From Bemisia tabaci (Eukaryota > Arthropoda > Insecta > Hemiptera > Aleyrodidae), in NCBI RefSeq assembly GCF_918797505.1, contig NC_092794.1:70841345-70905344 (forward strand): DNA of 64,000 nucleotides, read 5' to 3'. The position numbers and the translations under genes were made by a program. Numbering within the stretch: position 1 is the first letter of the stretch; every line of letters begins with the position of its first letter. A model generated the notes under the pieces. It did no database searches, was not told the origin of the DNA, and saw only the letters and a list, made by a program, of their open reading frames with translations. This document shows positions 1 to 64,000 of the stretch, in pieces.

Positions 1-127
1 GGGATAAAGAGAAAGTTCCTCAGTATTTTATTTAAAGTCATATTTACTATTGGAGTAGAGAACTTCCGCTGGAAACATGCGGGCTTTCATACGGCAAATT
101 AGGCCTGAGTGCTTCGCCAGAAAACGT

Positions 128-171
<44 letters not shown>

Positions 172-516
172 GTGCCTACTCATTGTGGCAGTCGATACAT
201 GAAAATGTTAAAAGACGTGAAATGTTATAATCTTCTCGACGTTATTGACAAAACATGTACCTAGTTAATGCCAGAGAGAAATTAAAATTGCTTTAAGAAC
301 AGCTAAGACTCTTTGAAAAATCTTTTGAAAAAGAAAATATTTCTGATTTCACGTTCACAATAATTATCATGGTTATTCTTTTTGAAGAGGATGAGGAAAG
401 GAAGAGAAGAAGGCAAAAGCATGACTCAGATACCAATAGGGATAAGAGGAAAGGAGAAAAATAAAATATAAAGGACGGGGGGAGAGGAAGAGTGGGAGCT
501 GGAGCGAGGAACGAGG

Positions 517-637
517 AATAGGAGAGAGAAGGACGGAATAAACATAGGCATGAAATAGAATTCGGTGAGGAAAGAGAAATAGGAGAGAGAAAGACGGAAT
601 AAACATAGGCATGAAATAGAATTCGATGAGGAAAGAG
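517..637. repeat. Tandem duplication, 61-bp unit x2
   Basis: Two adjacent purine-rich units starting AATAGGAGAGAGAA and containing GACGGAATAAACATAGGC differ at only a few positions. Short open frames on the minus strand here are an effect of purine/pyrimidine bias. DNA from 1 to 516 is AT-rich with a T homopolymer (about 128-169) and no other recognised feature. Confidence 0.85.
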
Positions 638-971
638 GGCAGATGTGCATCACTCGGAAAGATGCTGGATTATCTTTCATCAGGAGTCCATTCGCGGGTT
701 GCCAGTGGGTAAACATTGTCGGATGAAACCGAGGCAATGCCTTGGAAGTTGAAGCGTCGCGTCGCAGCGCGGGCGAAGGTGGCGCAGCCGGCGCTTCGCT
801 GGGAGTTGCATCAGCGTCGGGGCAGGTTGAATGGACTGATTTGAAGGATTAAAAAACTAGACGTGCAGATAACAGCAACAGCCAACAGGTCGTGAACGAC
901 CCATATTACACTGATTGTGAGTCACTACGCTCATTCAATTCGTCTTCGCCTCTCCGCCCACTCCACCTATG

Positions 972-1224
972 CTCCCGTCCTAAGGAAAAACGCCGCATGA
1001 GCCCTCAGACGTTGCCATATTTCCTTCAATAAAAACCTAATTAACCAGGAAAGTTGTGAATATATTCCTTCAGTCTTTTCAGAAAATTTTGTTCGCAGTT
1101 TTTTCGAAAACGTCTAAAAATGTCGAGGAAAAATAATAATAATTTTATACAAAACTACATGTTGTATCCGTGGAAATTTGGCAACTCTCGAATGTTCATA
1201 CGGCGTTCTTCCTCAGCACGGCAG
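972..1224 (+). mobile_element. Family C MITE, copy 1 (full length)
   Basis: A 253-bp element with long terminal inverted repeats, ending GCACGGCAG. It is flanked by an exact 4-bp duplication TATG (968-971 and 1225-1228). The left arm has the 'CAGACG/CAGGCG' variant and the right arm the 'CTCTCGAA' variant, which defines the plus orientation used here for this family. No coding capacity. Confidence 0.92.
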
Positions 1225-1324
1225 TATGGCACTCGCTCCAAGAGCTCCAGACCTCTTGCTCAGGCTCTGTCAGAAAGGAAATTACCCATGAGCCACGCGT
1301 TTATGAGACTCCACTCCGGCAACA

Positions 1325-1453
1325 AATTGGACGTATTGAAATGAAAAGGAACTATGTCCATGCTGACATGAGCCCTATCCAGCATGTATTCTTAGGGATC
1401 TCAGGGCTCACGTCAGAGTGGATATAGTTCCTTTTAATTGAAAGTGTCCAATT
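1325..1453. mobile_element. Family A palindromic MITE, diverged copy
   Basis: About 129 bp. Ends AATTGGACGT and GTCCAATT, with inner arms sharing GGAACTATG and CATGAGCCCT with the other A copies. It is the most diverged of the set. The following 1454-1846 shows nothing recognisable. Confidence 0.7.
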
Positions 1454-1846
1454 CACTATCAACAGTGCCTCCAAAAACAAAAAAGTGGTCAGTCGTTTCA
1501 GTATTGACTAAAATATGCGATTTTAGAGCAGAGCCATCGTAAAGTTTCGCGAGGGACCAATCGCTCACTTTTTGTTTAGTCTAAACTCGAGTCATACACA
1601 TAATGACGATGAAAGCAACAGCGGAGTCACATTTGCTCCACGTGGGGATGATGGGGGTAAATCTCAGCAACCATCATTCATTCCACATGAAAACTCTTCT
1701 TTGAGGAGCTGATTGCTTATTTCTCTTTACTCTCTACATTTTACCCTAAGGAATGAGACTGCTTGTACTAATGGATGCTGATTGGCTCAAATCTTAACAT
1801 ATACCAACCCCATCACTAACAACATCCCGCAAATTTTGTATGATGT

Positions 1847-2113
1847 CCAGCGGGCTGATTGTTGAAATTGATAGACAAAGCGATAGACATAGAAAACATA
1901 AGGAGTACTGAGCGATCCTACTGGTTGAAATGGGTGGTTCTTAAAGACTTAGGGATGGACTTAGTATCGGGTCTCTCGTGAGTTGCCGTTAGTTAGTCTA
2001 TTACATAGGTCCTTTGTCCATTGCAACCACCCGCTTCCGCCGATAGGAACCCTCCATATCCTCTTTGTCTATTGCACAGCTTTGTCTACCGATTTCAACA
2101 ATCAGCCCGCTGG
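1847..2113. mobile_element. Family D MITE, copy 1
   Basis: About 267 bp with terminal repeats CCAGCGGGCTGATT and AATCAGCCCGCTGG. The interior carries the family motifs TTGAAATTGATAGACAAAGC and CAACCACCCGCTTCC. Its right part is then repeated downstream as a tandem array. Confidence 0.8.
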
Positions 2114-2505
2114 AATTGTTAAAATTAGATAACGTCGGTGGCATTTAATAGACATGTTTGTTAGTCTATCGCCTACGTATTTTGTCCATTGCAACCACCC
2201 GCTTCCACCAATAGGAACCCTCCATATCCTCGTTGTCCTCTTTGTCTATTGCTTTGTCTACCGATTTTAACAATCAGCCCGCTGGAATTGTTAAAATTAG
2301 ATAACGGCGGTGGCATTTAATAGTCATGTTTGTTAGTCTATCGCCTACGTATTTTGTCCATTGCAACCACCCGCTTCAACCAATAGGAACCCTCCATATC
2401 CTCTTTGTCTCTCTTTGTCTATCGCTGTGTCCACCGATTTCAACAATCAGCCCGCTGGAATTATTGAAATTAACGAAATTAGATAACGGCGGTGGCATTT
2501 AATAG
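2103..2505. repeat. Tandem array of about 172-bp units from family D right end
   Basis: The segment starting CAGCCCGCTGGAATT followed by an ATTAGATAACG motif recurs at 2103, 2275 and 2448, giving periods of 172 and 173 bp. The third unit is incomplete. Each full unit includes the D right terminus, so the array grew by duplication of the end of copy D1 plus its flank. Confidence 0.85.
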
Positions 2506-2509
2506 TTTC

Positions 2510-2830
2510 ATGGTAGATAGCAGCACTGTTGCAGCGCAGCGCAGCTTGGAGGAGCCCCCGGGAGGGAGGGGGGAGGGGGGCTGAGGTGGTGCGGCGCGAA
2601 CCCGCAGAGACCACGGATTTGCTCAGCTGCTGTCCTCGTCCTAAAACTTCTCCACAAACTTTCACTGTTCTGTGGGCGTGCAGCGGCGTCGGGCGTCGCG
2701 GCGCCCGTGAGCTCCGGCGCGGACCGCGCGGGCGCCTCCCGCGGCTCACCAGCTCCGCGCGGGCGCCGCCGGCCCGGCCCGCTCAGCGCCGTCGACCGCC
2801 GAAAAGCGGTCAAGGAACACCGGAATAGAC
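2510..2830. other. GC- and CpG-rich island
   Basis: A sharp rise in GC and CpG content against an AT-rich background. Open frames run on both strands, as expected from GC-rich sequence, and no protein family is recognisable. It could be a promoter or 5' untranslated exon of an unseen gene. From 2831 to 4075 I see no gene or recognised repeat. Confidence 0.4.
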
Positions 2831-4075
2831 CGCTCGACTGCAGGAAATACTCAAGATATTGTTCGGCCGTTGGAAGTTGGATGTGGTTGCCGTCGTCGTT
2901 GCGTCATCCGTCCCAGCGTTGCCGCTTCCTCCTCCCCACTAGCCAAATTGTCCTCATAATCACCATTGTTTACATCCGAGTCTTGTGGGAATAATGCCGA
3001 TTTTGCAGCATATTCTGGCAACTATGCCCCCGACTCACGCATTTTGCCGTGTGACCGATGCCATGAGGGCAGTAACGCCCAATTTTCGGAACCTCCTAAA
3101 TTCGACTAGTTTTCAACTAGGGGTACGCCCCCTGACCGCTTCGCGATCCACCCCCCCCTCCCCCGAACGCTTCGCGACTTGGACGTTATGCGTTATTCGT
3201 ATTGTTTCGTATCATAGAGATATATTGACTGATTTGAATACAGAAAAATTCGTTTTATTTGTGAAAAAAATGAGAGTTACGAGAAAGCACTAACTGCTGG
3301 ACAAGACAGCTTGTAATGTAGAAAACGACAACCAAGAAAACACTCCCTGTACCTCGTATTATTCCTCTGAGGACATCAGTTCCAGAACAGTCTCCAAGAG
3401 TAATAAACAATTGCGTTCATGGCGAGATTCCCCGTGGAATTCCGCCCACTGCGCCGTCTGTGTCGAGACAAACCAAACAGCGAAATCAAACATATTTTGA
3501 CGATTAAATAAGGACAGAGGTTAAACTGGAATGATGTCCGAGGGCTCACTTTTTCGAGACTTTCTGTTGCATTTGCGTATTTTAGATGAATTTCGATTGT
3601 ATTTTGGGGGGAAATTCAGTCATGAAAAAAACGTATTGTGATGTTAATAATAAATGGATAATTAGAACAAAACATAAATAAAATCAGATTTTAAGCACAG
3701 GGAAACTTTTTTAACGTTGAATATGCATTCTCCACTCGCTTTCTTGTTATGAAAAGCTAAGATTGAGAGAATTACAGGCCGCTTTAATCCGAAACACTCC
3801 TATTCCTATGATCGTCCTATTCCTATTTCCTCAAAAATCGTCTTGGAAATTGTACCTAACTCCCCATGAGAAATGTTTGGGCACAGCCCTCCCCCCCCCT
3901 CACTTCCGTAGAAAATGAACAATTAACAGAACATAGAGCAATTTTTTTTTTAAAATTTTTTGTTCAACATGGTGGCGGCGCGTGCGCGGTGGCACACGAC
4001 ACGCGCAGCGCTCGGTATTTTCGTACTACCTCCATGTAATTATCCTCTGGCTGGTCAGCTCCGCCGCGGGCCGTC

Positions 4076-4309
4076 GCACGGTGGATCGAGTCAATAGGAG
4101 AGGTCGGACAAAAGTTGGAAACTTTAAACGCTTGTAACTCCGTTTATACGAAACTTTGAGGTTCTGAAAGTGGCTCCATTTGTTTCCTTGTGAAATTTTC
4201 TTCTACAGCCACCCTCCAACAGTTAAAACGCAAGAAAATAAACACCAAAATTTGCAGTTTTAGCACACGATTTCATGTCCGACCTCTCTAATTGGCTCGA
4301 TCCACTGTC
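4076..4309 (+). mobile_element. Family F MITE, copy 1
   Basis: About 234 bp. Ends match GTGGATCGAGTCAATAGGAG and its inverse near TTGGCTCGATCCACTGT. The interior has AAACTTTGAGGTT and CACCAAAATTTGCAGTTTT, shared with copies at 14523, 28123 and 40051. Confidence 0.85.
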
Positions 4310-4388
4310 GCGCCTCCACGACCTGGGTTTGACATCCAACTCCAATTTGGAGTCTCCAACAACACCCTCGACCGCTCATCCAGCGAAC

Positions 4389-4525
4389 TGCAACATTGTT
4401 TTTCTCCCTATAAACCTATGGAAATGTATCGATTATTGGAGGGGCCAGGTGCTCCGGCAAGAATCGATTATTTTACATGGGATTAAATGGAGGGAATTCG
4501 GTGTTGCCAAATTGCTGAATCCGCC
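4389..4525. mobile_element. Palindromic MITE (family U)
   Basis: The arms GCAACATTGTTTTTCTCCC and the inverse ending TTCGGTGTTGCC are imperfect inverse complements; the centre has paired ATCGATTATT motifs. A partial relative lies at 9225-9335 (AGAATCGATTATTTTA, AACAATGTTGCC). From 4526 to 5024 nothing is recognised. Confidence 0.6.
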
Positions 4526-5024
4526 TCTGGATAACAGACCAGTAGACTGCAGCGAGTTTCAGTTTTCGCGGGTATAGACTGAGTATGGTTACGAGAGTTA
4601 AGACAAGAGAGAGTTCCTCCTTTATAGAGAGAGTTAAGACAAGTCGGCTTGCGGATGTCACTGTGTCATGTGATGAGCAGTGTGCAGTGCAAACTGGATT
4701 TAGTTTGACAAACAGGCTCGAAAAACCACTCGACAGATATCAATCATGCTTATACCAGAGGAACCATTGCTCCCGAGGAGTAGCTCTCAACGATACTTGC
4801 GTGGTCCTCAGTACTTTTTTTGACAGCTCTCGTTCATTGGAACTTTTCTACTTTCTGCTTCGATAAAACGGATAAAAAATATATGAGTCATCCTCCCCTA
4901 GTCCCATTTGACAGCGATTCTGTCTTATTGGGTAGAAACGACACTTTGCCTCAAATCCCGTTGGATCAAACCATGACATCAGGGGTCTCTGAAAGATATT
5001 GTATCCGTCCCTGAAATGTTTATG

Positions 5025-5160
5025 CGTCCAGCCCACTTACAAACTAGAGGCTTCGAAGAGGTTCATCGATGTCTTTCCTGGCCCTCTCATTGGCCAGCGG
5101 TTTTAGTCGGGGCAATCGATGAGTCTCTTTGAAGCCTCTAGTTTATAAGTGGGCTGGACG
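5025..5160. mobile_element. 136-bp inverted-repeat element (family H)
   Basis: Nearly perfect terminal arms of about 30 bp begin CGTCCAGCCCACTTA and end TAAGTGGGCTGGACG. This is a single copy in the window, with a short non-coding centre. From 5161 to 5721 nothing else is recognised apart from short A runs. Confidence 0.85.
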
Positions 5161-5721
5161 CTTTAGGTCTCTGAATTTTATCCGCCTTCAATGGTAACGC
5201 TGTAATGTCGAGATTGCAGCAAGCGAGAGGTGTAAGAGAGGGCAGGTGCTTAGAGAAGGATTTGAACATCCTTAATGAATGCAAGTCAGGGTGTAATTAA
5301 AACGCTCTGAGAGTGGCGCCTCCAGGACTCAAGAGCTCAAGCAGCGTTATTGCAATCACCACTGCGCATGCGCGCGCGTGGGTGCCTGATTGGTTTAGAA
5401 CAGTGCAATCGTGTCATACTCAAGGTGCATGCCATCGAATTTCAATAAAATCGGAGATTGAGTTTTATGAGTTTGGCACACGTTCATAAAAAAAAAAACC
5501 ACAAAAAAAATCTGATCTCTGATTATTCTTGGGATTCAGTTCATATAAATCTGGTCTAGTGTTGACGAAATCTGTTGAATTATCGTAGCTTTGCTTACCA
5601 GCTAAAGGCTAAGAATGATGAAACAAGGCGAAATGTTCATTACCTGCAACAAAGAAAAAGAGAAAAGCCTGTTAGTTTTTAACTTTTAAAACAGAAAATA
5701 GGAAGATTTTCGTCAGCTAAT

Positions 5722-5994
5722 ACCAATTGGATTGCATTTTGCAAAAAGGAACCACTAGCATTGCAATGATGCTAAGATTGTGCAACTTCATCCTTTGCAA
5801 TAAAATTGCGGAAATTGTGAAAAACTATGAAATTTAGATGGTAATTTTTGTCTTAAATTTACAGTTTTTAGCGAATAAAATATAAATTATTAAGGGATAA
5901 TCGGGTTTTTCCTCCAAGACAAAAGAAGTTGCACAATCTTAGCAACAATGCAATGCTAGTGGTTCCTTTTTGCAAAATACAATCCAATTGGGGT
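5722..5994. mobile_element. 273-bp long-TIR MITE
   Basis: Arms of about 75-80 bp contain AAAAAGGAACCACTAGCATT and its inverse, ending near CCAATTGG on both sides. Arm identity is high, suggesting a recent insertion. Single copy in the window. Confidence 0.85.
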
Positions 5995-6249
5995 TGTAAA
6001 GCCACTCGAATTGATGTTTTACACCAACTCGTTGGTTCTGCAATCCTACTGCCACCATTGTGAAATACCGGCAACCACAGGAGTGTTCCCCATTTCCCTC
6101 CGTCTTCTCCCTTTCCTATACCTTTTTCGTCCACGAAGGGAGCAATGCCAACATGGCCTCACCGATGGATCTGCCATTGGGACAATCTTCAGGAGCTACG
6201 CTCATGGCTAGCACAGATGGATCATCCCAGGGTAGCTTTTCCTAATTGT

Positions 6250-6740
6250 TAGGATTTCCCGGTCTTCCTCAAGTTCATGGACAGGGTGGGTGAAGGTCCC
6301 GGTCCAGCGGAGTGGACGTCGGGGGAGCGCGACGGCGGCGGTGCCCAAGACGTTCTCAGCGTCGGCGACGTCATGTGAGCCGGGAGCCGGGTCTGGGCAA
6401 CGTTGACGCAACGCAGCGGGAATGCCGTCTGGGCGGCGAATTGAGGTCATCGCCGACCCCGGCCCCGCTCGATGACTCCACAGTTCCCGCGCCGCGCCAA
6501 ACTGGAACGATGAATGGCGAACGTGGAAAACGAGGATCGGAAACAGGGAGCGCGGGAGGGGGGAGGGGGAGGGGGCGGGGCGGGAACAGTGACGAAACAT
6601 AGGATGTAAGACGTTGGTAATTCTCTATATGGAGTCCTGTCGTGCCGACGGCCGGGCCCCCTCCCCCCCCCCTCCTTCTTGCCGATTGGTAACGCTCCCA
6701 GCCACCGCAAAGTTCAAAGCGCGCCCCGGTGAGTGGGCAA
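6250..6740. other. GC-rich island, possible promoter or non-coding exon
   Basis: Strongly GC- and CpG-rich, including GGAGGGGGAGGGGG near 6558 and a C run near 6661. A 130-codon minus frame (6208-6600) and a 96-codon plus frame overlap it. Neither resembles a known protein, and both are arginine/proline-rich as expected of GC-rich DNA. No splice-bounded exon could be defended. Confidence 0.35.
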
Positions 6741-6922
6741 GCCGAGGATCGCTTACTTCACAGTACTCTGATTCAGATGTTCGCTGCAGGGTTGCACCAA
6801 GAGTACCCTCTTGAGCACCTATATGGCCCGAATATGGCCATTGAAGGTTCCACTAGAGTATCTTAGTGGGGAGAGTATGACCACTTCGGTTTCCACTTCT
6901 GATTGGCTCAGCCATCTTAGGC

Positions 6923-7234
6923 TAGAGTCCTTTTATACTGAGAGTCAAGACAATTTGAATCCATTTCTGATTGGTTCCCGTATTTTAGGCCTCCACAGTG
7001 TCACAAACGGGAATAAAGATTACATTTTCACCAATTGCAAAGATTATAATCTGGAATGGACCAGGGAATTACGGGTTCGGCAAGGAACAAACGGAATGAG
7101 AGGAGGAACGGAGAAAGGCATTTGAGAATGGGCCGATCAAAGATCACAAAAAACGTTCAATTTCTGTAATCTTTATTCCCGTTTGTGACATCCATGAGCC
7201 CAATTGTCTTGACTCTCAGTATAAAGGGACTCTA
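6923..7234. mobile_element. hAT-like MITE, copy 1 (8-bp TSD)
   Basis: A 312-bp element ending TAGAGTCC...GGGACTCTA, with inner arms sharing TATACTGAGAGTCAAGACAA. It is flanked by an exact 8-bp duplication TCTTAGGC (6915-6922 and 7235-7242). Eight-bp duplications are the hAT hallmark. No transposase. From 7235 to 8010 there is AT-rich DNA with an imperfect AGTTAAAAAGTAATTGAATAC-like repeat near 7380-7490. Confidence 0.88.
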
Positions 7235-8403
7235 TCTTAGGCTGAGTGAAGCCTTTAGGACCCAAAAATGGCGGACGTTGTAAGTGAATGTAATACAAAA
7301 TGAATCAAAGTGTAGTATTCTTTGCTTATCGCAATTTACCTAAACGCACCATTCCGACTTATTTACATAGTTTTACGGCTAAGTTAAAAAGTTATTGAAT
7401 ACAGTTAAAAAAGTAATTGAATACGGAAAAAAAGTAATTGCCGGTAATCAAAAAGGTATTGATTACAGTTAAAAAGTAAATGAGTGTAGAAAAAAGACGC
7501 AACAGGGTGCAAAGAGGAAAGCTCTAAGTCTGCGGTATGAGAAAGGAAGACTCAATATTTTCGGCACCAGCATTTCGTGACGGTCTTAATTTTAAAAATT
7601 GCTTCATATTTCGGGGAGCGGGAAATAGCATTCAGCCGGGTCTGAACTCAGGAGAGACCGTGAAGGAGAAACTGAAAAAGTGTGATGGTAGAAATATAAT
7701 CAATCATTACGTTTGACTCGTTTCCATTTTAAATATAGCATTTAATGAATATGTTAATGAGACTATCCTGTCCCGGTGCGCTGTTGTTAACGAGTTGCCG
7801 AAAAAAGGGGACAAAAAATTAATTTGGGGGAGGAATCGAGAAGTGGGGGAAACAAACTAAAGAGAGTGATACACGTTTCGAAAACAGGAGCTGTCTACTA
7901 GATTTTTTATGAGGGAAATATTTACTGCGTTTCCTGATTTTAGAATATTCACCAACCGCGTCTATTAAAAACGATCTCCGTGGCTAAATATCGAATTAAT
8001 AATATGTATAATGTCTGATAGCATGGACGAAATCTATTTAAGTTGCGAACCCATTTTAAAGTTCAATCCTCACGAATTGCTACCAGTGACGTGGCGGTTT
8101 GTGCGTCAGTGTAATTGTCAAAATCTAGAGACGACAAACCCACTAAAATTATCCAGCGAACAATTTCGTGGTATAATTTTTTTGTGGGAAAACAACCTTT
8201 ATGCCGGTAATAGTCATGAGTGGATCTACTCATCACTTAACTTTTTAGTCCCGGAATTTTATTTTCGCTCCAAAATTGATTTCAATTGCGAATGTTGGAG
8301 TTTGAAACCATTTAGAATCATTTCAGACCCAGACCAAAATTGTAATCGCTCTTCATCAGTGGCGATTTTGCAAGTTGGCAACAATATTCTTCCTCCATTT
8401 GAA

Positions 8404-8490
8404 TCCCAGGGCCGGATTAAGGGGGTGGCCACATGGGCCGCGGCCCATGACGGCAAATCTATAGGGGGCGGCAAATTTTGAAATTTTTTT
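8404..8490 (+). mobile_element. Possible DNA-transposon terminus
   Basis: CAGGGCCGGATTAAGGGGG followed by a GGCCGCGGCCC palindrome and a T run resembles the terminal repeats of hAT-type elements seen widely in insects. No partner end was found nearby, so this is a partial copy. It forms the last 25 codons of an otherwise unsupported open frame at 8011-8481. Confidence 0.4.
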
Positions 8491-8755
8491 TTTTAAGGCG
8501 TAGGTATAAAAAAAATCGGATTTAGAAAAAAAAAATTAAAAACGAGAAAAGTCGACAAAATCTCTGATTTTCTAAGAGTATAGTAATTTCTACTTTTGTC
8601 GTCTTTCGGTGATACAAGAGACAGCACCTTTAATCAGTCGAGTTAAGAGAGAAACCAAACACGCAATTTGGCCTGGAACGGCGCGACTTAGAGAGAAACG
8701 ATGACGAGGACTTGAGATTAAAAGGAGAAGCCCTCGGCGCGGCGATCGGCATGTA

Positions 8756-8890
8756 ACACATATTAGCCCCTACATGACCGCACAAATACTTCACGCGTTG
8801 CGGCAAACACAGTGCGATCAGCGTGAAAGGCAGAGCGCCTACAAGACTGCGTGAATACTTCACGCATTGCGTCAAACACGGTGCGGTCTG
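8756..8890 (+). repeat. Family Q repeat, about 75-85 bp unit
   Basis: Two diverged units carry AATACTTCACGC, TTGCGTCAAACAC and GTGCGGTC. The same unit is tandemly arranged at 35650-36065, so this is a dispersed satellite-like family. Confidence 0.7.
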
Positions 8891-9621
8891 TGCGGCGCGG
8901 CGACGGAAGTCAAAATCATTAATTTACATTTATGTTTGTTCTTTCATAATTTTTTCGTTCATTTCCTATGAAAGGAAGGTCTTGTCCACATAGAGATAGG
9001 TTTACGAGACTTAAATTTTGCGCAAAGTTCCGTGAACTTTTGCTAGTAGTGTTGACTGGGCTTTCCCAAAAAATATGTTCAACGCAAGTAAACGCGTCTT
9101 ATGCACCCCTCCCCCGCTGGCTCGTTCATTTGACGGTTTTTATTGATGTTTCTAAACGAATGAGAAGGGGGCAGCAAAATACAGGCGGCCCACGGGCAGC
9201 AAGTAGGTTTATCCGGCCATGTTGAATCCATTAAAAATATCGATTTTAGGTGAAGCGAGCCGTCTCACCCAGAATCGATTATTTTATATACATTTAAACG
9301 GAGGAAAAACAATGTTGCCGAGTTTCAAGAATCACCACTGCTCTTCATGCCCCGCAAAGTGAAAAGAAGGAGGGAGCTATGTAACGACATAGGCCTTCTC
9401 TTCTCTATGCCTCTTTCAATTTGACAATGGAGAAGACGGCCAAATCTGCAAGCTCACTCGTCGAGATGTCAGGGTACTCAACGGCAGCCATCAATTCAGC
9501 AGCACCGACACCGACATCGACCGACTCTGAGTATGGACTTCTGTCGTTGCGTCAGGCAGTGATTTTGGAGAGACGTCTCCGAGCGTCTGTCTAAAAAGGA
9601 GTTCAGATCCAGAGACGTATG

Positions 9622-9874
9622 CTGACGTGCTAAGGAAGAAAGCCGTATGGACCTTCAGGCGTTGCCAAATTTACTTTGATAAATCACGAATTCGCGAGAA
9701 AATTTGTCAATATTTTTCTTCCAACTTGTCATAAAATTGTGTTCGCAATTTCACCCTAAATTTCTGAAAATTTCACGGAAAAATATTCATAGCTTTCCGC
9801 AAAAATAAACATTTTATCGAAGGAAATTTGGCAACTCTCGAATGTTCATACGGCGTTTTTCCTTAGCACGGCAG
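9622..9874 (+). mobile_element. Family C MITE, copy 2
   Basis: 253 bp, with an exact TATG duplication at 9618-9621 and 9875-9878. The left end is slightly degenerate (CTGACGTGCTAAGG); the right end is canonical. Both arms keep the GCCAAATTT and AAATTTGGC cores. Confidence 0.93.
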
Positions 9875-10133
9875 TATGACTACCTCAAGATACGTTCGCT
9901 TCACCTGGTATGGCAGTTGGCAATACACCTAGGAATATATACGGATGGTGCTCGCGCTCAAAAGTCTCGATGGGGGTCTGTCCAATAACTCGATACTCCC
10001 CCCTCCCCATTACTATAAAATCCCACCTATGAATGCCATTTTTTCAATATTTGGAAAAATTATGGAGGGGATAGTGAATGTTGAAAATAAAGAGAGTCTT
10101 TTAGGTAAGATTAGTATAAATATACAAAAAACA

Positions 10134-10135
<2 letters not shown>

Positions 10136-10168
<33 letters not shown>
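10136..10168 (+). repeat. Poly-A tract, about 33 nt
   Basis: A homopolymer preceded by an AT-rich stretch. It could be a retroposed tail, but no retrotransposon body was recognised upstream. From 10169 to 10984 I see no gene. Confidence 0.7.
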
Positions 10169-10170
<2 letters not shown>

Positions 10171-10984
10171 ACTCTTCAACGAGCAGACGTCGATCAAATA
10201 CGCTTGAGTAACACCGAGTCTCTCTCGTTTCTCACAGAGAGCTGGAAGAAATTCAATTGAGCAAGTGAAAAAGAACAACCGAAAAGTAGTTTTGTATCAT
10301 ATTCATGAGCGACTCTTAATTATCGGGAAGCTCCACTTTATGAATGATCAAAAAAGAGGGTGATGAAATTCGAATGACGCGGAAACGAAGTGATCGGCGA
10401 AAATGCCTTCAAATGAATGGTATGCAAAACGCACTACCGTAGTGCACGAATAGTTACAGACTTGGTTTTTATTGCTCTCCATGATACCGGTTGCCTCCGT
10501 ACGCCATTTTGCAAGTACTCAAAGTCTGCCGGTGATTTAAAGGGAAGAAATACTATTATTGAGAATTTTTACAAATAGGTCAGAGCGAGCAATGGAAGGA
10601 ACATTCAAAAATACAATAATGATGAAAAAAGAAAATGGGAAGGAGATGAAGGAAAAAAGTATTATAAAAACTATTCACTCGGTCGACAGCTTATCAGACC
10701 TCCTTATTTCAAAATAAAGCATCCATGAGGTGAAATTCACTTTCTAATGGGGGAAAAAACGGTGTGGATAGGCAAAAATTTGACCGAAATAAATACAATT
10801 ATTTCCGGATTTCTCATTCCCTTTTTTATTGAAAACAAGAGAGGAACCGGATTAAAATGTTGATTCATATGGATAGGTTGAAGCTTAGGGTTTTTATGAC
10901 GAGTGAAGGTTTTGCGGAATAGGCTTACTATGCTATTCTGGGTATACTGCACTGAAAGCAGAGTCTCCTATACCGCAAAATGAT

Positions 10985-11056
10985 TGACCCCGACGTGATT
11001 TGAACACGCAACCTTCTGATCTGGAGTCAGACGCGCTACCGTTGCGCCACGGAGTC
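10985..11056 (-). tRNA. tRNA-Trp (anticodon CCA)
   Basis: The minus strand reads as a complete 72-nt cloverleaf. The acceptor stem GACTCCG pairs with CGGGGTC (one T-G pair) and is followed by discriminator A. The A box is TGGCGCAACGG and the T-arm/B box is GTGTTCAAATC. The anticodon loop CTCCAGA contains CCA, giving tryptophan. There is no intron and no encoded CCA tail. Flanks are AT-rich with no linked tRNA. Transcription would be by RNA polymerase III from the internal boxes. It looks intact rather than a SINE remnant. Confidence 0.95.
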
Positions 11057-11479
11057 GGATGAACGATGTAAACGGAAGTGAGCAAGTTCTACTGATAGTC
11101 ATTTAATGTACAATCACATTTTATAAGTGTAGTAATGGTAAATCAACCCTCTCACTGAAATATTAATCACGCACAAATATAAATAAAAGAAACCACAGTA
11201 AAAAAATCATTTACGAAAATGTTATTTTAGATAAATATCTACAGCATCTGTCATGACACACCTGTTTCGTAGTTTCATAGTATAGAGCAGAACCACATGG
11301 AGGCAAACTTAGCCATGTCGTGGGGAGAGAGGTATACTAAGGAGTTTCCGGCAGGGGCGGACTGGCACTTAAAAAGTGACCGAGAATCAAAGCTCAGATT
11401 GGCCCTTTTTTTTTTTCTTTTTTTTTTTTTAAGTGAATAGAGCTACTAGCCCAAAATCACCCCACATATCGACCGATCG

Positions 11480-11900
11480 ATCGGGATTTTTCCCGTTTCC
11501 CGGTGTGCCCGTATCCTTGCCCGCGGTGCCCGCCCCTGGTTTCCGGCCAAAACACCGGAACTTTCAGCAATTTTTCCAGAATCGTCAAAATGGACAGGCT
11601 CGTCGCTGCAGAAAGGAACGGAAAACATCCCGTGTATCCAGATTCGCGCGATGCAGTCGAGCGCGCGCGGCGCGACGTCTGCGATGCGCGAAACCCGTGC
11701 GCCCCCCCCCCCCCCCCCACCCGGAGGAGTGACCTTGGAGCGAGTGGCCCGTTGAAGCCCAGGAAGGGAAAGTGAACCGCGACCTACATCCCATAACTCG
11801 ACAACACGCCCGCCGCGCCGCGCCGCGCCGACCGGCCCGCCGCGATTACCTCACACCTCGCGTCCGCCGCCCCGGCCGCGTCAAGCTTCAGCTTCTCACG
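11480..11900. other. GC-rich island
   Basis: CpG-rich DNA with a C homopolymer (about 11702-11718) and a GCCGCGCC repeat near 11813-11830. Overlapping frames on both strands are arginine/proline-rich and match nothing known. It may be an unannotated promoter or first exon. Between 11057 and 11480 only a T run near 11408-11430 is notable. Confidence 0.35.
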
Positions 11901-11993
11901 AGCGCAAGTTGCGAGTTCCCCACCGCGACGAGCGCTCCCACATGCTCAACAGTCATCGCTGTATCGCCAATACTCCGACGTGTATGAATACCT

Positions 11994-12357
11994 GATATGT
12001 TGAGCCGATCGACATAGCTCCTGGACTGAACTAACCCTGCAGGCTGATTTTTGAAATTTATAGACAAAGCTATAGACAAAGAAGACAAAATGGATATGGA
12101 GGGATGCAATTGGTGGGAGCGGGTGGTTACAATGGACAAAGGCAGTAGGTAATAGACTAGCTAACGGCAATTCACGAGAAGCCGACAGTTAGTCCATAAT
12201 TTTCTCCCTTAGTCTGTAGGACGACACATTTCAACCATTAGGATCGCTCCATACTCCCTATGTCCTTTTTGTCTATTGCTTTGTCTATTAATTTCAATAA
12301 TCAGCCCGCAGATATGTTAAGCCGATCGACATAGCCCCTAGACTGAACTAACCCTGC
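11994..12357 (+). repeat. Direct repeat flanking family D copy (period 317 bp)
   Basis: About 43 bp starting GATATGTTGAGCCGATCGAC occurs at 11994 and again, with few changes, at 12311. Each copy is followed directly by a D element. This is a tandem duplication of flank plus element. Confidence 0.85.
12036..12311 (+). mobile_element. Family D MITE, copy 2
   Basis: About 276 bp with ends GCAGGCTGATT and AATCAGCCCGCAG. It has the family motifs for GACAAAG, GGGTGGTTACAATGGACAAA and GTCTATTGCTTTGTCTATTA. Confidence 0.85.
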
Positions 12358-12923
12358 GGGCTGATTTTTAAAATTGATGGACAAAGCGATCGACAAAGAA
12401 GACATAGGGCATGTGTACCGATCCGAATGGTTGAAATGGGTGGTGAAAGAGGGGAAATATTGGACTAACTATAGGGTCTCTGCGTGGGTTGCCGTTAGTT
12501 AGTTTTTACTTACCTCCTTTGTCCATTGCAACCACCCGCTTCCGCCGATAGGATCCCTCCATATTCGTTTTGTCTTCTATGTCTATAGCTTTGTCTGTCA
12601 ATGTCATGGAGTACATAGAGTCGTAATGTAAATGGGAGAGCTGGCGCCATGTTCTGCTCGACGAGTTCCGAGCCCGGTGTGCGCCGAGCTTCGGTCACTT
12701 TTTCGATACATGTTCGATCCAAAATGACGATGCAGAATATCTAGTAATTTTATCGAAAGGCGTGTGTCGAAAACAATCGATTATGTATCGGAAAAATGAC
12801 CCGGCGTCCCACAGGAGTCTTGGAATTCGGGACCTGGAAACTACTTCAAAGTGGCGCCAGCTCTTCCCATTTACATTGCGACGTAGTGTACTCTATGATC
12901 AATTTCAACAATTAGCCCTCGGC
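12353..12923 (+). mobile_element. Family D MITE, copy 3, interrupted
   Basis: It begins GCGGGCTGATTTTT and runs to about 12603, then resumes at 12899 as TCAATTTCAACAATTAGCCC. The gap is filled by the element at 12604-12898, so this copy predates that insertion. Confidence 0.8.
12604..12898. mobile_element. 295-bp TIR element nested in family D copy
   Basis: Terminal arms of about 46 bp share AATGTAAATGGGA and GAGCTGGCGCCA with the inverse copy. Outer ends are TCATGGAGTACA and TGTACTCTATGA. It is flanked by TCAAT on both sides, consistent with a short target duplication. The interior is non-coding. From 12924 to 13964 nothing is supportable. Confidence 0.8.
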
Positions 12924-13964
12924 ATGAACCTGAAATTGGCATTTAGATCGGAGACAAAGAGACCCTCCACTGCCATCTTGGCTGGTGAGAGCCTTTACTT
13001 TCGGGACTCCGACATTCAACTGAGGACTTATCTATCATCATTAGATCACATCCGTCAGTCAGCCCAGCTTTAGCATCCCGCAAAATCCGAGACGATGCGG
13101 CCGCTAAGCTTGGCTCACTGACGAGTGCGTGCCCTATAACATCATTTATGGACATCAAAACTCTCTGTCAGTTCTGGTTGAGCATCAAGTCTCAATCTGC
13201 AAACAATCTTATTCACACACGGCACCCGGGCACCCCATGCTCCTTCAATCTGAAGGAATGCAATTAGCCGTGAGTCGAGATTGCCGCGAGTGTCCTGGGG
13301 GTCAACCTGTTCACGGATGACGGCTCTTTGTTTACTTCACCGGTCACAGAACCAACCGCGCGCGGAAACTGTAAACTATCATCGCAGCCTTACAAGAGAT
13401 GACCTTCAGCTCCGCAGAGTACTGACCCCTCGTTCTTCGTTCAATCCCAAACAAAGAGAGTTGCGACATAATTTCAGTCGTTCCGTAAATATTGAAACTA
13501 GGTAATTCTGAGGGAGACGATAAGTGAAGGGATGACACAAATTTATTCGAAAATGAAAGGTAATGCTCCGGTGTAATTATACGCTCACTCATTCTTTGAC
13601 CACCTTAGAGAATTCAGTCATCCTGGTTGACGAGAAAATCGGTGTTCTGCCTCTTGCAATATTCCGTTTTCCGGACTTTACGCCCGTTTGCCAAAGACCG
13701 ATTCATTCATGGACAGCCTATCGCGAGTTTTTCGATCATCTGTAGAACGATCACATCCACAACAAATTGACTGATGCTCAGCGGGAGCTCCGATGGCGCT
13801 CAGCGGGACAAGATTTAAGGGAATATCGGACATGATATTTTTGTCAAAATCCACAAATTATACGTGTCACGATTCAAATTTCAAACGGTATTCTACAGAG
13901 AAATGTATGAGAGAGTCGATGGAATCACGTTTGAACATCTAAATTCCGTATTATCGAGGTTGTT

Positions 13965-14191
13965 CACTGGAAAAAAAACACATTGGATCTAGAGTCCAGA
14001 CTCTTGAAAATATCGACAAGAAAAAATACTCTTGATTCAATCGGATTTTTGCTGGAATCAAAACGAAATCCGCTTAAATTAAGAGGCTTGGTTCTTGATT
14101 TAAGCTAGATTCTGATTGAATCAAGAGTACTTTTTCTTGTCGATGTTTGTAAGAGTCTGGACTCTAGATCCAATGTGTTTTTTTTCCAGTG
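13965..14191. mobile_element. 227-bp inverted-repeat MITE (family J)
   Basis: Terminal arms of over 80 bp start CACTGGAAAAAAAACACATT and end in the inverse. The second landmark CTAGAGTCCAGACTCTT is present in both arms. Single copy here; the ends resemble the CACTGAAAAAAA ends of families K and L. Confidence 0.88.
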
Positions 14192-14240
14192 TTAGCTTTT
14201 AACTCTATCCGACCACTTCCGCTGACGTCTGACGTCCTCC

Positions 14241-14371
14241 ATTGGACGTATTTCCGTCAGACGGAACTACGTGCATTATGACATGAGCCCTGTTATGTAT
14301 ATGTTCTTATGGGTCTCAGGGCTCATGTCTTAGTGCACATAGTTCCTTTTGGCAGAAATACGTCTCTCATT
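14241..14371. mobile_element. Family A palindromic MITE
   Basis: About 131 bp; ATTGGACGTATTTC at the left and GAAATACGTC at the right, with CATGAGCCCTG and its inverse inside. The right tip is degraded. Confidence 0.85.
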
Positions 14372-14522
14372 GTGCGACGTACGGCGGACGTCGCGTCGCG
14401 TCACGCGTGGCGCGTCCCGCAGCGGCAAGCAGTCGGGGGCCGGGGGGGGGGGAGGACCTCGGTACTCGTGACGTTTTCCTCAAACCTTGTGCGTGTCACT
14501 CACACCGGCATCGCATCGCGGC

Positions 14523-14756
14523 GCACAGTGGATCGAGACAATTGGAGAGGTCGGACATGAATTCGTTAACTAAAACCGCAATTTTTAAGTTCAATTCGTC
14601 GCATTTTTAATTTTGAGGGGTGCATCTGAAAGAAAATTCCACGAGAAAACCGATGGAACCACTTTTAAAACCTCAAAGTTTCGTATGGTCGTAGTTATGA
14701 GCGATTAAAGTTTCTTAATTCTGTCCGTCATCTCCTATTGACTAAAACCATTGTGC
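14523..14756 (-). mobile_element. Family F MITE, copy 2
   Basis: About 234 bp, inverted relative to the copies at 4076 and 28123. It starts GCACAGTGGATCGAG and contains AACCTCAAAGTTTCGTATGG. It sits inside a GC-rich stretch (14380-14520 and 14757-14960) that it appears to split. Confidence 0.85.
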
Positions 14757-15001
14757 GGCGGGCGGTGTTTCGACATAGCGGCCGCCGCAGAGAATGACCC
14801 GCCGCGCCGCGCCGTCACGCGCCACGTCACGCCCGCGTCTTCCGATGTACGCGGAAAAAAAGCTCCAGGATTTGACACCAACCGGGTTAAGGGCGACGCG
14901 CTGGGATTGAACTTGCCTGTCTGGACGCGCTATTATCGAATCCCTCGACCTGGGGACATTCAGAGTCCCTTCGTATCAAGAGTTACATGGAATCAATCTC
15001 T

Positions 15002-15131
15002 AATTTGACGTATTTCTATCAAACGGAACTATGTGCATTAAGACATGAGCCCTGAGACCCATAAGAATATGTGCATAACAGGGTTCACGTCATAATGCAC
15101 ATAGTTCCGTTTGATAGAATTACGTCCAATT
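15002..15131. mobile_element. Family A palindromic MITE
   Basis: 130 bp; AATTTGACGTATTTCTATC at the left, GATAGAATTACGTCCAATT at the right, and a central AGACCCATAAGAATATG segment. The arms are nearly perfect. Confidence 0.9.
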
Positions 15132-15300
15132 GTCTTCCGTTGGAACGTTTTACTAGGGGTCCGCCCCTGGGCGCTCTGCGGCCCGACCCCTGGAGATTTG
15201 TGCCACTGCCAGCCTGATGAGAACCATTGAGAAAGTTTAAAGAGATGCAATTCAGAAAAAAACCACAATGGGATGCTCGTGAGAAGTGGATCGAAAATTT

Positions 15301-15551
15301 CTGCTGTGCTAAGGAAGAACACCGTTTGAGCTTTCAGACGTTGCCAAACTTCTTGTGACAAATCACGAATTTGCGGGAAAACTTGGAAATATTTTTCCTC
15401 CTTTTTCACAGAATTTAGTTTGTAATTTGAACTGAAATTACTGAAAATTTCAAGGAAAAATATTTTTTACTTTCTTCAAAAAGAAATATTTTCTAAGAGG
15501 AAATTTGGCAATATTCGAATGTTCATACAGCGTTTTTCCGTAGCACGGCAG
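15301..15551 (+). mobile_element. Family C MITE, copy 3
   Basis: 251 bp, left end CTGCTGTGCTAAGG, right end CCGTAGCACGGCAG. The flanking 4-mers (ATTT and AATC) do not match, so the duplication has decayed or the copy was rearranged. Confidence 0.9.
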
Positions 15552-15574
15552 AATCGGACTACATTTTCCGATAA

Positions 15575-16530
15575 GGAACTAATATTTTAGGCTCTCGTCG
15601 TATCCAAGTTGAGGAATAAGTGCTGTTCCAGTACTCCTCTCGATCAAAAAATGAATTAAAGTAACACAATTTTCTGTTTAAAATTCTTTCTGCCATTTTC
15701 CCTTCACCCCCTTTGGAATTAGAATCATCCGAGGATATCACGTAATCCCCTCTAGGCTCCTGACTGATCAGTGAACAAAAACCTACCAACAAAATAACGC
15801 GGTAAAACCAACCGAAGTGCCTCACCGAAAGATAAACTCTGCATTTGAACAATGCGCGGAGTGTAAAACAATGCAGGAATCTTCGAAGTTAGGTTCAAAC
15901 CCAACATGCAACTATTTTAACTCTGCGGTGGGCCAGGTTGCATACGCTCGTTTTAGCGGGCGAAATCTGTGATCTGCTCACGGCTTACTCGATTGGGTAC
16001 AGATGCAATTAGTGTTTTTCACTGTGACGTCTATTTCGTTTAACTATTTGAGCGCTCCTATCGCACAAATTACTAACGCGATTTTAACAAACTGAGATGC
16101 TTATCGAAAGACGAACTTGGCTTATGAATAATTCTCTGATTGTGAGCGAAGTGCAATGGAAAAATACATGAAGTTGTGGTTGGACAAAATATTTAGCTAT
16201 TTTAACTTCGCTGCGGGCCGAATTGCATACGTTCGAGGAAAACACTTATCGCACTTTTGAGTTGCACCTAATCGCGAGGGCCGTTCATCGCAAGCGTGAG
16301 CGGGTCGCGATCAGTTATCAAATCGCCCGCGAAACCGAGCGTATGCAATCCGGCCCACCGCGGAGTTCGAATAGTTGCATGTTGGGTCCGAACCCAACTT
16401 CGTACATTCTTCCATTGTCTTTTGCGTTGTTTTGAGTTGAAAGAAGTTCCGTTATCTAAGATGTTAAAATAAGGGCTCATTTTCAGATTTAATAGAAATG
16501 CTAACTGTAAACATTTGTAGTTCATTCGCC
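15575..16530 (+). mobile_element. Element E, copy 1 (long-inverted-repeat element)
   Basis: About 950 bp, similar throughout to 51985-53310. Internal inverted arms at about 15897-15990 and 16315-16402 carry CCCAACATGCAACTATT, CTCTGCGGTGGGCC and GCATACGCTCG. It lacks the two insertions present in the second copy and so provides empty sites for both. No transposase. DNA to 16960 has no further feature. Confidence 0.75.
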
Positions 16531-16964
16531 TGTGCTACAAACTGATGAAAATGCACGTGACATAATAATTAAAGCAAATGCAAATTTGCGGTTCAAATAT
16601 GGAATTTAAATGAACTGTATGACAGCAATTGAGGATCTTCCTTTGTCTGTGGACGTGTTGAATCAGCAATTGCTTTCATTTATTTGACATATTTTTAAAA
16701 AAAATGAAGTATAGCCATTTTTCGCAACTTTTATTGGGAAGATTCAGTATCTCGCAGAAATGCAGCGTGATGGTGAAACTAATATCCATTTACTATCCTG
16801 TGTTCCGCCTTGTTAACGCGACTAAAAATGATGCATCTTATATGAGCCCCAACGCAGAATTTGCATGCACACTTTTTATTGGTTTGTCTAAGAGTGCTTA
16901 TAAAGCTGTTTAGCAGTGTTTTTCATCATATTTGTCTAATATTAAGTATAGTATAAAAATAGTT

Positions 16965-17115
16965 TTAAAGTGAAAAAACGCACCGCCGAGTGACGTCAAC
17001 TGGCAGCAATTCCTGTTTAAACGCATGTACTGTAGCTGAATAGATCATGTTGTCATATCTCCTTCAATAATTATTCAATTATTCATGAACCGAAATTTCA
17101 GATGCCTGCATATTC
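16965..17115 (+). repeat. Family X dispersed repeat, copy 1
   Basis: It shares GTGACGTCA, then a CTGGCRGCATTTCC-like stretch and GTTTAAACGCATGTA, with 18795-19000 and 56553-56770. The first part contains the cAMP-response-element palindrome TGACGTCA. Confidence 0.7.
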
Positions 17116-18288
17116 TCAATTTTTTCAAAAATTGCCCTGGCAGTGACAGAGTAGACACAAGAGGTAATGGTAAAAACAGCAAAAGGAGAGGTAACCAATC
17201 AGCTTCTTAAAAATACTGCGCTCAAAATCTGGTGATTGCAACTTTTCCATTGAGAGTTTGTACAGCGAATGAAACAGACGGCTCGCGCATCATGTCATGG
17301 GTTAGCGCGTGCAAGGTGATGTGACGGCCTACCTTCCGGGCGATGCCATTAACCCATGCGAAAGTCCTTGGTAGAGTCGTCGCTCCTCTGACGTTAGAGC
17401 GTACCTCAATTCCCACGTGAGTCCTGTCCTCCGTTTAACTCTATGCTCTCCAGGGTTCATGTTCAAATAGAGATGCGCACTTACGTCAGAGGAACGACCA
17501 AGTATGAGCTGGCCATGGTGCATCGACGGCATCATGACCTGCACGTAGTAAACGCATATGGCATTCGGTGTCGACTGGAAATGCAGTTGTTGGTACGTTC
17601 GAAGAAATGAAGCAAAGGTTATTGTGGAAACAATCCCAGGGTGAAAACAACAGGAAACGTTGAGTTTCCAGGTTAAAGCCCACATCTCTCTCTAGTCTCT
17701 AGTCAAGCTTCGGGCGGAATACGCCAGCTAGTCTGATTGGTTCATTAGTTTTACGCTTTTCGTGGGACTCCTGAAGACAGTGTTCCCATTTCCCGGAACT
17801 TTTGAAAATCCCGAAATAATCCGGATCTTTTGCATTTTCCGGGAGTGGGAGAAACTGGAACAAAAAAGCACCGAGACCCGGAACTTTTGACGGGCATAGA
17901 ATGGGAGCACTGCCTGTAGACCAATGTAAAGAAGCGCGATCAGATAGAATAAGTTTTATCGTGGGGGGGGGGGGGGGGGTTGGGTTCATCGTTGAATTCA
18001 AATACAGCTATATTTTTAATGCAATGAAAATTACATTCCACATATAGAGGGTTCGATTTTCTCAAGACCATGGCTAATTAACCAGGGTGCCCTCAATTTC
18101 TGAAAATATTTTGTTCTCCTCTCCCAAGCGCGATCCGATTCATTTGGCAAGACGCAAATTGACAACCCGCTCTGATTCCTTCGCTTACCTGTAGGGGGGA
18201 GGGGGGCATAGGTTAATGATTCTAGGCGTCAAACTAGTTTCGGGCCCGTTACAACAGTGTTTGGCAACACGAAATCAACATAACTCAC

Positions 18289-18536
18289 AGGACGCATAAT
18301 CTGCGTCTTGGGCTAACTGCAGCCATTTATGAACATCTGGGCACCTCGACTTGTCTGCCTTCTGCGCCGCGCTGCGTTTCATAATTCCGCTCTTCAACTG
18401 CACCTCTGGGCAGTGGCAGTCCCACCTGTGGTTGTGGAAACTCTCCAGCTTCACCGCAAGCCCAAGAGACCCGAGTAGAAGTGCTGTGGCAAAATCGACC
18501 GCCGATAAGATAATCCGGCAGTTGATGTGGAAAATC
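18289..18536 (-). CDS. Candidate isolated exon (unidentified)
   Basis: On the minus strand an open frame encodes a stretch including SAVDFATALLLGSLGLAVKL, then CHCPEVQLKSG and CPDVHKWLQLAQDADYA. It ends at a good splice donor (T|GTGAGT at 18288-18283). The upstream boundary is uncertain because a G/C homopolymer at about 18539-18550 precedes it. The sequence has a hydrophobic stretch and spaced cysteines, but I recognise no family and see no partner exon. Chance is possible. DNA between 17116 and 18270 holds only a short inverted pair (CGTCGCTCCTCTGACGT near 17370 and its approximate inverse near 17485). Confidence 0.2.
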
Positions 18537-18794
18537 TCCCCCCCCCCCACCCTATCACTGGGAAACATTTCCAAGACTACCCATCTGAATCCTAATTCCG
18601 AAAAAGTCGTGACGTGTCACGTGACTGTAAATAATTTCTTCAAAGGACTTCCTCTTACTGGTTTTCCTGTTAATGTAATGGAGAATTTGCACGCAATTTT
18701 TTTATTGCTTCATCTGAAAGTGCCTAATGAGCTGAGTTCGCAATATTTTTCATAATTTTTTTCTGACATGGGAAATTGGAGAAAAATTGATTTA

Positions 18795-19000
18795 AAAGTG
18801 AGAAAATGTGCCGCCTTGTGACGTCATCTGGCGGCATTTCCCATTTAAACACATGTATTCTAGCAGAATCGGTTATTTTGTCATATCTCCTCTAATAATT
18901 GCTCAATTTATGAATCAAGGGTATCTTCGTGTTCAGTTCACTCAAAGGATTCCACTTAAACAGGAAATTCATCAAATTTCAGACCCTTGCAAATTCTCCA
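18795..19000 (+). repeat. Family X dispersed repeat, copy 2
   Basis: The best preserved copy: TGTGACGTCATCTGGCGGCA, then CCCATTTAAACACATGTATT, with a downstream tail (GAAATTCATCAAATTTC) that is also present at 56553-56770. Confidence 0.75.
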
Positions 19001-19840
19001 TTGGATTAACGGTTAAGGTAATCAGACGGTGGGATTATTAATAAAATTTCTGTTTTCTGCTGGCAGATTATCTGGTGCCGATGAAGGACATTGAGATAAC
19101 CTGGGTATACTGCCGATGTCCGAGTTTTCCTTTTCGTGTCATGTCATGTAAATATCGGAGTGCCAGCGATCTTTCTTTTAGGAGTCACAGAAAAGCTGAC
19201 ATGACATGACTCAAACTCCCGATGACCCTATAGGTAAATGCACCTTGTTTGTGAGGACTTTCCCGGACAAGAGAAAAGTCATTCTCTGGGCGTGCGTTAT
19301 TCATACAGCAGTAAAACTAGTGCTAAATCTAATAAAACAACGATGGTTCGAAAGCGGAACTTATAGGGAGCAGGAAAAATCTAAAATTCAAATCCGCAAA
19401 AGGCACCTTGACTCAGCCTTCCGTTAGGTGTAAAAAACTGAAAAAAACTGGAAGATCCGAAAACGTTCAGAAAAAATCTACAACACTAGAAAAAAGGAAC
19501 TTGCAGCTTCGAATTTCGTGTTTCGTGTCTTTTTTTTTAATTCGGCAAAAAGAAGGCGTTGTTCATCTGTCATAGGTTTTCTGACAGTTTTTCCGCTTTC
19601 TTCTGTGAACGCGCGAGAGAATTCCTTTCCTCAAGGTGAAAAGGTTGTGCAACGAGTTCTTCTTGCTTTTTTTCGCGTAAGTCTTACAAATATGAATCAA
19701 GTATTAGAAAAAAGCAACCCATAATGTTGGGGCTTAGTCCCTACTTTTCCTTTATTGGATGGAAAGCTACCAAGAGCGCGCGGGCCTGGTTTCAGCTCCG
19801 TTTTTGAAAAAAATGCTCTGGCGTCACCCTTTAGATTTGA

Positions 19841-19950
19841 AAAATTGTGAGAATTTTACTTCCTTTTCATAATAACTGAATCTTGCCAAACGCTCAAAAT
19901 TGTGAGAATTTTACTTCCTTTTCATAATAACTGAATCTTGCCAAACGCTC
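19841..19950 (+). repeat. Perfect tandem duplication, 55-bp unit x2
   Basis: The unit starts AAAATTGTGAGAATTTTACT and ends TTGCCAAACGCTC. The two copies appear identical, indicating a very recent duplication or an assembly artefact. Confidence 0.95.
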
Positions 19951-20546
19951 ATGAATTTTTCAGTTTAATTACTGTAAAATGCCGGGAATTGAACATAATT
20001 TTACAAAATGAGCCTGAAATTTTAGTGAAATAGGACATTGCCGGCAGGATAGAAGAAAAGGCTGTAATTCGGTGAGATGATATAAAAGTACCAGGAGGAA
20101 AACGCAACAAAAGCAAAGAGTCAACCAGATGCAGGTCATAAAAATATTATTTACAACAAAGTCGTAAACGCAGGTTAATGGCAAACTGCAAACGGAGTGG
20201 AACACCCAGGTTGCACTCTTCAGCATGCCTCGGGGTGCTTTTATCGTCGATTAGTGTGAAAGCTTAGTCGCTGAAATATGCATAAAAACTGTCGCAACAT
20301 AGTAGAGCGAGTATTTTCCAAATAGAGTAGAACATAGGTGTTGAAATGTTCTGTATATTTTGAGAAAATCTGAGAACATGTTCTCATCCAATCGTCTTTT
20401 GGTTAGTTTTTTTATTTATTAATTTATTTTTTTTATGCGAAATTGTTCGCCGATTAGAATCAGGGAGCGTTATACTCGTCCTCTCTGGATTTTGAATTTC
20501 CTTTGGTGTTATCTTATTGGTGAACGAAAAAACCCACTTTTTCATA

Positions 20547-20801
20547 CAGTCATGCCAAGGAAAAACGCCTAATGAACATTCGAGATTTGTCAAATTTCCT
20601 TCGATAAAATGTTCATTTTTAAGGAATGCTATGCGCATATTTTACCTTGAAATTTTCAGAAACTTTAGGTGAAATTGCAAACAAAATTACATGGAACGTT
20701 TGAAGAAAAATATTTACATATTTTTCCGAGAATTCGTGATTCACCAAAGGAAATTTGGCAATGCCTAGGAGTTCATACGGCGTTCTTCCTTAGCACGGCA
20801 G
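20547..20801 (-). mobile_element. Family C MITE, copy 4
   Basis: 255 bp in the minus orientation (left arm ATTCGAGA type). The left tip is degenerate (CAGTCATGCCAAGG); the right tip is canonical. No matching flank. From 20802 to 21641 there is no recognisable feature. Confidence 0.85.
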
Positions 20802-21641
20802 TGTAGATGCATGTATAGGAATAAATTTTAGGGACATGCTTACAAACCCTCGAAAGATCTAGGTAGATCTAGTTGAGTTCATCACTGGCCGGCATATGGA
20901 AACTTTGTAGCAAATATACATTTCCAATAGAGTAATTTGGACCCAGACAAAAATGGGGAAAAGCTCGGCTCTCCGAAATCAACGCAAAAAAGCAGAGTCG
21001 ATAAAAAGTTGAAAATATCACTCCGTCCACAGAGAGGAGGGAACTTTCGTAAAAAAATAAAATTGATGTGTAATGCACGAAATGAGCGGGTTAAAAGCGT
21101 CACCAGACGAAGTAAATGGTAAGATGTTATCAAACGATATGTCATCGGATAGCTAAAACGTCATAACACCCTCGATTCCGAAAATTAGGACATTTTTTTT
21201 GCTCCCTCGGAGTTTTTCCCCTGAATTTCAAGATGACAGGATGGGCTCGTCATGACGCTATCATGGATGAGTGCATCCTTTATATAGCCAATATTTTTTT
21301 TTTTTTATTAAAGCTATTTTTTAGTTGTGGTACATTCCATTTTTTTTGTTTTTTTCTTTGTTTTGACGAAAGAGCATTTAAAGTTTAGACATCAGCGCTG
21401 AGCTTTCAGATCCATTTTCGTCCATATTCTCAGAAAAATCATATTATTCATACGAAAAAATTACCGAGGAGCATCAGGAGCAAGCTCATCGAAAGATTCC
21501 GATTTCAAGAGTCTTTTTGGGTCCAAGAATAATTTACAGGAAATCCTCGCAACTATCGCTGCTTGAGTACGTTTCTCCTGTCGTTAATGAAAAAAAGGAC
21601 ACCTCAGGCCAGGGAAGTCTCCAGGAGTTTCTTGACTTACA

Positions 21642-21894
21642 CTGCCGTGCTAAGGAAGAACTCCTTATGAACATTCGAGAGTTGCCAAATTTCCTTCGAT
21701 AAAATGTTTATTTTTGAAGAAAATTATGTCTATTTTCCCTTAAAATTTTCAGACACTTCAGACCAAATTACGAACAAAATTATCTGAGAAATTGGCGTAA
21801 GAATATTCAAAAATTTTCCTGAAAATTAGTGGTTTGCCAGAGGAAATTTGGCAACGCCTGAGGGCGCATACGGCGTTCTTCCTTAGCACGGCAG
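21642..21894 (-). mobile_element. Family C MITE, copy 5
   Basis: 253 bp with intact ends CTGCCGTGCTAAGGAAGAAC and the inverse. Exact TACA duplication at 21638-21641 and 21895-21898. A reference-quality member of the family. From 21895 to 23322 I find no gene or repeat. Confidence 0.95.
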
Positions 21895-23322
21895 TACAGT
21901 GAAAGACCCTCTCAACGAAACTCCCGGGTTCATAGATCTTCGGAGTATCTGGTCTCTATCGTCCTACCGCGCAACGCCTGCCGCTGCCGGTGTCTCAACA
22001 AAGTGGTGCTGCCGAGCCTCAATGTAAATCTTACTTCATCAGTTGGGCAACCTGGCCTTCAGTCAAACCTGCATCTGCGTGCATCTTCGATGTTTGTTAA
22101 TGCGGGGAAAATATACGAATCTCTGATCGAAAATAGAGTACCTATATAGACAGAGAATGACCATTCCTACCTGTTCAACACGGGAAAACTGTGCCGTTTT
22201 TTGATTGGTCCACGAGTTTAAGGCTATCGTGATGCCTTAACGGTCGTGAATAAACAAACGCTCCTATTGGTCGTTGAGCTGTAAAAATGCATGCCAACCT
22301 TCTCACGAGAGATTACTCCAGATGTACCGCTACAGACCGTATCTTTCAGGATCAACCCAATTTATGGTATTCTTCGAGTTACCATGTTAGTATGACCTAT
22401 TTTAGTCGTAAGTTCTGTTTCATAGGTGTTTAGACTCTTTATCAGATAAATCGTGAATTTTTTCAATAGCTCCCTCCAAAAAGAACTCAACGGTTGCGTA
22501 GAATCGCCATCTTGTTTTCTTACGGCAATAAGCGCACCATATCAGCCTGTTTTTTGCGACCGACTAAAATCCGGCGCACAAATGCCAATAACTTGTAAAT
22601 ATGGATACTCTAATCGAAAATATTTACCAATATACAAGCTGAATGGATTTCAAGAGACTCAGATAGGCACACTGCATGCACGAGGCCTCGAAGCCTATCA
22701 ATTTTTTCCCGCCTTCCCCTTACTGGAAATTTAGCAACACTTCTGTCACGTCCGTAGACATTATAGTGTTTGAGGTTTTCCACAGGTTAAGAATAAAACG
22801 TTCAGAAAATATTAATTATACAGGTGCGCACCTATGCGTGCAGGACTGCCGCTCCAGGTTTCTGGAAAACACTAAGGTAGCTTTTGTTCGTTATTTTTTT
22901 ATTCTCTCATCCCTTTTTCAGTTATTTATTGGAATTTTGTTTTAGCTAAGATCTCGGTATTTTGTATTTCCGAATAGACGTTATGTCTCACAAACACAAC
23001 GCAATATGCACGCGATACTTTTTCCTTTGAAGTGTGCCTTCTTTCGGTTGCAGACATCAAGCACCTCGAATTAATGAAATTTCGGATTTACTCGTTCATA
23101 TTTCAGTATTTACTCATTGAAAAAAAGGGGCCTTAGTGCTGAGGAACTCAAAACTTTGTTTTTGATACGCGAGGTTGTGTCTCGCGAACATTCGGATGGA
23201 AAAATACCCTAAGAAATCGGTTCTAACCAGAGCCATAACGTTCAAGTTCTCTGTAATGTAATGAAACTGAACATGATTCGATCTTCTTGATGGCAGCTAG
23301 AGATCTGGATTTTGGTTCTTCA

Positions 23323-23546
23323 CACTGAAAAAAAAACTTACGGTCTATGAAGACATACCGTCCGTTCCGGGCTCAGAGACCGCAACTTCCGGGTGCTGGA
23401 ACCGGAGCCTCGATAACTCCGGGTGCTACGCCCAGAACTTTCGGCCTCTGAGCCCGGAACTTTCGGCCTCTGAGCCCGGAACGCGGACGGTACGTCTATA
23501 TAAGCCTGTAAGTACGGTTTCCACGGCCGGAGTTTTATTTTCAGGG
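23323..23546 (+). mobile_element. Family L MITE, copy 1
   Basis: Starts CACTGAAAAAAAAACTTACG and ends CCGGAGTTTTATTTTCAG. The interior is unusually GC-rich with a 22-bp direct duplication of CTTTCGGCCTCTGAGCCC (about 23446-23483). A truncated relative lies at 24299-24395. Confidence 0.75.
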
Positions 23547-24298
23547 CAGGGTCCGGAACTCATGAAGTTAACGCGAGTTTTACCGGTGGAATGGGCCTTG
23601 CGCAATGCGCATGGAGTCAAGTTTGTGGCTTCATTTGTACCTAGGAGCGAGGCATGTACATACGAGTGTTTGCGGGAAAGAATCGAGTGGACGCCATGGC
23701 GTGCAGGGAGGAGCGGTGGAAGGAACTCTTATCTGTCGCAATCTCTTTGTTCCAACTTTCAATCGGCGTCGCCGGTGATTCTCAACAATTTGCGTCCATT
23801 TACATAGACAGCCATGCCATGCCATGGGAATCCGATACTGAACTAGACGCCAACCTGCACCAACACCGGCCAGCTCGCGGGAAGAGCTATGCTTCTCATA
23901 GGAAACGCAGATACTTCGAGAATGTCTCATCAGGTTTCGCCGTGATGCCGGTTTCCTTCCAATTAGCACTTTTAACTTCGTGGAGCATAGAATAATTGGA
24001 CCGAGTTAAGCAGAAAGGAACCAACCCACATTTTGGAAAAAATTGAGTTATGAGTGGTTTTGAACTCAACCACTGCTCTACTATCTATCGCCATAAATTC
24101 AAAGTTTTTGTTGGAGCAAATTTTGTAGAAATTGAACTTGAAGTTTATCTTTTACATTGAGTCTTATGCAGGAGTCAAACTTTAAACCTCTTTTTCTCGG
24201 TTCGATCCCGATGTGGCTTGGTTCCTTTCTGTTTAACTCCGTCCAATTAGAAGAAAAAAGTCAGCAGATTTTCCCGGAGCAATCGAAGCTACGCCTCC

Positions 24299-24395
24299 AG
24301 CAGCCGGAATTTTCGGCCTTTGAGCCCGGAACGGACGGTATGTCTATATAGCCCGTTATTACGGCTCCCACGGCCGGAGTTTTTTTTTTCACTGC
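24299..24395 (+). mobile_element. Family L MITE, truncated copy 2
   Basis: Only the right part remains: TTTTCGGCCTTTGAGCCCGG, GGACGGTATGTCTATATA and CACGGCCGGAGTTTTTTT, ending CACTG. DNA from 23547 to 24298 has no supportable gene. Confidence 0.75.
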
Positions 24396-24738
24396 GTGGT
24401 GCATTTTTCCCATTAGAGAGAAGAGGGCCATCAAAGAAAAGAGCCCCTCTAGAAATGTTAAAAAATAAGACCAAAGGCGCAGTTCCAGATGGGAACAGGA
24501 CGGATGCCTTGACCTTCCGGTCGCACAGGGCAAACGACCATCTAAGGACCGCACTCGGATCCACGCGAAGGAACAAGAATACGTATAGTCTTTTGCTCTC
24601 TTGCGCAAGAGGAAAGAGACAGACGTTCAAGGAAGGTTAGTTTTCTGGCTATTCACGACCACGGGTCAACGAAACCGAGCGGGCGCTGAAACTGATTTTG
24701 AGCCACGCGCTCATCACTCACACGGCCGACTACCCAGA

Positions 24739-24988
24739 CTCTCGTGCTAAGAAAGAACGTCGTATAAGCCTTTAGACGTTGCCAAGTTCCCTCTGTTAAA
24801 ATACGAATTTTTACGGAAATCTGTGAATGTGTCTCCTTCAATTTTTCAGAGAATTTCAATTACAATCGGATCTAAATTATCTGAAAGTTGCGAGAGAAAA
24901 AACTCACAACTCTTTTTAAAAATGAGCGTTTTATTGAAGGAAATTTGGCAACTCTCGAATGTTCATATGGCGTTTTTACTGACGGCAG
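24739..24988 (+). mobile_element. Family C MITE, copy 6 (damaged right end)
   Basis: 250 bp. The left tip is mutated to CTCTCGTGCTAAGA. At the right tip the TTCCTTAGCACGGCAG consensus is reduced to TTTACTGACGGCAG, a small deletion in the terminal repeat that may have immobilised it. Confidence 0.85.
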
Positions 24989-25634
24989 AGATAAACACAC
25001 AGGAGGAATGATGACAATCCGTGCTAACTCCGTCAAAACCGGCCGTCGAAGGTTACTTATGTTTATTTTTATTTGTCCTGTCAAGTGTGCCTATTGAACT
25101 TTCGGAAAGGTTTTTTTAATACTTGACTAGAATGAATCAGGCAGCTAGTTTTTTTTAATTTTTTTTTTCAAAGGCAGGATGTGTTGCGTCAGATTATTTG
25201 CCTACACACTACCGTAAAGAGGTCTTTGAATTGAACTCTGCAGAGTGTTTCGACATTAACATCATTCCGGGAAACAACACTTTTTACACAGAGTTTTGAG
25301 GCTGAAAATAACTGAAACATGAAATGATAAAGATCAGATGTCGGGGTGCTACTTTCACTGTATCGATTAAAAATACTATCATAAAAGGCTATATTGCGAC
25401 ACAACAGTCTTTCTACAATTTCCTCTCAGAAATTTCAGTCAATTTGTAGCAGTTTTATGACACATTTATAAAATCACGAGAATTCAACGGATTTCTAAGG
25501 GTTTGAAATGGATTTGGATGATTTTTGAGGGAGCGCAATTTATTACTTAAATTCTGCATTCTACATTATGCTGTCAAAATGAGGCATGATTTAGACCGAT
25601 GGTGTGCGAAACTGTAATTGGGCCGTCTTATATT

Positions 25635-25889
25635 CTGCCGTGCTACGATAAAACGCCGTAAGAACATTCGAGAGTTGCCAAATTTCTTAGCATTAACCGT
25701 GTATTTTTGAAGAAAATTATGCTTATTTTTCCTTGAAATTTTAAGGTTTTCCGGGAAAAAGTGTAAACAAAATTGTCTGAAAATAAATCGATGAAAAATA
25801 TTCACAATTTTCCAAGTAAATTCGTTTTATCTTGAAGGAAATGTGACAACGTCTGAAGGCTCTTACGGCGTTCTTCCTCAGCAGGGTAG
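25635..25889 (-). mobile_element. Family C MITE, copy 7
   Basis: 255 bp with exact TATT duplication at 25631-25634 and 25890-25893. Right tip GCAGGGTAG is slightly degenerate. Confidence 0.92.
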
Positions 25890-26265
25890 TATTGTTTCAG
25901 CATTAACAGCCTTTCAGTGAGGAAAGTATCGAAATTCTGGTCGGGGAATCGTGATGGCGTTTCGCAAGGGCTCTCAGTGTCAAAACCGCAATTAGAGCGC
26001 AGCTGAGGCGAACACTTGCACCTCGGGACATCGTAACCTTGCGCACTTGGCCAAAACGGCTGGCGAATTAAAAATATTTACAAAATAAATCACCAAAGTT
26101 GCGCAAAATCCTCTCGAGCCGGGAAAACGGGTTCGAGAGCCGCCCGCTTCGTGCAACATCGAGGATGTGAACGTAAAAGCTCGCTTCTCGTGCGCTTGCG
26201 CGTCGAGTTTCTGATTGGCTCTTGTCGCCAAGAATAAGAATTTCAACTCCTAACCGAGACTTATG

Positions 26266-26518
26266 CTGCCGAGCTAAGGAAGAACGCCGTATGAACATTC
26301 GAGAGTTGCCAAATTTCCTTCAATAAAATGTTTATTTTTGCGGAAAGATGTGAATATTTTTTCCTGAAATTTTCAGGGACTTCAGGTGAAATCGCGAACA
26401 AAATTATCTGAAAAATTGGAAGGAAAATATTTATAAGTTTACCAGAAAATTCTTGTTTTATCATAAGATATTTGGCAACGCCTGATGGTTCATACGGCGT
26501 TCTTCCTTAGCACGGCAG
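26266..26518 (-). mobile_element. Family C MITE, copy 8 (tandem pair, first)
   Basis: 253 bp, left tip CTGCCGAGCTAAGG, preceded by TATG. Only six bases (TATATG) separate it from the next copy in the same orientation. Both share the rare GCCGAGC variant at the left tip. Confidence 0.93.
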
Positions 26519-26524
26519 TATATG

Positions 26525-26777
26525 CTGCCGAGCTAAGGAAGAACGCCGTATGAACTTTCAAGAGTTGCCACATTTCCTCGGATAAGACATGTATTTTTGA
26601 CGAAATTTACGAATGTTTTTCCTTACAATTTTCAGATATTTCAGATTAAATTGCGAACAAAATAGTCTGAAAAATTGGAGGATAATAATTTACAATTCCC
26701 CCAATAAATTCGTATTTTATCAGAGGAAATTTGGCAACGCCTGAAGGTTCATACGGCGTTTTCCCTTAGCACGGCAG
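26525..26777 (-). mobile_element. Family C MITE, copy 9 (tandem pair, second)
   Basis: 253 bp in the same orientation as copy 8, with the same GCCGAGC tip variant. Preceded by TATG, followed by TGTG. The internal sequences differ, so the pair is not a fresh duplication. From 26778 to 27531 nothing is recognised. Confidence 0.93.
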
Positions 26778-27531
26778 TGTGGACCGGGACCTGACACCGA
26801 TGGTGTCATTGTCGCCCTCTGTCGAGATTGCGGTGTTTTCAAATTTCAAAATTTCGAGAGGAAATTGACGAACATTTTTTCGTAAAATGTTCTAAGGATG
26901 ATTTTAGTGACAAATTTCAGGAATTCAATACGATGGACTCATTTTCATTAAAAACCAGTTGGTCAGATATTTGTATTTTCACTGTTCTAGTTTTAGGATA
27001 GCTTAATTTTCATGTCAATTTGAGCATCAAGAGAGGAAAGTTATGCAGCGAAGGGACTGTATCATACACTTTCATTACGTTTTTCTGGCGATAAAAATTG
27101 GGTTTTAGAGGGAGAAATGCACTTTACGATGGATATTACAGCATTAAGTGACACTTCTGATGAAAGTCCAACTTTTAAAAAGAGCTTTTTCTCGTGAAAA
27201 ATTGTGGTAATGAAAAGCATCCGTAATACAGTTGAATTAAGATTTCATCCTTCAAACGTTTCTTTAAACCTAGGATTTAAAATAGAGATCTCTAGACAGG
27301 AATACCATCTGAAAATAAAAATTGGGCCCAAACCGCTTTCACCCTTTATTCAAAAACTTCGAAATTTCCTTTCTGTTAATTGTACACATACATACCATTT
27401 TCCACTTATTCGTAGCAGTTCAAGAGAAATTTCAAAGAATTTAATTTCCAACGAGTGAGACTACAGTTTCAATGAGTTCTCGCAAAATGCTGAAAAAGCG
27501 GAGATCCGTATCGTTGGTTTCGACCCTAGAA

Positions 27532-27786
27532 CTGCCGCGCTAAGGAGAAACGCCGTATGAGCATTCGAGAGTTGCTAAATTTCCTTCGATAAACTGTTTA
27601 TTTTTGAGGAAAGTCAGAAAGAAATTTTTCCGAGAAATTTTCAGATATTTTGGATTAAATTCCGAGCAAAAATATCTGAAGATTTCGAAGAAAAAAATTC
27701 AAAATTTTCCCGATTAATTCGGCTTTTGTCAAAGGAAATCTAGCAACGTCTAAAGGTCCATACGGCGTTTTTCCATTGCTCAGCAG
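27532..27786 (-). mobile_element. Family C MITE, copy 10
   Basis: 255 bp, left tip CTGCCGCGCTAAGG, right tip CATTGCTCAGCAG (diverged). No matching 4-bp flank. Confidence 0.88.
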
Positions 27787-28122
27787 AGTCGCCTTAAGCA
27801 GTCGACCTGATGTTGAAACCTGTTGTGTGAGCGCACCTTCACGAGTCGTGCGAAGTCGTCGAAGCGGTGGACATGGCATGGGTTTGTTCGACCGAGAGTA
27901 AAGCCAGAAACCAGTTCACTCCCCCTTACTGCCCCCCCTCCCCCCCTCCCCCCATAGAACAATCAGTACAACGGAGAGCACATGGGAGCTCGGGCATCGC
28001 TCCTTAGCGAAAGTTGAAAGTGCGCTTTCGATTTCAAAGGAGCGAGTTTGCGGTGTGCGAGTCGGCGACAACTTAATATGGCCTAATTAGTAAGGCGCTT
28101 CGTTTGCTCCTGTTCTGACGAC

Positions 28123-28358
28123 GCACGGTGGATTGAGTCGATAGGAGGGGTCGGACAAAATTTGGAAACTTTAAAACGCTTATAACCCCATTCATACGAA
28201 GCTTTGAGGTTTTAAAAAAGTTTTCAAGGGTTTCCTCGTGAAATTTTCTTCTAAAAGCACCCCTTAGCATTTGAAATGTGGCGAAATAAACATCAAAATT
28301 TGCAGTTTCAGTCAAAAATGTCATGTGCGACCTCTCTGATTGACGCGATCCACTGTGC
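28123..28358 (+). mobile_element. Family F MITE, copy 3
   Basis: 236 bp, ends GCACGGTGGATTGAG and CGATCCACTGTGC, followed by GAC, which also precedes it; this is a possible 3-bp target duplication. The interior matches the copy at 4076 (AAACTTTAAAACGCTTATAA). Confidence 0.9.
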
Positions 28359-28431
28359 GACGGTAGTCGGTAGCTCTGGGGCCGGATCGTTGGATTTTAA
28401 TCGGATCCTGAATGAATGCGGATGGCCCAAA

Positions 28432-28684
28432 CTGCCGTGCTAAGGAAGAACGCCGTAGGAACCTTCAAGCGTTGTCAAATTCCCTTCGATAAGAAACGAA
28501 TTTTCTGGTAAACTCATCAATATTTTTCTTCCAATTTTTCAGATAGTGTTGCTTACAATTCCGCCGAAAAGTCTTGACGATTGCGAGGGAAAATATTTAT
28601 GGATTTCCTCGAAAATGATCATTTTATCGAAGGGAACTTGACAACCCTCGAAAGTTCATACGGCGTTCTTCCTTAGCACGGTAG
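28432..28684 (+). mobile_element. Family C MITE, copy 11
   Basis: 253 bp with an exact CAAA duplication at 28428-28431 and 28685-28688. This is the only clear non-TA-starting duplication, showing that 4 bp rather than a TA dinucleotide is the duplicated unit. Confidence 0.95.
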
Positions 28685-30460
28685 CAAAGTTTGATGTACC
28701 TCGTTAGCTTGATGTTCCAGGTTCATTGACTGCCGTTGAAAATCCGATTTTTGGAACGTTGATACCTTGTAGGTCTTATCCACTCTCGCCTCGCCAAATA
28801 TATTCAACTTGAGCGAAACTTATTATGATATTTCGTAAAATTTAAGAGAGTTTCGGAAAGTCCTTTCACGTTAAAACAAAATTCATTAATTTGCCCATTT
28901 TTACTTACTCGCTCTCCTTGCGGGTAAAGAAAATATCACCCCTTCCTCCAACTTGAAATTTTATCATTCCTGGGCATTTTAAGGTGTTTGGGATAAAAGA
29001 AATCCATACCTACTTGATAAAAGTGTGTGTGCGTCCGTCTCGCGTCCCTGACCTCAACCCCTCTCCCCAAAAATTTCTTACGTTTGCACCTAGTATTCAT
29101 CAAAGTCTCCCACGCCCTCTTTCACTTTCCGTTGAATATTAGTTATTAGTATTATAAAAATAAATCTCACTCATCTTGGAGCTGTTTGTCGATGCCCCGC
29201 AATCTTGGAATCATCAAGGCAAATACCAGGTGACCTGCAAAGTCTATCTCATGCATTTTTTCTATGGTAGCCACCGATCCGTAATTACTACGATTCCAAG
29301 TTTCAAATAGGATGAATTCAAAAGAGGGACGCGGTAAAACGGGATAAGCAAGGAGGATATGAAAAATAAGAATATAATTTCGATAGAAACAACAGAACGG
29401 TAAGGTTACACGGAGGGGAAGTAGCTAGGAAGCAGCACTCCTTCTCTTGATTGAAAGATACTATAGAGCCGAGACGCCGAGAGAAGCAGGATTGACCCAG
29501 GCACTGACGACGTAAAAAGCGCCTTCAAATATGACTACAGCAACTCTCGCTACTTACTCATGGAGGCATCTCTCGCATCGTGCTCGTGTCGTCGTGTGCG
29601 GCGCGGCGGCGCGCATGCTTATTTGCACGATCATTAATCATTATAGATCAAGACTAATAACCGCGGGTCAACGAAATTACATTCAGCATAGTATTTTTTC
29701 CCCTCTATTTTGATTTCAGGATGGGTTGAATTTCTGCACGAATCAACGAGCATGACAAAAGAACGGAATAGAATATGAAGAAAATAAAAATACCAGTTAC
29801 GAACTTACCGATAAATAGTCTTACGGAAAAAACTCAATTTTAGAGATAGTTGAATATGGAGTCTCACCTGTAACAAGCAAATAATGAAGATATTAGCGAC
29901 TCAGCTACATAAAGAAGAAGGTAATCCCAGATACCCAAAATACATGAAACAGTAAAGTAAATGAAAAGAGGGTCACTTCACACAATTTTTGGGCGTGTTA
30001 AAACTTTCATCCACACTGAGAACCATTACTTAGACTGTTCAGCTGAAATTGATTGGAGGAATATGTCTTAACTGCGAATGATTTCATCCTAGGAATCCCA
30101 ATTAATTGTTTCTCTATTGATGTGTCGGAAATAACGGTTCAGGAAACCTATGAGTTAGGTTTTAATAGCATTTCGTTTTCTGGTAGCAGATTCCCTGTCA
30201 TCGTGATCAAAAATTGAAGTAACCTGCAACCTGAACACTTGAGATTTCCTTGATGTAAGTCGGGTAAATATCGAAATGACGACAATACTTTTTGCGTCCA
30301 AGTCAAGCTACGAGACTAATCCTGTTGGATCAACGACCTAATTTTTTCATATGCGTTCTTCCCCAAAATCTTTGACCATTAGACCCAACACTTGCACCCG
30401 AGTAAACAATCTTAAGTTACTCTTTTTTCCGAGAGTGAACCTAATCATTTTTAAGATTCA

Positions 30461-30502
<42 letters not shown>

Positions 30503-31225
30503 GCTATGACAAAAAGTTAACCAATACCGCCGATTTCCAAATAGACGATGGATACGGGAGGGAAGGGGAGGAGCACCTGGGTCTCCGGGCGTTGCATCGC
30601 GAGCAAGTTCACCGCGCGATCAAGGTCCAAGAGGCAGAGCATCGTCTTCTGAGTAGGTCACCGGCGTAAAGGGAAACGCAACCATCAGCATCAGCAACAA
30701 CCGCCGGTCGCCGGTTTAGTTGCCGCGATTGAAAAAAAAACAAATGAAAGTAGAATGGAGGGCCCAACGCGCCACCTCGTGTTGCCGCACCGCTGGGAAC
30801 TCGACGAATTTGTCCTGAACTGCTCATACGAAAACACTCGGTTTACACGGGACATTTGGCAATTCTCGTCTACAGCGACCGGCTACCGAGAATTGCTTTA
30901 TTGAGAGTGAAAATACTCTACAATAATACACTTTACACCCCCCCCCCCCTCCCCCCGGTATCCACGGATCATCACGCGCCGCAGACCACTTGTTACAGGA
31001 TGATCCGCTCTGCGTACACGTGCTCTGGTGTCTGATTGAGGGATTTATTTTATTTTTTTCTCGATACTTTAGCTCGACTGTGACGTTTTGAGTGCGATCT
31101 AGACGGAAGCTCTTTTGGTCAGTTGTTAGGAGGCGATGAACTATGTTTGGAGGGAGGAGGTTTCTTAGTAGGTATAGTAAAAAAAGCTAAGCCGATTTTT
31201 TTGCGCACGGTGCTATCTTTTTCCT
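28685..31225. other. No gene recognised; homopolymer tracts
   Basis: About 2.5 kb without a supportable gene. It holds a T homopolymer at about 30464-30500, a C run near 30938-30956 and a moderately GC-rich patch at 30550-30830. A 72-codon minus frame at 30609-30827 matches nothing known. Confidence 0.5.
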
Positions 31226-31358
31226 AATTGGACGTAATTCTATCAAACGGAACTATGTGCATTATGACATGAACCCTGTCAAGAACCATACATTCTTATG
31301 GGTTTCAGGGGTCATGTCTTAATGCACATAGTTCCGTTTGATAGAAATACGTCCAATT
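31226..31358. mobile_element. Family A palindromic MITE
   Basis: 133 bp; AATTGGACGTAATTCTATC at the left and GATAGAAATACGTCCAATT at the right. AATT at both tips is either the terminal repeat or a 4-bp target duplication. Confidence 0.9.
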
Positions 31359-31745
31359 GGTCGATCAAGTAGCCAATTAGAAAACGTCATTGCTTTGGCG
31401 CAACCTTGACTTTCTGATAACTTTGATAAATTATCGTGGTTTCCGGATGAATCGGGATATATCGCGGTGCAGGAAGTTTCCTCAAAAAAGAAAAAGGAAA
31501 AGGAAAAAAAAAGGAACCCAGAATTTTCTATAATTTTATGTTTTGTGGATTGAGGAGAAGGATGCAATTTTCAAAATCCTTCACACTGTTTAACATTTTA
31601 AAGTGAAATTCTGTGCCGGAGCCCAGCACTCAAATATTCCGAGGGATATGAATGAGAAGTGAAATGAAGATATGAATGAATCACGAAATCTATTTCCTTA
31701 CGGTGTAAAATCTACTCTTTTTTCGGAGTATCATACACTTTTATC

Positions 31746-31810
31746 ATGGGCGGATCCAAGGGGGGGGGGCGTGTAGGGGGTGCACCCCCTCCTCCGTTTG
31801 CCCGAAAACA
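31746..31810 (+). mobile_element. Possible DNA-transposon terminus
   Basis: GGGCGGATCCAAGGGGGG followed by GGGGGTGCACCCCCTCC resembles the GC-rich terminal repeat of hAT-type elements common in insects. No partner end was identified. From 31811 to 34267 the DNA is AT-rich with no supportable gene; an 85-codon plus frame at 33554-33811 is unassigned. Confidence 0.35.
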
Positions 31811-34574
31811 AGAGGGAGGAAAGTGGAAGACAGGAGTACAGGACGCATGTATTCGGATTTTTCATGACGAAATTGACTAAAACTGCTTGTTAAATGCTTT
31901 CAAATCTCGAAAATTTTCTGCGAGAAGCTTCCCGGACCACCTTACGCCCCCCCCCCCCCCCCCCGTTCGAAGTGTGCGGAATTGTGGATCCACCTGGTAC
32001 CAATTTCATTCCGCAAACATATCACTTTGGGTTTTTGGGCGCTGTATGATAGTTTATGGCGCTGAATTACAATCCTCGATTTTTAAAAGTGCACCCTGAA
32101 TACGCCGTGACCTTAAAAAATCGTGTGGATTTCAGGAAATCGGACAACCGGAGACAGTGCTCGACTCACTACTCAGGTACGGTTTGCAAAATGACAGTAG
32201 ACCTGGCGTGATGACATGTGGTCGGTGAGGCTGTAACCCTGGTCAACATGCAAGACCACGCGGTCATAGAAACGAGAGTAACTAGCCCGGAGAAGGAGAG
32301 AGTGTCTCAGTAACTCGGGATTGAAAGTGAATTCTAGCTTTGCAACTTTGCTTCAGCCTCCAGGATGAGTTATAGTCCGGCAGACCGGTCAGTGGTCACC
32401 TACGGAAGAGGATGGAGACAGGGGCGATCTCCGTTAAAGCGACTCAGCGAGGAAAGTAAAAGAAATATCGAAGGCAAAGAAATTGGAATGGGAACATTCA
32501 ACATCGCTGGGAATATGCTATCGGAACTGGTTTGAGGATATGCCTGCGATAAGGAAGGTGGTGAATAATAGAAATTCAATTATGATTCTTGTATTCTATG
32601 AGAAGTCTGATGCTTCAAGTCTTCTTTTGTTTTGATTTTCTCACTTTTTGTCATCTTTGATAAAGAAATTTACTAATTTTCAATGGCGTAAGATTATACA
32701 AGGTAGAATAATTTTATTTATTTCTTAATTTTATTTTGGGTCTAATTCATCCTCTATAACTGGGGAATTGTGGAAACTTGTTTTTGCAGCTAAACCGTTT
32801 TTGGGGTGATTCTAGAATGAACCACCCGATGGGATGAGAAATTTAGCGTGGTAAAACGATGAAACTCTTGTTAAACTAAAATAAAGATTTATTTGTGTGA
32901 TTAGTTAAGTCAAATTTAATATTGTCTGGTTGCATTTTTTTCTTTTATGTGTTGTTAATTTTTATAGAGAAATTCTCCATCATTTGTCAAGATATTCTGA
33001 AATTTTGTTAACAGAACGTGCGTTAAATTGTTTGAATTTTTTTAAGCAGAGTAAGACTTTCCTGGGATAGAAATGTCTCATTTTTGCTTTGAATTTAAGA
33101 TTTTTCATGAATATGAATTCTAAAATCGGTTAAAAGGGTGTGTAATATAATCATATTTTTAAATTTCAATCAGTAAAGTTGGTTTTCATTTTAATCCCAA
33201 CTTTCCAAAAGTAACAAAAGCTATTTTAAACTACTAAGAGACGAGAGAGGCAGTTTCCTATTGGAATAGAAACTGCATGCCGACTATTCCCTACTTAACT
33301 TCCGAGAAAGCAGAACTTGATTAAAGAAATTTTACACGTGAGATGTTTTTTTGAAAAAAAAACCGGTAAATTTTTAGTCTATACCATAGCATTAAATTTG
33401 AAAAGTAACGATTATTAGACCGTTCATGAAAATCGATTGGGTAAAACGATCAACTTTACTTAAAGAACTGTTTCTAACTAATCGGCTTGCTCGTTTGAAT
33501 TGCCTTCAGACTCGACTAGTACAGATATGTATACAAAATTGCGTCCTGCGTGAATGAAGGCGCCTTCAACAAGCAACTTGGTCCTCACTCTTGATGTGGA
33601 TATCAACGACACGAAACATGATCGGCGCGACGCACAGTTTGCCTTCATCACCTCCGATACAACTGTAAATGCGTATAGAATATTGCAGAACTCTGATTTG
33701 AAGGCGCTTGCGGATCGAATTATTTCCTGTGAGGAATTCGTTTATTTTTCACTCTCAACTACCTTCGAACAGCCTACATATTCCCTTTTGCAAGAAATGT
33801 TTTCAATTTAAGACAAACCTTGACGATATCAAGTTTGTTTGAGACCTTAGACAATGTGCCCTAAAAACGCGAGAGAACAGCGAGCCCTGTTCAAAGTAAT
33901 TTTCAGAACTTTTCACAGGTGGCTTCATACTTCATGAGAGCGAGCTTTCATCGCAACGCATGAGTAATTGTCTCCCTATTTTTTAAAACAATTATGAATC
34001 TCTTAACCTCAGTTTTGAAAATTCTGTTTGTCAGTCTGTCTTATTTATAGTAAGAAATCTATTCACATGGCTGGAATCACAAGTTCAAACTTTAATGCTG
34101 TTTGATTCTGAGACATTAAAAAGGTAGTTTGGTCGTTTTCGGTTTTGGTTCATTGCGGAAATTAATGATAAGTCTGTTTATGAGCATGTAGTCCAGTCAA
34201 TCTATCTATTTTCTGGGAAAATCAATATGTAGAAGGTTTCTTTGCGGAAACATGTCAAAATCGGCCACCAGAACTCATATCAAAAGTTTATCGGAATCGG
34301 TTGTCCGCTAAGGCCGTTATCTAGAAAAATGGGAGAGGGGGAATACGCTGCCGGCGACCGGTTTTTCGCTCATATCTAAAAAACAACCAATCCTACGGAA
34401 AAATGTCATGTACCTTATGGTAAGAGCACAACACTTCCTATTAGAAATATACTATATGTATTGATTAATTATTGACTTACTGTTGATGAGATATTGCAGT
34501 AGTTCTCCGCGGCTGGGAAAGTCAAATTTTGCTTGAAATCGCGCTTTTCCCACGAAATCTTTAATTATCTTAAA

Positions 34575-34651
34575 AGGACACATTTATGCTAAAAGAAACG
34601 ATAAGCATAGGGATTGCGTGTAACATAGTTCCTTTTAGCATAAATACGTCC
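34575..34651. mobile_element. Short family A-like palindrome
   Basis: About 77 bp: GGACACATTTATGCTAAAAG at the left and CTTTTAGCATAAATACGTCC at the right, with the shared ACATAGTTCC motif. It is an internally deleted relative of the A family. Confidence 0.65.
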
Positions 34652-35649
34652 ATATAAACATAGACCTAGCTGTATTTGAGATATATATGGTCTGGGTCTC
34701 ATCGCTGCAATTATATTGTGTGAAATTACTTGCGATTTTCTCCTCCATGAGCTTCCATCACATTTTTTTCGTTCGCGATCATATCACTTAAAAATATAGT
34801 TAGGGGTTTCGGAAGTTTTTCGTCAGTGCCAAATGATTTCCTCTTTGATTGTTGACTCTGTCATACGCACGATCTTCAGTCGCTTATCTCCTCGTTTATC
34901 GCACTATTTTGCATACCAGCTTTCTCGCGAAAACTTTTCTTTCCATTAGATTTAATCTAGTCTTTGTTATTAAGATGCATTTGCCGAATATTTCAAGTAA
35001 ATTTGACTTCAATGTCTTCTCTGAAGTATTTATGCTGGCTGTAGGCAATTCTTCCAATGAAAACTGATAATTGCTACAGGTATAGGTACGTTAAACCCAT
35101 CTCTAATTCTTCATTCAAATTTACATTATCCGTTTCAGTTTTCCGCAAATCAGAATGAAATCCATGATGAAACTTATCAGTGCATTCTGAATAGTGCGTT
35201 GCTGCGTGAGGAACCAGATCAGAACTATTTTCAACTCGTGTCTGTACCTATTTTTAGCCTAATCCTCCTCAATATTGTCAATTTTTTTAAGAAATGTGGT
35301 TTTACATTCTTAGGTGAGGACTTATTTACTTGTTTGCGCAAATCTGCCCTCATTTCCTGTTCAAACTTTTACGTGCAAATTTTTAATGGCAAAATAAACT
35401 CTGTCTCTTTGCGTCAAAATGTTCCTCCGATATAAGTCTCTTTTTCAAGGGAGAAAATTTACTCGCATTAGCTTCTGCTTCTTATTTTCATTTAATGTTC
35501 AATATTATTATTTATCTTTATTCAAATATTTTGTCTGCATTCTACATGAACCGTTTCATCAATTTTATCCAGCCATTCTTCAAATGTATCTCTCTTCTGT
35601 CACTACAGTTTCTTTCAAATCTAATGCTGGATCATAGTTTCTAATCTTG

Positions 35650-36065
35650 CCAAAAAGTGCGGCTCCCGGTCGACGCAAAACGCATATTAGCTTCTACAAG
35701 ACTGCCGGAATACTTCACGCATTGCGCGAAACGTAGGGACGCTATTAGTGGCGACGTCATCATAGGGATTCTCCATTATATCGAATTGGATCCAAACAAT
35801 AACATTGGCATAACCTCTTTCAATGCTACCAATGCGAAAAAATCGATAAATATCGCTTTTCTGTGACGTTGCACTAATAGCGTCTAGTGCGGTCGCCGGT
35901 CTCGGTGCGAATCGCACAGCGCCTACAAGACTACATGAATACTTCACGCATTGCGCCAAAAACAGTGCGGTCGCCGGTCGGTGCGAATCGCATAGCGCCT
36001 ACAAGAGTGGATGAATACTTCACGCATTGCGCCAAACACAGTGCGGTCGCTGGTCGCCGTAAAAC
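35650..36065 (+). repeat. Family Q tandem repeat, 75-76 bp unit
   Basis: Units beginning GTGCGGTCGC and containing GCGCCTACAAGA, GAATACTTCACGCATTGCG and CCAAACACA repeat at 35889 and 35966, with a partial third from about 36041. A diverged unit at 35650-35736 is separated from the rest by a nested MITE. Confidence 0.8.
35737..35884. mobile_element. 148-bp MITE nested in family Q array
   Basis: Terminal repeats GGACGCTATTAGTG and CACTAATAGCGTC, each followed inward by GACGTCA or TGACGT, flanked by TAG on both sides (35734-35736 and 35885-35887). A 3-bp duplication would fit the PIF/Harbinger type. Confidence 0.75.
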
Positions 36066-36382
36066 GCAAACGCAAACGAAAACCGTATGGTACAGAATGG
36101 AGATAATCCATATCTCACAAACTGGAAGTCACAAATTAATAAATGTACAGTGTTTCTAATAGGAAATGTTGTTCTCTTGGTAAAAGATCCATGAAATTTT
36201 TCCGCAGGATTGATTGTCTTTGAGATATGATCGAGAAACCGGTTACCGGGGGCAAGTTTCGGCCCCCGTCCCCATTTTTGAAGATGGTAGCCTTAGCGGA
36301 CAGCCGATTCCGGTAAACTTTTGATATGTGGTTTCATCTGAAATAGGGCTTACGATTATAGAATTACAGAAAATGTACGTAC

Positions 36383-36502
36383 CTGATCTGAGTCCTGGTT
36401 CAGTTTTGATGGCTCGATTAGGGACAGGGAATGTTGATGATTCATTATTGTTACTACTACTACTACTACTACTTCCAACCGTCGGAGGTGAGGATAATTT
36501 TT
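36383..36502 (-). CDS. Eip74EF: E74A-like gene, coding exon 5 (partial gene)
   Basis: A 120-nt exon following a good acceptor (TTATTTACAG|AA) and ending at donor TCAG|GTACGT. It enters and leaves in phase 1; the first codon is completed by the last base of exon 4 (GAA, Glu). It encodes about residues 187-226: EKLSSPPTVG, a seven-serine run, NNNESSTFPVPNR and AIKTEPGLRS. The serine run uses AGT repeats, so it is also a trinucleotide microsatellite. IKTEP-type motifs with serine- and asparagine-rich linkers are typical of the region before the ETS domain in E74 proteins. No following exon was found between 1 and 36382, so the DNA-binding domain is missing from view. Confidence 0.8.
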
Positions 36503-36665
36503 CTGTAAATAAGCACGAGAGGCACATTTAAGAGGTTGTTCATTTTGTATCTAAAAATATTTTTCAATTAAATGAAATTTCGGCACGTTACTGCAGAAAC
36601 CCGAATAATGGAGTATCTTTTCATCAAAAGAAAGTTGCTTTTCACCATTTCCTAGAAGTCCAAAT

Positions 36666-37213
36666 GGATCACTAGACAAGGTACGAATTTGAGCATTCTG
36701 ATACATGATTCTTAACCAGAATTTCACGTAAAACACGATTCGTGAAACGAATATTACTGAAACAAACTCCTAACGAAGATAATAACGTTTTTATTTCACA
36801 TTGATTAGGGAGAATTTGAACTGCCGGCTCATAAGAAACTCAAACCTCTACGTGAGTCAAATCGCGCACTACAACGGTTTCAGCAAGCTTGTCGATCGAG
36901 CAATGTTCATTTCCCACCATGTGCTGTTCAAACCATAAGCAATCTGCTATAGCTGAGCCGAAGCGTCAGGATTGAGGTTGCCAGATTTTTATATCGCAGA
37001 TACTGTCATGATAACGTTCAGCGCGCGATGTAAATCACGTAGAGCATTGAGTTTTTACGAGCGGGTGGTCTGAATTCACGCATCAAGACTCATTAAATAT
37101 CTTCGTAAGGAGTTAATATCGGTGATTTTCGTTGTGCGCACCGTATTTTACATGAAATTTTGATGAAGAATCATGAATGAGAGGGCTGAAATGCGCACCT
37201 TGTCTAGTGGTCC
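36666..37213. mobile_element. 548-bp TIR element in E74A intron 4
   Basis: Ends GGATCACTAGACAAGGT and ACCTTGTCTAGTGGTCC. The arms extend about 100 bp inward (shared ACATGATTCTT-like and AATTTCACGTAAAA-like stretches). Non-coding. Confidence 0.75.
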
Positions 37214-37386
37214 ATTCTGGATTTATCTTCTAAAAATGTGTCTTTGATAGTTGACCTACTTTCAGTAGGATAATATGAAACATTCCAACTATAGACATTG
37301 TTTTGAGTCGTTATTTTTCAAAGAGAATAAGCAAACAAATCTATGAAATATATTTTTGAAGTTACAATGCACTCCTTTGATTCCTC

Positions 37387-37516
37387 AATTGAACGTATTT
37401 CTGCCAAACGGAACTATGTGCATTATGACATGAGCCCTGAGCCCCATAAGAATATTTACATAACAGGGCTCACGTCATAATGCATATAGTTCCGTTTGAC
37501 AGAAATGCGTCCAATT
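37387..37516. mobile_element. Family A palindromic MITE in E74A intron 4
   Basis: 130 bp; AATTGAACGTATTTCTGCC at the left, GACAGAAATGCGTCCAATT at the right, with AATT at both tips. Confidence 0.9.
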
Positions 37517-38020
37517 ATATGACCCATAATCAATATCATTGAACAACGCTCCAATTCGTGTTCAGATATGACTCGATCAATCGACGAATTTGTCACATTG
37601 TTTTGAAGAGGGTCATCTTATTCCATAATTTGCTCTTTCAATAGGCGAATTTTCACGACTGAATGCGGTCGAGTTTTCTGACCTACTGCTAATCTCCACT
37701 ACAACCAAACGATAATTGCTGTGGATGTGGTGCGCCTACAGCATTTGATTATCACTCTGACAGCAATGATGACCACATCAAAAATTCCCGACCCACTTCC
37801 TGAGGTGGTTCCAAAAGTAGGTGGATGCTAACGTTGGCCAAAATTCATCAAGCAACTGACTTTTGTTCTTGACTTCAGTAGAGTGTTTTTCTCCTTTGGT
37901 TCGCAACCCTGCCGATCTAGTTAAAAAAGTCGACCAAATCCACACGCGAAAATTCGCCTCATGTCATCATGTTGCTTTTGAGTGGGAATAATCGTGATGC
38001 AACAGAGTGAACTGTTTTTC

Positions 38021-38182
38021 AGTGGTGTGGCGTGCTTTGTAATGTATCGATTCATCGGCCATTTAAACATATGGAAAAAGATCGATAAATGGGGTGTTCG
38101 CAAGGAACACCGTAACAATCGATTCTTTACCACAGCTTCAAATGGAGAAATATCGATAATCGATCATTGGCACTTCGCCACT
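38021..38182. mobile_element. Family B fold-back MITE, copy 1 (intron 4)
   Basis: 162 bp, ends AGTGGTGTGGCGTGCTTTG and GCACTTCGCCACT. It is the most diverged copy. The flanks CTGTTTTTC and CTGTCTTTG are an imperfect 9-bp duplication. Confidence 0.75.
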
Positions 38183-39016
38183 GCTGTCTTTGATTTTGCA
38201 TTATCAATGTCCATTAGCACATTATGTCTAACGGTATTTAAAGGTATACCTACTGAGAAATTTCGTCTTGCAATCAGATAAACATATTTGTTTATAATAT
38301 TTCAAAAACTAATTATCCTACTGTATTTGAAACTTATACAGAGGAAAGAAGGATACCAGTTAATTATGAGACATTTGAGGAACCTAACTTACACAAGAGT
38401 TGGTATTTTAATGTACAAAGTCCACATCTGACATTGAATATTATTTGATTCACTTTAACCTGTGCCATTTCTGGGAATAATAAAAATGTATAATCTGTAG
38501 CAGTTAGCATTACGGTACATTCAATCTTCAGCACATAATGTAAATCAAGAATTGTTAAGACCAGTTTTTTGCATTGAAACTCATTCGATTTTGTTTAGGT
38601 CAGAGAGTTTAAATTTCCTTCAAGTGGCTTGATAGGCAACAATACATACGCGTGTGCGTTTCATCTACCTCTTGCGGCGGTCTCTGATGATCGCGAGCAA
38701 CTTTCATTGAGCATTCATTGGAGTTTTCAGTGGTCTTTCTTTGGCCTGACTGGTTGCACATGAGGAGAATAGAATATAGTATATTCTATAATCTACTCCT
38801 AGAGTATAGAAACAAAACTCCTCATAAGTTAATACTTTAGCCGAGCGCTTTGCAGTGCTTGACAAATTAATGAAATCTCATTTATATGTGATTTCCTCAA
38901 ATTTTCGCAAAATAGGAAAAGGAAAGAGATGAACTCCTTCAATTTTCTACTTCAGACTTTCCTAATATATATTCTGGTTTCCATGTTTCCTCCGGCTCAC
39001 GATTCGACATACGTAC

Positions 39017-39146
39017 CTGCTAATAGTGGATTTGCTGCTGCTATGTTAAACTTTCGACTTGATACGGAATTTCGTTGCAGCTCTTGCAGGTAGGCTGAAA
39101 CTTGATTTTTGTTGTTTGAGCTAACGACACTGTTGTTATTTTCTTC
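39017..39146 (-). CDS. Eip74EF: E74A-like gene, coding exon 4
   Basis: A 130-nt exon, acceptor TTTTGCAG|GAAG and donor GCAG|GTACGT; it enters in phase 0 and leaves in phase 1. It encodes about residues 144-186, beginning EENNNSVVSSNNKNQ and ending SSRKFNIAAANPLLAG. Two landmarks recall Drosophila E74A: the acidic/asparagine EENNN motif and the AAANPLL segment, which is followed by EKL in both proteins (here EKL comes from exon 5). Intron 3 (39147-40670) separates it from exon 3. These matches are from memory of the family and are the strongest support outside the start exon. Confidence 0.85.
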
Positions 39147-39399
39147 CTGCAAAAGGTCAAAACACACGACTTGTGACAAAAGCAATATTTAAATTCGACA
39201 GTCTTCTATTTTGACAGGCGACATTTAAATTTTAAAGATTCAAACGACATCCTTAAATTATCGGATTTAGGTGATTGGTAAGCACCAAACTCCTTGTTAG
39301 GTAAAATAAAGTGTACATACGAAATGTACCCCGAAAGTATCAGCGCTGATGCCATAACTTGAAACGAATGAGAATGCAGTCATGACGAGTTGAAGCTGT

Positions 39400-39560
39400 G
39401 CTATTCTCTCGGGAGAGAAAACCATTCCCTCGACAAAAAAAAGTATTTTTTCAAGAGAGAAAACTACTCTCTCGGGGGGACAACTATTCTCTCCGAAGAA
39501 AAAACTTTTTTCTCGGAAGACAAAACTATTCCCTTCGAGGAAGAAACTTTTATCCCTCAA
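39400..39560 (+). repeat. Imperfect tandem repeat in E74A intron 3
   Basis: Five or so diverged units of about 30 bp with the theme CTCTCGGGAGAGAAAAC and CTATTCTCTC. Palindromic CTCTCGGGAGAG forms are included. Overlapping plus and minus frames here are repeat artefacts. Confidence 0.6.
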
Positions 39561-39679
39561 ACTCTCAATGTTTTTCGTCACTTGGAATGTATTTCTTGAT
39601 TCACTCATTCTATTTGGACTGCATTAATGCTTTTAGAAACTGCAACATCTGACTCATGCATAAAACACCTATCTTCCAT

Positions 39680-39752
39680 CGAAACTAATAGCACGTATGT
39701 TGTTTCTAAAATAAGCCAGAAATTGTAGTTTCTGATTGGAAAATTTAGTCCA
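39680..39752 (-). mobile_element. Family Y fragment
   Basis: ACTAATAGCACGTATGTTGT and GCCAGAAATTGTAGTTTCTG match the right half of the intact Y element at 52426-52570. Left half missing. Confidence 0.6.
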
Positions 39753-39804
39753 TTTATTTAGCGTCGTCTTCCTGATTTCTTCAAATGGTCAAAATATCGA
39801 TGGC

Positions 39805-40050
39805 GAAACTCCAAAACCACGTATCTTGATTTGCAACGTTGCAGACCTCTTGCCACACTCTATTATCGTAATGAAATATTACGCAACAATTGATTCTTTA
39901 AAACTTTCGTGACTTTCCTTCTGTATGCGAAGAAAATACTGCGAAAGCTTAATAGAATCATGTTGATTCACCTTCTATCAAAAACAATAAAGAGGCGCGG
40001 AGATTTTGAAACACCGCAAACAAGATACGTGGTTTGGGTGTTCCACCGCC
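39805..40050. mobile_element. Inverted-repeat element in E74A intron 3
   Basis: CCAAAACCACGTATCTTG near 39811 and CAAGATACGTGGTTTGGG near 40020 are inverse complements, with weaker matching further in. It directly abuts the family F element that starts at 40051. Confidence 0.7.
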
Positions 40051-40285
40051 GCACAGTGGATCGAGTAAATTAAAGCGATCGGACATATAATTTTTGACTA
40101 AAATTGCAAATTTTGATGTTTATTTCATCACTTTTTATATTTTCAGAGGTGCTTTTTTTAAGCAAATTTTACGAGGAAACGAATAAAACCCCTTTAAGAA
40201 CCTCAAAGTCTGTATGGACGGAGTTATGAGCGATTAAAATTTCCAAATTTTGTCTGACCTCTCCTATTGACTTGGTCCACTGTGC
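40051..40285 (-). mobile_element. Family F MITE, copy 4 (intron 3)
   Basis: 235 bp, ends GCACAGTGGATCGAG and GGTCCACTGTGC; the same orientation as the copy at 14523. Confidence 0.9.
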
Positions 40286-40329
40286 GTCAATATGGAGCTG
40301 AAATACCTCCCATAGTATTTAATTTACAA

Positions 40330-40548
40330 AATCAACTAAAAATGGGACTAAGACAGCAAAATAAAACATAGAATAAAAAAAAAATGGGACGTTTGACAAT
40401 ACAGCGGTGAGGTTCAGAATAAGTTTGTGTTCTTGTTAATTTGTCTTTTTGTATTTCCGGTTGAAAATACAGGTGTGAGAACTGCGAAACGTCCCGATTT
40501 TTATTTTATGTTTTATTTTGCGGCGTCAGTCCTATTTTAAGTTGAGTT
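40330..40548. mobile_element. 219-bp long-TIR MITE in E74A intron 3
   Basis: Arms of about 65 bp share CAAAATAAAACATA and GGGACGTTT with the inverse copy (AAACGTCCCG). Outer ends are near TCAACTAAAAATGGGACT and its inverse. Confidence 0.8.
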
Positions 40549-40670
40549 TGTATTATCGTTTCGGGCCGGTCAATTTGATTTTCAGTATTGAATATGCAAA
40601 GAAATTTGACGGCAGGAATCCAAAAATATTATTCTACTTTCTTTCCTTGTCTGACACATTGTGAACTTAC

Positions 40671-40811
40671 TTTAACATCATTACTAAAATCGAAAAAATT
40701 ATCAAGTTCTAGTTGTTTGAAGATATCCTCTTCAACTGGGTCCTCTTCCAGCTCAGGAACAAGGCCAGAGAGGTCCGTGCTGGATAGCTCGCCCAGGTTC
40801 CCTCCATTTTC
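40671..40811 (-). CDS. Eip74EF: E74A-like gene, coding exon 3
   Basis: 141 nt, exactly 47 codons, phase 0 at both ends (acceptor TTTTCCAG|GAAA, donor TTAAA|GTAAGT). It encodes about residues 97-143, ENGGNLGELSSTDLSGLVPE through ELEEDPVEEDIFKQLELD to NFFDFSNDVK. The segment is strongly acidic with regularly spaced bulky hydrophobics (DIFKQLELDNFFDF), the composition of a transcriptional activation domain; E74A has an acidic amino-terminal region in the same place. Function as an activation domain is inference. The shadow frame on the plus strand is not real. Confidence 0.85.
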
Positions 40812-41124
40812 CTGGAAAATTAAGAACAGAAACAAATGAGAATCACTCGACAATACTAAGGCTTTTCAAAATTACCATGAAAACAGGTTAGATTAATTTT
40901 TTCTGGTTCATACTGCCTATAGTAAAACTTATCTTGAGGTAATTGTTCTCCAGCTAGAAAGTTTATTTTCAATGCATTACGTGCAGTCGTGCAAACCTTT
41001 CCTGCGCGAGGGCAAAATATTTAAAATTGTTTTCCTCGAAACGATAATAATTTAAATTAGCATTTCTTTAAATATTGAGTGCACTCTTCTATCTTAAGGC
41101 TCAGAAAGATCATGAATAATTTTC

Positions 41125-41130
<6 letters not shown>

Positions 41131-41164
<34 letters not shown>
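41131..41164 (+). repeat. Poly-T tract, E74A intron 2
   Basis: About 34 T in a row. Intron 2 (40812-42597) otherwise holds no recognised element. Confidence 0.8.
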
Positions 41165-41169
<5 letters not shown>

Positions 41170-42597
41170 CCAAGGGTCCTAAAAATGAAACATGAAAGTC
41201 GATTTTGGGATTTTGCTTGTAAACAGTTGTGTTCAACTAATAGCTGACCAGTTTTAAGAATCATCAGCTTCATTGATTTCATTGATCAGCACCATTGAAT
41301 CATTTCCAATTTTTAGAAACAACGTATACTTTGTAACATTTTTTCCTTAAAAGAGGAACAAAGAAATCAACCCAGACTGAACAAGAATGCTTTACAATAT
41401 TTCAGCATAAACCTTTCAATTTTTTTCAAAGAAGTTCACAGAGTGCCATGTATTTATTATAGTAAGATTCAACCAAGTAGATTTTTTTCAAAGGCATCTT
41501 GAAATTTTGATCGAAACTTAATTTTTTTGCAAATTAATGACAACTAAGCTGTACATTGGCCGAGAGTGAAGAAGATTAAAATAAGAACCTATAGTAAATC
41601 AATTAACTTGAAAAAATCAATTCACCTAGATTCTATCCGTTACATGCATGCTCTTTGTTTCTCGAAATCCAAAACCTAGAATTTAGACCTGTTTGTGCGA
41701 CTTTTCTGGAAGACAAAATTCTCCCACATAGGTGTTTTTAGTGCATGCAATCATTCCACCGTTCAACCATTGACTACTGTGTTAATCTTAAAAGCATTTA
41801 TAATTGTTTTAGTTGTCATTTAGATGGCTGAATGAAGGACATCATGCAGCAGCTTGTGCAATTTAAGAGGCCGCTATTTACTCGCAAGCCGAAAGCTCAT
41901 CATATTAACGTTTTGCATTGTAGTCTAATGCCGGGAATTCCACCAACAGCAAACACCCCTCTAAGACGAAAACTGTAATGATAAAAAAGATGCGTTCAGT
42001 AGACGGGTTTTCTATTGAAGTAAACGGGAAAACCCGGAAGGAGAAGAAGGAGAGAAAAATGAAGAAAGAACCGGTAGATGTGCCTTGTGCCATGCTTATT
42101 AAACATGGTTTTCCCTCGAATTCGGAATTTTGAAAAAGCGTCGCAATTTTTTAATGTTTACTGAATTGTGCGGCCAGTCGTGGGGGAAAAAAGCAGCCGA
42201 AAAATGTGCGCATGTCTCAGTCTTCCGTCGTCTACTGATAATAACCAAAGGTGAAAAACTCTGACATGAAAGCACAACTGGTTTGTTTCAAGGTTTTGTT
42301 TTCAGTCACATGATGCTCATAATTTTTTCTTCACCAATTGTTTAGTTACTTTTGAATACATTACAAGGTGCTGAAGTAATTTCAATTGAGATTTCTTGTA
42401 ATTCATTGGATCTGCGCCAACGAGAAATCGTCAATCAAAACACAAAGTAATCTATCATTCCAAAAGAAATGCTCATTGGGGATGGTTAATATTCTACTTC
42501 TCAAGCGTGAACTTAACATTATCGGCAATTCCGCCCAAAAGACTTGGACTAGGGCAACGCGTCAAAGGCGGTCAGTTTTTATTTCGCATTTACTTAC

Positions 42598-42807
42598 TAG
42601 AAAGTTAATGGATTTTTGATAGGGCCAGAACTCGGCCAGAACTGCCTGTCTCGCTTCTTCCATAAGCTCCATCAATTGGGGACAGTTTTTAGTGGCCGAA
42701 AAGCACCCGAGTTGATTTATTGCGGCGAGTGCGTCGTTATAAGTTTCGATTTCATCTTGCCCATCCTCATCTGCCGTTGGCATTGTTGTATCAGGATCGG
42801 CCTTTGG
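42598..42807 (-). CDS. Eip74EF: E74A-like gene, coding exon 2
   Basis: 210 nt, exactly 70 codons, phase 0 at both ends. The acceptor is TTTTCCTCTCAAG|CC and the donor TTTCTA|GTAAGT. It encodes about residues 27-96, starting PKADPDTTMPTADEDGQDE, then ETYNDALAAINQLGCF, NCPQLMELMEEARQAV and EFWPYQKSINFL. The middle looks helical and well conserved in style, with amphipathic spacing, unlike the low-complexity exons around it. I do not know a named domain for it; it may be a protein-interaction helix specific to the A isoform. Exon 1 precedes it after a 2658-nt intron. Confidence 0.85.
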
Positions 42808-43977
42808 CTTGAGAGGAAAATCAAATAATGCATTTTACTGTTAATTTTCTCTCCATCAAACGAAAGTTTTTGACGGGCCAATTTGTAGAGCCCATATCGA
42901 TGACGTCATGATAACGTGCTATTTTTCTTTAAATTTTCATTTCATCGATCATTCCCTGTAGGAGTAAAGTCTACTAAAGTTTGAAATTATTACACTACAA
43001 AACGTCATCTACGGCTTTGGGCGTGTTTGAAATTTTGCAACCATCTTGGAGGACACGAACAAAAGAGCAAAAAAACTCTCATCATGATTTATTGATCTCC
43101 AGTTATTTTAAGAGGAGGGCTTTTAGGCTTTTAAAAGCCATTTCAATAATAATGGTCGTGAAATAATAAACACCATTTTTCTCTAGGAGAGCCTCGCCGT
43201 GCGTTCATTTTACGTCTACTTTCATTTTCATCAAGATCCTACTAAAAAATAAATAAAGAAAAAGAATAATCGTAGGTATATAAATTATAAACTCTGGCCA
43301 AAGTCTAGTCCTGGTAATATGTATCCACCGCAGTTATGAAGAATGAAATGAAAATTCGCAGTATAGCAAACAATAAAATTAAAACTTTTTCTCATTTATT
43401 TTTTAATAGATGTATACCTTAAATTAATATTAAATTAATGTTTATCTGTGTAGGGGTAAAGGATCGGTCGTCTGTTTCATCATTCAATAGGGAGCTCGTA
43501 TCTTTTTTTGTCGACCTTTTATACAAAAAGGAAAAACACGGATCCACCCCTGTTGTACAATGCACAAGTAGAGACTTACCAATTCCTGCTTTGTACTAAA
43601 CTATTACTAACCATTATGTTTAAATTAAGTTTTTATGGAGATACATTTTTCTTCCATTCCAACCTCTTTTATCTGCTTTGGATAATGAAAGCATTGTAGG
43701 CCTACCGAGTATATTGCATGGTTGCATGGTCACTGCTCTACAAATATATAATCAATTTTTCTTCCTTTTTTTTTTTACTTTTAAAGTATTTATCTTACAG
43801 ATTTTCCGTCTGAGAGAGGTTTGACTGTATTATAGAACCGAAATATACTTTTGAATAGCACGAGCTAGTTAAAATAAAAATGGCGATGTATGAGACTTAC
43901 GTAGGTACTCTATTGTTATCGTGTTATTTTCTATTATTATAATCATTGAGTCTTATATTATTTGATATATTATTTTC

Positions 43978-44050
43978 CGATAGCCAATCACCATTCAATG
44001 AGGTGTAAGAAGAAGACACACTGCTTCCACTGGACGGTGGTTGGCTATCG
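43978..44050. mobile_element. Short palindromic element, E74A intron 1
   Basis: 73 bp with CGATAGCCAATCACC at the left and GGTGGTTGGCTATCG at the right. The rest of intron 1 (42808-45465) has no recognised feature besides AT-rich DNA. Confidence 0.65.
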
Positions 44051-45465
44051 CCGTATTAACATCCTCGTCTGCCACAGTTTTTTACTATGTGTGACATTGT
44101 CGAACGTACAAAAAACTTAAATTGTTCTCAGAATGAAGTCAAATACCTCAGGGAAGGAATTGGAATACTGTAAAGCAATCATTCCAATTTTAAGGTATTG
44201 GAAAGATAATGTATAATAGTTTCGATGTAGCTACTGCCCCGTAACTTTTAAATAATTAAAAATGGGAGGAGAATCTGAGAAAATGCAAATTATAGTTAAG
44301 AACATACTGAATGAGACTGGTTGAACGGTGAATTTTTGCATCGGAGAAAAACAGAATTTGGAAGAGATAACAAATTGAAAATGTAAGCACATTTATACAA
44401 CGCTTGATTTTATAAATATAGATGTGTAGACGGGGAAATTTGAAAAAGCAGCTTACCTTTCATTGTATCAAAATTTGAAGAAAAAAAGAAAGAAAATTTA
44501 TATTTACAAATTTTACAGGTAAAGATTCAGTAGATCATACAATACAACAAATTTTATTAGAGCAACGGAATCTTCTGATAAAATAATACGTGGCCAAATA
44601 AATGTTATAAAAGATTTTTATTGATTATTGTACCACTTAAAAGTAACTCTCATTGCAAAATGCATTTAACAAATTTATAAAAAGGACGAAAACCCGTATG
44701 GATTGTTGTAGAATTAAACCACATTACTTTCTGTCAAACGCTTTTTGTGCACCGTCAAAACGCCTTCAACTTAATGCGATGCGATTTGCAGTACACAACG
44801 TAAAACTCCTTCAATTTCATTCGATACGATTTACGATACTTCATCCTTACTTTCCGCACAAAGCATGATCGCAGTCGTGGGCATCCTGGTGTACTAAAAT
44901 ATTTGGGACTTCTAAAATATTTCAGCTTGCATCGAAGCTTAAAAATTAGAGAGTTAAAATATTTTCGGTTTATTCTCACGCTCGTGCAAGAAAAATGCAG
45001 AATAGAGGAAAACTGAGAGAAAGGTAAACATTATCCGATTGTCTGAAGCTTGTATGATCAGAGGTGAAAAAGATGAATGGTTTTTTCCGGATCACGAGAA
45101 AAAGGCCTTGCAAAATTTGAGACAGACTTTCCTGATGTGAAACCTATCTGTAATTGAAATTGAAAAAAAGAAAGAAGCCTTAGCTCTTTACAGGTAGATT
45201 GAGTATTTATCGGCTAGATATGGAAAATTCTCCTTGGTAGCTTCTATTCTGCATTCTTAAGAGCATGTGATAAAAATCGCTCCACCATTAAAAATAATAA
45301 AAAAAAAATAATCAATATTTGATTCCATGAATTCGTCAGAAAATTCATTTTAGTATCAAAAGAAAGGAGCTTTACGCGAGTGAGGAAGGGATATGTATCA
45401 TGAATGGATAGGAAGCTAGTAACTAATTAACTAATTAATCCACGCATGAGACAGTGATGACTCAC

Positions 45466-45543
45466 CAGACAAACGGAGAGGTCGACCATTTTCTCATCAT
45501 TGTCAGCACACCACAGGAGGTCATCTTCAATCGCAAAGGGCAT
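45466..45543 (-). CDS. Eip74EF: E74A-like gene, start exon (coding exon 1)
   Basis: Eip74EF encodes an ecdysone-induced ETS-domain transcription factor that acts in the nucleus during moulting and metamorphosis. The 78-nt coding part gives 26 residues from ATG at 45543, MPFAIEDDLLWCADNDEK then MVDLSVCL, ending at donor CTG|GTGAGT in phase 0. Drosophila E74A starts MPFIDDALLWCPDNDG by my recollection; the shared MPF, LLWC and DND pattern identifies the A isoform rather than the B isoform, which has a different first exon. The five exons chain in frame (0,0,0,1,1) without a stop, giving about 226 residues. The ETS domain was not found downstream in the window. Regulation by ecdysone is family knowledge, not visible here. 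Confidence 0.88.
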
Positions 45544-45612
45544 CGCAGAGTTTGACCCCGGGGGGCCTGGCTTCAAGAATGCCAGCGTCACACTCTAACT
45601 TTTCGTAAAGTT
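45544..45612 (-). other. Eip74EF: E74A-like 5' untranslated part of start exon
   Basis: A polypyrimidine tract and acceptor (TTTGTTTTCAG|AA) lie 69 nt before the ATG. So the start exon is probably internal, with one or more non-coding exons further right. E74A has a long 5' leader in Drosophila. The promoter was not located. Confidence 0.6.
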
Positions 45613-45772
45613 CTGAAAACAAACGGATATAAAATCGATGAGCTCATCGTTGGCAACGGACACGTGATTTTGCATAGTAAACAGTAGTCATTGGATTTCA
45701 ATTTTCGCAGACAGGTAATGTTCATCCTGCTGTTGTAGTCTACAGTGCCGCAGCGAGGGTGGTGGTGGGGTC

Positions 45773-45939
45773 AGTGGCGTGGCGTGCTTTATGCGATATA
45801 TCGATTGTTATGCCATTTAAACCTATGGTAAAGAATCGATTATTAAGGTGTTCGCTGCGGACACCCTGTTTATCGATCCTTCTCCATAGGTTTAAATGGC
45901 ATAACAATCGATATATCGCAGAAAGCACGCCACGCCACT
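45773..45939. mobile_element. Family B fold-back MITE, copy 2
   Basis: 167-bp near-perfect hairpin: AGTGGCGTGGCGTGCTTT and its inverse, with ATATATCGATTGTTATGCC and TAAACCTATGG in both arms. It is flanked by GGTGGTGGGGT on both sides (11 bp, in simple sequence). It lies about 160 bp upstream of the E74A start exon. Confidence 0.92.
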
Positions 45940-47284
45940 GGTGGTGGGGTGTCTAAGGGTCTAGACTCCGTGACTGGAAAATTTCCCCGCAGAATACGTC
46001 ATTCTTTCGTAATTTTTCCCCTTCGATCCTTCTTTCCCCGAAAAATCAGTAACCAATGAAACAGTAAGTAACATCTGTCTGGTGTATTATTATATAAGGG
46101 CAACACTACTCTATGTAGTTGTAGGGTAATAATAAATATCCTCACTTACTTGAAGAAAATTTCATTGAAGACAACCTCAATTAAAAAGTGGATCGCATCT
46201 GCAAAATGTTATACGTGTTGTTAATTGAGCCGTAATTATTATTTTTCTCGTTGTTCATACTGATCATGCCATGACTGCAGTTTCAGTCTCAAGGATTTTC
46301 CAGCTAGGAAGAAAATTCAAAACTGTTTACGCATAGCAGAAAGAAGGGGATTTTCGCCTACGAAAGCCAAATCATGGATATCGTCACATCAAAGCTCAAT
46401 AAAAATTGGAAACTGATTTTTTTTCTATGATTATCTTTTAATTCAGTCGAAAGCCTGACATTTTGTTTTTCTCTGAACACATCATAGGTAATTGCTAAAA
46501 ACTACGGTATATCGAAGATACTGAAGCTCTCAACTTTTATAACAATCAGCAAACATCTCAAACGATCGACAAAATCGAGTATGGCATCAATGCAAGCCAG
46601 GAATTAGGCTTTCTGCTTGAACTTGACCCATAAACATAAAACCGGCTGGGGAGGCAGATGGAGAGGGAGAGGGGGATAATTTGAATCACACCCGAATTGG
46701 AAAAGTGCAGCGTTAATTAACAATAATGTCCACTAACTGCAATTTTAACGCTCTGCTACGTAATCCGGAAAGCCAAGCGTGCTGACTGCATGCTTTCAAT
46801 GCACTCAAAATAGACGTTAAAACAAATAAAACGGTGCGAGATTGAAGCGCTGCTGCCAAAGCTCAAATAAAAATGTCGGTGTATTTTTTGTGCAGTTTTT
46901 CCGATCACAATTTCCTTGCGGAGGTGCAGGAAATTTGCTTACTTTGTTATTTTATTTGCTGGGATGAATTTGAATTGATACCAATGGATCATTTTCGATA
47001 GTAGTTCGATGTATCGTTTGGTTCAAAACAATAGTACGTACCATAAAACAAAAATTTTTGGATTTAAATTGGAAAAGCTGAAAATGAAAATATTCCGAAA
47101 AATTTCACTTTTGATTGATATTTGGTACTCGAAAGAACAAAAAATCAATTACCTAAGACACGTTCTCTCAGATTACTCAGTTGACTTTTGAGACCATGTT
47201 CACATGTTGAACCAATCTATATCGATACAATCTCACCTGTTTGATTTATTGAATACGATCTATAAAAAAGTATCAAGAATCATT
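45940..47284. other. Intergenic or upstream intron, nothing recognised
   Basis: AT-rich DNA between the E74A start exon and the K/A elements. It may hold the non-coding first exon and promoter of E74A, but no signal could be fixed. Confidence 0.4.
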
Positions 47285-47503
47285 CACTGAAAAAAAAGTA
47301 TGGTAATATCTACTATAAGTCACCTTGGTTGTTTATACAGTGATCTTATTTAGTGAAGACAACTAGAATTATAGTAGTACTCACTAGAACTCGGTCAATT
47401 CCAACGATAATATGGTAAATGCTACCATAAAGTCTAGTGTTTACTACCATACTCGGATCTCTGTGTCAGAGTATGGTAAAATATACCATATATTATTTCA
47501 GTG
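47285..47503 (+). mobile_element. Family K MITE, copy 1
   Basis: 219 bp starting CACTGAAAAAAAAGTATGG and ending TTATTTCAGTG. The interior repeats ATGGTAAATRCTACCATA-like palindromes. The second copy at 48407 is inverted. Confidence 0.8.
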
Positions 47504-47845
47504 TTACCCTGTCAAAAGGTATCACCCGCGGATGTTGGGAGTGCAACACAACTGGCAATAAATTATCATTTCTGATGACAGATTTTGCAGCAATGAGCTT
47601 TATTTTTGAGACCTTCTGCGCTTATCAACAAGTCCAAAATTACTCGACTTCGAGCACTCAAACATTTTTGCGAGGTGGCAATACTTCCATCATCCCCGGT
47701 TTTTTTCCATAGAAGTATGCAGAATATAGGGATTTGTCATGAAGATCTGACAACATGGACGCTCTGTTTGATTGAGTTGCTATGTTTGATCGGCAAAGCG
47801 GAGGGGGAGGAGATAGAGTGAAAAATCATGCATCTTGAGAGTATC

Positions 47846-47975
47846 AATCGGACGTATTTCTGTCAAACGGAACTATATGCATTAAGACATGAGCCCCAGG
47901 ACCCATAAAAATATATGCATAACAGGGCTCACGTAATGATGCACATAGTTCCGTTTGGCAGAAATGCGTCCAATT
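47846..47975. mobile_element. Family A palindromic MITE
   Basis: 130 bp; AATCGGACGTATTTCTGTC at the left and GCAGAAATGCGTCCAATT at the right; arms nearly identical to the copy at 37387. Confidence 0.9.
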
Positions 47976-48406
47976 TTCAATAAAAATAAACAATCTACGA
48001 GAGACGATATACCTCAGTTTTATCTCCGAGTGCCAATTACTATCAAGGATGCGACCTAGAAGAAATGACGAGCCCAGTTCTTTTCATTTTTTCAAAATCA
48101 AGTCGAAGACGATTACGTGTCGGGTTATTTGCGCGCTGTCGGAAGTAGGTAATACTTGGATGCGCAGTCGGATCTGAGTGTTTGCGGCACGAAAGGAATT
48201 TTTTTTGCAAGGTTGAAGATTGAAATGAAGCCGAGGAGGGGAGCTAATAAAGATAGAATGCTCAGAGAATAAACTATTATCTCCTCTCATTATCAACCAT
48301 TTCTTTTAAAGTTTCTAGTTTAACTCAACGTATACTTGAACTAAAATTAAGAAACAAGCACAAGTGGACGTGTTTCTACCAAACGGAACCGGCGGCAAGT
48401 GGGAAA

Positions 48407-48585
48407 CACCGAAAAAAAAATATGGTAGATTTTATCATACTCTGACACAGTAATACGAGTATAGTAATATACACCAGACTCTATGGTAGTGTTTACTTTA
48501 TTATGGTAAATATCACCCAAGTTCTAGTAAGTACTACCATAATTCTGGTTATTTTCACAAAATAGTATCACTATAAAAAATCAAG
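48407..48585 (-). mobile_element. Family K MITE, copy 2 (truncated, inverted)
   Basis: Starts CACCGAAAAAAAAATATGG and matches the inverse of 47285-47503 (TCATACTCTGACACAG). It lacks the far terminal repeat. A family A fragment (GGACGTGTTTCTACCAAACG) precedes it at 48366. Confidence 0.7.
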
Positions 48586-48746
48586 TAGACTTAAAGCATT
48601 TAAGCACGCCCACTTTTACATTGTTCCTTATGCAGCTTTCTAGAGCACACCCCATATTTCCCGCCCGTCTCTACTCCCGTTTAGCGAAATGACGTCCAAA
48701 TAAAAGCGTCAAGCTTTTTTTTTTTTTTCTTCCCACAATCTTCAAG

Positions 48747-49193
48747 TAGAGTCCCTTTATACCCAGAGTTACGACAACTCGATTATCAGCTGACTGGCAG
48801 CCGTCCTTGGCTGGCCATGGAAGCCGAAACGAGTGCACCCTAACGAACGATATTGAGGGATAAGGATCAGGAATCCTGCGATGTCTGTCACACAAAAACA
48901 ACAACATCAACAAAGTGATCAATTAAAAAGAAAATGAGATTGGTTTGTGAATAATTTCTTAATCTATTTTCATTTTGGACCTATGGAAATAACAATTTAC
49001 TCTTGATAAACCACAATTAGGTAATATTTTCATTATTCTTGTTCACATTCGAGGTACCGCCATCTTGGTGCACTAGTTTCGGCCTCCATGAGCGAGAACC
49101 AATCAGAATTGGATTTTTTTTTAGGCCACTTTCAGCCCAATCCTGGCCCAACCAAAAGTGAGTTGTCGTAACTCTGGGTATAAAGGGACTCTA
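48747..49193. mobile_element. hAT-like MITE, copy 2 (8-bp TSD)
   Basis: 447 bp, ends TAGAGTCCCTTTATACCC and GGGTATAAAGGGACTCTA, with AGAGTTACGACAACTC extending the arm. Exact 8-bp duplication TCTTCAAG at 48739-48746 and 49194-49201. Same termini as the copy at 6923 but a different interior. Confidence 0.92.
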
Positions 49194-49549
49194 TCTTCAA
49201 GTAGCTTCATGGCTATCTCGCACTTTTTTCACCGTGTCCTCTCTCATGGAGAATCTCAAATCCCCCCGTCCCGATTCTCAAAATGTTGTCTTACGCCCTT
49301 CAGTCTTTTTCCTATCGACCGAAAAAACAGCAGAATTTTGCACTGGTGCATACCTGGAAATATCACGGTATTTCTGGAACTTGAGCCACCTCATGAACGA
49401 TATTTTGATCACACCGCCTGAAACAAAGAAAAGAAAAAATTAGAACAAATTTGAACGTAAAAAAAAATGAAGCCATGAAAAAGTAATCCACAAAGCAGAG
49501 AGAACGAAAGGACACGAAAGGATTGGAAGAAATATTTTGACTTGAAGAC

Positions 49550-49728
49550 CCTATTGCGTCATCGCTTCACGACGCGTCGTTTTGAAAATCGCGCCAGTAG
49601 CCTCCTCAACACACATCGGAGCCGGTGAGCCAAATTTGGAGGTTATGTTATTGTTATTGTGATACTGGAAGTAGCGTGAATTCGTAGTGCTTTCATTTGT
49701 GGTTTAATAGTTTTAATGTTTACGTGAA
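49550..49728 (+). promoter_or_regulatory. Probable promoter/leader of LSm11-like gene
   Basis: A locally CpG-rich stretch (GACGCGTCG, AAAATCGCGCC, CATCGGAGCCGG) ends about 60-100 bp before the start codon in otherwise AT-rich DNA. No TATA box is evident, as is usual for housekeeping insect promoters. Position is inferred from composition only. Confidence 0.4.
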
Positions 49729-49902
49729 ATGTCGGGAAGGAAAAATGAAGAGGATAAAACAGATTTCACTTCGCCGAAATTCAATGCGCTTACAGCTCTA
49801 TATTCGCGAAATGTGCGGCTGCCAAACCCGAGAGCTCCCGCTTTGGATAATATGTCAAGATTTTTACCTTCAACCTCAGGGGTCATGATAAGGCCACCGC
49901 CT
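49729..49902 (+). CDS. LSm11-like gene, coding exon 1
   Basis: 174 nt, 58 codons, from ATG (context GTGAAATGT) to donor CCGCCT|GTAAGT, phase 0. The protein begins MSGRKNEEDKTDF, then SPKFNALTALYSRNVRLP and APALDNMSRFLPS. The F-x-x-L-x-ALY, then P and N-A-P, then N and FL pattern matches the conserved amino-terminal segment of LSm11, the U7 snRNP subunit that recruits FLASH for histone pre-mRNA 3'-end processing. This is recognised from memory of the human protein. The Sm-fold exons, which would prove it, were not found to the right. An unrelated nuclear protein remains possible. The gene is divergent from E74A. Confidence 0.6.
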
Positions 49903-50679
49903 GTAAGTAAAATCTGTTTTGTCCCTAGAATGTCTCAAAATATATACCTAAGGTGTAAGTTTCCTCAGACCATGCAATGTTTGATTTTACGCTTGTGCTG
50001 GTATGTTTTCATCAGTCAGACAAAGTTCTCGGGCTTTCATTTCGTCTCAGTTGTTTGAAGCACAGTTTATTCTTTAAAATGCCTTTGTCACACTTGCATT
50101 CTGCTTGACACTCATAGGGCAAATGGACAGTCGTCAGTTTCCCAATGCTGACAGTGCAGTTTGCGCAATTGCGCACTCCCTCAGTATGTACATTTGGAAT
50201 GTAGGTGTGATAGCAGTTAAACAGTTTCTTTGCATGACAGTCCAGCTGTATCACATGGCGATCCTCATATAATTAGCAAATTTGGCTAGGTATATGAACA
50301 AGACTGAATTTTCTGTGAGAAAAGACATTTTCTTTTTTTCTTGTATATCATCAGATTCTGAAGTTTCACTGAAATAGCTTCGATGATTTGGGCTAACATT
50401 GAACTGGAATACCTCTCTACTTGACATGAAGATCAGGGATTAATTGAAGCTTAGTATGCTCTAAGTCTCTATTACGTATGAGGGATATGCTTGAATTAAA
50501 TGGGAACCAAATTTTACATGACACTAACATAGCTAAACCCTAAATGTAGACAGAAGAATCTCCAGAATTCAAACACCTGATTGGACGCAAAGGGGATAAA
50601 TCATAATATGTTTCATCTGCAAACAGAGGTACATGAGGAAGAGCTGCAATTGATCAGTTCTACATTTTCTTGATTTCAG

Positions 50680-50773
50680 GTGAAGAAAAAAACTGAAGCT
50701 CCGCCAGAGAATCCTGAAAATGCTCCATCCACTAGCTCAGCGTTACCTGCCAGGAGGTTCCTTCCGCATCAAA
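50680..50773 (+). CDS. LSm11-like gene, coding exon 2
   Basis: 94 nt, acceptor TTGATTTCAG|GTG and donor CATCAAA|GTAAGA. It enters in phase 0, matching exon 1, and leaves in phase 1. It encodes VKKKTEAPPENPENAPSTSS then ALPARRFLPHQ. This is a charged, disordered linker as expected between the amino-terminal segment and the Sm domain of LSm11. Intron 1 (49903-50679) holds a minus-strand cysteine-rich frame discussed under findings. No phase-1 continuation exon was recognised before 64000. Confidence 0.6.
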
Positions 50774-51179
50774 GTAAGACCTCTCTTTGCGTTTCATAAC
50801 TTGGCCCAATAAATTAAACTGTGGCAAAGTATGAGTTACAGGGTTGAAGGCTGCCTCTGTTTTGGCGTTATTTTTACTTAGTTTTCAGAAGTTTCTATGA
50901 AGTAGGCCTTTACGGCCCATCCACGACCAATAAATGCCTTTAAAGCAAGTTACATTTGAGTCAAGGGGTTGCGAATAATGTTTAGGCTACAACAAAGTGA
51001 AAACAAAAGTAGTAGTTGGAGTTACAAACCATGTAGTACCCTTTTACTTTAAAACAAAAAAATGGTAGTCTGTAATTCGCTGGTGGTTTCTGCAAAGTTT
51101 TTTTTTTTTTTTTTAGGCCATATTTTTTTTTCTTGTTATGATAAAACTAAAAAACGAAGATCTTTTTATTTAAATGCTT

Positions 51180-51620
51180 AAGTTGATAGGGCCCATTTCA
51201 GACAGCTTTGTCTCTTTCGTTGTATATGCGTCGAATGCGGCGTAGGGAATTCTCTACCCGCGCATCCAGCGAAATAGAATGAGCAAACTCCATAAGCGGA
51301 GGGCCGCGCCGTAGAGTGGCGTGACCTGGCGGTTGGTAGACACACCGATAGTTGAGTGTCTCCACGGAAGAGAGCGCTACAGTCGCGCAGTTGCTGCGGC
51401 CCGGCTGATTCTTGGTGGGCAATAATCAGCTCACAATCAGGAGGTGCAATCATGAGTCAGGTGAGGAGAAGGAGGCTGGTGCTGGCCAAGCGAGGTGCAG
51501 GAAGGTCAAGTGAACGTCCTCGACTTGCGATGCTGTTCCTCTTCCGGGCCTTTCTGTTTCACTCACTCCAGCCCCCCCCCCCCCCCCCTTCAGCCCCCCG
51601 CACCCGCTCCGGTCCGGTTC
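51180..51620. other. GC-rich patch with competing open frames
   Basis: CpG-rich, open on the minus strand in two frames (51178-51453 and 51198-51422) and on the plus strand (51356-51793). The plus strand also shows ATGAGTCAG|GTGAGG at about 51451, a start codon followed by a splice-donor consensus. None matches a known protein. It could be another promoter with a short first coding exon, or an LSm11 intronic island. Confidence 0.3.
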
Positions 51621-52425
51621 TCGTACTTTTTCCGCATAAAAATCTGATAGAATTTAAGATTAATTCCCGTTTAGGTGCCCGTGCCGATTTTTTTGCGTCA
51701 TTAATTATTTTTTTCTTTTTTTTTCTTTGCTTGCGAATGATGGTGGTTTTCTACGACTGCCCTGTCTCTCTCTGTAAATGCGCCAGTAGATGAGTTGGGC
51801 CCTCCCTGCCTTCCCGCCCTTGCTCAGGAGGTAGTTTTTCTGTTTTCGGAGAAAGTGCAAATCATACAGAGCACGAATACAGGCAGATTTCGTCGTGTAT
51901 TTTTTGATGATATGATCTACCTAGTGGTAAGAAATTGTGTAAGCAAGTAAAGTTGGTCAAGTTTTTTCTCTCTTTACTTTTTTCCAGTGGGGAACCAATA
52001 TTTCAGGCCCTCTTATCCAAGTGAAGCGGGATAAATATTATTCTGCTCTTTTTCTCCATCAAAAAATTAATTGAAATAACACGATTTTCCGCTTCAAATT
52101 CATTTCGCCAGTTTCCATTACCTACCCCCGTTGGAAATGGAATCATCTGAAAATATCCTGTACTACTTCATCTAGGTACCTCAGTTAACCGAGAAAAAGC
52201 ATTGCAAACAAAATCACGCGATATAACCAATTGAGATGCCTTTTTGAAGTATGAACTGGGTATTTTAATAATGCGCGGAGCGTAAAACAATAGAAGGATA
52301 TACTAAGTTGGGTTTGAACCCAACATGCAACTATTTTAACTCTGCGGTGGGCCGGGTTGCATACCCTCGATTTAGCGGGCCAAATCTGAGATCCGCGCAC
52401 GGCTTTCACGATAAGGTGCGGATGC

Positions 52426-52570
52426 AATTGGACTGCATTTTGTAATTTGGACCTATAAATTCTGGCTCTTCCGGCAAAACACTTATGTGTATAGGGAAAC
52501 TAATGGTACATACGTTGTTTTTAAACCGGGCTAGAATTTATAGTTCCAAATTGCAAAATGTAGTCCAATT
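52426..52570 (+). mobile_element. Family Y MITE nested in element E
   Basis: Nearly perfect arms: GGACTGCATTTTGTAATTTG and AATTGCAAAATGTAGTCC. It is flanked by AATT on both sides; element E copy 1 has a single AATT at the same place (GATGCAATTAGTG), which proves a 4-bp duplication at this insertion. Confidence 0.88.
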
Positions 52571-52598
52571 AATGCTTCCCTCGAGCGTGACGTCTATT

Positions 52599-52851
52599 CT
52601 ACCGTGCTAAGGAAAAACGCCGTATGAACCTTCAGGCGTTGCCAAATTTCCAATTGTGAAACACGAATTTCCTGGTAAACTTATGAATCTATTTCTTGTA
52701 ATTTTTCAGATATTATCGTTTGCAAGTTCACCATAAGTTCCTGAAAATTTAAAGGAAAAATATTCTTAAATTTTCTCAAAAATACACATTATATTGAAGG
52801 AAATTTGGCAACTCTCGAATGTTCATACGTCGTTCTTCCTTAGCACGGCAG
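52599..52851 (+). mobile_element. Family C MITE, copy 12, nested in element E
   Basis: 253 bp with exact TATT duplication (52595-52598 and 52852-52855). Element E copy 1 has GACGTCTATTTCG here, an empty site with a single TATT. Confidence 0.93.
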
Positions 52852-54233
52852 TATTTTGGTGGACTATTTTTCGCTTCTGTCGCACAAATTAGTGACGTAA
52901 TACTAACAAACTGGGATACTTTCCGAGAGACGAACTCGGATTTTTTGAATAATGCACTGATAGTGAGCGCAGAACCGTGAAAGAATAAACGGAGTTTAGT
53001 TTGGACACGACGTGGAGTTATTTTGCTCAAGGAAAACACTGATCGCACCTCTACCCTATCGCGGAAGCCGTACATGGCAAGCCGCAAGCGCGCGCAGGCC
53101 GTGAGTATATCTCAAGTCGCCCGTAAAACCGAGCGTATGCAACCCGGCCCACCGCAGAGTTAATATAGTTGCATGTTGGGTTCGAACCCAACCTCGCATA
53201 TTCATCCATTGTTCTTCGCGTTGTTTTGAAGTTGGAAGAGCTTTCCGTCATCTATGAACTGAGAAAAGGCTTAGGTTTATCGAAATGCTAACGATAAACA
53301 TTTTTTCTACATTATCATTTATATCTACATAACTGATATTAACTAATAAAATGTGAATATCAGATTGCGACGTCGCAAATCTCCGCTCATGATGTACCTG
53401 TTCAAAAGAAATGTGACAGTCAGCTTATTTAAAGTTTTCAATGTATTCCTCTCTTATTTATAGCTATTGATCAAGTTCTTTCAATTCTCATCTTCGGTAG
53501 GTTTTTGATTCATTAATTTTTTTTTAAATATATCTATAAAAAATCCATCATCCGATGTTTTAAATGTTGCAATGAAGGGACAAATTTTTCGAATTTAGTT
53601 ATCGATGTATCTTTTTTCTATAAAAAGTCCCGGAAGTAAATTACTCCTCGTTATTCTCAATTCTCCTGTACCAGAGAGAGAGAGGGCAGTCTTGTCACAC
53701 GTTGGCCATCTCACCAGCAAACGACAGCAAAACCAATGAATTCGGAACGTTTAAGGCAACCTTGGCCTTCTGCCAAGTGGCGCACCGAACTGAACATCGC
53801 GGTAATGGTCGGTGCTTCCTTGTTTGACTAATCTACTGAATTTTAAGTTGGTTTTTTCTCGAGAATGCATCTGCAAATGTTACCTCGTAGCAACCTTGCC
53901 AATTTCGCGAATAGTTCTGAAAATTCAGCAGGAAAAACTGGCGCGGCAATTTAAAATAACTGAAGTTTTCTCACAAATATTAACGGAGCGCAGCATTTGC
54001 CCACGGGGTTTGGAAATGTTCTGAAAATGTTGGAATGTTTAGAAATGTTCTGAATTACGATTTTTCAACGGTGAAATTAACGTTTTACACCGTTGGCATG
54101 ACCTGCCTACATTTTTTTTGCAACTTCCAAGTAAAAAAAAAAGTTGCTGAAAGTTGACTGATTTCTTAAGTTTTATTAACGTTAAGCTTGCAGAGGTAGC
54201 TAAAAAGGGAAGAGAGGAAACTAGTTGTGTATA

Positions 54234-54486
54234 CTGCCGTACTAAGGAAGAACGCCGTATGAACTTTCAGGCATTGCCAAATTTCCTCTAGTAAAGCACT
54301 AATTTTCAGGTAAAGTTTTGAATATTTTTCTGGCAATTTCTTAGATAATTTTGTTTGTAATTTCGCCGAAAGTTCCTGACAATTTCAAGGAAAAATATTC
54401 ATAGCTTTCCCTAAAAGTAAACATTTTATCGAAGAAAATTTGGCAACTCTCGAATGTTCATACGGCGTTCTTCCTTAGCACGGCAG
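54234..54486 (+). mobile_element. Family C MITE, copy 13
   Basis: 253 bp with left tip CTGCCGTACTAAGGAAGAAC and a canonical right tip. Flanks TATA and TAGA do not match fully. Confidence 0.92.
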
Positions 54487-54974
54487 TAGAGCTGATCGCT
54501 ACGTACTTTTTTTTCACTGGTATACATTCGGATGCCCAGAGATGAAACGTAGTTTAATCATGAGAGGTTTTGTTGTCGTATACAGCAATCGGAATTTTGA
54601 GTCTTGTGAAATCGAATTTCTTTTGCTTACTGGTTTTCTTCTTCGTGTGGAGGATATCCGATTTTTTATCCTCCTCAGTTGATTGTGCGACGGAGATTAG
54701 TTTGCGTGGAAGAAACGTCAACATGACGCGGAGGCTTGGCGGGGAAAGTTCGCATCAGGAAATTTACGATACGAGAGCAGGCGGCAAAACAAAACTTAAT
54801 GGAAGGAATTAAATAAAATAAAGAAATAAAACCGAGCCAGACGTGGCAAGAGCAATGACCCAAGCGCAATCTCCAAGCGATTAGAGCTCTGCTGTTGCCA
54901 GCCTTGTTCATCCTTGCGCCCGAAACATCGTACAAACAAAACGGCTATGTTTTCTAAAGTCAAATAAGTATTAA

Positions 54975-55280
54975 CAGGGTTCCCACAGCCCACAGTTAGG
55001 GAATGCCGGGAAACCTGGGAACCTTCAGGGAATTTTAGAAAGTCAGGGCAAACCGGGAAATGTCGGGAAAAATGACGAAAATGTCTGGAAAAATTGTCAA
55101 GGCACCTTTAATTGCTTTCTAGAATGGGTTTGACGTATCAGACGACAAATTTTGTCTGAAAATTCTTTATAATTATGTCTTTTTAGCCATCCGGCTTATC
55201 CTCAATCGTCAGGGAATTCCACCAAAATTTTTTAGGGGAATCAGGGAATTTCATTTTCAAAATTCTGTGGCAACTCTGTA
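54975..55280 (+). repeat. Family P repeat (GGGAA-rich), copy 1
   Basis: Dense in AGGGAAT, CCGGGAAA and TCAGGGAATTT, bracketed by AGGGTTCCCACAG and CTGTGGCAACTCTG, a recurrent insect repeat style. Related to 61650-62155. From 55281 to 55822 nothing is recognised. Confidence 0.6.
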
Positions 55281-55822
55281 TTGAGTGCAAAAATTACTGT
55301 GATCATCGACTAACTTTCGGTTTCTACCGACTGAGTACGGGACTTAAAATTAAAATCATCCTCCTTCAAAACCAAAAAAAAGCTTCATCGAGTTGAGTCT
55401 CGTCTTCATTAACTTGCTCAAATACCAAGACAGAAACAGGGGTGTAAGGGATTTTTAAAGTTCCTCGCTGATGAAAATCAGCGCGATTCTTGCTTGCAAC
55501 TCTTTTAAGTTTTTTGATCACGTGAATTTTCCGACTGGGTGTCACCACTGAGCGAAGCGGTTATGGAATTGAAGATAAACTATGCGGAAGTGATTCATCG
55601 AAAGGGAAAACGCTGAAAATTTGACCGTGACGCGTTGGTTAAATTCTCTGCGGAACTATGGTCCTTGAGATCGATAACATCACCTCGCAAGTTCGCTTTC
55701 CATACATTAGGATTGTTGCAGAGGCTCATTGTTATTCATGGTTTTAATATTTTTTAATATGTATCATTGTTTCAACGGGAGAGAGGAAAAATCTTTTTTT
55801 TTTCGTGGTCGTGTAACCTGCA

Positions 55823-56075
55823 CTGCCGTGCTAAGGAAAAACGCCGTATGAACATTCGAGAGTTGCCAAATTTCCTTCGATAAAGTGTTCAATTTTGAGG
55901 AAAGTTATGAATATTTTTCCTTGAAATTTTCAGGAACTCTAGGTGAAATTGCGAGCAAACTTATCTGAAAAATTTAGAGACAAATATTCATAAGTTTACC
56001 AAGGGATTCTGGTTTTATCTAAGGAAATTTAGCAACGCTTGAAGATTCATACGGCGTTTTTCCTTGGCACGGCAG
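55823..56075 (-). mobile_element. Family C MITE, copy 14
   Basis: 253 bp with an intact left tip. Flanks TGCA and TACA differ by one base, consistent with a decayed duplication. Confidence 0.93.
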
Positions 56076-56552
56076 TACAGCCTTGGAGCATAACTCAAGG
56101 CACTAGAATTTCCTCCTCTTTATCTGGTTTGAAAGGCCGAAACATATGAGCTTTATCATCGGCGGAGTACCTCTTCGTCTTCAATAAATTACAGTTTCTA
56201 ATTTGTTCTTCTTCTTCAAGCTTCTCATTAATCCGAGATCCTAGGGTTCGCTAGGAATTACCAAGCACACTTTTCCGTGAAGCAGTTTGAAATCAACTAA
56301 CGAGTGAACCCCGGGCATCTCTCGGGAATCATCCCGCGGAACTCGGAGCGATAACTATTCGAACACGGACGTCGTGATCTTGCATATCCGTTATTTTGAA
56401 GGCGATTTGTGCGCGTACGCTAGCTATCGCTAGGCTCACCTAGACTATGGCCGGTTTTGCGTCGCGGTTCTGCTGGCTCCGTTTTCTGTTCCGTATCATC
56501 AGATACCACTTATCCGAAACTTACAAATTCTCCCTTCTCAAATATATTTAAA

Positions 56553-56770
56553 ATTTAGAAAATGTATGCACCGCTCGGGACGTCATCTGGCGACATTTCC
56601 CATTATTTTAAACACGTGTATTTTAGCAGATTAGATTACTTTTCCATTTCCTCTCCTATACTCGTTCAGTTTAGGATCCAATGGTATCCTCGTGCTCTTT
56701 TTACTCAGTAGTTTCCACTTAAGCACGAAATTCATCAAATTTCCGTCACTTAAAAATTCTCCATTCAGTC
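56553..56770 (+). repeat. Family X dispersed repeat, copy 3
   Basis: GGGACGTCATCTGGCGACAT and TTAAACACGTGTATTTTAGC match 18795-19000, continuing to GAAATTCATCAAATTTC. The CRE palindrome is broken here (GGACGTCA). DNA at 56076-56552 holds nothing recognised. Confidence 0.75.
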
Positions 56771-56873
56771 AAATGCCGCCAACTACGTCAATTTTGTGGA
56801 CCCGCAAATGGAATCACCTCGATGAACTTAGGATGTTTCCCCTTCGCCGCCTGGAACCGCCGAGCACATCTAC

Positions 56874-57040
56874 GCTGCCGTGTGCTCAGGGAAAACGCCG
56901 CATGAACATTCGAAAGTTGCCAAACTTCCTTCGATAAAATGTTCATTTTCGCGGAAAAGCATGAAAATTTTTCTGAGAAATTTCCAAAAAAATTAGGTAA
57001 AAGTGCGAACAAAATTACCCCAAAAATTGGGAGAACAGTA
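56874..57040 (-). mobile_element. Family C MITE, copy 15, truncated
   Basis: Left tip CTGCCGTGTGCTCAGG and the left arm are present, but the copy stops inside at about 57040, where an inverted fragment of element E begins. Confidence 0.82.
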
Positions 57041-57123
57041 TCCCACTCTCGAAAAGTATCCCAGGTTGTTAGTATTACGTTACTAATTTGTGCGACAGAA
57101 GCGACAAATAGTTGACCAAAATA
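57041..57123 (-). mobile_element. Fragment of element E (inverted)
   Basis: AAAGTATCCCAGGTTGTTAG and AATTTGTGCGACAGAAGCGA are the inverse of 52855-52935. It joins C copy 16 at exactly the junction seen at 52851/52852. Confidence 0.85.
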
Positions 57124-57377
57124 CTGCCGTGCTAAGGAAGAACGCTGTATGAACATTCGAGAGTTGCCAGATTCCCTTCAATGAAGTGTTCATTTTTGAG
57201 AAAATTTAAGAATATTTTTCCTTTGAAATTTTCAGGAACTTCATGTGAAATTGCAAACGATAATATCTGAAAAATTGGGAGAAAAACGTTTAAAAATTTC
57301 CCCGAAAATTTGTGTTTTACTAACGGAAATTTGGCAATGTCTGAAGGCACATACGGCGTTTTTCCTTAGGACGGCAG
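57124..57377 (-). mobile_element. Family C MITE, copy 16
   Basis: 254 bp with an intact left tip and right tip CTTAGGACGGCAG. Together with the adjacent E fragment it is an inverted copy of the C12/E composite. Confidence 0.92.
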
Positions 57378-57399
57378 TACGACATTCCAACGCAGTCCC

Positions 57400-57800
57400 G
57401 GCTGTTTCCTTCCTTCCGATCTCTCCGCACGAACAGGGCTCCGCCTCGGTCGACCCGGGCCCAGGACCTGTCCGTTACGAAACAGAAGTCGATGCCTTGT
57501 CGGTCATCATGTTGCGTTCGCGCTGTTTTCGCCGTTGTTGTTGTTGTTGTTCTGGTCCGGGCCGTTTTGTCGATCCCCGCCGCAATACCGCGATGACGAT
57601 GATGCTGGCGGTTACGTTCGGTTCCGATCGGCGAGTGAAAGTTCCCGCGTCCGCCGGAGAGGGGGGGGGGGCGACTGCGTCTTCGGGTTCCTATTCGGGG
57701 CCCGAACAACTTTCACTGTGAGCGCCGATCTTGAGTTGTCGTGCCACCCCCCCTTCTTCCTCGCAGGAACGAGTATCCGATTGCTGTTACTTCATCTTCT
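57400..57800. other. GC-rich patch between two C elements
   Basis: CpG-rich with a GTT trinucleotide run near 57534-57550 and a G run near 57661. A 158-codon plus frame (57245-57721) starts inside the C element, so it is not a credible gene. No family is recognised. Confidence 0.35.
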
Positions 57801-57888
57801 GCGGTGCCGGTTTCACCATGGAAAAATTCGCATCGGAGAAATGCGAGCATTTTCTGTCGTTTATCGAATGTGCGTTAGAGTACCGATA

Positions 57889-58130
57889 CTGCCGTGCTGA
57901 GGAAAAACGCCGTATGAACCTCCAGGCGTTGCCAAATTTCCCTTGATAAAACACGAAACTTATGAATATTTTCTTTCCAATTTTTCAGATGATTTTGCTC
58001 GCAATTTCACCTAAAGATCCTGAAAATTTCAAGGAAAAATATTCATAACTTTCCTAAAAAATGAACATTTTATTGAGGGAAATTTGGCAAGTCTCGAATG
58101 TTCATACGGCGTTCTTCCTTAGCACGGCAG
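57889..58130 (+). mobile_element. Family C MITE, copy 17 (internal deletion)
   Basis: 242 bp, about 11 bp shorter than consensus because of a deletion after ACACGAAAC in the left half. Tips CTGCCGTGCTGAGG and GCACGGCAG. Confidence 0.92.
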
Positions 58131-58148
58131 TATTAGAGGAGAGTACGG

Positions 58149-58446
58149 ACGGGCCGATTTTTGAAATTGATAGACAAAGCTATAGACAGAGAATACAAAA
58201 GAGATATGGAGGGATCTTATCGGTGGAAGTGAGTGGTTGCAATAGACAAAGCAGATAAGTAATAGACCCTCTAACGGCAACTCACGAGAGACCTTGTATA
58301 CTTAGTTATTAGTTATAGCGATAGTTAGTCCATCGTTTTCTCCTTTAGTCTACGAGAACCACCCCAATTTTCCAATATGATTGCTCCATGCTCCCAATGC
58401 TTTCTTTGTCCATCGCTTTGTCTTTCAATGTCAACAATCAGCCCAG
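58149..58446 (+). mobile_element. Family D MITE, copy 4
   Basis: ACGGGCCGATTTTTGAAATT at the left, AACAATCAGCCCAGTG at the right, with full interior motifs. Its right tip provides the stop codon of the minus-strand frame at 58438-58869. Confidence 0.8.
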
Positions 58447-58869
58447 TGTTTGGTTCAAATTGAGCATGTTCCATACTGACCGAAGTTCCTCAGTCCGGAG
58501 AATCGAACTTTTAAACTTATAAACGTGAAGGTCGGCAGATGAAGAAATGGATAAGGGATACATCAAAAGCAACAAAGATGGATTTCTAGAGGAGATCGGA
58601 TCCGTTACGGTATAGTGCGTCGGATCAGGGGAGTCGAAAATGACATCGCATTCGACGTCATGATCAAACAGTTTGTTCGGTACGGTCATGTAAACAGGAT
58701 GACGGAAGGAGGACTGCCAAAAAATTTGGGGAGACGAGGTGGACGTCGTGTGAAAGGATGGGGTTTTAAAATGAAATGAGAGCCAACCCTTTGAAGGGAT
58801 GGTAATGGGCAGGGCACTGTGGCTTTCAGGCGTCACAGAGCGCCGAAGAGCGTTGTGAAAGTGGCTCAT
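58438..58869 (-). CDS. Possible unidentified protein gene (143 codons)
   Basis: A continuous minus-strand frame from ATG at 58869 to a TGA inside the terminal repeat of the adjacent D element. It begins MSHFHNALRRSVTPESHS and includes RHPVYMTVPNKLFDHDVECD, VIFDSPDPTHYTV and LRTEELRSVWNMLNLNQTLG. Composition is protein-like (mixed, few low-complexity runs) and the interval is otherwise free of recognised repeats. I recognise no domain; there is no signal peptide, and no clear splice sites were fixed. It may be a lineage-specific gene, a truncated pseudogene cut by the D insertion, or an old endogenised fragment. Chance cannot be excluded. Confidence 0.33.
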   Translation of the reverse strand: MSHFHNALRRSVTPESHSALPITIPSKGWLSFHFKTPSFHTTSTSSPQIFWQSSFRHPVYMTVPNKLFDHDVECDVIFDSPDPTHYTVTDPISSRNPSLLLLMYPLSISSSADLHVYKFKSSILRTEELRSVWNMLNLNQTLG

Positions 58870-59133
58870 GCATGTATAAATAGAACTTCAAGCTGACTTT
58901 TTTCGTGAAGCAGTTTTCGGCCTTTGGCACCAATTTTAGGGTGGCCGCTTCTCAATCCTGCATCCCTTCTTTCAAGCTGATAAACTGAGATTTGGAGTTC
59001 ACCTGCTTGTAAACCGTTCAACATTCCAGTAACTTACTCGGTTCGTTTAGCAGCCGAGCTCGGTTATCGAGACTATGACTTTATTTCTGGAGCTGAAATC
59101 GTCTCCACGCTTTATTTTGCACAGTTGCCAATG

Positions 59134-59869
59134 CTCCCGGGCTGAGGAATAACGCCGTATGAGCCTTCAGGCGTTGCCAAATTCCCTTTGATGAAACGCG
59201 AATTTTCAGGGAAATTCTTGCATTTTCCCCCTAATTTTTTCCAGGGAATCTTATCCGCGATGGAGGTGTTGCATGTGTGAGGGATTTGCGACTTGACTAT
59301 TGATTCTCATGTAAAAGCTCGCGAGAAACACGATGGTGCCACTGGTTTTCTCTGAAATCAACTCCCAAGCTCAAAAAAAAAAACTCTCAAATGGAGGGGA
59401 TATCCCACGCTATCCTGAGAGTCCACCTCTACATCAAGACAAACTCTCCATGCAAAGATAGGGAGTAAATACATTGACAGGGTTGCCGTGATTTCAATCT
59501 TAGTGTCTCCAAATAAAGGGGCAGCCCTGTCAATGTATTTGCTCCCTATCTTTGCGTGGAGAGTTTATCTTGGTGTAGAGGTGGACTCTCAGGATAGCGT
59601 GAGATATCCCCTTCTTTTGGGCCTCAACTTGAGAGCTTTTTTTGAGCTTGGGAATTGATTTCAGAGAAAACCAGTGGCGCCATCGTGTTTCTCGCGAACT
59701 TTTACATGAGATTAAATCGTCAAATCGCAAATCCCTCACACATGCAACATCTCCATTTAGTCTGTGTCTCAAAATTTCAAAGGAAATTCATGAATTTTCT
59801 CAAAAATAGCACAGGGGGAAATTTGACAACATCCGTATGTTCATATCGCGTTTTTCCTTAGCGCGGCGG
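59134..59869 (+). mobile_element. Family C MITE, copy 18, split by a hairpin element
   Basis: Left arm from 59134 (CTCCCGGGCTGAGG, then CTTCAGGCGTTGCC) to about 59250. Right arm from about 59765 to 59869 (GGAAATTTGACAAC, then TTCCTTAGCGCGGCGG). The central 500 bp is a separate hairpin. Confidence 0.82.
59257..59763. mobile_element. About 505-bp near-perfect hairpin element
   Basis: Arms of about 240 bp (59257-59496 and 59524-59763) around a loop of under 35 bp. Matching landmarks include TGTTGCATGTGTGAGG, CGCGAGAAACACGATGG, CAGGATAGCGTG and CAATGTATTTGCTCCC with their inverses. It is inserted in C copy 18. A transcript would fold into long double-stranded RNA. Confidence 0.9.
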
Positions 59870-60006
59870 ACTAAGAAATCGGAGCTGCCCTGCCAAATTG
59901 GCAACGCTGCATTCCCGCGACTTACAAAGTTTACAAAACCACCAGCTCAAAACAAAACGTGCGCCCTCTCCAAGTGACTTCGGCCACTATAGGATGGACT
60001 ACTCGC

Positions 60007-60168
60007 AGTGGCGTGGCGTGCTTTGCGATATATCGCTGTTCTGCCATTTAAACCTATGGTAAAGAATCGATTACCAAGGTGTTCGCTGCGAACACCCTGA
60101 TTATCGATCCTTTTCCATAGGTTTAAATGACATAACAATCGATACAACGCAAAGCACGCCACGCCACT
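60007..60168. mobile_element. Family B fold-back MITE, copy 3
   Basis: 162 bp, AGTGGCGTGGCGTGCTTTG and inverse. Flanks GACTACTCG and GATTACTCG (8 of 9). From 60169 to 61059 no gene is recognised. Confidence 0.9.
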
Positions 60169-61059
60169 GATTACTCGACGCAGATTTCTTTTAAAGTCGA
60201 CGTTTATTGCGCTGTTGCGCGTGTGTTCTGAACCGTGCATCATACAGTGGTCCAAAGAACAAGGACAAATATATTTTAGAGAGGTTATATCTTAAGCACT
60301 CCAGTTTCTTGAAAAGGGGCTTTTCCAGTGTAACACCGTCATGAAACAAGTATTTTCCAAGCAGAAACTTTTACGAAACTTTGAAAATTTCATTTTTATC
60401 GACATAGCCAATAACCTTTTTCTTCATTATCATTTCCCTTTTGGGATGAGATGCACATCGCGTCACCCTCCGGCCAAAGTATCACAAGCGCCATTCGACG
60501 TTTAAAAATTTCCGCCGTCATTTTATTTCTTTACAAATAAATTGTTGGTTACATCTGTTTGAAAATTTCAGTGATTTTTTTTTTTCGTGCTGCCGAAAAA
60601 ATTCAGTGAAATTTTCTAACAGATTCAAACAACAATTTACTTGTATAGAAAATAAAATAGCGGCAGAAACTTTGAAACGTCGCATGGCGCATGCGATACT
60701 TTGCCCGGAGGGTGACGAGTAGTTGATTAAGTGATCAGAGTGTATAGTCTAATCGCAGTCAACAACTCTTCCACCGCATTTCCTTGATAATGGACGAATA
60801 CGGTGAAATATTCTACATCATAACGGTTTTACTCACATTTTTGTAAACGTAATTTTGCCATGAATAATTTTCTCCGGTTTAAAGCTAATGTTCAACCTGC
60901 TGTACCGATAGATATCTTCAGATCTTAAAAAATGTTCAAGAAAGGATAGGTGGGTCCTAACTATTTCGTATTTTTGAGAATGTTCCCTAATTTGTTCGGG
61001 GTTTTCCCCGACGTTTTATCTCCGGAGAGCAACTTTCAGTTTTTCGAAAAAAAAAATCT

Positions 61060-61255
61060 CAATGGGAGATCCTGCGCGGCCTGGCCAGGAAATGGCACAA
61101 TTTGTGTCGACTGTGCGTCACAAAAGCGCGTCATAATTCAGGCAACTAATGCCCGCTGTCTCCAGGCCGAAAACAATGTCTGGCCGGGGCTTGAACTCAG
61201 CACCCTGGCCGCTGCGTTCGTTGACCGGCTGTTTGGCAACCGTTCAAATCAAATT
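61060..61255 (-). repeat. tRNA-derived SINE-like sequence
   Basis: On the minus strand AGCCGGTCAACGAACGCAGC and GGGTGCTGAGTTCAAGCCCC look like the A-box/anticodon and B-box (GAGTTCAAGCC) parts of a tRNA, followed by an unrelated body ending near 61060. No clean cloverleaf can be folded by eye, so a SINE or tRNA pseudogene fits better than a functional tRNA. Confidence 0.4.
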
Positions 61256-61593
61256 TCATCCTGAGTCATTCGTGGTCCGGATTTTCAAAATTGAGCCCCG
61301 CAGACTTGTTGCCATTGTGAGTGGGCTGAATATTTTCCCGTCTCCTTTTCTCTGCAACTGCCTCTCCATTTTTCTAACGCCAAAGTATGCCCTCCTCGTA
61401 TCGCATTTAATGGAAAGTTGAAGCACTATTGTTTACTTATGCAGTAATGAGAGGGGGGGGGGGGTATGAGAATCGGTGAGAACATATTGCGGAAGGAAGA
61501 AGTCATGGTTCAGGGTAAAAATTAAAATTGAAGGGGGGGGGAGGGGAGAAAAACTGCAATCAAAAACTTTTCAAAATTGGCGGGCGGGAGAGA

Positions 61594-62212
61594 GGGTTCT
61601 TTTCAGCGCTAACAACACCACTAAATGCGCCTATCAAACTCCTTCAGTCGGGGTGTCTAGCGACCGGGGAAACCAGGAAAATGTCAAGGAAAGCAGGGAA
61701 AGCAGGGAAAACGTCAGAGAACCTGCCAAAATTCGACATGTCAGGGAATTTGATTTTGCAAGCGAATTTAGTGTCAGGGAAACGTCAGGGAAATCAAAAA
61801 ATACGGATTTTCCGGAAAATGTTTCGCGAATTTTATTCCTGCGGAAATTTCTACCAGAATTTCTGCTACTGTCTTTTACATTTTTAAAAAGGGGGCAAAA
61901 GTATCTCGCGCAAGTTTAGGCGTCACATGTTTTGCTCTATCTATTACATTACATCCCTAAAACATGAAAAAAGTTCTTTCCTACATCTAATCAGTTCAAC
62001 TGTGTTGAAAAATTAGGAAAATTTTCCCTTTTAATCAGGGAAATATTTTTTTCCGTCTGTCAGGGAATTTTAAATTTTTTCCCAGTTTTTTGCCGTTTTC
62101 GTTAGGGAAATCAGGGAAATGACAGGGCATTTTTTTTTGAAAATTGCTAGGCTCCCTGGGGGGTTCTTTTCAGCGCAAATGACACCACAAAATGCACCTA
62201 TCAAACTCCTTC
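61594..62212 (+). repeat. Direct repeat (about 51 bp) around family P copy 2
   Basis: GGGTTCTTTTCAGCGC then ATCAAACTCCTTC occurs at 61594-61644 and at 62161-62212, 567 bp apart. The intervening 61650-62155 is the GGGAA-rich P repeat (TCAGGGAAATC and GTCAGGGAATTT). Copies differ at several positions. Confidence 0.75.
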
Positions 62213-62357
62213 GGGGATATTTTCATGGATGTGAATTTTTCAACCTTTCCATACTGCACCTATGCGAGGCTGTCAGCAAGTAAGCACTGTATACGCTAAT
62301 TTTTATCTTCTAACGAGTTGGCCACTGATGGAGGAAAAATACCGCTGGAAAAATACC

Positions 62358-62518
62358 AGTGGCGAGGCGTGAATGATCGATTATCGATATATCTCCATTT
62401 GAAGCTATGCTGAAGAATCGATTATTAAGGTGTTTGTTGCGAACGCCCTGTCATCGATACTTTTCCATAGGTTTAAATGGCAGATCAATCGATATATCGT
62501 AAAGCACGTCACGCTACT
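62358..62518. mobile_element. Family B fold-back MITE, copy 4
   Basis: 161 bp with ends AGTGGCGAGGCGTG and CACGTCACGCTACT. It is flanked by an exact 10-bp duplication GAAAAATACC, the best evidence for the target duplication of this family. Confidence 0.92.
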
Positions 62519-62968
62519 GAAAAATACCCAGTCTTGAATAAATAGGACATCGCTTCGGGGGGATTATTTCCTGCCTTTCAATTTTCTACTGACTCATTCC
62601 GCGATGCCAAAGAAGAGCCGGCATTGTTTATGAAAGAGCAAGTTATATTTTCACGAAAACGTAACGCTATACGTCGCTGAGTTCATGGATTAGACCGGCG
62701 GGGTCAACCGCGCGGTCAACGACTCACGGAAAAAATGGGTCAGATCATGCCTGACCTTAGAAAAACTACCTGATTTATTTTTGCTTGATAATGTAGGTTA
62801 TCAGCCTCTCGACCGTTATGATACCAGGTAGAATGCCTCGAGCCTTTTCTCTTTTTTTCACGCAACGTTTCCCATACCTATTCTGTTCCCTGTACTGCCT
62901 TCTTGGAATTGAAAAAACTTTCTGCAGTAGAAAATAATCTATCTCTAGAAAAACTTATGCGTAGAGTA

Positions 62969-63221
62969 CTGCCCTGCCAAGGGAAAACACCGTATGAACC
63001 TTCAGGTTTTGCCAAATTTCCTTAGATAAAACACGAATTTCCTGGTAAACTTGTGAAAATTTTCCCTCCAATTTTTCAGATAATTTTGTGCGCGATTTCA
63101 CCTGAAATTCCTGAAAATTTCAAGGGAATATGTTTATAACGTTCCGCAAAAATGAACATTTTATCGAAGGAAATTTGGCAACTCTCAAATGTTTATACGG
63201 CGCTCTTCTTTAGCACGGCAG
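62969..63221 (+). mobile_element. Family C MITE, copy 19
   Basis: 253 bp with left tip CTGCCCTGCCAAGG and right tip TTTAGCACGGCAG. Flanks AGTA and AGAA do not match. From 63222 to 63590 nothing is recognised. Confidence 0.9.
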
Positions 63222-63594
63222 AGAAGCTTTCAACAGCGCTCCACGGCGCTTTGCTACTTAAAACCACCACATTCCTCTGTCCTCCCTCAGCCCCTCAAGG
63301 GCAACTCTTCATTTTATGTTAGACCCTCCATCGCTACTCTTTCATTGGGCGTCCTCTTCATCTCCTTTCAAGAGGAGCCCACAAAAAAATGCTAAAGTCA
63401 GTGTAGAACAGTAATTTTTCTTATTTTCTATATCAACTATTCAATTAAGAGTTTAGAATGAAACATCGTAAGGGACACTAAATGATGAAGGAGGGACTTG
63501 AAAGAAAGGAGAAGAAAAAAAACCAGTAAAGTCACATTTTACCAGTCGTTTCGGTGCGTTGATCAGACCCTTGAATTTCCCATCTCCGACTCAG

Positions 63595-63695
63595 TTGAGA
63601 GACAACGTATATACCAATAGTTTCCCTATGAACATAAGTGCTTTTACCAACGAGTCTGAAATTGTAGTTCCGGATTGTGAAAGGTGTCCAATTTA
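63595..63695 (-). mobile_element. Family Y-like MITE, diverged
   Basis: AACGTATATACCAATAGTTT and ATAAGTGCTTTTACC through TAGTTCCGGATTGTGAAAGG match the inverse of 52426-52570. The ATAGGGAAACT core is shared. Confidence 0.65.
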
Positions 63696-63775
63696 TGCAA
63701 GTGGAAGGGGATCGCGTACTCAAGTTCCGAAACTTTCCAACTTCTACGGGAAATAACCGAACCCTACGCCATGCC

Positions 63776-64000
63776 AGCGGGCTGATTTTTGAAATTGATA
63801 GACAAAGCTATGGACAAAGAAGGCAATAGGGATATGGAGGGATCCTATTTGTGAAAGCGGGTGGTTACAATAAACATAGGAGGTAGTTAATAGACTAACT
63901 AACGGCAACCCAGGAAAGACCCTATAATTAGTCGATTATTTACCCCCTTAGTCTATAAGAACCACCCATTTCAACCAATAGGATCATAGAAAAAAAGTCA
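63776..64000 (+). mobile_element. Family D MITE, copy 5, cut by window edge
   Basis: AGCGGGCTGATTTTTGAAAT at the left and the interior motifs GGGTGGTTACAATAAACA and CACCCATTTCAACCAATAGG are present. The right end lies beyond 64000. Confidence 0.82.

Follow-up and report, generated by a model that had tools for sequence, protein, structure and literature searches.

The 19 repeats found in a 64-kb stretch of the Bemisia tabaci genome (the window, meaning that whole stretch of 64,000 nucleotides) are very probably copies of one 253-bp non-autonomous MITE that duplicates 4 bp of its target on insertion. Its transposase is likely a protein with the Pfam domain DUF7869, predicted to be of the DDD type and encoded in longer elements whose ends match or resemble those of the MITE. 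By BLAST, 15 of these insertions of a single MITE are complete, two others are nearly complete and two are damaged, in agreement with the 19 of the earlier note, whose 17 "complete" copies comprise the complete and nearly complete ones:

972..1224, plus strand, MITE copy of 253 bp, target duplication TATG/TATG
9622..9874, plus strand, MITE copy of 253 bp, target duplication TATG/TATG
15301..15551, plus strand, MITE copy of 251 bp, flanks ATTT/AATC, no exact duplication
20553..20801, minus strand, nearly complete MITE copy, outermost bases of one end missing
21642..21894, minus strand, MITE copy of 253 bp, target duplication TACA/TACA
24743..24980, plus strand, nearly complete MITE copy, ends decayed
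25635..25889, minus strand, MITE copy of 255 bp, target duplication TATT/TATT
26266..26518, minus strand, MITE copy of 253 bp, member 1 of a head-to-tail pair, TATATG between the two
26525..26777, minus strand, MITE copy of 253 bp, member 2 of the head-to-tail pair
27532..27786, minus strand, MITE copy of 255 bp, no exact duplication
28432..28684, plus strand, MITE copy of 253 bp, target duplication CAAA/CAAA
52599..52851, plus strand, MITE copy of 253 bp, target duplication TATT/TATT
54234..54486, plus strand, MITE copy of 253 bp, flanks TATA/TAGA
55823..56075, minus strand, MITE copy of 253 bp, flanks TGCA/TACA
56875..57041, minus strand, damaged MITE copy, MITE positions 89-253
57124..57377, minus strand, MITE copy of 254 bp, no exact duplication
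57889..58130, plus strand, MITE copy of 242 bp, no exact duplication
59134..59869, plus strand, damaged or interrupted MITE copy, left part 59134-59261, right part 59817-59867
62969..63221, plus strand, MITE copy of 253 bp, flanks AGTA/AGAA

The terminal 14-mer, CTGCCGTGCTAAGG, has 33 matches in the window at up to 3 mismatches, against a mean of 2.13 and a maximum of 6 in 100 shuffles. Local density is high, with 15 complete copies in 64 kb compared with 11 across the next 200 kb. The ends had been described as arms of about 70 bp; in fact, the first 29 bp are a perfect inverted complement, and the entire 253-bp element is an imperfect palindrome with 78% identity to its own reverse complement. 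As to length, which had been reported as very constant, 26 of a wider set of 48 complete copies measure 253 bp (range 232-263).

Genome-wide, the 610-Mb Bemisia tabaci assembly contains 47,987 MITE ends (14-mer, at most one mismatch) versus 109 matches to the reversed pattern, and the copy number is estimated at 33,000. Short, non-coding and high-copy, with inverted repeats and a target duplication, the element is by definition a MITE. According to the accessible text of two papers, MITEs constitute 28% of the MEAM1 genome (PMC5157087) and number 84,436 copies in 564 lineages in B. tabaci (PMC9143410); the 253-bp family is very likely among these published sets, and that same accessible text gives neither a partner nor a duplication length for it. 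The main text of the iMITEdb paper does not mention Bemisia. P62, a published whitefly microsatellite primer, contains a MITE end.

An exact 4-bp duplication flanks 26 of the 48 complete copies, where shuffled flanks average 2.9. Duplications of 5 bp or longer are absent from all 48, and the flanks match at 2 bp in eight copies and at 3 bp in two. Empty paralogous sites bearing a single 4-mer were located for five of the 48, clean for two. These statistics draw on a larger set than the 15 complete copies of the window, six of which carry the six exact duplications listed in the earlier note. Its proposal of one family with 4-bp target duplications is thus upheld, and the flanks of the 48 copies, examined for another duplication length, leave 4 bp standing. 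A TA-only duplication seemed possible at some window copies (e.g., 54234 and 57889), but the larger set yields 4 bp; Tc1/mariner, which duplicates TA, is thereby excluded, as had been claimed. The MITE target is a near-palindrome, C-HATD-G.

A longer coding relative with MITE ends exists outside the window. This element, L052, is 5,669 bp long, is flanked by a TACA duplication, and contains a broken gene that includes DUF7869. One of its ends matches the 31-bp MITE end at 31 of 31 positions and the other at 28-29 of 31. An autonomous partner had been reported as absent from the window, with which we concur; the search then proposed, for a longer element with the same termini and a transposase frame, succeeded as to the element, whereas its gene is broken. 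Because L052 combines the common end sequence and a 4-bp duplication with a DUF7869 gene, the DUF7869 protein is likely the enzyme that moves the MITE. Against this reading, L052 is the sole element found in which a DUF7869 gene accompanies MITE-type ends, and the MITE and the long elements have no detectable similarity inward of the terminal 37 bp. Since their common sequence is confined to the terminal 31-37 bp, the MITE does not derive from the long elements found through a simple internal deletion.

A second family of long elements, 5.95 kb in length, is young: two copies compared are 99.2% identical, two copies bear full 849-aa frames, and exact 4-bp duplications flank four of five. Its ends are related to those of the MITE, but match at only 21-24 of 31 positions, which weighs against the preferred reading. 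Both ends were read in nine long elements, a set that excludes L049 (other end not found in 9.4 kb) and L008. Seven of the nine have a 4-bp duplication; L053 and the C6 copy lack a clean one, again contrary to that reading. L008 (1,333 bp) has MITE arms, is flanked by ACTG/AATG, and shows no exact duplication; L050 is a 1,721-bp element without a frame longer than 101 aa. L051 and L053 are long elements with other DNA inserted, and neither of the two DUF7869 searches lists a match in them. A further adverse observation is that L058, another DUF7869 gene, has no CTGCC-type ends within the 6.5 kb read. In IMG/VR, where records near the host may be absent, no contig was found by the end pattern, and three protein-pattern matches are not relatives.

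DUF7869 is the sole Pfam family matched by the scanned proteins at E <= 1, although the 849-aa protein scores 24.8 bits, below the cut-off of 26, a mark against the preferred reading. A single search returned 540 relatives, and DUF7869 proteins were found in beetles, planthoppers, leafhoppers, whitefly, moths, and Hydra. Modeling predicts an RNase H-like DDE/D transposase core, with three acidic residues placed in the expected strands and helix; D421, D500, and D544 (P0008 numbering) are the predicted metal ligands. D544 is invariant (49 of 49), and E551, seven residues further, is retained in 46 of 49, making either a candidate third acidic residue. In VIA-align, the predicted fold corresponds to that of DDE transposases and integrases. 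This likeness is tempered by rmsd values above 9 in several rows, Mos1 among them, and by Foldseek alone, which found no PDB match at E <= 0.001 and gave an unrelated carboxylase as its best hit. No viral structure matched the protein below E 0.001, and a profile search of the PDB produced an insignificant match only. The literature searched contains no mention of DUF7869 and no occurrence of six motif words of the protein.

Sola, Ginger, CMC, or an unnamed group had been put forward as candidates. CMC/Chapaev termini are of the CAC type, and the MITE and long-element ends read CTGCCGT. As described in the accessible portions of the papers cited here, Ginger1 and Ginger2 resemble the whitefly elements in their 4-bp (or 4-5 bp) duplications (PMC10045372), but the scanned proteins match DUF7869 only, and Ginger termini are TG..CA (PMC10741241) as opposed to CT..AG in the MITE and all six long elements compared. 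Ginger is therefore disfavored; Sola or an unnamed group remains, and CMC may as well. Kolobok and piggyBac also duplicate 4 bp, in their case TTAA (PMC9587614), a sequence found in none of the 26 exact MITE duplications; Academ duplicates 3 bp (PMC5199201), the length at which two of 48 copies match. All three were accordingly rejected.

It is rather probable that the DUF7869 elements belong to the described Sola superfamily, their enzyme class being known under another name that the Pfam entry lacks. Sola is described, in the text accessible to us, as having a DDD transposase, 4-bp duplications, and very variable termini (PMC10741241, PMC3627910), and for B. tabaci a published screen (PMC9143410) counts 93 copies of Sola. 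Predicted DDD catalysis together with a 4-bp duplication, observed at 26 of 48 MITEs and seven of nine long elements, fits this superfamily by description. Dictyostelid Sola2 duplications are AT-rich, AWWT in one species, which favors the placement, but with ends of 12-21 bp (accessible text of PMC3627910) they differ from the whitefly elements, which have HATD inside C..G and ends of about 31 bp. Membership in Sola would be compatible with the preferred reading, as it names the same enzyme. More tentatively, DUF7869 proteins could be the transposases of a widespread, never-named superfamily of animal DNA transposons, with DDD catalysis, whitefly ends CTGCCGT..AARAACGCCGTA, and a 4-bp duplication at C-HATD-G.

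It is improbable that the MITE is moved by an unrelated transposase with ends similar by chance, DUF7869 being a captured passenger gene of the long elements. Some DNA transposons do bear passenger genes, and the gene was found in only one element with MITE-type ends. However, the same gene occupies the same kind of element in two families with different ends and proteins 41-65% identical, and the predicted fold points to DDE transposases and integrases. Its frame is also by far the longest seen, the next being 105 aa in L052 (frames of at least 70 aa scanned) and 249 aa, antisense, in L055 (at least 150 aa, last 1.2 kb excluded). Spread by segmental or tandem duplication instead of transposition, suggested by the head-to-tail pair at 26266-26777 with only 6 bp between its members, is scarcely credible. 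The flanks differ across the 48, which refutes it for most copies; 26 are each bordered by an exact 4-bp duplication of their own, and empty sites exist for five.

We infer that the DUF7869 protein mobilizes the MITE. It would bind the terminal CTGCCGT....AARAACGCCGTA of MITE and long elements alike, excise both kinds of element, and join them to nicks staggered by 4 bp, gap repair then producing the 4-bp duplication; the MITE would supply ends only.

A Pfam domain of unknown function thereby gains a likely function and is linked to a target, a terminal sequence, and the length of the duplication, which allows orphan MITEs that duplicate 4 bp to be assigned. With its two full-length frames, near-identical copies, and exact duplications, the young family lends itself to a transposition assay. 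For whitefly workers, there is a warning that the MITE end inside primer P62 occurs tens of thousands of times. If the more tentative proposal is true, a never-named superfamily would have built one high-copy whitefly repeat and would still have copies with open frames.

The terminal 14-mer of the MITE occurs 33 times in the window at up to three mismatches, against a mean of 2.13 and a maximum of 6 in 100 shuffles. BLAST with a consensus built from 14 window copies returned 15 complete copies, which together with two nearly complete and two damaged ones bring the total to 19. The consensus is an imperfect palindrome over its full length, 78% identical to its own reverse complement and perfectly complementary in its first 29 bp. 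Two copies lie head to tail at 26266-26777 with TATATG between them, an arrangement that would result if the target duplication of one, or the DNA next to it, had received the other. These features share the window with several other repeats and a tRNA gene:

20553-20801 and 24743-24980: nearly complete MITE copies
56875-57041, and 59134-59261 with 59817-59867: damaged MITE copies
4072-4308, 14519-14761, 28119-28362 and 40045-40288: dispersed repeat of about 240 bp
14241-14364, 15002-15131, 31225-31359, 37385-37517 and 47844-47978: repeat family of about 130 bp, 82-92% identity among copies
38015-38191, 45771-45940, 60006-60170 and 62349-62524: repeat family of about 170 bp, one pair matching inverted too
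15564-16516 and 51980-53303: longer repeat in two diverged copies, 69-75% identity
10985-11056, minus strand: tRNA-Trp gene

The MITE at 52599-52851 sits between two matching parts of the second longer-repeat copy, and relatives of the 240-bp repeat are unoccupied sites for one MITE insertion.

The 4-bp target duplication proposed in the earlier note is borne out. All six duplications it named are exact, and among 48 complete flanked copies (20 partial hits excluded) exact flank matches number 8 at 2 bp, 2 at 3 bp, 26 at 4 bp and none at 5 bp or more; 20,000 shuffles of the right flanks gave a mean of 2.87 exact 4-mers and at most 11. The sample comprises 26 copies from the window plus the 200 kb that follow it, and 22 from sites on contig C1 chosen by an exact 14-mer, a choice biased toward well-preserved ends. 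The flanks of the remaining copies agree at three of four positions in 13 cases and at two or fewer in 9. The exact cases define a near-palindromic target, C-HATD-G, with A at the second base in 24 of 26, T at the third in 21, a preceding C in 17, a following G in 14, and both in 8.

Joined flanks matched an unoccupied paralogous stretch of the fetched DNA for five of the 48 copies. Two sites are clean: that of L033, with a single TATG at 89% identity, and that of the copy at joined coordinate 162425, with 17 unoccupied places (four in the window, e.g. 4071-4192) among which the 4-mer differs. Loci L035 and L036 each gave one match at just 72-73% identity, and in the single match of L005 the junction is interrupted by an 11-base gap. 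Queries from L031, 26266 and 26525 matched only themselves or an adjoining MITE, and 40 gave no junction-spanning match in the fetched DNA.

Across the 610-Mb assembly the 14-mer at up to one mismatch gave 24,062 and 23,925 matches, and the reversed pattern 53 and 56. Complete copies in one continuous 264-kb stretch have 52 ends, of which 38 pass this limit, so the whole genome would by extrapolation hold roughly 33,000 copies. The predicted protein of a related element matches a B. tabaci protein at NCBI with 100% identity. The 48 copies differ from their consensus by a K2P distance of 0.11-0.28 (median 0.16), and most of them are therefore old; using a single consensus overstates the distance if subfamilies exist. 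The forward primer of B. tabaci microsatellite P62, CTTCCTTAGCACGGCAGAAT, as given in an excerpt of PMC6794263, includes the MITE end. That sequence (e.g. window 9861-9874) has tens of thousands of genomic copies.

The longer coding relative with the same ends that the earlier note proposed to seek genome-wide does exist. Among the first eight places (L001-L008), L002 and L003 carry the MITE's first 32-37 bp alone, followed by other DNA. Two of the longer elements are as follows:

L050 (L003 extended), 51-1771: element of 1,721 bp, 33-bp inverted ends, AGTG/AGTG duplication
L052, contig C1: element of 5,669 bp flanked by TACA/TACA, carrying a DUF7869 gene

Searching the genome with L050-type ends gave at least 30 matches to the right-end type (from L049) and at least 33 to the left. 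Paired by eye, they make up six elements near 1.7 kb in length, single ones near 0.84 kb and 2.2 kb, and four above 3 kb. Three of these last four were fetched; besides L052, L051 (TGTA/TGTA) and L053 (flanks AATT/GATA, no duplication) contain other inserted DNA. The duplication is exact at 4 bp in seven of the nine long elements with both ends read, and only 31-37 bp are common to them and the MITE. Counted outside the nine is L008:182-1514, a 1,333-bp element lacking an exact duplication, in which two MITE arms enclose an unrelated-looking middle of apparent tandem repeats (by eye). G000:C4:10929103-10930801 is a probable element with two inverted left ends in place of left and right.

On the minus strand of L052, a frame change and a stop divide the coding sequence of a single protein into frames of 583, 230 and 90 aa. 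The 230-aa piece matches PF25273 (DUF7869; E 1.6e-7, 31.6 bits, cut-off 26), and the other two have no Pfam match at E <= 1. The gene's first codons fall within the end region common to L052 and the non-coding 1,721-bp element, as would be expected if the latter were an internal deletion of L052.

DUF7869 matches number at least 22 in this genome and none in 14 control genomes, and include a second, young family. An alignment of loci L054+L056 and L055+L057 with 5,961 columns shows 99.2% identity, the similarity spanning CTGCCGTCCAACGTAAAAACGCC to GGCGTTCTTGCGTTGCACGGCAG and ending within 2 bp of these ends; the elements so delimited measure 5,950 and 5,944 bp. Their ends agree with those of the MITE at 21-24 of 31 positions. 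Of five copies, four have exact duplications (AATA, AGCA, TATG, AGTG) and the one on contig C6 does not (CAAC/AACG). By protein search, the full 849-aa frame is open in the copies on C6 and C8, and the remaining three are interrupted, split or partly deleted. Compared with the L052 pieces, the 849-aa protein shows 41% identity to the first (378 aa aligned) and 65% to the second (229 aa aligned). A distant DUF7869 protein at L058:2444-4342 has an intact 633-aa frame, NNC in place of the DNC motif and KGHTQMECD as its last motif; the 6.5 kb read at this locus shows no CTGCC-type ends.

Ginger, piggyBac, Kolobok, Academ and Tc1/mariner were rejected on ends or duplication. One review characterises Sola by 4-bp duplications together with a DDD core (PMC10741241), and another source describes AT-rich duplications in Sola2 (PMC3627910). 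Neither DUF7869 nor any of six of its motif words occurs in the literature collection searched. The system is therefore read as a MITE with a putative DDE/D partner, most likely Sola-like, and an unnamed superfamily is the alternative home for these elements.

The MITE and the long elements have ends and duplication length in common, and the gene lies inside the long elements. A mechanism can be proposed in which the predicted DDD transposase would recognise CTGCCGT....AARAACGCCGTA, pair the two ends, excise the element and carry out strand transfer at positions staggered by 4 bp, and the MITE would be moved by it in trans. As only 31-37 bp are common to both, deletion of the long copies seen is an unlikely origin for the MITE, and descent from another family member, or capture of the ends, is the likelier one. 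L052 has the only gene found with MITE-type ends, and this gene is broken; its enzyme may therefore no longer be mobilising the MITE.
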